A DNA stretch of 34,697 nucleotides. Source: Anabaena sp. UHCC 0204 (GTDB taxonomy: Bacteria > Cyanobacteriota > Cyanobacteriia > Cyanobacteriales > Nostocaceae). Position 1 is the stretch's first letter. The number at the start of each line of letters is the position of its first letter. The stretch lies in NCBI RefSeq assembly GCF_009711975.1, contig NZ_VIKW01000042.1, forward strand, positions 1 to 34,697. Reading direction: 5' to 3'. A program made the position numbers and the translations under genes. Under the pieces are notes generated by a model. That model saw only the letters and a list, made by a program, of their open reading frames with translations, made no database searches and was not told the DNA's origin. Positions 1 through 34,697 of this stretch are shown here, one piece after another.

Positions 1-8
1 TGTTGAGT

Positions 9-30
9 ATCGCCACTATGGGGTGGCGAT
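9..30. repeat. 8-bp inverted repeat downstream of cysteine synthase
   Basis: ATCGCCAC (9-16) and GTGGCGAT (23-30) form a perfect 8-bp stem with a 6-nt loop, and the right arm runs into a HIP1 octamer (26-33). It lies just past the stop codon of the minus-strand cysteine synthase gene, so it could act as a terminator. However, no T-run follows the stem on the minus strand, so function is uncertain. Confidence 0.4.
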
Positions 31-43
31 CGCTAAAAAACTC

Positions 44-1018
44 CTAATTGATCACTAATCCTTTACTGGCTAACCATTCACTATTAAATATCCGTGATTG
101 ATAGCGAGAACCACTGTCACACAAGATAGTTACAATAGTATGTCCTGGTCCCAATTGTTTAGCTAAAGCCACAGCCGCACCGACATTAATTCCAGTTGAA
201 CCACCCATTAATAAACCATCTTTTCTTAATAGTTGATAAACAACACGCAACGCTTCTGAATCATCAATTTGGATGGCATCATCAATAGGTGCGCCTTCCA
301 TATTAGCCGTAATCCGACTATTACCTATCCCTTCAGTAATGGAATTACCAGAAATTTTGATTTCACCAGTTTTGATATAGCTATATAGTCCACTACCCAA
401 AGGATCAGCAACAATACATTTAACCGCCGGATTTTGTTCTTTTAGGTACATGGCTACACCAGCATAAGTACCACCCGTACCAGTCGCTGCTACCCAACCA
501 TCTATTTTACCGTCGGTCTGTTGCCAAATCTCCCTACCTGTGGTTTCATAATGGGCGAGACGGTTGGCTAAATTATCAAACTGATTAGCCCAAATGGCGT
601 TTTCCATTTCCGCCGCAATTCTACCAGATAATTTGACGTAATTATTCGGATCTTTGTAAGGTACGGCAGGAATAGGACGAACTTCTGCACCCAAGGTAGT
701 CAAAGCATCTATTTTTTCTTGGGATTGGGTATTGGGAATAATAATCAAGCATTTGTAACCTTTGGCATTGCATATATGCGCTAGTCCAATCCCTGTATTC
801 CCCGCAGTTCCTTCCACTACTGTGCCACCAGGTTTCAGGAGTCCTTTTTTTTCTGCATCTTCGATGATGTAAAGTGCAGCCCGATCTTTAACAGAACCAC
901 CAGGGTTCATAAATTCTGCTTTGGCTAAAATTTCACAACCTGTTTCTTCACTAAAACTGTTTAAGCGAATTAATGGTGTGTTACCAATTGTCCCGACAAA
1001 TCCATTTTTGATATCCAT
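44..1018 (-). CDS. cysK: Cysteine synthase (O-acetylserine sulfhydrylase), PLP-dependent
   Basis: This is a cytoplasmic PLP enzyme of the CysK/CBS family, expected to make cysteine from O-acetylserine and sulfide. The PLP-lysine motif NPGGSVKDR is at residues 38-46 (Lys44). The substrate-binding loop [12 protein letters not shown] is at about 69-80, and a GTGGTYAG phosphate-binding loop is in the second half. EGTAGNTG replaces the more usual EPTSGNTG, so a paralogue or cystathionine-beta-synthase-like specificity cannot be excluded. I chose the ATG at 1018 (MDIKNGF, 324 aa), which matches the family length and has an AGGTAG element upstream. The reading frame stays open to 1138, but the extra 40 residues are basic, unlike the family, and span a HIP1 site. 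The next gene is on the same strand about 160 bp upstream, so an operon is unlikely. Confidence 0.9.
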
Positions 1019-1180
1019 GTTGAATCTACCTGAGTTCTTCCCAATCAAATTTTGCCATTTAATCTCAACAAGAGTGCGATCGCTCAAGCCTCTCTTTCTC
1101 AGTTCATTTTTCTGGCTGACAATTTTCCTAACTAGCAACTTACGTTATTAATTTTTAATTCCGTCCTGGGTTTCTCTTCC

Positions 1181-2362
1181 TTAGCTTTGAGATAACCGCT
1201 TTACCTCTGCACCACCTAACATTGTCTGGGCTTTCGCTAACATCTGTGGTATTTTTTCCGCTTGGGGACTGCGAGATAAACATTCTTGCAAATCTAATTC
1301 ATCTAATTTATCAGCTTTATTACCAGGAAACCAAGAACTACCATTACCTAAAAGGTTATAGCGCATTTTTCCATACTCGATCATGTCATAGGCTAAAGCT
1401 AAATTTAACAACCACAAAATCACCCTTATATTTACTCCTCCTGGCGTTTCTTCCCAGGTTGGTAAATTGGTTTCCCAGGTTTTTACCCAATCTTCTCCTA
1501 AATTTTTGATGGCTGCTGACTCCAATCTAGAAATAATTGGTGGTAAAATTTCTGCTGCATTATCTAACAAGTCTAAAGTCTTTAAATGTTCATCAAAATC
1601 AGTTGATTTAGCTGCCCCTATACTCAAAGTATGTACTTGGGAATGACTTAAACAAAATAAATCATTAAACACCATTGGACTCAAAGGCGCACACAAATCA
1701 ACTAATTTCGCTGATGGTTGATATAATAACCCGCCTTTATTAGCTGGACTAATAATAAACACACCCATATCTAATTTATTAGCAGCTTCAATAGCAGGCC
1801 AATTCCATTGATTAATATAGTACCAATGCAAATTTACATAGTCGAATTGATTAGTATTAATTGTCTTTATAATTATCTCTGTGGGCGCATGGGTAGAAAA
1901 GCCAATAGATCGAACTTTACCCTCCAGTTGTAACTGTTTGGCAACCTCTAAACAACCATCTTTACGAATACTATGATCTAAAGTTTCCGCATTATTAATT
2001 CCATGTAAACCCAATAAATCAACATAATCTAATTGCAGATAAGCCAAAGATTTCTCAAACGTCTTGCGGAATTCTTGAGAATCTGCATGAGGAGAAACTT
2101 TAGTTTGCACAATTAAGTTTTCGCGGGGAAACTGCGGCAGAATTTTTCCTAATTGCATTTCCGATGTTCCATAACCTCGTGCAGTTTCAATGTGATTAAT
2201 TCCTAGTTCTAATGAACGACGAATTACCGCTTCTAAGTTTTCTTGATTATCCGTTGGAATTTCTTCAGGTTCGACATCTTGCCATTTATATTGATATCGC
2301 ATTCCCCCGCAGGAAAAAACGGGCATTTGTAGTTCTGTTCGGCCAAAGCGTCTATATAGCAT
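1181..2362 (-). CDS. Aldo/keto reductase family oxidoreductase, COG1453-like, with cysteine-less C-terminal domain
   Basis: This 393-aa protein has an N-terminal AKR TIM barrel (about 1-265). Three of the four tetrad residues are visible: Tyr64 (ARGYG), Lys88 (QTKV) and His120 (LGLHG). The usual Asp is Glu59 (HIETARGYG). It probably reduces carbonyls with NAD(P)H; the substrate is unknown. The tail (about 290-385) keeps the shape of the ferredoxin-like domain of COG1453 proteins, with a PGGVNIRVILWLLN segment and a later DLQECLSRSPQAEKIPQML segment. The Cys clusters that normally bind two 4Fe-4S centres are gone; only one Cys (361) remains there. The ATG at 2362 gives the expected AKR N-terminus (YRRFGRTEL). 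No clear Shine-Dalgarno is seen. Confidence 0.85.
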   Translation of the reverse strand: MLYRRFGRTELQMPVFSCGGMRYQYKWQDVEPEEIPTDNQENLEAVIRRSLELGINHIETARGYGTSEMQLGKILPQFPRENLIVQTKVSPHADSQEFRKTFEKSLAYLQLDYVDLLGLHGINNAETLDHSIRKDGCLEVAKQLQLEGKVRSIGFSTHAPTEIIIKTINTNQFDYVNLHWYYINQWNWPAIEAANKLDMGVFIISPANKGGLLYQPSAKLVDLCAPLSPMVFNDLFCLSHSQVHTLSIGAAKSTDFDEHLKTLDLLDNAAEILPPIISRLESAAIKNLGEDWVKTWETNLPTWEETPGGVNIRVILWLLNLALAYDMIEYGKMRYNLLGNGSSWFPGNKADKLDELDLQECLSRSPQAEKIPQMLAKAQTMLGGAEVKRLSQS

Positions 2363-2439
2363 CGGTGAATTATGACAATGGAGAATTGATAATTGACAAT
2401 TATTTATCTGTGTCTATGCAGCTTCATTTTAATTTGATA

Positions 2440-2555
2440 TATAGCAATTCCCATTTTAGTGAGGTACAAGTAGCAAGAATTAACCGCAGATGGAAGAGGA
2501 TAAACGCAGATTAACGCAGATGAATTTGTACCTCGTTAGACTGAGAAATGCTATA
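2440..2555. repeat. MITE-like element with ~30-bp terminal inverted repeats
   Basis: A 116-bp element lies in the gap between rpiA and the aldo/keto reductase. The left arm (2440-2469) and the reverse complement of the right arm (2526-2555) agree at about 24 of 30 positions. The outer ends are TATAGCA...TGCTATA, and GAGGTACAA/TTGTACCTC sits at the inner ends. The centre carries repeats of CGCAGAT (about 2485-2521), a motif common in cyanobacterial intergenic DNA. It is non-coding. A TA duplication at the ends is possible but not provable here. The rest of the 2363-2659 gap shows nothing else clear. Confidence 0.7.
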
Positions 2556-2659
2556 AGCTGGGAAAAAGGTAATTAGTAAAGAGGGTAATTAATCTTCATT
2601 TTCTTCCTCTCACTTATCCCTTTTTCCCTAACTAGGAACTGATGGGATGAGGTGAGAAT

Positions 2660-3370
2660 TTAAAGTTGTCGTACTACTGGTTTACCGTCAATAACTTCAC
2701 CCACAAGAACGACATCTGCACAATTAACGAAAATACCATTTTCGAGAACACCGGGAATGTTATTCAGGGTTTTTTCTAGGTTTGCAGGGTCATCAATATT
2801 ATCAAATGTGACATCTAAAACCATGTTACCTTGGTCAGTGATGACTGGTCCAGCTTTTCTTACACCCATACGCAGTTCTGGCTTACCACCAAGGGCTTTA
2901 ATGGCATTAGTAACGGGGGTAAGTGCCATGGGAATGACTTCTACAGGGACAGCAAACACAGAACCCAGTTTGTCTACTAACTTACCGCTATCAACGACAA
3001 CAATAAATTGAGCGGCTAGGTAATCTACAACTTTTTCGCGGGTATGTGCTGCACCACCACCTTTAATCAAGTTTTTGTAGGGGTCTACTTCATCTGCTCC
3101 ATCTATGGCAATATCAATATGGTCTACAGCGTCTAAAGTGGTAAGAGGAACGCCATACTCTTTTGCTAAAACTTCTGATTGAAATGAGGTGGGGATACCG
3201 ACAATATCTTTGAGTTCTCCTGATTGGAGACGTTCTCCTAAATACTGAATTGTGTAAGCTGTGGTTGAACCTGTACCCAAACCAACTATTGAACCGGATT
3301 TTACCAAATTGGCGGCGGCTTTACCAACTTCTTGCTTCATCAATTTAACTGGATCTGCGGGGATTGACAT
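2660..3370 (-). CDS. rpiA: Ribose-5-phosphate isomerase A
   Basis: This cytoplasmic enzyme interconverts ribose-5-phosphate and ribulose-5-phosphate in the pentose phosphate and Calvin cycles. Family motifs are all present: the [10 protein letters not shown] phosphate loop (30-39), DGADEVD (90-96, with Asp90 and Asp93) and [11 protein letters not shown] (103-113, with Lys103 and Glu112 as the expected catalytic pair). The length (236 aa) is normal. The ATG at 3370 is well supported by AGGAG about 8 nt upstream on the message. It reads alone, with a 297-bp gap to the next gene downstream. Confidence 0.97.
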
Positions 3371-3433
3371 TCTTTAACTCCTGAAAAATTAATTGTATGG
3401 AAGATACTGTCACAGCCGACTATACTACAAAAT

Positions 3434-3454
3434 TGGTAATGGGTAATGGGTAAT
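3434..3454. repeat. Heptanucleotide tandem repeat (STRR type), three units
   Basis: Three adjacent 7-bp units (TGGTAAT, GGGTAAT, GGGTAAT) lie in the gap between rpiA and the SLH gene. Short tandemly repeated heptamers are a known feature of heterocystous cyanobacterial genomes. No function is inferred. Confidence 0.6.
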
Positions 3455-3481
3455 TGATCAGATAGTAAATATAATTTTTTT

Positions 3482-3593
3482 GGCGTTGCTGAATTAGGGT
3501 ATGAAATTCAAAAATCAATGATTTCAAACTCTTACTCTCTGTAGACTCTGCGCCTCTGCGTGAAACAAAATCATACTCTTAATCAGCAACACC
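3482..3593. mobile_element. MITE-like element with ~23-bp TIRs and 8-bp target duplication
   Basis: This 112-bp non-coding element begins GGCGTTGCTGA and ends TCAGCAACACC. The terminal inverted repeats (3482-3504 and 3571-3593) match at about 19 of 23 positions. It is flanked by an exact 8-bp direct repeat ATTTTTTT (3474-3481 and 3594-3601), as expected for a transposase-made target duplication. The interior contains a CTCTGCGCCTCTGCGTGAAA tract that recurs in cyanobacterial genomes. No transposase is encoded, so it would need one in trans. Its caveat is that the duplicated target is a low-complexity T-run. Confidence 0.75.
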
Positions 3594-3707
3594 ATTTTTT
3601 TGAATTATACCATGAAATTATAGTAACTAAGTTATCTAAGAAATTAGCAACTTTAACTATAAAATCAACGTCAAGATTAGAAATGCAATTATAAAATAAT
3701 CGTCAAC

Positions 3708-4379
3708 ATGAAAAAATTACTCAGTACATTGACATTAATAACATTACTGCAAACATCTCCTCTTTTGGCACAGGAACAATCATCGGAAACAATACCTCAG
3801 ACAAGTTCAGAGTATATACAAAAGGTGATTGATTCTAAGTTAATGGATAATTTGCCTGATGGTCAATTTTATGCAGAAAGGTTAATTAGTCGGGCCGAAT
3901 TAGCGTCAATTTTGGTAAAGGCATTCTATTTGGATAAACGGCCAATTACTCAAAAGAAAAACTCTGTATTTATACCTGATGTTCCTCGTTCTCATTGGGC
4001 GTATCAAGATATTCAAGTAGTTTTAAAAACAGATATTATGAAGGGTTATCGGGGAAATATGTTTTTCCCCAATCAAAGGGTAACTAGGGCGGAAGGTTTA
4101 GCAATTTTTGCTCAAGCTTATGGGGTTTTTCAATTTCCTGATAATACCGTGAATGAAATTCTTGCACCACATCCAGATGCAAAAAATATACCTGATTGGG
4201 CGAGAAAGGCGATCGCTACAGTAGTCGCTGAGGAATTTATTAATATGGATACACAAGGTAATATCTACCCACTCCGTCCCATGACACGAGGCGATTTAGC
4301 TTATGTATTGAGTAAATATTTGCAACGACAAAAGCCGCAATCAGTAACTCCTGTAGTTCCCAAGATTAATCCATTTTGA
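3708..4379 (+). CDS. Secreted SLH-domain protein
   Basis: A 223-aa exported protein. A signal peptide (MKKLLSTLTLITLL..., cleavage near residues 20-22, after LLA) is followed by three S-layer-homology-like segments: about 38-80, 88-140 (FIPDVPRSHWAYQDIQVV at 88-105) and 155-207 (IPDWARKAIA). Each ends in the typical TRAE/TRGD-like helix start (SRAEL, TRAEG, TRGDL). SLH domains usually bind pyruvylated cell-wall polymers. With no other domain, this may be a small periplasmic or cell-wall-anchored structural protein. There is no porin barrel, so it is not an SLH-OprB porin. The N-terminal methionine is followed directly by the signal peptide. No clear Shine-Dalgarno is visible. Confidence 0.8.
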   Translation: MKKLLSTLTLITLLQTSPLLAQEQSSETIPQTSSEYIQKVIDSKLMDNLPDGQFYAERLISRAELASILVKAFYLDKRPITQKKNSVFIPDVPRSHWAYQDIQVVLKTDIMKGYRGNMFFPNQRVTRAEGLAIFAQAYGVFQFPDNTVNEILAPHPDAKNIPDWARKAIATVVAEEFINMDTQGNIYPLRPMTRGDLAYVLSKYLQRQKPQSVTPVVPKINPF

Positions 4380-4413
4380 GATGATTTTTAATTGAGACTT
4401 ACTAATAGTTTTG

Positions 4414-4516
4414 GGCGAATATAATAGAGCCTACTACATGGACTAAAATTTAAAAATCAATAGTTCCCAACCCACGGAGGTGGGTTTTGTCTGTGTAGCC
4501 GTGAATTATATTCGCC
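4414..4516. repeat. MITE-like palindromic element between convergent genes
   Basis: GGCGAATATAAT (4414-4425) and ATTATATTCGCC (4505-4516) are perfect 12-bp inverted ends of a 103-bp non-coding element. An internal hairpin lies at 4469-4486. The left end lies 35 bp past the SLH stop and the right end 4 bp from the stop of the ABC1 kinase gene. Inserted between convergent genes, it may have been recruited as a shared transcription stop. No target duplication is obvious. Confidence 0.65.
4469..4488 (+). terminator. Hairpin plus T-run, likely terminator for the SLH gene
   Basis: AACCCAC (4469-4475) and GTGGGTT (4480-4486) form a perfect 7-bp stem with a 4-nt loop, followed by T residues. It sits about 90 bp after the SLH stop codon and inside the 4414-4516 element. 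Confidence 0.5.
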
Positions 4517-4520
4517 AGGG

Positions 4521-6542
4521 TTAGTTTTTAGTAATTTCTGATTTCACATTTTCATCAGACGCTAATAATTCCCGAATTATGCGAGTCATAGCTTTTTGCG
4601 TCACACGACTAGCAATTTGTTGACCTAAAAGCTGGACTCCTGGATTAACAATTATTTGGGCTAATTGAGGCGCTAATTTTGTCGCATCAAACCCTTTAGT
4701 TTCTCTCAAAATACCAGCAATACGTTTAATATATTCTAAAGTTTGTTGTTGTTCAACTGTTGCTGATGGGATTTGATTTACGGCTGTTAATCCTATCCTT
4801 TCTCGGAGGATGTATGTCAAATTATGCAAAGCATTTTTACTAACTGCATCTACACTATTGAAAAATTCATCAACTAATCTCTCACGAATAAATGAACCCC
4901 GTTCAGAAGAGAGAAATTCTACACCTTGATTAACAACTAAATTCAGATCATATTCTTGGTTACTACGGGCATTTTTTAACAAGTTTTCCAAACGATTCCA
5001 GCGGAATTTACCATCTTTAAACAGTAATTCTTGTAATGATGTTCTTAACTCATCAGCGGGATCTGTTAATAGCCTTTTCGCAACATAAGGATAGGCTTCA
5101 CTGAGAACCTTAAAATTGGGATCTATATAAATTGCAATCCCTTCTAAGGTGACAAGAGAACGAATAATTAAAGCGTAATATGGTGGAACACGGAAAGGAT
5201 ATTCATACATTAAAGCTGATAAATCATCGGTAATGCTTTTAATATTCAAATCCGCTACACTTGCACCTTGAGCATTAGCAAATACTTTTGCAAAAGCAGG
5301 AATGATGGGGGTAAGGTCTGTTTCTGGGGTGAGAAATTCTAACTTTACATAGTCTTTGGCTAAACTATCAAATTCCCGATTAACAACGTGAACGATCGCT
5401 TCAATTAAACCATAACGTTGGGCTGGTTTAACTTCGCTCATCATCCCAAAATCGAGATAAGCTAATTTACCATCCATCGTCGCTAATAAGTTACCTGGAT
5501 GAGGATCAGCGTGAAAAAATCCATGTTCTAATAATTGACGCAGAGAACACTGTACACCAACCTCAATTAAATACCGGGCATTGATTCCCAAAGCGGTAAT
5601 TTTTTCTGGTTGAGTTAATTTGATCCCGTTAATCCACTCCATCGTTAAAACGCGACGGTTGGTGTATTCCCAGTAAATTTTTGGTACATAAATATCCTTC
5701 ATGTGACCATATAATTCAAAAAAGCGTTCTGCATTTTCGCCTTCATGAATATAATCCATTTCTTCAAAAATGCGATCGCCCAACTCATCCAAAATCCCAA
5801 CTAAATCACTACGTACCCGTTTCACTTGGCGCTGAACCCAACCAGCTAATTTCCGTAAAATATACAAATCTATAGTAATTCGTTCCCGTAAATCTGGGCG
5901 CTGTACCTTAATCGCTACTTCTTCACCAGTTTTTAATTTTCCTCTATATACCTGTCCCAAAGAAGCCGCCGCAATCGGTTGAGCAGACAATTCTGCATAA
6001 ATCTCTGTCGGTGGCGCTCCTAGCTCTTCTTCAATAAACTGGTAAGCTATCTCATTCGGAAAAGCTGGTAATTGATCTTGGAGTCTAGTTAACTCTTCTA
6101 AGTAAGTTGGTGGTACTAAATCTGGCCTAGTAGATAAAGCCTGACCAATTTTAATGTAAGCAGGTCCCAACTTTGTTAATAATTCTCTGAGTTGAATGGC
6201 TCGACGACGTTCATTTTTAACCAAAATTCCCCATTGCTTGTCCCACCACAACCCAAATGCAAAGGAAAGAGTTGGTTTCAAAACCGTCACAATTCGCCTT
6301 AAAACTTGCAGAAATCGCCCACGATACTGTTCTTGTATTTCTACCGGATCATAAAGCACCGTCTCAGGTTCAGATCCTGCTGTCACCCGCGCCTGATGTC
6401 TTGGCTGTTTAGAGACTTCCGCCGATTTGATTACTAAAGTCTGTGTACCTTTTTCCGCTACTACTTCAATCACGGACAATTCGCCTCCGCGACTGTCCTC
6501 CTGACTTGTTCGAGAACTAGGGGGAAGTGTCTTAACCATCAT
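4521..6542 (-). CDS. ABC1/UbiB-family atypical protein kinase-like protein
   Basis: This 673-aa member of the ABC1/ADCK/UbiB family is linked in bacteria and plastids to prenylquinone synthesis or homeostasis. The client pathway here is unknown. Motifs in order are the family-specific KIGQ (131-134), the alanine-rich nucleotide loop AAAS (191-194), the VAIK lysine (Lys212), HADPHPGN catalytic loop (344-351) and DFG (364-366). The first ~75 residues are charged and unconserved-looking. The C-terminal 250 residues are helical and lack a recognisable extra domain. Two adjacent ATG codons start the gene at 6542/6539. Its 3' end converges with the SLH gene. Confidence 0.9.
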   Translation of the reverse strand: MMVKTLPPSSRTSQEDSRGGELSVIEVVAEKGTQTLVIKSAEVSKQPRHQARVTAGSEPETVLYDPVEIQEQYRGRFLQVLRRIVTVLKPTLSFAFGLWWDKQWGILVKNERRRAIQLRELLTKLGPAYIKIGQALSTRPDLVPPTYLEELTRLQDQLPAFPNEIAYQFIEEELGAPPTEIYAELSAQPIAAASLGQVYRGKLKTGEEVAIKVQRPDLRERITIDLYILRKLAGWVQRQVKRVRSDLVGILDELGDRIFEEMDYIHEGENAERFFELYGHMKDIYVPKIYWEYTNRRVLTMEWINGIKLTQPEKITALGINARYLIEVGVQCSLRQLLEHGFFHADPHPGNLLATMDGKLAYLDFGMMSEVKPAQRYGLIEAIVHVVNREFDSLAKDYVKLEFLTPETDLTPIIPAFAKVFANAQGASVADLNIKSITDDLSALMYEYPFRVPPYYALIIRSLVTLEGIAIYIDPNFKVLSEAYPYVAKRLLTDPADELRTSLQELLFKDGKFRWNRLENLLKNARSNQEYDLNLVVNQGVEFLSSERGSFIRERLVDEFFNSVDAVSKNALHNLTYILRERIGLTAVNQIPSATVEQQQTLEYIKRIAGILRETKGFDATKLAPQLAQIIVNPGVQLLGQQIASRVTQKAMTRIIRELLASDENVKSEITKN

Positions 6543-6658
6543 GAAGAAGCCACCAGTTAAATCAACGTTGTTAAATATTGTAACAATATCTTGTCTTTTT
6601 AGGATATATTCAACACTAAATCAGGGAAAATTTAACAGATGAATAAAATCAGCAAGAA

Positions 6659-6685
6659 ACAGGGGCTTACAGCAGTAAGCCCTGT
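6659..6685. terminator. GC-rich hairpin downstream of the BON lipoprotein gene
   Basis: ACAGGGGCTTAC and GTAAGCCCTGT pair around an AGCA loop with one bulged G. It lies about 90 bp past the stop codon of the minus-strand BON gene, with a weak T-rich stretch after the stem on that strand. It is a plausible terminator protecting the promoter region of the ABC1 kinase gene. Confidence 0.4.
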
Positions 6686-6703
6686 AAAGATTTTAATCTG
6701 AAG

Positions 6704-6762
6704 TTATACCAATTTGAAAAATAGATAATTGCCAAGCCAATTCAAAATTCCAAATGGTATAA
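6704..6762. repeat. Short inverted-repeat element
   Basis: TTATACCAATTTG (6704-6716) and CAAATGGTATAA (6751-6762) are inverted copies differing by one base deletion. They enclose 34 bp containing two AAGCCAATT-like tracts. The 59-bp unit is MITE-like in form; it could also fold as part of the 3' end of the BON message. Confidence 0.45.
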
Positions 6763-6772
6763 AATAGTTTAA

Positions 6773-7225
6773 CTACGGCTTTTTATCAGTCTTCACCTTA
6801 GCTTCTACCTTGACAGTTTTTACGCCTACTACTTCCTTGATCAAAGTTTCAGCCTGTACGATTTCTTCCTTAGAAGTTGCTGTTCCTGTCAGGGTAATCT
6901 CACCATCTTTATTGACTACTGACAAATTATTTCCTGGTAAACCCTCTTTCAGCTTCTTACTAACTTCGGTTTTTAAGTCCATTGTCGACATCGGAGTTGC
7001 AGTCGGAGTTGCAGTCGGTGTTGTAGTCGGTGTTGCAGTTGGAGTTGCAGTCGGTGTTGCAGTCGGTGTTGCAGTAACCTGCGTAATATCAGAAGCTGGT
7101 TTTGCCGGCACAGAAAGAGTTTCATTAGTACCCGTAGTCTCAGAACCAGTCTTTGGTGGTTCTTGACAACCAACCATACCAACTACCAAAACGCTACTAA
7201 ATAAAAAGGGAATTAGCTTTTTCAT
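6773..7225 (-). CDS. BON-domain lipoprotein with Thr/Ala-Pro repeat linker
   Basis: Starting at the ATG at 7225 gives a 150-aa protein beginning MKKLIPFLFSSVLVVG with a lipobox-like MVGC (Cys20). This start is set by a strong GGAGA about 7 nt upstream; an in-frame start at 7288 would only add an unlikely leader. After the Cys comes a Ser/Thr-rich stretch, then a TPTA-type repeat (about 53-78), then one BON domain (about 82-144, ending in a GVKTVKVEAKV strand). BON domains are found in periplasmic and membrane-associated proteins such as OsmY. A tethered periplasmic or outer-membrane location is inferred. The repeat is coded by a 12-bp tandem array and may vary in length between strains. Confidence 0.75.
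   Translation of the reverse strand: MKKLIPFLFSSVLVVGMVGCQEPPKTGSETTGTNETLSVPAKPASDITQVTATPTATPTATPTATPTTTPTATPTATPMSTMDLKTEVSKKLKEGLPGNNLSVVNKDGEITLTGTATSKEEIVQAETLIKEVVGVKTVKVEAKVKTDKKP
6993..7076. repeat. 12-bp tandem repeat inside the BON lipoprotein gene, seven units
   Basis: Seven consecutive 12-bp units of consensus GGTGTTGCAGTC (variants GGAGTTGCAGTC, GGTGTTGTAGTC) encode the Thr-Pro-Thr-Ala spacer. The unit is a multiple of three, so copy-number change keeps the frame. Confidence 0.85.
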
Positions 7226-7425
7226 GTTTATCTCCAAAATTGAGTGCTTGAGGTAATGGATTTTACTGTGAGTGATGCTGAGGAGCAAATCTTAAAAAAA
7301 AGAATTAAATTGCTACACCCAAAAGTCATAAATCAAACACCCAGATAACTGACAATAAGACAACTTTCCAATAACTAAATTAAAACGCCATTCTTGAAAA
7401 GAGCCAATGAGACATCAACCGAATA

Positions 7426-7510
7426 TATAGCAGGTGACAGGGCGGGAAAGTTTTTTTGTGTCTTTGTTTTATCATGAGTTAATGTCCTAGCCACCTTAGC
7501 AGTTGCTATA
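7426..7510. repeat. Possible MITE with TATAGCA/TGCTATA ends
   Basis: TATAGCA at 7426-7432 and TGCTATA at 7504-7510 are perfect 7-bp inverted ends around an 85-bp segment that includes CAGGTGACAG and TAGCCACCTTAGCAGT. The same 7-bp ends bound the 2440-2555 element. Internal matching is weak, so this is tentative. Confidence 0.35.
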
Positions 7511-7730
7511 AATATGCTGCATTATCAAGAACTTTTTAGAAACGCTCCATAGGTAGGTATTCTCAATGCTACTGTTCCGGCGATGTCTATATGAATTGTA
7601 CTCATGGCTATAGACTAATAATCCGTTGATTTTCTCAGGTAGCCACTATCTCTATATTCTTCACCATAGAGACTCAGCCGTATCTTTTCCTGGACTGGGG
7701 AATTTTCTTCCTTCTTCTTAACTCCTGAAT

Positions 7731-7749
7731 GGGCGCAGACCCTGCGCCC
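7731..7749. repeat. Perfect GC-rich hairpin
   Basis: GGGCGCAG (7731-7738) and CTGCGCCC (7742-7749) form an 8-bp stem with a 3-nt loop, markedly GC-rich against AT-rich surroundings. Similar GGGCGCAGRCCCTGCGCCC palindromes recur in cyanobacterial spacers. It may be a repeat or part of an RNA; no T-run follows. Confidence 0.5.
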
Positions 7750-7839
7750 CTACCTCCTCTTTCCTCAAAATATCTCAACAAGAGAGGAAATTGCACCTGA
7801 ATGGTTCGGTTATACCACTTTCATTAGGACACTAATAAC

Positions 7840-7845
7840 TATAAT
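7840..7845 (+). promoter_or_regulatory. Candidate -10 box upstream of the histidine kinase gene
   Basis: TATAAT lies about 70 bp before the GTG start at 7917. The match to a -35 box (CTTTCA at 7818-7823, 16-bp spacing) is poor, so this rests on the -10 only. Confidence 0.3.
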
Positions 7846-7916
7846 CTCATAAATATAGAGTGCAATATCTACCCTAGCAAACATTAGCTGCTGAAGCAAT
7901 CAAGGGGTGAAAACCT

Positions 7917-9353
7917 GTGTACGAATGGATTTTACCAAGTCTCAAGGAAGTTTTATCTGCAAGTCAATCTCACATGGCTGAGTGTTCTTCTGCCAAAGCT
8001 GAACAGCAATGGCGCGTTAGCCTGGCGGCTACAGAAAATTTGCTATTAAAAACTTTAGCTACGACTTCATCTGATACTACTCAAGGTTTGGTATTAACAG
8101 CACCAGCACCCTTATTTAGTCACCCACAACTAACACAGCAGTTACAAACAGTAACTTTTACAGCCAAACCTTTTAACCCTTTGGCATTAATGCCGTTTCG
8201 TATTCCCTCAGAAATGGGGACGAATATAAATACAGAAGCAACTACGACCCATACTACCACTTGCCAAGAATCTATATTACCTTTATTACCGGCTGATCCT
8301 CTAGCAGCGGAGCAATTTTGTTTAGTATTCACAGATAAATTTAGATTAGTGCTGGTTTTAGCAGAACAAAAGCATGGTAAAAAAGAGTTCTTGTTTTCCT
8401 TTGAACCAGAAGTAGTACAACAGGCTTGGCAGTCTTTAGGCGCTAGGGTAGTTTTAACTAATCCAGAATTATTTGCTGATTTGGATATTAAAGTCCAAAA
8501 TTATCCTCTAGTTGCACCAGATTATCAAACTATAATTCAATTTAGTCAGTTATTACTCCAAGAATTAACATCCGGAGAAAGTCATCCAGTTACACATAAT
8601 TCATCATCTGTTTATTCACCCACTCCACCGACAAAACCCTCATCTCGTCCTGATGTAGAATTATTGCAAGCCTTTGCTCATGAAGTCCGGACTCCGTTGA
8701 CAACAATTCGGATGATGACACGGTTACTATTAAAACGTCAGGATTTACCAGCGAATGTCATCAGTCGTTTAGAAGTTATTGATCATGAATGTACTGAGCA
8801 AATTGACCGGATGGAGTTATTATTTAAAGCCGCAGAATTAGAAAACTTATCACAACCTGTGAAATTTGCTAATTCACAACTGACACCAATGTGTTTAGAT
8901 GAAGTTTTACAGCAAAGTATTCCTCGCTGGCAACAAGCAGCAAATCGCCGTAATTTAACTCTAAATGTGGTGTTACCCAAACAACTACCAACAGTAGTTA
9001 GTAATCCTGCTATGTTAGATCGGGTACTCACAAATTTAATAGAGAATTTTACTCGTAGTTTACCTCCTGGTAGTTGTATACAAGTGCAAGTAATGACTGC
9101 TGGTGATCAACTAAAATTACAATTATCACCTCAGTTTGATTGTCAAGATAAAAGCTACACAACAACACCACCAATTCGTAAATCTTTAGGTCAATTATTA
9201 ATGTTCCAACCAGAAACAGGAACAATTAGTTTAAATATGTCTGCAACTAAGCATTTATTTCAAGCAATTGGTGGTAAGTTAATTGTCCGTCAACGCCCTC
9301 AAAATGGTGAAGTATTGACAATTTTCTTACCTTTAGAAGTTAGAGCTATCTAA
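7917..9353 (+). CDS. Histidine-kinase-like signalling protein with degenerate ATPase domain
   Basis: A 478-aa soluble protein with no membrane segment. Residues 1-240 form an unrecognised sensor region, perhaps DICT-like around 130-170. A HisKA dimerisation helix follows, with phospho-acceptor His255 in HEVRTP. The C-terminal part aligns with HATPase_c: an N-box-like RVLTNLIENF (369-378) and a late GG (452-453). The DxGxG nucleotide loop is not visible, the usual position reading LSPQFDC, and the ATP lid is short. It may bind ATP poorly or act only as a phosphotransfer or scaffold protein. No receiver domain or partner regulator is adjacent. The start is GTG, with AAGGGG upstream. It converges with the polyketide operon, leaving a 15-bp gap. 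Confidence 0.75.
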   Translation: MYEWILPSLKEVLSASQSHMAECSSAKAEQQWRVSLAATENLLLKTLATTSSDTTQGLVLTAPAPLFSHPQLTQQLQTVTFTAKPFNPLALMPFRIPSEMGTNINTEATTTHTTTCQESILPLLPADPLAAEQFCLVFTDKFRLVLVLAEQKHGKKEFLFSFEPEVVQQAWQSLGARVVLTNPELFADLDIKVQNYPLVAPDYQTIIQFSQLLLQELTSGESHPVTHNSSSVYSPTPPTKPSSRPDVELLQAFAHEVRTPLTTIRMMTRLLLKRQDLPANVISRLEVIDHECTEQIDRMELLFKAAELENLSQPVKFANSQLTPMCLDEVLQQSIPRWQQAANRRNLTLNVVLPKQLPTVVSNPAMLDRVLTNLIENFTRSLPPGSCIQVQVMTAGDQLKLQLSPQFDCQDKSYTTTPPIRKSLGQLLMFQPETGTISLNMSATKHLFQAIGGKLIVRQRPQNGEVLTIFLPLEVRAI

Positions 9354-9368
9354 CATTCATGAAAGTAT

Positions 9369-12300
9369 TTATGAATCCTGATGTTTGATCATATTTGTAC
9401 CGATTAATCCCGCAGATATCGTATTCCAAACCATTGTGAGGTTATTGCTTAAAAAAGAGCCGTGATTACCAGGGACTAGATGTAGTTTAAAGTTACTGAA
9501 AGTGTATTTACTCCAAAGTGAAATTTCCTCTGGTGTAATTTCACTATCTTCCAGTCCCCCAATAGCAGAAAGAGGACAATTCAATGGTTTTCCTTGAGAG
9601 TATTGTTGGTTGTAACTTAATAAGATTTGGATATCTAGTTTTAATCGAGTTGATATAATCTCCATCAAAAATTCATCACTACGAAGAGATTGAGGAATTC
9701 CAGATACAGCTAGAAACTTATGGAGTATTTCTTCTGGAGACAAAGATGATAAAGTTGGTAAATTAGAGACAAGAGCATGAGGAGTTAAAGCCCCACCGAC
9801 AAAAAAGTGTAGGGGTTGTAAACCATATTTTTGCTGTAGTAAATGAGCTAATTCAAAACCTATAAATGCTCCTAAACTTTGACCCCAAAAAGCAAAGGGT
9901 TTATCTAAATAAGCCGGAATAATTTGCTCTAAACAGTGAATAACATTGGCAAATTGTGTAAAGGCTTGATTTTGGGAATCTCCTTCTCTTCCAGGTAATT
10001 CAATGGGGACAATTTCAATTTCTGAAGGCAGATTTTCAGCCCATTCGCGGAAAATATAAGCAGATCCTCCTAATTCATGAAAACAAAATAAACGCAAACT
10101 TGCATTATGTCTGGGTTTATGATAAGCAATTAAGTTAGGAATTTCTCTTTTTGATAACTGATTTGTGATTGATTGTGGTTGTGGTGAAATGTAATTATTT
10201 CCCTTAGTACGTAGACGATTAATTCTCAGAGTTTCTAACTGTTGAGACATTACTTCTAACTGTTGCTGTACTAGATTTACAGGGACTTTTTTCTGTGTTT
10301 GTCTACTAATATTGGTAGGTACAGGAATAGTTGGTTGTGGAGATTTTACACCATTACCGTTAACAGTTGGATTTAAACCATTACCATTTGTATTCATACC
10401 ATTTTCTGGTGATGAAGATGTGATTTTTTGTTGTTTGGTATTATTAACTTCTAGCCAATATGATTTGCGTTCAAATGGATAAGTTGGTAATTCTAACTTA
10501 CGACGGGAATAATTACTATCAAATCCTGACCAGTCTACCGATACTCCATGAATATATAACTGTCCTAAACTTTGCAAAATTTGTTGCCAATCTTGTTGTT
10601 GGGGACGTAAAGATGGCAACCAAATACCAAAATCTTCTGGTAGACATTGACGACCCATACCGATTAAAATGGGCTTGGGTCCAATTTCTAAAAACACTGT
10701 ATATTCTTGTTCATGAAGGGTTTGCATACTATCAGCAAATCTCACAGGTTGAACAATATGTTGTACCCAATATTCAGGTTTAGTAATATGATCATCTGCC
10801 CTTTTTCCAGTAAGATTAGAAATAATAGGAATTCGGGGATTATTATAGGTAACTTGGGATGCTATTTCGGCAAACTCCTCTAAAATTGGGTTCATTAATG
10901 GAGAATGAAAAGCATGAGAAACTTGAAGACGAGTTGTTTTAATGCCTTGATTTGCTGCAATTTTACAAATAGCATCAATAGCTGCTTTATCACCAGAAAT
11001 AACAACACTTTCTGGTCCATTTAAAGCGGCAATACTTACTTGGTTAATGTCAGGTTCTAAAAGTTGTCTTACTTGAGATTCTGAAGCTATTAAAGACACC
11101 ATTTCACCATTAGGGGGTAACTGTTGCATCAATTTTCCCCGACTGGCAATTAATTTTAATCCGTCTTCTAAATTAAAGATGCCGGCTACACAAGCAGCTA
11201 CATATTCACCCACACTATGACCCATAACTATATCGGGTTTAATTCCCCAGGATTTCCATAGTTGAACAAGGGCATATTCAATTGCAAAAATAGCAGGTTG
11301 AGTGTAAGCTGTTTGGTTAAGCAGAGGGTTGTTTTCTGTTTCTGGGTAGAGAATTTCTAATAAAGATTTTTCCAGATAATTCCGCAGAATTTGATCACAT
11401 TCATCCAAAGTTTTCCGGAAAACAAGCTGGGTTTCATATAGTTGTTTTCCCATATTTATATATTGAGAACCTTGTCCGGTAAACAGAAAAGCTACTTTGG
11501 GTATCCCAGCATTACTAGGAAGTTGTTTTTGGAAAATTCCTGCTATTTCTTCTTGCAGTGAAAATTGTTGGAGTTTGGCTGCTAATTCTTTTTTATTGTT
11601 GACAACAACTGCTAACCGATAATTAAAATGAGCGCGTCCAATATTAGCTGTATAACATATATCTGCTATTGCTATTTCGGGATTTTTTTCTAAGTGTTCT
11701 TGATAACGGTTAACTAATTTTTCTAAAGCCTTTTCTGTTTTTGCAGAAAGAGTTAATAAATGTAGTGGACGTTCTAGTAAATCTTCATTTTTTAATTGTT
11801 CTGGTGCTTCCTCTAAAACTATATGGGCATTAGTACCACTAAAACTAAAAGAACTCACACCTGCAATACGATTTTTCCCTTCTATTTGCCAAGGAATAGC
11901 TGTAGTTGGAATAACTACAGGTAATTCTTCCCAATTAATATAAGAACTGGGTTGGTGAAAATGCAAATGTGGTGCTATTTCTTGATGTTGTAATTGCAAG
12001 ACTACTTTGATTAAACCAGCAATACCAGCAGCACCTTCTAAATGTCCGATATTAGTTTTCACTGAACCTAACATCAAGGGGTTTTGTGAAGAATGATTTT
12101 TCCCAAATACCGCACCTAAAGAACCAACTTCAATTGGATCTCCTAAAGATGTTCCTGTACCATGAGCTTCAATATAACTAACTGCTTCTGGACTGACTCC
12201 ACCATTTTCTAAAGCTTTACGAATTACCGCTTGTTGAGAAGGTCCACTGGGTACTGTTAAACCGCTGGTATGACCATCTTGGTTAACAGCACTACCGCGA

Positions 12301-13187
12301 ATTACTGCTAAAATATTATCATTATTGGCGATCGCATCCGACAATCTTTTCAAAACAATAATTCCACATCCTTCACCGCGAACATAACCATCTGCACTAA
12401 CATCAAAAGTCTTACAACGACCATCAGCAGATAACATCCGGGCTTTGGAAAAGTTAATACTTACCTCTGGTGTAATTAGTCGGTTAACTCCTCCGGCGAT
12501 CGCTACATCACTTTCATGATTACGCAGACTAGAACAAGCCAAATGCACTGTTACTAAAGAAGAAGAACAAGCCGTATCTACTGCTAAACTTGGACCTTGT
12601 AAACCGAGAATATAAGAGAGTCTACCAACTGCACTACTATGAGAATTGCCAGTACCAAAATAAGAATCAATTTCTATTTCCTCTTGAGTTAATAGCAGTT
12701 GATAATAATCACTACTACAAATACCAACAAATACACCAGTTTGAGTTTTAGCTAACTTTTGAGGATTGAGAGCAGCATTTTCCAAAGCTTCCCAACTGAC
12801 TTCTAAAATTAACCGATGTTGAGGATCTAAAGCTCGTGCTTCGCGTGGAGAAATAGAAAAAAAACTAGGATCAAATTCTTTTAATTTATCAACAAATGCA
12901 CCATAACGAGTGTACATTTTTCCCGGTGTTTCTTTCTCAGGATCATAATAATCATCAATATTCCATCTATCTTGAGGAACTTCGGTAATAGCATCTACAC
13001 CATTTTTCAAAAGTTGCCAAAAGTCTTCAGGATTGTCAGCACCACCGGGAAACCTACAACCCATACCAATAATAGCAATTGGTTCAATTTTAGCTTTTTC
13101 TAAAGATTGTAATTTGGCTTTGGTTTCGCGTAATTCTACCAAAGCTTTTTTCATTAATGCGGCGTTATCAATTTTGGGTTGGTTCAT
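9369..13187 (-). CDS. Terminal polyketide synthase: KS-AT-thioesterase, no ACP
   Basis: This 1272-aa protein begins with a coiled-coil head (about 10-33). The ketosynthase (35-460) has Cys207 in DTACSSS, His342 in EAHGTGT and His382 in GHLE. The acyltransferase (566-865) has Ser658 in GHSVGEY and HAFHS (758-762), the malonyl-type signature. Residues 915-1025 are a low-complexity Asn/Gly/Gln linker with a short helical QQQLEVMSQQLETL segment. The C-terminal domain (about 1028-1265) is a type II-like thioesterase: LPGREGD, GQSLG with Ser1104, Asp1214 and His1242. There is no ACP (no GxDSx motif), KR or DH. It should add the last malonyl unit and release the product, but the carrier for that unit is unclear. 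It starts 41 bp after the upstream PKS stop, so it is last in the operon. Confidence 0.92.
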   Translation of the reverse strand: MNQPKIDNAALMKKALVELRETKAKLQSLEKAKIEPIAIIGMGCRFPGGADNPEDFWQLLKNGVDAITEVPQDRWNIDDYYDPEKETPGKMYTRYGAFVDKLKEFDPSFFSISPREARALDPQHRLILEVSWEALENAALNPQKLAKTQTGVFVGICSSDYYQLLLTQEEIEIDSYFGTGNSHSSAVGRLSYILGLQGPSLAVDTACSSSLVTVHLACSSLRNHESDVAIAGGVNRLITPEVSINFSKARMLSADGRCKTFDVSADGYVRGEGCGIIVLKRLSDAIANNDNILAVIRGSAVNQDGHTSGLTVPSGPSQQAVIRKALENGGVSPEAVSYIEAHGTGTSLGDPIEVGSLGAVFGKNHSSQNPLMLGSVKTNIGHLEGAAGIAGLIKVVLQLQHQEIAPHLHFHQPSSYINWEELPVVIPTTAIPWQIEGKNRIAGVSSFSFSGTNAHIVLEEAPEQLKNEDLLERPLHLLTLSAKTEKALEKLVNRYQEHLEKNPEIAIADICYTANIGRAHFNYRLAVVVNNKKELAAKLQQFSLQEEIAGIFQKQLPSNAGIPKVAFLFTGQGSQYINMGKQLYETQLVFRKTLDECDQILRNYLEKSLLEILYPETENNPLLNQTAYTQPAIFAIEYALVQLWKSWGIKPDIVMGHSVGEYVAACVAGIFNLEDGLKLIASRGKLMQQLPPNGEMVSLIASESQVRQLLEPDINQVSIAALNGPESVVISGDKAAIDAICKIAANQGIKTTRLQVSHAFHSPLMNPILEEFAEIASQVTYNNPRIPIISNLTGKRADDHITKPEYWVQHIVQPVRFADSMQTLHEQEYTVFLEIGPKPILIGMGRQCLPEDFGIWLPSLRPQQQDWQQILQSLGQLYIHGVSVDWSGFDSNYSRRKLELPTYPFERKSYWLEVNNTKQQKITSSSPENGMNTNGNGLNPTVNGNGVKSPQPTIPVPTNISRQTQKKVPVNLVQQQLEVMSQQLETLRINRLRTKGNNYISPQPQSITNQLSKREIPNLIAYHKPRHNASLRLFCFHELGGSAYIFREWAENLPSEIEIVPIELPGREGDSQNQAFTQFANVIHCLEQIIPAYLDKPFAFWGQSLGAFIGFELAHLLQQKYGLQPLHFFVGGALTPHALVSNLPTLSSLSPEEILHKFLAVSGIPQSLRSDEFLMEIISTRLKLDIQILLSYNQQYSQGKPLNCPLSAIGGLEDSEITPEEISLWSKYTFSNFKLHLVPGNHGSFLSNNLTMVWNTISAGLIGTNMIKHQDS

Positions 13188-13228
13188 TTTTTTAAGATAT
13201 ATCTATTGGATTTTTTTGTTAATGTAAT

Positions 13229-16200
13229 TTACAAACCGTTGAGTTCTGCTGCTAACAATGAGGCAATTTCCTCTTCTGATAAATCTTCTAATTCTTGATT
13301 AATGTTTTCTATTTCTTGAACATTTTCTGGTTCTATTTCTGAAAAATTAATTTCCAAAATATCCTGAATTAAGTAATTTACCATATCCCCAATTGTGGGA
13401 TAATCAAAAGCACCTGTTGAGGGTATAGAACATCCTAAACTCACTTGTAAACGATTTCTCAAATCTACAGAAGTGAGAGAATCCATTCCTAAATCAAAAA
13501 ACCCTTCTTCTAAACCAATTTTCCTAGATTGACTTAAACCTAAAACTCCAGCTACTTGGCGGCTGATATGAGCTTCTAACATGGCTCTGCGTTCACTAGG
13601 GATAGCTGCTTCTAATTCTTGGAGAAATTCTGATTGAGAAGTTAATTCTGCCTGATTTAGTTCTCGATATTTGGCTAAGAATGGCAATTTTTGATATTGT
13701 GGCTGATTTACTAACCATTGTGACCAATTAATAGAGAAAACACCAACTTGGGGAGATTGTGTAGATAACAAATCAGCCAAAGCTTGAAAACCAATCTCAG
13801 GAGAAATAGAAGTAATCCCTTGAGATTGTAACCGCTGTTGATATTGATCTCCTAAACGTGCAGCCATACCACCATCATTCCAAGGTCCCCAATTCACACT
13901 TAAACCCGGTAATCCTAATGCTTGACGGTGATAAACCAAGGCATCCATAAACGCATTTGCTGCGGCATAGTTCCCTTGTCCAGGAGAACCCAGTAAAGAC
14001 GCTATGGAAGAAAAACAAACAAAGAAATCTAAAGGTAAATGCTTAGTAAATTGATGTAAATTCCAAGCCCCCTCTACCTTCGGCTGCATCACCCTAGAAA
14101 ACCGCTCCCAAGTAATTTGTCGCAACATTCCATCATCCAACATTCCCGCCCCATGAATGACACCTTTTAAGGGCTTCCCAGATGCCTCAATTTGCTCAAT
14201 AATGGCTTCTACATCTTGGGGTTGAGAAATATCTCCCAAGCGGACAGAAACCTGTATCCCTAAAGTCTCTAATTCAGTAATCTTAATTTGAGCATTTTGG
14301 GAAGGTTCATTTCTGCCCATTAATACTAAATGTCTCGCACCTTTTTCTCCTAACCACTGCGCTACGGAAAGTCCTAAAGCTCCCAAACCACCAGTAATTA
14401 AATAACTACTCTCACTATCAATATTAATTGCAGTTTGATTAGTAATTTTCCCAGAACCTAAACGCATTACCTGACGCACACCTTGACGATACGCAATCTG
14501 GTTTTCTATATCAACATCAGTAATTTCATCAAAGATGATATTTGCCACTTCTGCTGATTTTATTCCTATTTCTAAATCTAAACAACGACAATTAAATTCA
14601 GGATGTTCTAAAGCAACAACTTTTCCTAAACCCCATAATGGTGCTTGTTGCACTTGTACAGGTTCTTGATCATGATCAATTTGGTGTACACCCTGAGTTA
14701 CTAAGCAAAGTTGAGAAAGTTTGGTTTCTGAATTTGCCACCATTGCTTGCACCAAATGCAGCACACTTCCACAACTAAGAGCCTGAGCATTTGTCAATGA
14801 TTCTGTTGTTGTTTGCAAACTCCATAAATGAACTACACTATCTAATTTTTGTGTTGAGGATATTTCTTGAAGTAACTTTTCAAAATCTGCGGGTTTGCTA
14901 GGACATATTTGATAATGATTTTGATTTAATTTCTGATAATTTTCTCCTGGATAAACAACAATAGATTGATATCCTTGCTTTTCTAATTTGTGAGTTATTT
15001 CTGCGCCCATATTATGACTAGGTGCAAAAATCAACAAAGAAGAAGGGGACAGGTGATAGTTGACAGGTGACAGTGTAGAAGAAGTTTCTATTATTTCTCC
15101 CGTCTTCCCGTCTTCCCTCTTCTTTCTGTCACCTGTCACCTGTTCCCTGTCACCTATTCTTTGCCATTCTACCTGATAATACCAATCACTAAGATTAGGT
15201 TGCAGACTGCGACGCAAGACTTCACGGGAGGCTTTTCTGGCTTCAAAGTTGGTGATTTTGGCAATGATTTCTCCCTGGTTATCAAAGATGAGAAGATCAC
15301 CAATGAGACTTCCTTCCTTATTTTGAGTTATTATGCGAGCATGACACCATAAATTACTGCTTTTTGGTTTTTGGAAGAATTGAAACTTTTCAATATGGAA
15401 GGGAATATAAATAAAGTTATATTTATCTATATGATCCAATTCATCTACTAATCCTTGACACATTCCTAAAACTTGAAAACAGGAATCAATCAAACCAGGA
15501 TAAAGTTGATAATCATTGATTGTATCTGGTATTTCTGGGAGTTCCATTTGTCCGAGTGCTTCTCCCTTACCTTGCCAAGCTTTACCTATCCATTGGAATG
15601 CTGTTCCTAGTGTATATCCGGCTGTGTATAGTTCGTCGTAAAATTGCTTGCCGGGAACTATTTGTGAGCATCTTTTTTGAATATTTTCTACTTCTTGATT
15701 GGAAATAATTGTTTTCTCTATTTCCTGTTCTATTCTCAATAAACCAGTAACGTGATTTACCCAAGCTGTATCTGTTTCTTGATTTTCTTTTCCATGTTCT
15801 AGACTAATAATTTGAAACTGTCTTTGATTTTGATTTTCTGGTTCTATAACTATTTGTAAAATGCGATTTTTATCTTCTGGGATAACAGCAGCTTTTTGAA
15901 AAAATAACTCTTCTATTGTACAATTTGCAGTTCCCAATCCTTGTTTTACTGCTAGGAGAGTTAGGGCTATATGTGAAGCTGCGGCAATAATATTAATACC
16001 AAAGATACGATGATGTTCTTGGTGTGCAGGTGAGTTAATACTAATTTGGGATTCAAATCTAATTTGTGGAGAAAATGGTAGACGAAGACGTTCTCCAATA
16101 AGTGGCTGTTGGTTGGTTTTTCTGACTAGGTTTGTGGCGTTTGGTTCTACCCAGTATTTTTGTCTTTGAAAGGGATAAGTAGGAAGTTGGATTTTTTGAC

Positions 16201-18859
16201 GTTGATAATCTGCGTCAAATCCTAACCAGTCAATTTCCGCACCTTGAATATATAATTGTCCTAAAGTTTGCAATATTTGTTGCCATTCTCCTGTTCCTGG
16301 ACGGAGAGATGGTAGCCATATTCCAATATGATCAGATATACATTGTCTACCCATGCCTAATAAAGTGGATTTGGGTCCTATTTCTAGAAATACTTCATAA
16401 CCTAATTCTATTAAAGTGTTGATACTATCTGCAAATCTCACTGGTTGAGAAATATGACTTACCCAATATTTGGAAGTAGTAATAGTAGCATCTGCTTTTT
16501 GTCCAGTTAGGTTAGAAATTAGGGGAATTTTCGGTTGATTGTATGTAATTTGTTGAGCTATTTTCTCAAATTCTGCCAGCATTGGTGACATGAGAGGAGA
16601 ATGAAAAGCATGAGATACTTCTAAATATTTAGTTTTAATGTTTTGCTGTTCTAGTTGATTGCAAATTTCTCTAATAGCTGCTTTTTCTCCAGAGATAACA
16701 ATGCTATTTGGTGTGTTGTAAGCAGCAATACTTAGTTGTTTATATGGGGCAATAATTGGTTGAATTTGTGCTGCTGTGGCAATAATGGCTACCATTTCTC
16801 CTCCCGTTGGTAGCTGCTGCATGAGTTTACCACGATAGGCAATTAGTTTTAATCCGTCTTCTAAACTGAATATTCCAGCTAGACAAGCGGCGACATATTC
16901 ACCTACACTATGACCTATAACTATATCTGGTTTAATTCCCCAAGATTGCCACATTTGTGCTAAGGCATATTCTATGGCAAATAAGGCAGGTTGAGTATAG
17001 GCTGTTTGATTAATTAAGTTTGTTTCTGTGTACAGGATTTCTATTAGTGGTTTTTCTAAATATTGATTGAGTATTCGATTACATTCTTCTATAGTTTTTC
17101 TAAATATTGGTTGAGTTTCATATAGTGATTTTCCCATTCCCACATATTGCGAACCTTGTCCTGTGCATAAAAAAGCGATTTTGGGAACTCGTCGAGAAAA
17201 GCCTCTAATGGTATTTTCATCTTGAATATTACTAAGTTGAGTAATTAGTTCTTGTTTATTTGATGCTACGCAACTTAATCTATGTTGAAAATGGGATCTG
17301 CCGACATTAGCTGTATAGCAAATGTCAGCTAAACTTAAATCTGGATTATTTTCTAAATGCTTTTGGTAACATTTGACTAATTCTATTAAAGCAGCTTCTG
17401 TTTTTGCGGAAAGAGTTAATAAATGTAGTGGACGTTTTGTTATATCTTCAGTTTTAATTTTTAATTGTTCTGGTGCTGATTCTAAAATTACATGAGAATT
17501 TGTGCCACTAAATCCAAAAGAACTCACACCCGCAATTCGCGTTTTTCCTGTTAATTTCCAAGGAGTTGCTTTTGTGGGAATTACAACGGGCAAATCTTGC
17601 CAATTTATATAAGGATTTGGTTTAGTAAAATGCAAATGAGGGGCAATTTTTTGGTGTTGTAATTGCAAAACAACTTTTATCAATCCAGCTATCCCTGCTG
17701 CTGCTTCCAAATGGCCAATATTTGTTTTTGCAGAACCAATAAATAAAGGTTTTTCAGAAGTATGATTTTTCGTAAATACTGCACTTAAAGCTCCAATTTC
17801 AATAGGATCTCCTAAAGATGTTCCTGTACCATGAGCTTCAATATAATTAACTTGAGAAGCTTTGACTCCTGCATTGGTTAAGGCTTTGCGAATAACTGCT
17901 TCTTGTGATGGTCCATTGGGTACTGTTAAGCCGCCGCTGGGTCCATCTTGGTTAACAGCACTACCACGAATTACTGCTAAAATATTATCATTGTCAGCGA
18001 TCGCATCTGATAATCTTTTCAGGACAATTACACCACAGCCTTCACCACGAACATAGCCGTTAGCACTAGCATCAAATGTCTTACAACGACCGTCAGGAGC
18101 TAACATTCCTGCTTGGGAAAATGTAATAGTGACATCGGGAGTCAACATCAAATTTACACCCCCAGCTAAAGCCATATTGCACTCGCGCTGTCGTAAACTC
18201 GCTACTGCTAAATGTACCGCTACCAAGGAAGAAGAACAAGCGGTTTCTACTGCTAAACTTGGTCCAGTTAATCCTAAAATATAGGAAATTCTGCCCACCG
18301 CAGCACTAAAAGCATTACCCGTGCCGAAATAAGCATCTATATTTTCAGTACCAATAAATCTCTGAGAATAATCACTGCTACTAATACCCACAAAGACACC
18401 AGTTAAACTATTAAATAGCTTTTGGGATACTTGATGAGCATTTTCTAAAGCTTCCCAACTAACTTCTAATAATAACCGTTGTTGGGGATCTAAACTGAGA
18501 GCTTCTCTAGGAGAAATACTGAAAAAATCAGTATCAAAACTATCAACTGATTGATTAATGAATCCCCCGTCACGAGTTGATATTTTTCCCGGATTTTGGG
18601 GATCAGAATTATAGTATTGATCAATATTCCATCTATCTTGAGGAACTTCGCTAATTCCATCTATTCCATTTTCTAAAAGCTGCCAAAAAGCATCAGGAGA
18701 ATCAACACCACCAGGAAGTCTGCAACCCATACCAATAATTGCTATAGGTTCTTTTTTCTGCTGTTCTAATTTATCCAATTTAGACTGTAAGCTTTCTAAT
18801 TGGAGGAGAGCATTTTCCATTAATACTCTATAATCTATGTTTTGAGAATTTTCTGTCAT
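13229..18859 (-). CDS. Type I polyketide synthase module KS-AT-DH-KR-ACP (second extender)
   Basis: Starting at the ATG at 18859 gives 1876 aa; a TTG start 27 bp upstream (18886) is the alternative. Numbering is from the ATG. Domains are: KS (36-460; Cys208 in ETACSSS, His343, His383); AT (560-860; Ser651 in GHSVGEY; HAFHS, malonyl type); DH (918-1215; His950 in HRIFG, Asp1125 in LIDSCFQ, but Ala where HxxxGxxxxP has Pro); KR (1280-1715; TGGLGALG; Ser1618 and Tyr1631; LDD at 1574-1576, predicting a B-type D-hydroxyl); ACP (1755-1835; Ser1794 in LGMDSL). There is no enoylreductase. The acidic tail LSEEEIASLLAAEL looks like a docking helix for the next protein. An in-frame repeat-derived segment lies before the KR (about 1235-1270). 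The AT is nearly identical to that of the upstream PKS. Confidence 0.93.
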   Translation of the reverse strand: MTENSQNIDYRVLMENALLQLESLQSKLDKLEQQKKEPIAIIGMGCRLPGGVDSPDAFWQLLENGIDGISEVPQDRWNIDQYYNSDPQNPGKISTRDGGFINQSVDSFDTDFFSISPREALSLDPQQRLLLEVSWEALENAHQVSQKLFNSLTGVFVGISSSDYSQRFIGTENIDAYFGTGNAFSAAVGRISYILGLTGPSLAVETACSSSLVAVHLAVASLRQRECNMALAGGVNLMLTPDVTITFSQAGMLAPDGRCKTFDASANGYVRGEGCGVIVLKRLSDAIADNDNILAVIRGSAVNQDGPSGGLTVPNGPSQEAVIRKALTNAGVKASQVNYIEAHGTGTSLGDPIEIGALSAVFTKNHTSEKPLFIGSAKTNIGHLEAAAGIAGLIKVVLQLQHQKIAPHLHFTKPNPYINWQDLPVVIPTKATPWKLTGKTRIAGVSSFGFSGTNSHVILESAPEQLKIKTEDITKRPLHLLTLSAKTEAALIELVKCYQKHLENNPDLSLADICYTANVGRSHFQHRLSCVASNKQELITQLSNIQDENTIRGFSRRVPKIAFLCTGQGSQYVGMGKSLYETQPIFRKTIEECNRILNQYLEKPLIEILYTETNLINQTAYTQPALFAIEYALAQMWQSWGIKPDIVIGHSVGEYVAACLAGIFSLEDGLKLIAYRGKLMQQLPTGGEMVAIIATAAQIQPIIAPYKQLSIAAYNTPNSIVISGEKAAIREICNQLEQQNIKTKYLEVSHAFHSPLMSPMLAEFEKIAQQITYNQPKIPLISNLTGQKADATITTSKYWVSHISQPVRFADSINTLIELGYEVFLEIGPKSTLLGMGRQCISDHIGIWLPSLRPGTGEWQQILQTLGQLYIQGAEIDWLGFDADYQRQKIQLPTYPFQRQKYWVEPNATNLVRKTNQQPLIGERLRLPFSPQIRFESQISINSPAHQEHHRIFGINIIAAASHIALTLLAVKQGLGTANCTIEELFFQKAAVIPEDKNRILQIVIEPENQNQRQFQIISLEHGKENQETDTAWVNHVTGLLRIEQEIEKTIISNQEVENIQKRCSQIVPGKQFYDELYTAGYTLGTAFQWIGKAWQGKGEALGQMELPEIPDTINDYQLYPGLIDSCFQVLGMCQGLVDELDHIDKYNFIYIPFHIEKFQFFQKPKSSNLWCHARIITQNKEGSLIGDLLIFDNQGEIIAKITNFEARKASREVLRRSLQPNLSDWYYQVEWQRIGDREQVTGDRKKREDGKTGEIIETSSTLSPVNYHLSPSSLLIFAPSHNMGAEITHKLEKQGYQSIVVYPGENYQKLNQNHYQICPSKPADFEKLLQEISSTQKLDSVVHLWSLQTTTESLTNAQALSCGSVLHLVQAMVANSETKLSQLCLVTQGVHQIDHDQEPVQVQQAPLWGLGKVVALEHPEFNCRCLDLEIGIKSAEVANIIFDEITDVDIENQIAYRQGVRQVMRLGSGKITNQTAINIDSESSYLITGGLGALGLSVAQWLGEKGARHLVLMGRNEPSQNAQIKITELETLGIQVSVRLGDISQPQDVEAIIEQIEASGKPLKGVIHGAGMLDDGMLRQITWERFSRVMQPKVEGAWNLHQFTKHLPLDFFVCFSSIASLLGSPGQGNYAAANAFMDALVYHRQALGLPGLSVNWGPWNDGGMAARLGDQYQQRLQSQGITSISPEIGFQALADLLSTQSPQVGVFSINWSQWLVNQPQYQKLPFLAKYRELNQAELTSQSEFLQELEAAIPSERRAMLEAHISRQVAGVLGLSQSRKIGLEEGFFDLGMDSLTSVDLRNRLQVSLGCSIPSTGAFDYPTIGDMVNYLIQDILEINFSEIEPENVQEIENINQELEDLSEEEIASLLAAELNGL
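15047..15158. repeat. Repeat-derived palindromic insertion inside the PKS KR region (copy 1)
   Basis: GGACAGGTGATAG...GACAGGTGACAG on the left and CTGTCACCTGTCACCTG...CTGTCACC on the right are inverted copies of a CAGGTGA unit. Between them lies a GTCTTCC heptamer tract. Such sequence is normally intergenic in cyanobacteria. Here it is translated in frame as a charged, low-complexity peptide containing TGDRKKREDGKTGE. The same element is at the equivalent place in the neighbouring PKS (20786-20909). Confidence 0.8.
16161..17167. repeat. 1,007-bp near-identical AT block (copy in second PKS)
   Basis: This block matches 21930-22936 without any length change (constant offset 5769). By eye only seven substitutions occur across about 340 encoded residues, while the KS domains on one side and much of the DH on the other are clearly more divergent. 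Confidence 0.85.
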
Positions 18860-18931
18860 AATTATTTTTTTACTGGTTAATTTCAACTGTTTAAAAGATA
18901 TCTATAAATTCAGATAATTTATCCAAAAATA

Positions 18932-21900
18932 TCAATCATCTTCTTCTAAAAAATCATCATTATTTTTATTTCCCAAAGCTGCTAATCTTGCTGATAGCAA
19001 TTGAGCTAAATCATTCTGAGTCATTTCTTGAAAACGATCTGATGAATCATTTTCTACTTCTATTTTTTCCTCTGGGAGAGCAAATTCCAGTGACAATACA
19101 TCATTTTGTAAATAATTTACTAATGCTTCCAAAGTGGGATAATCAAATAAAACCGTTGAACGGACAGAACAAACTAAACTTGATTCAATAATATTTTTTA
19201 ATTCTACTGCCATTAGTGAATCTATGCCTAAATCAAATAGTCGTTCTCTGAGTCCTATTTGTTCTGGGTTTTTCATACCTAGAATTTTGGCAATCTGCAA
19301 ACGAATATGAGCTATTAATAACTCTTGTCTTGTTTCAATAGCGGCTTCCTCTAACTGTTGAATAAATGTAGATTTTTGAGATGGTAATAATGGCTCATTG
19401 TCCACCAATGTTTCTAATAACGGCATTTTTGTACCCCCAGACAATTGTCTCAAAAACTGTGACCAATTGATAGAGAAAACACCAACTTGGGGAGATTGTG
19501 TAGATAACAAATCAGCTAAAGCTTGAAAACCAATTTCAGGAGAAATAGAAGTAATCCCTTGAGATTGTAACCGCTGTTGATATTGATCTCCTAAACGTGC
19601 AGCCATACCACTATTATTCCAAGGTCCCCAATTCACACTTAAACCCGGTAATCCTAACCCTCGACGGTGATAAACCAAAGCATCCATAAACGCATTAGCC
19701 GCTGCATAATTACCTTGTCCAGGAGAACCCAATAAAGACGCTATGGAAGAAAAACATACAAAGAAATCTAAAGGTAAATGCTGGGTACATTCATGTAAAT
19801 ACCAAGCCCCTTCTACCTTCGGCTGCATGACCCTAGAAAACCGCTCCCAATCCATTTGATTTAACATTCCATCATCCAACACCCCCGCACTATGAATAAC
19901 ACCCTTTAACGGCGTTCCAGACATCTCAATTTTCTCGATCATCTCCTGCACATTTGCTAATTGAGAAATATCTCCTGACAACACAGAAATTTTTATCCCT
20001 GCATTTACTAATTTATCAATTTGAGTTTGAGCATTTTGAGAAGGTTCATTTCTGCCTATTAATACTAAATGTTTTGCACCTTTTTCTCCTAACCAATGAG
20101 CTACAGAAAGTCCTAAAGATCCCAAACCACCAGTAATTAAATAACTACTTTCACTATCAATATTAATTGTAGTTTGATTACTAATTTTCCCAGAACCTAA
20201 ACGCATTACATGACGCACACCTTGACGATACGCAATCTGATTTTCTCTATCAACATCAGTAATTTCATCAAAGATGATATTTGCCACTTCTGCTGATTTT
20301 ATTCCTATTTCTAAATCTAAACAACGACAATTAAATTCAGGATGTTCTAAAGCAATAACTTTTCCTAAACCCCATAATGGTGCTTGTTGTACTTGTACAG
20401 ATTCTTGATCATGATTAATTTGGTGTACACCCTGAGTTACTAATAACAACTGCGGTGATATTTTTGTGAAATTCGATAGCATTGCTTGTAATAAATGCAA
20501 GACACTACCGCAAGTCATTTCTTGAGCATTTGTTAATTTGTCTATTGTTGTCCCCAAACTCCACAAATGTACTATTCTCTGTACACTGGTTTCTTCAACT
20601 ATTGCTGATAGTAATTTGTGAAAATCCGCGGGTTGAGTAGGAGATACTTGATAATGATAGTTATCTAGTTTTTGATAATTTTCTCCTGGATAAACAACAA
20701 TAGATTGATATCCTTGCTTTTCTAATTTGTGAGTTATTTCTGCACCCACATTATGACTAGGTGCAAAAATCAACAAAGAAGAAGGGGACAGGTGATAGTT
20801 GACAGGTGACAGTGTAGAAGAAGTTTCTATTATTTCTCCCGTCTTCCCGTCTTCCCTCTTCTTTCTGTCACCTGTCACCTGTTCCCTGTCACCTATTCTG
20901 TCACCTATTTTTTGCCATTCTACCTGATAGTACCAATCATTGAGATTAGGTTGCAGACTGCGACGCAAGACTTCACGGGAGGCTTTTCTGGCTTCAAAGT
21001 TTGTGATTTTGGCAATGATTTCTCCCTGGTTATCAAAGATGAGAATATCACCAATGAGGCTACCTGTCTTGTCTTGATTTATTTGCTGAACATGACACCA
21101 TAAATTACTACTTTTTGGTTGTTGGCAAAATTGAAACTTTTCGATATGGAAGGGAATGAAAATAAAATTATTTGTATCTATATGATCTAGTTCATTTACT
21201 AATCCTTGACACATTCCTAAAACTTGGAAACAGGAATCAATTAAACCAGGATAAAGTTGATAGTCATTTACTGTATCTGGTATTTCTGGAAACTGCATTT
21301 TTCCTAGTGCTTCCCCGTTGCCTTGCCAAGCTTTATCTATCCATTGAAAGGCTGTTCCTAAAGTATATCCGGCTGCGGTTAGTTGTTGATAATATTCCTC
21401 ACCTTTAATTATTTGTGAACATCTTTTTTGGATATTTTCTATTTCTTGATGAGAAATAATTCTATTATCTATTTCTTGTCCTATTTTTAATAACCCAGTA
21501 ACGTGCTTTATCCAAGAAGTATCTTGATTTTCTGTTCCTGTTTCTTGGCTGATGATTTGAAAGTTATTTTGGGTTTTATTTTCTGTTTCGATAATTATTT
21601 GAATAGTGCGGTTGTTCTCTTCAGCAATAACTAGAGGTTTTTGAAAAAATACTTCTTCTATAGTACAGCTTGAAGTATTAAATCCTTGTTTTACTGCTAA
21701 CAGTATCAGAGCAATATGTGAAGCTGCTGCTAATATATTGATATTAAAAATTCTATGGTGTTCTTGGTGTGGGGGGTTATTGGTTGCTAGTTGGTTTTCA
21801 AAGCGAATCTGTGATGTAAATGGTAAACGTAACTGTTCTCCCAGTAGTGGATGTTGGTGAGATTTTCTATGTTGTTTAACTAGGTTTGTGGTAGGATGAG

Positions 21901-24667
21901 TATAATGATTTGTTTCTAACCAATAACGTTGTCTTTGGAAAGGGTAAGTAGGAAGTTGCACTTTCTGACGGTGATAATCTGCGTCAAATCCTAACCAGTC
22001 AATTTCCGCACCTTGAATATATAATTGTCCTAAAGTTTGCAATATTTGTTGCCATTCTCCTGTTCCTGGACGGAGAGATGGTAGCCATATTCCAATATGA
22101 TCAGATATACATTGTCTACCCATGCCTAATAAAGTGGATTTGGGTCCTATTTCTAGAAATACTTCATAACCTAATTCTATTAAAGTGTTGATACTATCTG
22201 CAAATCTCACTGGTTGAGAAATATGACTTACCCAATATTTGGAAGTAGTAATAGTAGCATCTGCTTTTTGTCCAGTTAGGTTAGAAATTAGGGGAATTTT
22301 CGGTTGATTGTATGTAATTTGTTGAGCTATTTTCTCAAATTCTGCCAGCATTGGTGACATGAGAGGAGAATGAAAAGCATGAGATACTTCTAAATATTTA
22401 GTTTTAATGTTTTGCTGTTCTAGTTGATTGCAAATTTCTCTAATAGCTGCTTTTTCTCCAGAAATAACAATGCTATTTGGTGTGTTGTAAGCAGCAATAC
22501 TTACTTGTTTATATGGGGCAATTATTGGTTGAATTTGTGCTGCTGTGGCAATAATGGCTACCATTTCTCCTCCAGTTGGTAGCTGCTGCATGAGTTGACC
22601 ACGATAGGCAATTAATTTTAATCCGTCTTCTAAACTGAATATTCCTGCTAGACAAGCGGCGACATATTCACCTACACTATGACCTATAACTATATCTGGT
22701 TTAATTCCCCAAGATTTCCACATTTGTGCTAAGGCATATTCTATGGCAAATAAGGCAGGTTGAGTATAGGCTGTTTGATTTATTAAATCTGTTTCTGTAT
22801 ACAGGATTTCTATTAATGGTTTTTCTAAATATTGATTGAGTATTCGATTACATTCTTCTATAGCTTTTCTAAATATTGGTTGAGTTTCATATAGTGATTT
22901 TCCCATTCCCACATATTGCGAACCTTGTCCTGTGCAGAGGAAGGCTATTTTGGGGGATTTATTGCTAGTTAATTGACCTTGTAAAGAGATTTCCTGGAAC
23001 GTTTCTACATCTGCTATTCCTGTCAAGAAAATATTCAATTGGTGACTTAACTGGAGATTTGATTCGGCAATTATAGCTAATCTGTGGTCAAAATGCGATC
23101 GCCCTGTATTGGCTGTAAAAGATATATCTGCAATAGATACCGCTGGGTTTTGACTTAAAAATTCCTGATAGTTCTGCACCAAATCCTGCAAAGCTTGTTT
23201 ACTTTTCCCGGAAAGTGTCAAAAGATGCAAAGGACGTTCTTGAATATGATCTCCATTCTTTAATTGTTCCGGTGCTGATTCGACAATTAAATGCACATTT
23301 GTACCACTCATGCCAAAGCAGCTAACTCCGGCTAAATTTTGTCCATCTTTTCCTGTCCAAGGCGTTAATTCGGTAGCAACTGCAATTGGTAACTTGTCCC
23401 AAGGAATATAGGGATTAGGATTTTTAAAATTCAGATGTGGAGGAATTTGTTGATGTTGCAAAGATAAAATTACTTTAATTAAACTAGCTACACCAACTGC
23501 TGCTTCCAAATGTCCAAAATTAGTTTTCAAAGAACCAATCATCAAAGGATCTTGCTTTGACCGATTTTCGCCGAAAACTTTTCCTAATGCTAATACCTCA
23601 ATGGGATCTCCCAAAGGTGTGCCTGTACCGTGTGCTTCCACATATTGGATCTGCTCTGGTTTTACCCTAGCATTGGCTAATGCTTGCTTAATGACGGCTT
23701 CTTGAGCCGAGCCGTTAGGGGCTGTCAACCCGTTACTTTTACCATCGTGGTTGGCAGCAGAACCGCGAATTACTGCCAGAATGTTATCATGATCGGCGAT
23801 CGCATCTGATAATCTTTTCAGCACTACCATACCACAGCCTTCACCCCTAGCATAACCATCAGCCGCAGCATCAAAGGTTTTACAGTGTCCGTCCGCAGAC
23901 AAAGCCTTGGTTTTGCAGAATAAAATGGTGGTAATTGGGGAAAGCATCAAATTCACCCCACCGGCTAAAGCGAGATTGCATTCACCCGAACGCAGACTTT
24001 GACAAGCTAAATGAATACCCAACAACGAAGATGAGCAAGATGTATCTAACTGCATCGTTAAACCCTGTAAACCCAGGATATAAGCCAAACGACCGATAGC
24101 GATACTCCGCGCAGTCCCAAAACCACTGTAAGCATCAAGACGGTTTAAATCATCAAAATTGATACTCAGTTGAGAATAATCATCCGCACTCATCCCTACA
24201 AATAGCCCGGTTTGCGTGCCTTTGAGTCCTTCTGCGGCTATTCCCGCATTTTCTATCGCTTCCCAAGCAACTTCTAGAAGTAGCCTTTGTTGGGGGTCCA
24301 TGTCTATGGCTTCGCGGGGAGAAATGCCAAAAAATTGTGGATCAAATTGATCTACTGCATCTAAAAAACCGCCATAGCGAGTATACATTTTACCAGGAGC
24401 ATCTGGATCAGGATCATAATAACGATCAACATCCCAACGTTGAGCCGGAATTTCTGTAATTGCATCTTCACCATTTGCTAATAATTGCCAAAATGTTTCC
24501 GGATTTTTGACACCTCCAGGAAACCGCAACCCCATCCCAATAATAGCAATCGGTTCGGTTTTTTGGCGCTCTACATTTTCTAATTGAGTGCGGGCTTGCT
24601 TGAGGGCATTTAGTAACCGTTGTAATGTGGCATTTTGATCCTGATTAGATGCGGAAATATTACTCAT
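18932..24667 (-). CDS. Type I polyketide synthase module KS-AT-DH-KR-ACP (first extender)
   Basis: A 1911-aa protein whose ATG overlaps the stop of the loading protein (ATGA at 24667-24664), so the two are likely translationally coupled. Domains are: KS (38-462; Cys211 in DTSCSSS, unusual Ser before Cys; His346 and His386); AT (573-868; Ser664 in GHSVGEY; HAFHS, malonyl type); DH (938-1225; His971, but HRIFN in place of HxxxG and Ala for the motif Pro; Asp1144 in LIDSCFQ); KR (1295-1735; TGGLGSLG; Ser1641, Tyr1654; LDD at 1597-1599, B-type); ACP (1770-1855; Ser1817 in LGIDSL). There is no enoylreductase. A coiled-coil head (about 12-36) and an acidic tail are probable docking elements. The DH may be weak or inactive, which would leave a hydroxyl. 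A repeat-derived segment (about 1253-1290) precedes the KR. Confidence 0.93.
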   Translation of the reverse strand: MSNISASNQDQNATLQRLLNALKQARTQLENVERQKTEPIAIIGMGLRFPGGVKNPETFWQLLANGEDAITEIPAQRWDVDRYYDPDPDAPGKMYTRYGGFLDAVDQFDPQFFGISPREAIDMDPQQRLLLEVAWEAIENAGIAAEGLKGTQTGLFVGMSADDYSQLSINFDDLNRLDAYSGFGTARSIAIGRLAYILGLQGLTMQLDTSCSSSLLGIHLACQSLRSGECNLALAGGVNLMLSPITTILFCKTKALSADGHCKTFDAAADGYARGEGCGMVVLKRLSDAIADHDNILAVIRGSAANHDGKSNGLTAPNGSAQEAVIKQALANARVKPEQIQYVEAHGTGTPLGDPIEVLALGKVFGENRSKQDPLMIGSLKTNFGHLEAAVGVASLIKVILSLQHQQIPPHLNFKNPNPYIPWDKLPIAVATELTPWTGKDGQNLAGVSCFGMSGTNVHLIVESAPEQLKNGDHIQERPLHLLTLSGKSKQALQDLVQNYQEFLSQNPAVSIADISFTANTGRSHFDHRLAIIAESNLQLSHQLNIFLTGIADVETFQEISLQGQLTSNKSPKIAFLCTGQGSQYVGMGKSLYETQPIFRKAIEECNRILNQYLEKPLIEILYTETDLINQTAYTQPALFAIEYALAQMWKSWGIKPDIVIGHSVGEYVAACLAGIFSLEDGLKLIAYRGQLMQQLPTGGEMVAIIATAAQIQPIIAPYKQVSIAAYNTPNSIVISGEKAAIREICNQLEQQNIKTKYLEVSHAFHSPLMSPMLAEFEKIAQQITYNQPKIPLISNLTGQKADATITTSKYWVSHISQPVRFADSINTLIELGYEVFLEIGPKSTLLGMGRQCISDHIGIWLPSLRPGTGEWQQILQTLGQLYIQGAEIDWLGFDADYHRQKVQLPTYPFQRQRYWLETNHYTHPTTNLVKQHRKSHQHPLLGEQLRLPFTSQIRFENQLATNNPPHQEHHRIFNINILAAASHIALILLAVKQGFNTSSCTIEEVFFQKPLVIAEENNRTIQIIIETENKTQNNFQIISQETGTENQDTSWIKHVTGLLKIGQEIDNRIISHQEIENIQKRCSQIIKGEEYYQQLTAAGYTLGTAFQWIDKAWQGNGEALGKMQFPEIPDTVNDYQLYPGLIDSCFQVLGMCQGLVNELDHIDTNNFIFIPFHIEKFQFCQQPKSSNLWCHVQQINQDKTGSLIGDILIFDNQGEIIAKITNFEARKASREVLRRSLQPNLNDWYYQVEWQKIGDRIGDREQVTGDRKKREDGKTGEIIETSSTLSPVNYHLSPSSLLIFAPSHNVGAEITHKLEKQGYQSIVVYPGENYQKLDNYHYQVSPTQPADFHKLLSAIVEETSVQRIVHLWSLGTTIDKLTNAQEMTCGSVLHLLQAMLSNFTKISPQLLLVTQGVHQINHDQESVQVQQAPLWGLGKVIALEHPEFNCRCLDLEIGIKSAEVANIIFDEITDVDRENQIAYRQGVRHVMRLGSGKISNQTTINIDSESSYLITGGLGSLGLSVAHWLGEKGAKHLVLIGRNEPSQNAQTQIDKLVNAGIKISVLSGDISQLANVQEMIEKIEMSGTPLKGVIHSAGVLDDGMLNQMDWERFSRVMQPKVEGAWYLHECTQHLPLDFFVCFSSIASLLGSPGQGNYAAANAFMDALVYHRRGLGLPGLSVNWGPWNNSGMAARLGDQYQQRLQSQGITSISPEIGFQALADLLSTQSPQVGVFSINWSQFLRQLSGGTKMPLLETLVDNEPLLPSQKSTFIQQLEEAAIETRQELLIAHIRLQIAKILGMKNPEQIGLRERLFDLGIDSLMAVELKNIIESSLVCSVRSTVLFDYPTLEALVNYLQNDVLSLEFALPEEKIEVENDSSDRFQEMTQNDLAQLLSARLAALGNKNNDDFLEEDD
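20786..20909. repeat. Repeat-derived palindromic insertion inside the PKS KR region (copy 2)
   Basis: The second copy of the 15047-15158 element, almost identical, with one extra 12-bp CTGTCACCTATT-like unit that duplicates Ile-Gly-Asp-Arg in the protein. It keeps the reading frame. Confidence 0.8.
21930..22936. repeat. 1,007-bp near-identical AT block (copy in first PKS)
   Basis: Partner of 16161-17167. It covers the whole acyltransferase catalytic domain and the post-AT linker up to the YPFQRQ motif. Confidence 0.85.
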
Positions 24668-27600
24668 TTCCTTTGCTCCAATAAATTTTCTAACTCTGAT
24701 ATTTCCTGATTAATTAATGCTTCCAGATCCAATTCAGCAGGCTGATTTTGGTTACTAGAAATTGGCTTTTCCAAGGGCAAATCTGGGATTTGATTAGTTA
24801 AATATTTACATAAAGATTCAATAGTTGGAAAATTCCAAATTATAGTAGCTTCTAAAGGACGATCTAACCATTCTTCCAATTCTTGAGCTAATTCAACAGC
24901 CATAACTGAATCCATGCCATAATCAGCAAAGGATTTCCCCACATCAATTTTATTGATATCTATTCTTAATTTTTCAGCTAACCATTTTTCAATCCAGTTT
25001 CCTACAGATTCAAAAGAATTTTTGGTACTTGGTACTATTTCCTTTGGTAACTCTGTGTGAACGTCATTCGGAAAATTATTAACTGTTCCCTGTTCCCTGC
25101 TCTCTGTTCCCTGTTCCCTGTTCCCTGTTCCCTGTTTTAATAATTGATCAAGATCAGTATCTTCTCCTGCTAAAACTTGTTCTATATCGCCAATAGTGTC
25201 AGTGTAATTATATATCTGATTCACAATCACATTAGCATCATCTCTAATTAATTCGGCTGGTGTTCCATTTAGTAAATTAGTAAGTTTCTGTTCAAAATTT
25301 AATCTTGCCCAAGTGAATGCTCGTTGTAAATGATCAGCATCACATCGGTTGATTTTTCCTGCTAATGCAGCCAAAAGAATCGCCCAAGTTGTTAATTCAC
25401 CAGTTCGTAGATACAACCATTGTCGGCTCTCCACATTATTTTTAGAATTAGTAAACTGAGCATTAATTTGTGTTACTGCTGCTTTGAGAACTTCAGCAAT
25501 TTCCGGCGCTTCTAAACCGACACACAAGAAATTATCTAATTCTGCGCTTTTGTTTAAAATCCGTGATCCCAAAAACATATTTAATGTTTCCGTCGGACCT
25601 TCAAAAATGCGAAGTAGTCTCGCATCTCTGAGAATTTGGGGAGCAATATTCGTCTCTATATAACCCCGACCACCTAATAATTGTACTAAATGATCAGCCG
25701 CTTGCCATAAAAATTCTGGACCTGATGTTTTACAAGCTGCATAGGCTTCTTCAGGAAGAGAATAACCCTGATCTAATAAATCCGCAATTCTAAAAACTAG
25801 AGTTTCTAAAGTTGTAATAGCCGCTGTAATTTCCGTTAACCAATTTAATGTTAAAGGATTATCTATTAAACGACCTGTAGAAATAGAACGGCGTGAACCA
25901 TAGCGCAGCATCAATTGAGTACAACGTTTCATCCCCCCAATACTCATTGCTCCTAAACCTAATCGTCCGAACATCATCGCATCTTGAGCAACTTCTAAAC
26001 CTCCGCCTAATTCCCCTAATAAATGTTCAGAAGTCACGCTCACATCATCAAGATATATCTTATTTTGCACCATGCCTCTCATGCCCATTGTCAAGGCTTC
26101 TGGACCTTGGCGCAATCCTTTTGTCCCTTGACGAATCATGAAACCAGTAATCCCAATTGGTTGATGATTTTCATTCAGTAATTGCACAAAAACATTGATA
26201 ATTCCCGCCCATGCACCTGTACCAATCCATTCTTTTTGACCACGCAACCGCCAACCACCTTGAGAATCGGGAATTGCTTGGGATAAAATGCCTCTAGGGT
26301 TAGAACCGGCACAGGGTTCGGTAATTGCAAAAGCCCCTAATTCACGACCTTGAGCAATTAAAGGCAGAAATTGATCCCGGATACTAGATGTAGCGTAGTT
26401 CATCAAGGGACGAGTTCCCAAAGCATGATGAACACCGACAAAAGAGGCCAGAGTGAGGTCAATGGCGGCGAGTTGTTCAATTACCCGTAAGGTGTCACGA
26501 TTACTGAGAGCGATTCCTCCATACTGTTCGGGAACTTGCATTCCCAAAATCCCCCGATTTCCGAAATCAAGGACAATATAAGGCGGAATGCAGCGACGTT
26601 CATCAATTATCCTGGAGTTAATCCGTTCTCCTGCATAGTTCCGCAGCCAATTAATCAGATCATCGGCACGGGATTTGCTGTTATTGGCGACAACTGGGAG
26701 AGAATTTCGTGGAGATTGTTGTATAGGTTCTGACTGCCAACTCCCTACCACACTGAAACTATCTGCTAAAAATGCTGCTCGACAAGCTTGGCGCTGGATT
26801 TTGCCACTGGATGTCTTGAAAATACTGCCTGTTTTCAGTAAAACTACGGCATAAATTTGTAATTCATGGTGAATAGAAACTACTCTGCGGATAGCTTCAA
26901 CTACTTCATCAACATCAAGTTTACGGATATAAGTCCGTTCTACTTCTTGGGCAATAACCAGTCTTTCTTCACCATCTACTTCTACTGTAAATGCTGCCCC
27001 GCTGCCTGGTTTGAGGGCTGGATGACTGTTTTCTACTGTTAGTTCAATATCTTGGGGGTAATGATTACGACCACGGATAATAATGACATCTTTAATTCGT
27101 CCGGTAACAAATAATTCACCATTCTGCACAAATCCTAAATCACCAGTGCGGAGAAATGGTCCGGCTTTGGTATCTGCTAAATAGGCGTTAAAGGTGGCTT
27201 CTGTCTGTTCTGATCTTTGCCAATAACCTTGGGCTACATGGGGTCCTGATACCCAAATCTCTCCCACTTGATTAGCCAGACAACGAGTTAAGGATTCTGG
27301 ATCAGCGATGATGATTTCTTGCTCTAACCATGTTTGCCCACAACCAACGATTTTTCGGCTATTTTGCGGTTTTGTGGTGGTAATAATCTGGTTTTGTGCT
27401 AGGGCTGTTTCGGCTACTGAAATCATCACAGGATCTGCTGTTTGTAAGCCGCCAGAAACTAATAAAGTTGTTTCTGCCATGCCGTAACAGGGATAAAATG
27501 CTTCTGGGCGAAAACCACAGGATGCAAAGGTGGTAGTAAATTTTTCCAGGGTTTGGGCGTGAATGGGTTCTGCACCATTAAAGGCTACTTGCCAACTACT

Positions 27601-28461
27601 TAAATCTAAAGTTGCTATTTGTTCTGGTGTGATTTTACGAACACACAAATCATAAGCAAAGTTAGGTCCTCCTGATGTGGTGGCTTTGTAGCGAGAAATA
27701 GCCGCTAACCAGCGATATGGCTTTTGGATAAAGTCTACTGGTGACATTAAATAACATGGTATCCCCAAGTACATGGGCTGGAGGACATTTCCTATCAATC
27801 CCATGTCATGAAATAAGGGCAGCCAACCAGCAAAAATAGTGCTTTGATCATGATTAAAGGCTATTTGAATCATTTGCTCGTTGTATAGCAAATTACTATG
27901 ACTCACCATTACGCCTTTTGGTGTGCCTGTAGAACCGGAGGTGTATTGCAGAAAGGCCAGTGTATCGCTGTTAATTGCTGGTTTTTCCCAGTTTAAGGCT
28001 TGGTCAGTATGAATATTATCTGTTGCTAAGGATTTTAATATATTGAATTCGGGATTTTCGCTGATCCGCTCCTGTATATTTGCCAATAAACCTGTAGTTG
28101 TTAATACTGCTGCTGCTTGGGCATCTCTGATAATTGCCTCTAGCCTAGACATATTCTGATTACGTCGGGGTGGATAGGCGGGAATGGCTACTACACCAGC
28201 ATACAGACACCCAAAGAATGCACAAATAAATTCTAACCCAGATGGATACAGTAGTAATACTCGATCACCTGGTGCTAAAAATGACTGGAGTTCAGAAGCG
28301 ATCGCTCTGGCTTTTGTATCTAACTGTTGATATGTCAAACTGTCTGATTCTATTTCCCCATTTTCCAGAAAGGTATATGCTGTCTGGCTCGGATGGTATA
28401 ATGCTCTTTTCTGTAGCAGGTCTACTAGAGTGTTTGGGCAATAATTCAGATCAATCGTCAT
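24664..28461 (-). CDS. Fused fatty acyl-AMP ligase / acyl-CoA dehydrogenase / acyl carrier protein (loading protein)
   Basis: The ATG at 28461 (1265 aa) has AGAGG just upstream. A TTG 36 bp earlier also keeps the frame open but has less support. The FAAL domain (3-575) shows YTSGSTGTPKG (173-183), YGMAET, RTGDLG and GRIKDVIIIRGRNHYPQDIE in the C-terminal part, plus the extra segment typical of FAALs. It should adenylate a free fatty acid and transfer it to the ACP. The ACAD domain (about 600-975) shows AITEPCAGSNP, LLGGRGYI and RIFEGPTE with the likely catalytic Glu954, and should bind FAD and form a 2-enoyl thioester on the ACP. A linker (975-1150) contains a heptamer-repeat-coded GNREQGT-type segment. 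The ACP (1155-1225) has Ser1185 in YGMDSV. The short C-terminal helix (ELDLEALINQEISELENLL) probably docks onto the first PKS. It is the first gene of the operon. Confidence 0.93.
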   Translation of the reverse strand: MTIDLNYCPNTLVDLLQKRALYHPSQTAYTFLENGEIESDSLTYQQLDTKARAIASELQSFLAPGDRVLLLYPSGLEFICAFFGCLYAGVVAIPAYPPRRNQNMSRLEAIIRDAQAAAVLTTTGLLANIQERISENPEFNILKSLATDNIHTDQALNWEKPAINSDTLAFLQYTSGSTGTPKGVMVSHSNLLYNEQMIQIAFNHDQSTIFAGWLPLFHDMGLIGNVLQPMYLGIPCYLMSPVDFIQKPYRWLAAISRYKATTSGGPNFAYDLCVRKITPEQIATLDLSSWQVAFNGAEPIHAQTLEKFTTTFASCGFRPEAFYPCYGMAETTLLVSGGLQTADPVMISVAETALAQNQIITTTKPQNSRKIVGCGQTWLEQEIIIADPESLTRCLANQVGEIWVSGPHVAQGYWQRSEQTEATFNAYLADTKAGPFLRTGDLGFVQNGELFVTGRIKDVIIIRGRNHYPQDIELTVENSHPALKPGSGAAFTVEVDGEERLVIAQEVERTYIRKLDVDEVVEAIRRVVSIHHELQIYAVVLLKTGSIFKTSSGKIQRQACRAAFLADSFSVVGSWQSEPIQQSPRNSLPVVANNSKSRADDLINWLRNYAGERINSRIIDERRCIPPYIVLDFGNRGILGMQVPEQYGGIALSNRDTLRVIEQLAAIDLTLASFVGVHHALGTRPLMNYATSSIRDQFLPLIAQGRELGAFAITEPCAGSNPRGILSQAIPDSQGGWRLRGQKEWIGTGAWAGIINVFVQLLNENHQPIGITGFMIRQGTKGLRQGPEALTMGMRGMVQNKIYLDDVSVTSEHLLGELGGGLEVAQDAMMFGRLGLGAMSIGGMKRCTQLMLRYGSRRSISTGRLIDNPLTLNWLTEITAAITTLETLVFRIADLLDQGYSLPEEAYAACKTSGPEFLWQAADHLVQLLGGRGYIETNIAPQILRDARLLRIFEGPTETLNMFLGSRILNKSAELDNFLCVGLEAPEIAEVLKAAVTQINAQFTNSKNNVESRQWLYLRTGELTTWAILLAALAGKINRCDADHLQRAFTWARLNFEQKLTNLLNGTPAELIRDDANVIVNQIYNYTDTIGDIEQVLAGEDTDLDQLLKQGTGNREQGTESREQGTVNNFPNDVHTELPKEIVPSTKNSFESVGNWIEKWLAEKLRIDINKIDVGKSFADYGMDSVMAVELAQELEEWLDRPLEATIIWNFPTIESLCKYLTNQIPDLPLEKPISSNQNQPAELDLEALINQEISELENLLEQRK
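25084..25132. repeat. Heptanucleotide tandem repeat within the loading-protein gene, seven units
   Basis: Seven contiguous 7-bp units (TGTTCCC, one variant TGCTCTC) lie in the ACAD-ACP linker. Read on the coding strand, three units make a 7-residue period (GNREQGT, ESREQGT). A gain or loss of three units keeps the frame; other changes would break the gene. Confidence 0.9.
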
Positions 28462-28916
28462 TTGGCCTCTATGACAAAATTGTGCAGTTATCAGCAAGTC
28501 TATGATTTTGGCAGCTATTTATAAAATACCTGACATTTAGGCTAGGCATTGCTAGTATTTATTGGTACTAATTATGCAGTGTATAGTGAATCACTATGAC
28601 TTGCAAGCAGTCTGACTTAAACTTTCAGTAGCATGGTAATCATAATTTTGTCAATTAAAAACAGTGAATTTTAAATTAGCACTAAAATAATTGCATTAGT
28701 TCCTGGACTTTGGCAAGATATTTCAGTAATTATTTTAACTTTACTCGTGATCAGTAATATTAGGTAACGTTGTCTGCTATATAGTAGCTTAACTGTTAGC
28801 TAATTTTGAATAAGCAAATGAAAACAGGCTAAAAACCAATTTAGCGCCATAAATTTTCACAATACTGATAGAATTTACAGCTAAAATCCAAAACAATTGC
28901 ACTAGGTAGGTAATAT
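28462..28916. promoter_or_regulatory. Divergent control region between the PKS operon and the cupin gene
   Basis: This 455-bp non-coding region lies between the start codons of the loading protein (minus) and the cupin-like oxygenase (plus), so both promoters should be here. I see a 15-bp perfect palindrome (28583-28597). On the minus strand, TATACA partly overlaps it with TTGCAA 15 bp upstream, a weak promoter match. No convincing NtcA site (GTA-N8-TAC) was found. Confidence 0.5.
28583..28597. promoter_or_regulatory. 15-bp palindrome ATAGTGAATCACTAT, candidate operator
   Basis: The two 7-bp arms are perfect around a single A. It lies about 120 bp upstream of the operon start codon and would overlap the spacer/-10 area of a weak minus-strand promoter. 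Binding by a dimeric repressor or activator is inference; no regulator gene is next to it. Confidence 0.4.
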
Positions 28917-29984
28917 ATGGTGAGACGCTTAGAAATTACAAGGGTAAAAGATGCCAACTATAGCACTCTTAAAAAAGAAACTGAGAACTTTCAAAAACCA
29001 ATTATTTATAATTTAAATGACAATGATATATCACGAATTCAAGCATTAAAAAATACTCTCATAAATTTTGAACAAAATTACAAAGAACAAGTTTTTAAGA
29101 GCAATGATAATTTAAGCGATCTCAATAATATTATGGAATACTCCAGAGGGGAAGATTCTCGTGGTAGTAAAACTTATTCCACATCTCTATTCTTTTTCAC
29201 CAAGGATAAAATTCTCTCGCCAATTGGATTTAAAGATGAGAAATACAATCATCAACTAGAAAATATCATTCAATTCTTTTTTAATACAGAATTCTTTCGA
29301 GAAAAACTAGTGGATTCTTCCCTTCTGCAAAAAGTAATTATATTCATAGGCTTAAAGAAAGGGATTTTTGGCAAATTTATTCTATCCAATTTATCTACTA
29401 TAGTCAATGGTAATACCTGGTGTAGTCAAGGTAATACTAATACCTTCATTCATGCAGATCATGGCTTATGTAACTTTTTTGTACAATTAGCAGGAAGGAA
29501 AAGATGGTGGATAGCTTCTCATTTTCAAAAAAAGGAATTATTAGAATCTGTATTTCAATGTGATCTAACTAAACTAAATTTAAGTGACACTAGTTTAGAT
29601 AATTTAGAATACTATGATTTTGAGCTTCAGGAAGGGGAAATATTGTATTTACCTACTAATTGGTTACATGGTGTAGTTTCTCCACCAGGGCTAAACTTAT
29701 CTTTGTCCTTTCTGTTTCCAATGACTGTTCTAGAACTTGTGAAAAATTTGCTGTACTGGAAATCTATAGGAGTACCTTTAAATAACACTAAAAAGAGTAG
29801 TCTTATAGAAGATAAAAGTTTGGCTGATTTAAATGCTGAACAAGCTGAGACATTTAATACTGTGAAATTTTATCTGCGTGAACATAAGTTTGCTAAGAGA
29901 AAAATACTTGCTCATGAGCCTGAATTTGTATCTGGGCTATATGATAGTGATAAACTCAATAAAGCAATTACGGGGGCTGAATAA
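28917..29984 (+). CDS. JmjC/cupin_8-like protein, putative Fe(II)/2-oxoglutarate-dependent hydroxylase
   Basis: A 355-aa protein. The jelly-roll core (about 150-270) carries the metal motif HAD (His179, Asp181) in NTFIHADHG, then LAGRKRWWIAS, LQEGEILYLPTNWLHGV with the third ligand His251, and LNLSLSFLF. This is the pattern of the cupin_8/JmjC-like oxygenases, which hydroxylate proteins or small molecules. The N-terminal 140 residues and the C-terminal helical 85 are not recognised. AGGTAGG 6 nt before the ATG supports the start. It is transcribed away from the polyketide operon. A tailoring role on the polyketide chain is plausible from position only. Base composition is noticeably more AT-rich than neighbouring genes. 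Confidence 0.75.
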   Translation: MVRRLEITRVKDANYSTLKKETENFQKPIIYNLNDNDISRIQALKNTLINFEQNYKEQVFKSNDNLSDLNNIMEYSRGEDSRGSKTYSTSLFFFTKDKILSPIGFKDEKYNHQLENIIQFFFNTEFFREKLVDSSLLQKVIIFIGLKKGIFGKFILSNLSTIVNGNTWCSQGNTNTFIHADHGLCNFFVQLAGRKRWWIASHFQKKELLESVFQCDLTKLNLSDTSLDNLEYYDFELQEGEILYLPTNWLHGVVSPPGLNLSLSFLFPMTVLELVKNLLYWKSIGVPLNNTKKSSLIEDKSLADLNAEQAETFNTVKFYLREHKFAKRKILAHEPEFVSGLYDSDKLNKAITGAE

Positions 29985-30078
29985 TATTTTTCATATTGTC
30001 AGCGATCGCAGGTGATTATTTTCAGTAATTTAGTAAAATCAAAACTATGAGTAAAAATCATAGTTATTAATAGTAGCA

Positions 30079-30525
30079 GTGCGAAACCGTCAACTCCCTT
30101 ATTTCTTATTCTCCTTGACTTTAGTTGTGATCATTGGCGTTGTTAAGTTCTGGAATAAATTACCAGATTACCCCTGTGAAAACGGGGGATTTATGGTTAG
30201 CCAAACTACACAATCTTATCTCCATCCTGAGAAAGTTGTGGTTCGTCCTTGGTTAGGTCAGCATCATGTATATGCTGTGTTTATGCTGCCAAATAATTAT
30301 GTATATGATCGTTTGATCACAATTAATTTACCAGTCAATAAAAAATTTTGTGGAATTACCATCAATCCTAGTCAAACTATAGACGAAATCAATGCTAAAC
30401 CAGGACATTATTTAGTCAAGGGATATTTACAAACACGCACCGCATTGAGACTTATTTCCACAGGTAAAATTAACGACTTAAAACAAATCAAGAGTTGGCA
30501 ATTAGGTTATGGCAAAAAGAATTAA
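30079..30525 (+). CDS. Small membrane-anchored conserved-looking protein of unknown function
   Basis: A 148-aa protein with a single N-terminal hydrophobic helix (about 8-24, LPYFLFSLTLVVIIGVV), best read as a signal anchor or uncleaved signal. Its roughly 120-residue outer part contains two Cys (33 and 91, possible disulfide). I do not recognise the family. The start is GTG at 30079; no strong Shine-Dalgarno is seen. A HIP1 site (30002) lies upstream. The stop codon overlaps, on the opposite strand, the stop of a possible small ORF. Confidence 0.6.
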   Translation: MRNRQLPYFLFSLTLVVIIGVVKFWNKLPDYPCENGGFMVSQTTQSYLHPEKVVVRPWLGQHHVYAVFMLPNNYVYDRLITINLPVNKKFCGITINPSQTIDEINAKPGHYLVKGYLQTRTALRLISTGKINDLKQIKSWQLGYGKKN

Positions 30526-30593
30526 TAGCCTCTAGGTAAGCCCTCACCAAGAGGATCTGCTACTGCTTCTAAAGTAGCATTTCCATTACCCAT
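30522..30593 (-). CDS. Possible 23-codon small ORF directly after the phytochelatin-synthase-like gene
   Basis: An ATG at 30593 lies one base after the TGA of the upstream gene (TGATATG) and runs 23 codons to TAA at 30522-30524. The encoded peptide begins MGNGNATLEAVADPL and ends GLPRGY. It looks protein-like rather than random, and the codons match the neighbours. It could be a translationally coupled small protein or the leftover C-terminus of a lost gene. An ORF of this length may also occur by chance. Confidence 0.3.
   Translation of the reverse strand: MGNGNATLEAVADPLGEGLPRGY
30559..30578. terminator. Weak hairpin between convergent genes
   Basis: GCTACT and AGTAGC form a 6-bp stem with an 8-nt loop between the stop codons of the 148-aa protein gene and the phytochelatin-synthase-like gene. 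It lacks a T-run, and it falls inside the possible small ORF. Confidence 0.25.
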
Positions 30594-30594
30594 A

Positions 30595-31335
30595 TCAATT
30601 ATTCTTACTCACAAAGACAAACCCCCGTGTCTTCCCTGCTGTTGAATCAACTGTATTCATTGCTTTCCATAAATCTGCTGTTTTTACCCAAACTGGGGGA
30701 TATTTATAGCGAGAAACATCCATAATTAAAAATCTATCTGTTAACTCATTATATGCTGCCAAAGGCGAAATATGTCCACCTCTTTCTTGACCAATTTCTT
30801 TACGTAAATAGTTAATAACAACAAAGTTTTTTGTTTGTTTTAAATTCTCTGCTGCTAACTTACGAAATTCTTCTAAACTCGTATCACCAGCATGATAAAC
30901 TTTAACTTGTACATTGTAACTTTCTAACAATCCTCCTAACTCACTTAAAGTCATACCTTGACGAGAAACAATTTCCGAAGTTACTACATTTCTAGTTTTT
31001 TCATTACTAAAAAAGTTATCTTGAGTAAATACCCGAAATGGTTTATATTGGGGTGCTTCTGGTGCAGGGATTTTCAAGCTATTTAGCACCATAACAATAC
31101 TAGCAACTCCACAATATGCCTGATTATTTTGTGTGACAAATTGTGTACTTAATGGAAAAAAATCACTTTTTGATTTACTCGCAATCAATAAAGTTTCCCC
31201 TTCCGGAGTATCAAAACTAATTAAGTTAGATGAAAGTGGTAATGTTTGAGCAAAAACATTGCCTCCAGCTAAACAAATACCCAGAATTATAACTCTAATT
31301 GATGTTTTAATAGAACAAATTACCCTCAATTTCAT
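30595..31335 (-). CDS. Phytochelatin-synthase-like papain-fold peptidase (gamma-glutamylcysteine dipeptidyl transferase family), exported
   Basis: A 246-aa protein corresponding to the catalytic N-terminal half of plant phytochelatin synthase, as in the short cyanobacterial homologue of Nostoc. The triad is visible: Cys75 (QAYCGVASIVMVLN), His188 (ERGGHISPLAAY) and Asp206 (LIMDVSRYKYPPVWV). A signal-like N-terminus (1-29, ending NVFAQ) suggests export. The Nostoc enzyme mainly removes glycine from glutathione and makes phytochelatin poorly; the same is expected here, so the role may be glutathione turnover rather than metal detoxification. The plant Cys-rich metal-sensing C-terminal domain is absent. 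The gene follows the nucleoside transporter by 65 bp on the same strand. Confidence 0.9.
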   Translation of the reverse strand: MKLRVICSIKTSIRVIILGICLAGGNVFAQTLPLSSNLISFDTPEGETLLIASKSKSDFFPLSTQFVTQNNQAYCGVASIVMVLNSLKIPAPEAPQYKPFRVFTQDNFFSNEKTRNVVTSEIVSRQGMTLSELGGLLESYNVQVKVYHAGDTSLEEFRKLAAENLKQTKNFVVINYLRKEIGQERGGHISPLAAYNELTDRFLIMDVSRYKYPPVWVKTADLWKAMNTVDSTAGKTRGFVFVSKNN

Positions 31336-31400
31336 AATTCATTTTTAACCTAATTGTAAATTTTTTAATCACAAAAGCAAGCCATACTTCTATGGTTTTG

Positions 31401-32609
31401 TTAAATCAACATTCCGGCGATCGCAGCAGTAATGAAACCTGCTAATAATCCGCCAATCATCGTTTTTACACCCATACGTGCTAAGTCTTGTTGACGATTG
31501 GGTGCGATGCCACTCATACCACCAATAGTAATTCCAATCGAGCCAATATTAGCAAAATTGCATAAGGCATAAGTAGCAATAATTGCTGAACGTTGAGAAA
31601 TTTCTTGTTTTTTAATCAGTTCTCCTAAATCCAAATAAGCAATAAATTCATTGAGAATCGTTTTTTTACCTAATAATACCCCAACTTGTCCACAATCAGC
31701 CCAAGTTATCCCCATTAACCATGCTAGAGGAGACATAACAAAAGATAACATCCATTCTAAAGATAATTGTGGATAACCTACCCAACTTCCCAACCAACCT
31801 AAACAGGCATTTACAGCAGCCAATAAACTCAAAAAAGCAATAACTATTACCCCCACATTAACCGCTAATTTTACACCTTCAATTGCTCCTGAAGTTGCTG
31901 CATCAATAGCATTAACATAATTACTCTTAATCTCTATATCAACTTTCCCCTTAGTTGCCGATACATCTGTTTCTGGATACATTATTTTTGATACTATTAA
32001 AGAAACAGGAGAAGTCATAAAAAAAGCGGCAATTAAATGTTCTGATGGCATCCCAAAAGACAGATAAGCGCCTAATACTCCACCGGCAATAGTCGCAAAA
32101 CCTCCAGTCATCACAGCGTGCAATTCAGATTGAGTCATAGTTGCTATATAAGGCTTAACCATGAGTGCTGCTTCTGTGGGTCCCAAGAAGATATTTCCAG
32201 CGCAAGATAAAGATTCAGATCCCGATGTTTTCATAGTTTTCATCATTACCAATGCTAGGGCATTAACAACCCTTTGCAAAATACCATAGTAGTAGAGAAT
32301 ACTAATAAATGATGAGAAAAAGATAATGGTTGGGAGAATTTGAAAAGCAAAAAAATGATCTTTAAAGTTTTCACCAAAGACAAATTTTGCTCCCACATCA
32401 GAGAAAGCTAAAAAATTACCAATGATATCTCCTAAAGATTTAAATAAATTCAAACCCCAAGGCGTTTTGAGAATTACTAAAGCCAAGATAAATTCCAAGC
32501 CTAACCCCCAAGCAACTGTACGCCAACGCACACCACGACGGTTAACAGAAAGGGCATAGGATATACCGATAAAAACGAAGAGTCCTAAAGTAGAAATAAC
32601 ACGTTCCAT
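31401..32609 (-). CDS. Concentrative nucleoside transporter (CNT/NupC family)
   Basis: A 402-aa inner-membrane protein with about ten hydrophobic segments. CNT signatures are present: GPTEAALMVKPYI (G-x-T-E motif), a preceding AGNIFLG, and CNFANIGSIGITIGG in the second half. CNT proteins take up nucleosides with Na+ or H+. I set the start at the ATG at 32609 (MERVIST). The frame also begins with a TTG two codons upstream. The gene lies 45 bp downstream of the amidohydrolase gene on the same strand, so the two probably form an operon for nucleoside or base uptake and breakdown. Confidence 0.9.
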   Translation of the reverse strand: MERVISTLGLFVFIGISYALSVNRRGVRWRTVAWGLGLEFILALVILKTPWGLNLFKSLGDIIGNFLAFSDVGAKFVFGENFKDHFFAFQILPTIIFFSSFISILYYYGILQRVVNALALVMMKTMKTSGSESLSCAGNIFLGPTEAALMVKPYIATMTQSELHAVMTGGFATIAGGVLGAYLSFGMPSEHLIAAFFMTSPVSLIVSKIMYPETDVSATKGKVDIEIKSNYVNAIDAATSGAIEGVKLAVNVGVIVIAFLSLLAAVNACLGWLGSWVGYPQLSLEWMLSFVMSPLAWLMGITWADCGQVGVLLGKKTILNEFIAYLDLGELIKKQEISQRSAIIATYALCNFANIGSIGITIGGMSGIAPNRQQDLARMGVKTMIGGLLAGFITAAIAGMLI

Positions 32610-32654
32610 ATTCAATGAAATTATTGATATCTCTACTTTACATCTTTATGTGAA

Positions 32655-34058
32655 TTAAGTTAATCCCATTATTTGCCGATAATGAGGGGCTAATTTAGCT
32701 ACAGTTGCTGATTTGGGATGTGTTTCCCAGTGATTCCAATTGAAAATTTCTTGTTGCAATTCATCAACATTAATTGTAGTAATTTTCCCATTATTAATAA
32801 TTTGCTTACCATTTACCCAAGCACTATTAACAACATTGACAGTACGAACTAAAACTAATAAACCCAGGGGATCTGTCCGAGGAAGTAATGATAAATTGTT
32901 GAGATCATATAACACTAAATCGGCTTTCTTGCCAACAGTAAGCGAACCAAGTTGATCTTCTACATTCAAACCCTTTGCACCTCCTAAAGATGCCATTTCT
33001 ACAGCTTGACGTGGTGTAATCCAGTGGTGATAATCTAGTTCTGTAGTATTGTGCAGAATAGAACCAATTTTAATAGCTTCTAACAAGTCTTGAGAGTCAT
33101 TACTAGAAGCACCATCACAACCAAAAGTCACATTTACTCCTGCTTGGATATATTTGATAATTGGAGCGATACCACTGCCTAAACGGAGATTACTTAAAGG
33201 ATTATGAACAACTGTAGATTGAGTTTGGGCGAGAATATTAATATCAGATTCGGTTAACCATACACAATGTGCTAAACTTGTGGAACTGTTCAAAAAACCA
33301 AGATTTTGTAAATGTTCAACCGCAGTACAACCATATTTCTCTTCAGCTAGTTTTTCCTGGGCTTTAGTTTCTAATAAATGGGCATGACGACAAAGATTGT
33401 ACTTATTACTTAATGCCATACATCCTGTAAATAAAGCATCGCTACATAACTGAATTCCTGTTGGTGCAACTAAAATATTAATTCCTGCTTCCGGTTGATG
33501 AAATTGCCTTACTGCTGTTTCAACAATGGCTAAAGTTTCCCCAGTAGAACGAAAATAAGATTCATGATTTGGTTGTGAATCTCCATTGGGTATACTCATA
33601 CTCAAAGATTGATCTTGAATTAAAGGGGCAATAAAAGCCCGAATTCCTATTTCTTGATAAGCGCGAACTGCTGCGGCAATGGTTTCTAATTCTTGTCCAG
33701 GAATTAATACTAAATGATCTACTAAACTTGTTCCTCCAGAAAGTAAAGTTTCTACTGCTGTTGCCAAGGCACTGAGATAAACTTGTTCTGTATTTAAAGG
33801 AGTAAAATCATATAGATGTGCTAACCATAATTCTAGAGGTAAAGGGGGAATTATTCCTCGTTGCCACATTTCTGAAGAGTGAGTATGGGCATTGAAAAAA
33901 CCAGGTAGTAAAAGTTTATTTTCTCCATTAATTGCTGTCCCAATTATCTCTAAATTAGGGGCAATAGCGGTGATTTTACCATCTACAACCTGTACATCTG
34001 TAGTTATGTAACTATTTGTAACGCTAATTAAAGTGTTTTTAATTGTAAAAAAATTCAT
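32655..34058 (-). CDS. Amidohydrolase-superfamily deaminase (TRZ/ATZ, cytosine/guanine-deaminase-like)
   Basis: From the ATG at 34058 the protein is 467 aa, starting MNFFTIKN. An upstream in-frame extension to 34175 overlaps the divergent isochorismatase gene and lacks family likeness. Metal ligands are NAHTH (His58, His60), RHAHLLET (His227), LAHCVWL (His264) and GCDGASS (Asp315). The C-terminal strand domain (ADLVLYDL, SAWVNGKQI) completes the fold of metal-dependent deaminases or chlorohydrolases. The substrate is likely a purine, pyrimidine or S-adenosylhomocysteine-type compound, and the exact one cannot be read from sequence. Pairing with a nucleoside transporter and a divergent RutB-like hydrolase supports nucleobase metabolism. 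Confidence 0.88.
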   Translation of the reverse strand: MNFFTIKNTLISVTNSYITTDVQVVDGKITAIAPNLEIIGTAINGENKLLLPGFFNAHTHSSEMWQRGIIPPLPLELWLAHLYDFTPLNTEQVYLSALATAVETLLSGGTSLVDHLVLIPGQELETIAAAVRAYQEIGIRAFIAPLIQDQSLSMSIPNGDSQPNHESYFRSTGETLAIVETAVRQFHQPEAGINILVAPTGIQLCSDALFTGCMALSNKYNLCRHAHLLETKAQEKLAEEKYGCTAVEHLQNLGFLNSSTSLAHCVWLTESDINILAQTQSTVVHNPLSNLRLGSGIAPIIKYIQAGVNVTFGCDGASSNDSQDLLEAIKIGSILHNTTELDYHHWITPRQAVEMASLGGAKGLNVEDQLGSLTVGKKADLVLYDLNNLSLLPRTDPLGLLVLVRTVNVVNSAWVNGKQIINNGKITTINVDELQQEIFNWNHWETHPKSATVAKLAPHYRQIMGLT

Positions 34059-34137
34059 GATTTTAACCTTAATTAAGTAACTTCCTTTAACATGATTCCA
34101 GCTACAAGTTAAACAACGATATTGAGAATCGGCATTT

Positions 34138-34697
34138 ATGAATCTACCCGTTCGGAAATTAGGAGTTATTCCCAACGCTTGGGAAGTAAATCAGACATTT
34201 GCAGATATTACCCGTCCTCAAAAAACTCCACAACCAGTTATTTTAACAACAGAAACTAAAACTCTCCGTTGCGACTTGTCCAAAGCTGCTATCATAGTGA
34301 TTGATATGCAAAACGATTTCTGTCATCCTGATGGTTGGTTAGCACATATTGGTGTAGATGTCACTCCTGCCCGGCAAGCGATCGCACCTCTGCAACAATT
34401 ATTACCACAACTTAGGGTTGCTGATGTGCCGATCATTTGGTTAAATTGGGGAAATCGTCCCGATTTACTGAATATCAGTGCGGGGTTACTGCACGTATAC
34501 AACCCCACAGGAGAAGGTGTCGGATTAGGTGATCCCTTGCCCAGCAACAGTGCTAAGGTACTTATGAAGGGAAGTTGGGCTGCTGCGGTAGTGGAAGAAC
34601 TAGAACAGCTACCAGAAGATATCCAGGTTGATAAATATCGCATGAGTGGATTTTGGGATACACCTTTAGATAGTATTTTGCGAAATTTAGGTTTAAC
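34138..34697 (+). CDS. Isochorismatase-family cysteine hydrolase (RutB-like), 3' end cut by the window
   Basis: The ATG at 34138 opens an uninterrupted frame to the window end (186 codons visible). Motifs are IVIDMQNDF with catalytic Asp56, WLNWGNRPD, and VDKYRMSGFWDTPLDSIL with the likely catalytic Lys. The nucleophilic Cys normally follows in a GVATN-x-C segment, which lies beyond the window. Members hydrolyse amides such as ureidoacrylate (RutB), N-carbamoylsarcosine or nicotinamide. The long N-terminal extension (about 45 residues before the core) is RutB-like. It diverges from the amidohydrolase gene, sharing a 79-bp spacer. Confidence 0.85.
   Translation, partial: MNLPVRKLGVIPNAWEVNQTFADITRPQKTPQPVILTTETKTLRCDLSKAAIIVIDMQNDFCHPDGWLAHIGVDVTPARQAIAPLQQLLPQLRVADVPIIWLNWGNRPDLLNISAGLLHVYNPTGEGVGLGDPLPSNSAKVLMKGSWAAAVVEELEQLPEDIQVDKYRMSGFWDTPLDSILRNLGL

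Follow-up and report, generated by a model that had tools for sequence, protein, structure and literature searches.

A predicted orphan lipid-polyketide assembly line ending in an ACP-less KS-AT-TE protein in Anabaena sp. UHCC 0204

The window, a stretch of 34,697 nucleotides from Anabaena sp. UHCC 0204, carries four open reading frames free of internal stops, all on the minus strand and spanning positions 28461 to 9369. The first gene encodes a FAAL-ACAD-ACP loader, composed of a fatty acyl-AMP ligase, an acyl-CoA-dehydrogenase-like domain and an ACP with the motif GMDSV (24664..28461; the frame itself covers 24664-28497, with an ATG at 28461). It is followed by PKS1 (18932..24667) and PKS2 (13229..18886), both read from Pfam and motifs, and PKS2 also from comparison with relatives, as KS-AT-DH-KR-ACP proteins with a malonyl-type AT and an LDD-type KR. 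The last gene encodes a KS-AT-linker-TE protein (9369..13187). With the listed start codons, the junctions from the loader onward are a 4-bp overlap, a 45-bp gap and a 41-bp gap. Pfam matches were all above cut-off: AMP-binding, Acyl-CoA_dh N, M and C and PP-binding in the loader; KS, AT, PS-DH, KR and PP-binding in each of PKS1 and PKS2; KS, AT and Thioesterase in the terminal protein. The domain string and coordinates proposed in an earlier note on this DNA were therefore correct, and its remark that no NRPS or halogenase genes lie nearby agrees with a Pfam scan of 15 window proteins. Divergent from the operon, on the plus strand, lies a gene for a putative Fe(II)/2-oxoglutarate oxygenase of the cupin-8/JmjC type (28917..29984). 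The two are separated by an intergenic region (28462..28916); promoter-like sites in 28400-29000 numbered five against 2.9 expected (sd 1.6), which is about chance level. Judged from its sequence, the locus is an intact, orphan four-gene lipid-polyketide assembly line.

In the loader, a FAAL-like AMP-binding domain precedes an ACP and cis-AT modules, the arrangement of a FAAL-initiated type I cis-AT PKS. NCBIfam FAAL models matched it strongly, yet below their own curated cut-offs. The catalytic residues of the ACAD domain are intact, and we take the catalytic residue to be Glu966 (numbered from the start at 28497). These domain calls and residues support the earlier prediction of free fatty acid activation and on-carrier desaturation: the FAAL would adenylate a free fatty acid and transfer it onto its own ACP, and the ACAD domain would convert the loaded acyl chain to a 2-enoyl-ACP. 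Such loaders are widespread, occurring in 48 of the 80 retrieved loci subjected to domain scanning. One belongs to the orphan PmNT3 cluster of Microcystis, which has been compared in print with the merocyclophane and cylindrocyclophane clusters; in that report (PMC11264947), an acyl ligase-ACAD-PP loader likewise precedes KS-AT-DH-KR-PP. The second PKS of PmNT3 ends in PP-TE and its cluster includes a type III PKS, whereas the window line ends in the ACP-less KS-AT-TE. No Pfam match to a type III PKS, as expected of a paracyclophane-type pathway, was found among 14 window proteins.

Pfam and motif reading upheld the claim of two malonyl modules without an ER. PKS1 and then PKS2 would each add a malonyl unit and reduce it through the LDD-type KR, with dehydration expected, giving a diene and then a triene, or hydroxyls. 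Both window DH domains keep the catalytic His and Asp, and the canonical Pro is replaced by Ala. Across the DH domains of three clusters, namely that of the window and those of two relatives, Anabaena sp. FACHB-1237 and Cyanothece sp. SIO2G6, the Pro of HxxxGxxxxP is absent in 6/6 and the Gly is changed to Asn in 3/6. With these changes, dehydration may fail, and neither DH activity nor the predicted triene is assured. We also considered an inactive KR (Tyr to His) in the PKS2 of the relatives, which would imply an alpha-pyrone. This was dropped because the substitution is no proof of a dead KR: His occurs in 22 of the 30 KR motifs scanned, which come from partly overlapping ORF sets.

The terminal KS-AT-TE protein has no PP-binding Pfam match, and no carrier motif was seen in the alignment of its AT-TE linker; four homologues carry a DSL motif there. 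In the structure model, the linker has a single helix and a pLDDT below 50, and the TE is mostly at 65-91. The ACP is missing by Pfam and alignment from all three orthologues (window, FACHB-1237 and SIO2G6), none of which is a canonical elongation module of KS, AT and ACP. The earlier note had called the line complete. Its frames and domain string stand, but with an ACP-less terminal unit the line is complete only given a borrowed ACP. Two points had escaped that note, the absence of this ACP and the tie of the cupin/JmjC gene to the cluster. In all three orthologues, the Cys-His-His of KS3 and the GHSVG, Arg and HAFHS of AT3, which is malonyl-type, are intact, which argues for a real extension. 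Between the window and FACHB-1237, KS3 is 82% identical, against 81% for KS1 and 85% for KS2, and is thus as constrained as the other two.

Naming this protein an unusual release protein was apt. The TE carries Ser1104, Asp1214 and His1242, a triad invariant in 7/7 aligned sequences, and belongs to the type II thioesterase family: its best sequence matches are stand-alone type II TEs, and RedJ, ClbQ, RifR and BorB are among its top structure matches. All four share sequence and fold with the window TE; they are stand-alone proteins, whereas the window TE is fused to KS-AT. Type II TEs act on carriers in trans. We propose that KS3 would receive the chain from the ACP of PKS2 and that AT3 would place malonyl on a carrier that is not part of its own polypeptide; the simplest candidate is the just-emptied ACP of PKS2. 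KS3 would then form a beta-keto thioester on the borrowed ACP, and the fused TE, acting in trans, would release it by hydrolysis as a beta-keto acid, from which loss of CO2 may yield a methyl ketone. Taken as a whole, from FAAL start and ACAD desaturation through two modules and a third extension on a borrowed ACP to TE hydrolysis, this scheme has in our estimate an even chance of being right.

Alternatively, KS3-AT3-TE could take the chain off the PKS2 ACP without extending it and free a polyene or hydroxy acid or an amide, either by TE hydrolysis or with the KS handing the chain to water or an amine; AT3 would then be a structural element. The fused TE of the type II family would suit such a role, and a published ACP-less release module exists in CalA3 of calcimycin biosynthesis, a terminal type I PKS protein that takes its chain from an upstream ACP and whose KS amidates or hydrolyses it (PMC10006239). 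CalA3 is a KS-AT-DH-KR protein without a TE and with a dead AT that has lost Ser, His and Arg, all of which AT3 keeps in 3/3 orthologues. Moreover, none of the 10 flanking proteins has a Pfam match to an amine-supplying enzyme. Since AT3 is intact, we rank release without extension second and consider it rather unlikely.

Extension on the borrowed PKS2 ACP also has to be weighed against an ordinary split module, in which a discrete ACP from elsewhere in the genome would serve KS3-AT3-TE in trans. Of the 29 PP-binding matches in the genome, 26 lie outside the cluster, some of them in short frames: 88 aa at G000:C33, 96 aa at C14 and 143 aa at C77. Small ACP genes also lie downstream of the FAAL in FACHB-1237 (94 aa, confirmed by Pfam) and SIO2G6 (98 aa, read by eye only). 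In both relatives, however, these small ACPs lie at the loading end, with the tailoring genes and the FAAL as neighbours. The window cluster retains its KS-AT-TE without a small ACP gene, and all three PP-binding matches of its contig fall in the multidomain proteins. We think a discrete carrier improbable.

The ACP could finally have been deleted from a decaying or silent cluster whose product is lost. Among 15 other genomes of the genus, none matches the ACAD part of the loader at E 1e-30 and one matches only the part after it (query residues 490-685). A loader match with seven stops was found in one of 16 genus genomes, and the DH motifs are non-canonical. Against decay, the four frames and the cupin gene are open, catalytic residues are intact, and the ACP loss is common to two further genomes, with linker-TE regions 60% and 44% identical to that of the window and one of them related at class level only. 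We regard decay as very improbable.

Close KS-AT-TE matches were found in 4 of 388 genomes of the class, three of which have the ACP-less protein (threshold 1e-55, at which more distant ACP-less proteins would be missed). The cupin gene (threshold 1e-20) occurs in 3/388 sampled cyanobacterial genomes, and these are the same three, a co-occurrence that is based on three genomes, two of them from one family, and depends on sampling and thresholds. On this co-occurrence we assign the cupin-8/JmjC gene to the assembly-line system. Its product is 77% identical to that of FACHB-1237, where the gene is likewise divergent from the FAAL. In SIO2G6, the gene lies on a separate contig and is cut at the contig end, so its linkage to the cluster is not established there; placing this contig beside the PKS contig was rejected, as the end sequences do not overlap. 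The oxygenase activity is putative, assigned from the Pfam match together with the metal triad (His179-x-Asp181 ... His251). A JmjC fold was dropped, with a model pLDDT of 31 and weak PDB sequence matches (best E 0.071). The enzyme would most likely hydroxylate the chain or the released product.

The clusters of FACHB-1237 (L015, L144, L159) and SIO2G6 (L160-L162) share with the window the order ACAD-ACP, PKS1, PKS2 and ACP-less KS-AT-TE. Their loading differs: a free-standing FAAL and a small ACP come first, then a tailoring step and an AT-less KS-ACAD-ACP. For the tailoring, FACHB-1237 has a CylC-like protein and SIO2G6 has two desaturases. Both carry a C-methyltransferase in PKS2 that is absent from the window PKS2. 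The ATs of modules 1 and 2 are near-identical within two of the clusters, with a weaker effect in SIO2G6; by these sequence comparisons, concerted evolution links the two PKS modules of each cluster. In the window PKS2, the KS and ACP are orthologous to those of the methyltransferase-bearing PKS2 of the relatives, and the AT-to-KR core is module-1-like. Concerted evolution of AT domains is already in print (PMC4256081), and that paper describes the same pattern of AT conversion inside a cluster with KS remaining module-specific. The window differs from that account in that the conversion in one lineage covers the whole AT-to-KR core and is accompanied by the absence of a methyltransferase.

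The earlier note described the pathway as unrecognised. This stands for the whole architecture, for which we found no product in the literature searched (subscription journals excluded), but not for its parts, given the widespread loader, the published PmNT3 cluster and the two siblings. The FAAL-ACAD-ACP loader (PmNT3) and an ACP-less release module (CalA3, with its dead AT) are already known. A KS-AT-TE string is also given for one contig among BurA-like transcripts of the dinoflagellate Gambierdiscus (PMC7159223), likened here by description. Fuller contigs of that type run on to KR-PP, and KAFH stands in the AT where the window has HAFH, so this is no terminal ACP-less unit of the window kind. 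That one ACP serves two successive extensions, through reuse by a KS3-AT3 with a built-in TE, together with a family-specific JmjC oxygenase and gene conversion replacing a methylating core, is a tentative proposal that we think somewhat more apt to fail than to hold. If the ACP is shared, the rule of one module, one carrier would break down, and in a set of four proteins that lends itself to testing. Taken together, the three sibling clusters amount to domain swaps made by nature: the loader is exchanged, the methyltransferase is present or absent and the ATs are homogenised. Such a series could guide PKS engineering.

A literature search with the strain name Anabaena sp. FACHB-1237 returned nothing. 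Its tailoring protein of 460 aa, presumably CylC-like, matched no Pfam or NCBIfam family, nor did the PDB give a useful match, and we therefore rejected CylC as an established label. The label rests on its place after the FAAL and ACP and on a 46% identical homologue similarly placed in Planktothrix. In CylC clusters, CylC is described after a FAAL and an ACP (PMC8406957).

We found the assembly line to consist of four consecutive open frames on the minus strand, encoding a loader (24664-28461), PKS1 (18932-24667), PKS2 (13229-18886) and a terminal protein (9369-13187); the first pair of genes overlaps by 4 bp, and 45 and 41 bp separate the genes at the other two junctions. The genome comprises 5.74 Mb in 83 contigs, of which the window is contig C36 (1-34697). 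The Pfam domain strings read FAAL-ACAD-ACP, KS-AT-DH-KR-ACP, KS-AT-DH-KR-ACP and KS-AT-Thioesterase, and together with the open frames they confirmed the architecture and coordinates that the earlier note had proposed for 9369-28461. Seven flanking genes (HisKA, BON, ABC1, a 148-aa ORF, phytochelatin synthase, a transporter and an amidohydrolase) had no match in the stretches searched around the sibling clusters of Anabaena sp. FACHB-1237 and Cyanothece sp. SIO2G6, so the unit spans about 9369-29984. The phytochelatin synthase gene lies at 30595-31335, past a cupin gene and the 148-aa ORF.

All three window modules have an intact KS Cys-His-His and intact AT GHSVG, Arg and HAFHS motifs of the malonyl type. 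Both KRs carry LDD plus the Ser/Tyr/Asn motif, and the DSL/DSV serine is present in the ACPs. Elsewhere (L159 of FACHB-1237, L160 of SIO2G6 and other loci), 22 of 30 KR motifs have His in place of the catalytic Tyr, and most of these belong to large modules. The Glu of the ACAD EGPTE stretch, which we take to be the catalytic residue, is retained in the window, FACHB-1237 and SIO2G6. The window DHs keep His and Asp; in their HxxxGxxxxP motif the Pro is replaced by Ala in both, and the Gly by Asn in PKS1. A survey of this motif, which returned no row for the window's own DHs, recovered the Pro in 13 of 20 matches. The two sibling clusters account for six of the seven Pro-less matches, some of their genes being counted twice, and the seventh is from an Aquabacterium MAG, in the first module fed by FAAL-ACAD-ACP. 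The non-canonical residue looks like a lineage trait, with DH activity itself only predicted.

To place the loader, we scanned genome contigs with an ACAD-ACP query, retaining 80 of 82 confirmed loci for a domain scan. This revealed FAAL-ACAD without a detected ACP in seven loci, KS-ACAD-ACP in two and the fused FAAL-ACAD-ACP in 48 of the 80, which makes the loader ordinary. FAAL pathways are well known in cyanobacteria (PMC11837247), and the Microcystis orphan cluster PmNT3 shares the window's loader and first module (PMC11264947). The siblings instead have a separate FAAL and a KS-(x-)ACAD-ACP. In FACHB-1237 the order is FAAL, ACP, CylC-like protein, KS-ACAD-ACP, PKS1, PKS2 with methyltransferase and KS-AT-TE; in SIO2G6 it is FAAL, two desaturases, an ACP-like 98-aa ORF, KS-x-ACAD-ACP, PKS1, PKS2 with methyltransferase and KS-AT-TE. 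The domain scan found no AT match in the loader KS protein of either species, and the SIO2G6 loader KS (L160:262-5235) keeps its Cys and has lost both catalytic His, which suggests that the sibling loader KS probably only hands the chain on; in FACHB-1237 the catalytic His is retained. In a congener, a FAAL(-ACAD) match with four TGA and three TAA in frame (G099:C4:562682-564742) represents a decayed loader relative. A Gloeocapsa sp. PCC 7428 plasmid (L177/L178) carries FAAL-ACAD-ACP with PKS and NRPS genes, adjoined by a TonB siderophore receptor. The window's own loader gene contains a heptamer array (CTGTTCC, 7.7 copies, 25083-25136), in frame within the ACAD-ACP linker.

Unlike the loader, the terminal protein is not ordinary. 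Pfam detected no PP-binding match in the KS-AT-TE of the window, FACHB-1237 or SIO2G6, and the DSL carrier motif that aligns in the AT-TE linker of four other KS-AT-x-TE proteins is missing from these three. In a seven-sequence structure prediction, pLDDT stayed below 50 across the linker, where a single helix was predicted (residues 71-95 of the modelled piece), and lay at 65-91 over most of the TE (overall mean 62.9). In both sequence and structure the TE is similar to stand-alone type II TEs, and its Ser, Asp and His are invariant in 7/7 aligned sequences. Searching the class sample of 388 genomes with linker plus TE (cut-off E 1e-55) gave four matching genomes: the strain's own, G034 and G219, all ACP-less, and G001, with KS-AT-ACP-TE. 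G034 matched at the coordinates of G194 (FACHB-1237) and G219 at those of G206 (SIO2G6). Of the 217 genomes in the family set, nine matched; among the six whose carrier state was read (the other three were in short frames), two were ACP-less and four had a carrier hit (G105, G131, G001, G581). A Xenococcus contig (L024/L151) has a minimal two-protein version, FAAL-ACAD-ACP followed directly by KS-AT-ACP-TE, with the ACP still there. A Prochloraceae MAG (L148:7506-10445) combines AprA-type N-terminal domains, ACP, AT and a related TE, with no KS match.

That the terminal AT is intact and conserved, next to a likewise intact KS, favours a third round of extension by this pair. As the protein has no ACP, the carrier must come from outside it. 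The nearest would be PKS2's own ACP, emptied once the terminal KS takes the chain, and a type II TE, acting on carriers in trans, would fit release from such a borrowed ACP. The main rival, by analogy with CalA3, the ACP-less release module of calcimycin, is release without extension; however, the AT of CalA3 is dead (PMC10006239), whereas that of the window's terminal protein is intact. Possibly a trans ACP serves the protein instead, the genome holding 26 carrier matches beyond this cluster. The Aquabacterium MAG has FAAL-ACAD-ACP and two KS-AT-DH-KR-ACP proteins like the window, and its third PKS, truncated where the contig stops, is a KS-AT in which KR matches weakly. The string KS-AT-TE is in print for a dinoflagellate BurA-like contig, but such contigs have another AT motif and fuller ones continue into KR-PP (PMC7159223). 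The literature searched on that point yielded no terminal KS-AT-TE that lacks an ACP and keeps its AT intact.

The cupin protein (28917-29984, plus strand) is 77% identical to a FACHB-1237 protein encoded divergently from the FAAL. At E 1e-20 it matched 3 of 388 genomes in the class sample, and these are the three genomes with an ACP-less KS-AT-TE. The same class sample was requested for both searches and an equal number returned; the chance of one exact triple is ~1e-7, without correction for relatedness. The order sample, which overlaps the class sample, gave 2/388 at E 1e-10, SIO2G6's order one of two genomes, and the plasmid collection no match. In SIO2G6 the gene lies at a contig end, so its co-occurrence there holds at the level of the genome. 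HxD...H is invariant in all three proteins. Cupin-8 proteins are proposed hydroxylases in a laxaphycin-type (scytocyclamide) cluster (PMC7524897).

The KSs group by module across species (window-FACHB identity 81, 85 and 82%), as do the ACPs (80 and 77%). Among the KSs, the groups of PKS2 and of KS-AT-TE have supports of 94-99; the ACP supports are lower, down to 79. The PKS1 and PKS2 ATs group by species (support 100), with identities of 98% within the window, 100% in FACHB-1237, 79% in SIO2G6 and 51-62% between species. AT conversion beside a stable KS is already known (PMC4256081). The homogenised stretch of FACHB-1237 (99.8% over 1056 bp) takes in the AT and the first part of the linker behind it. 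That of the window runs from AT to KR as one segment whose identity, 85.7% over 3866 columns, varies from place to place, and includes a 491-bp exact run; the KS by comparison shows 66%. The window PKS2 DH is 58% identical to the PKS1 DH of FACHB-1237 and 28% to its PKS2 DH, and the PKS2 DHs of the two siblings form their own clade (support 100), as do their PKS2 KRs. These relationships suggest that the PKS1 core likely overwrote the DH-methyltransferase-KR of PKS2 in the window lineage; placement of the window KRs relative to the FACHB-1237 PKS1 KR is weak (support 34). Judged from the assembled sequence, a misassembly swapping the two repeats would not on its own delete a methyltransferase. 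Both PKS genes further contain a near-identical repeat-rich stretch in frame between DH and KR (15048-15159 and 20787-20909), which probably goes back to a single insertion that conversion then carried to the other gene.
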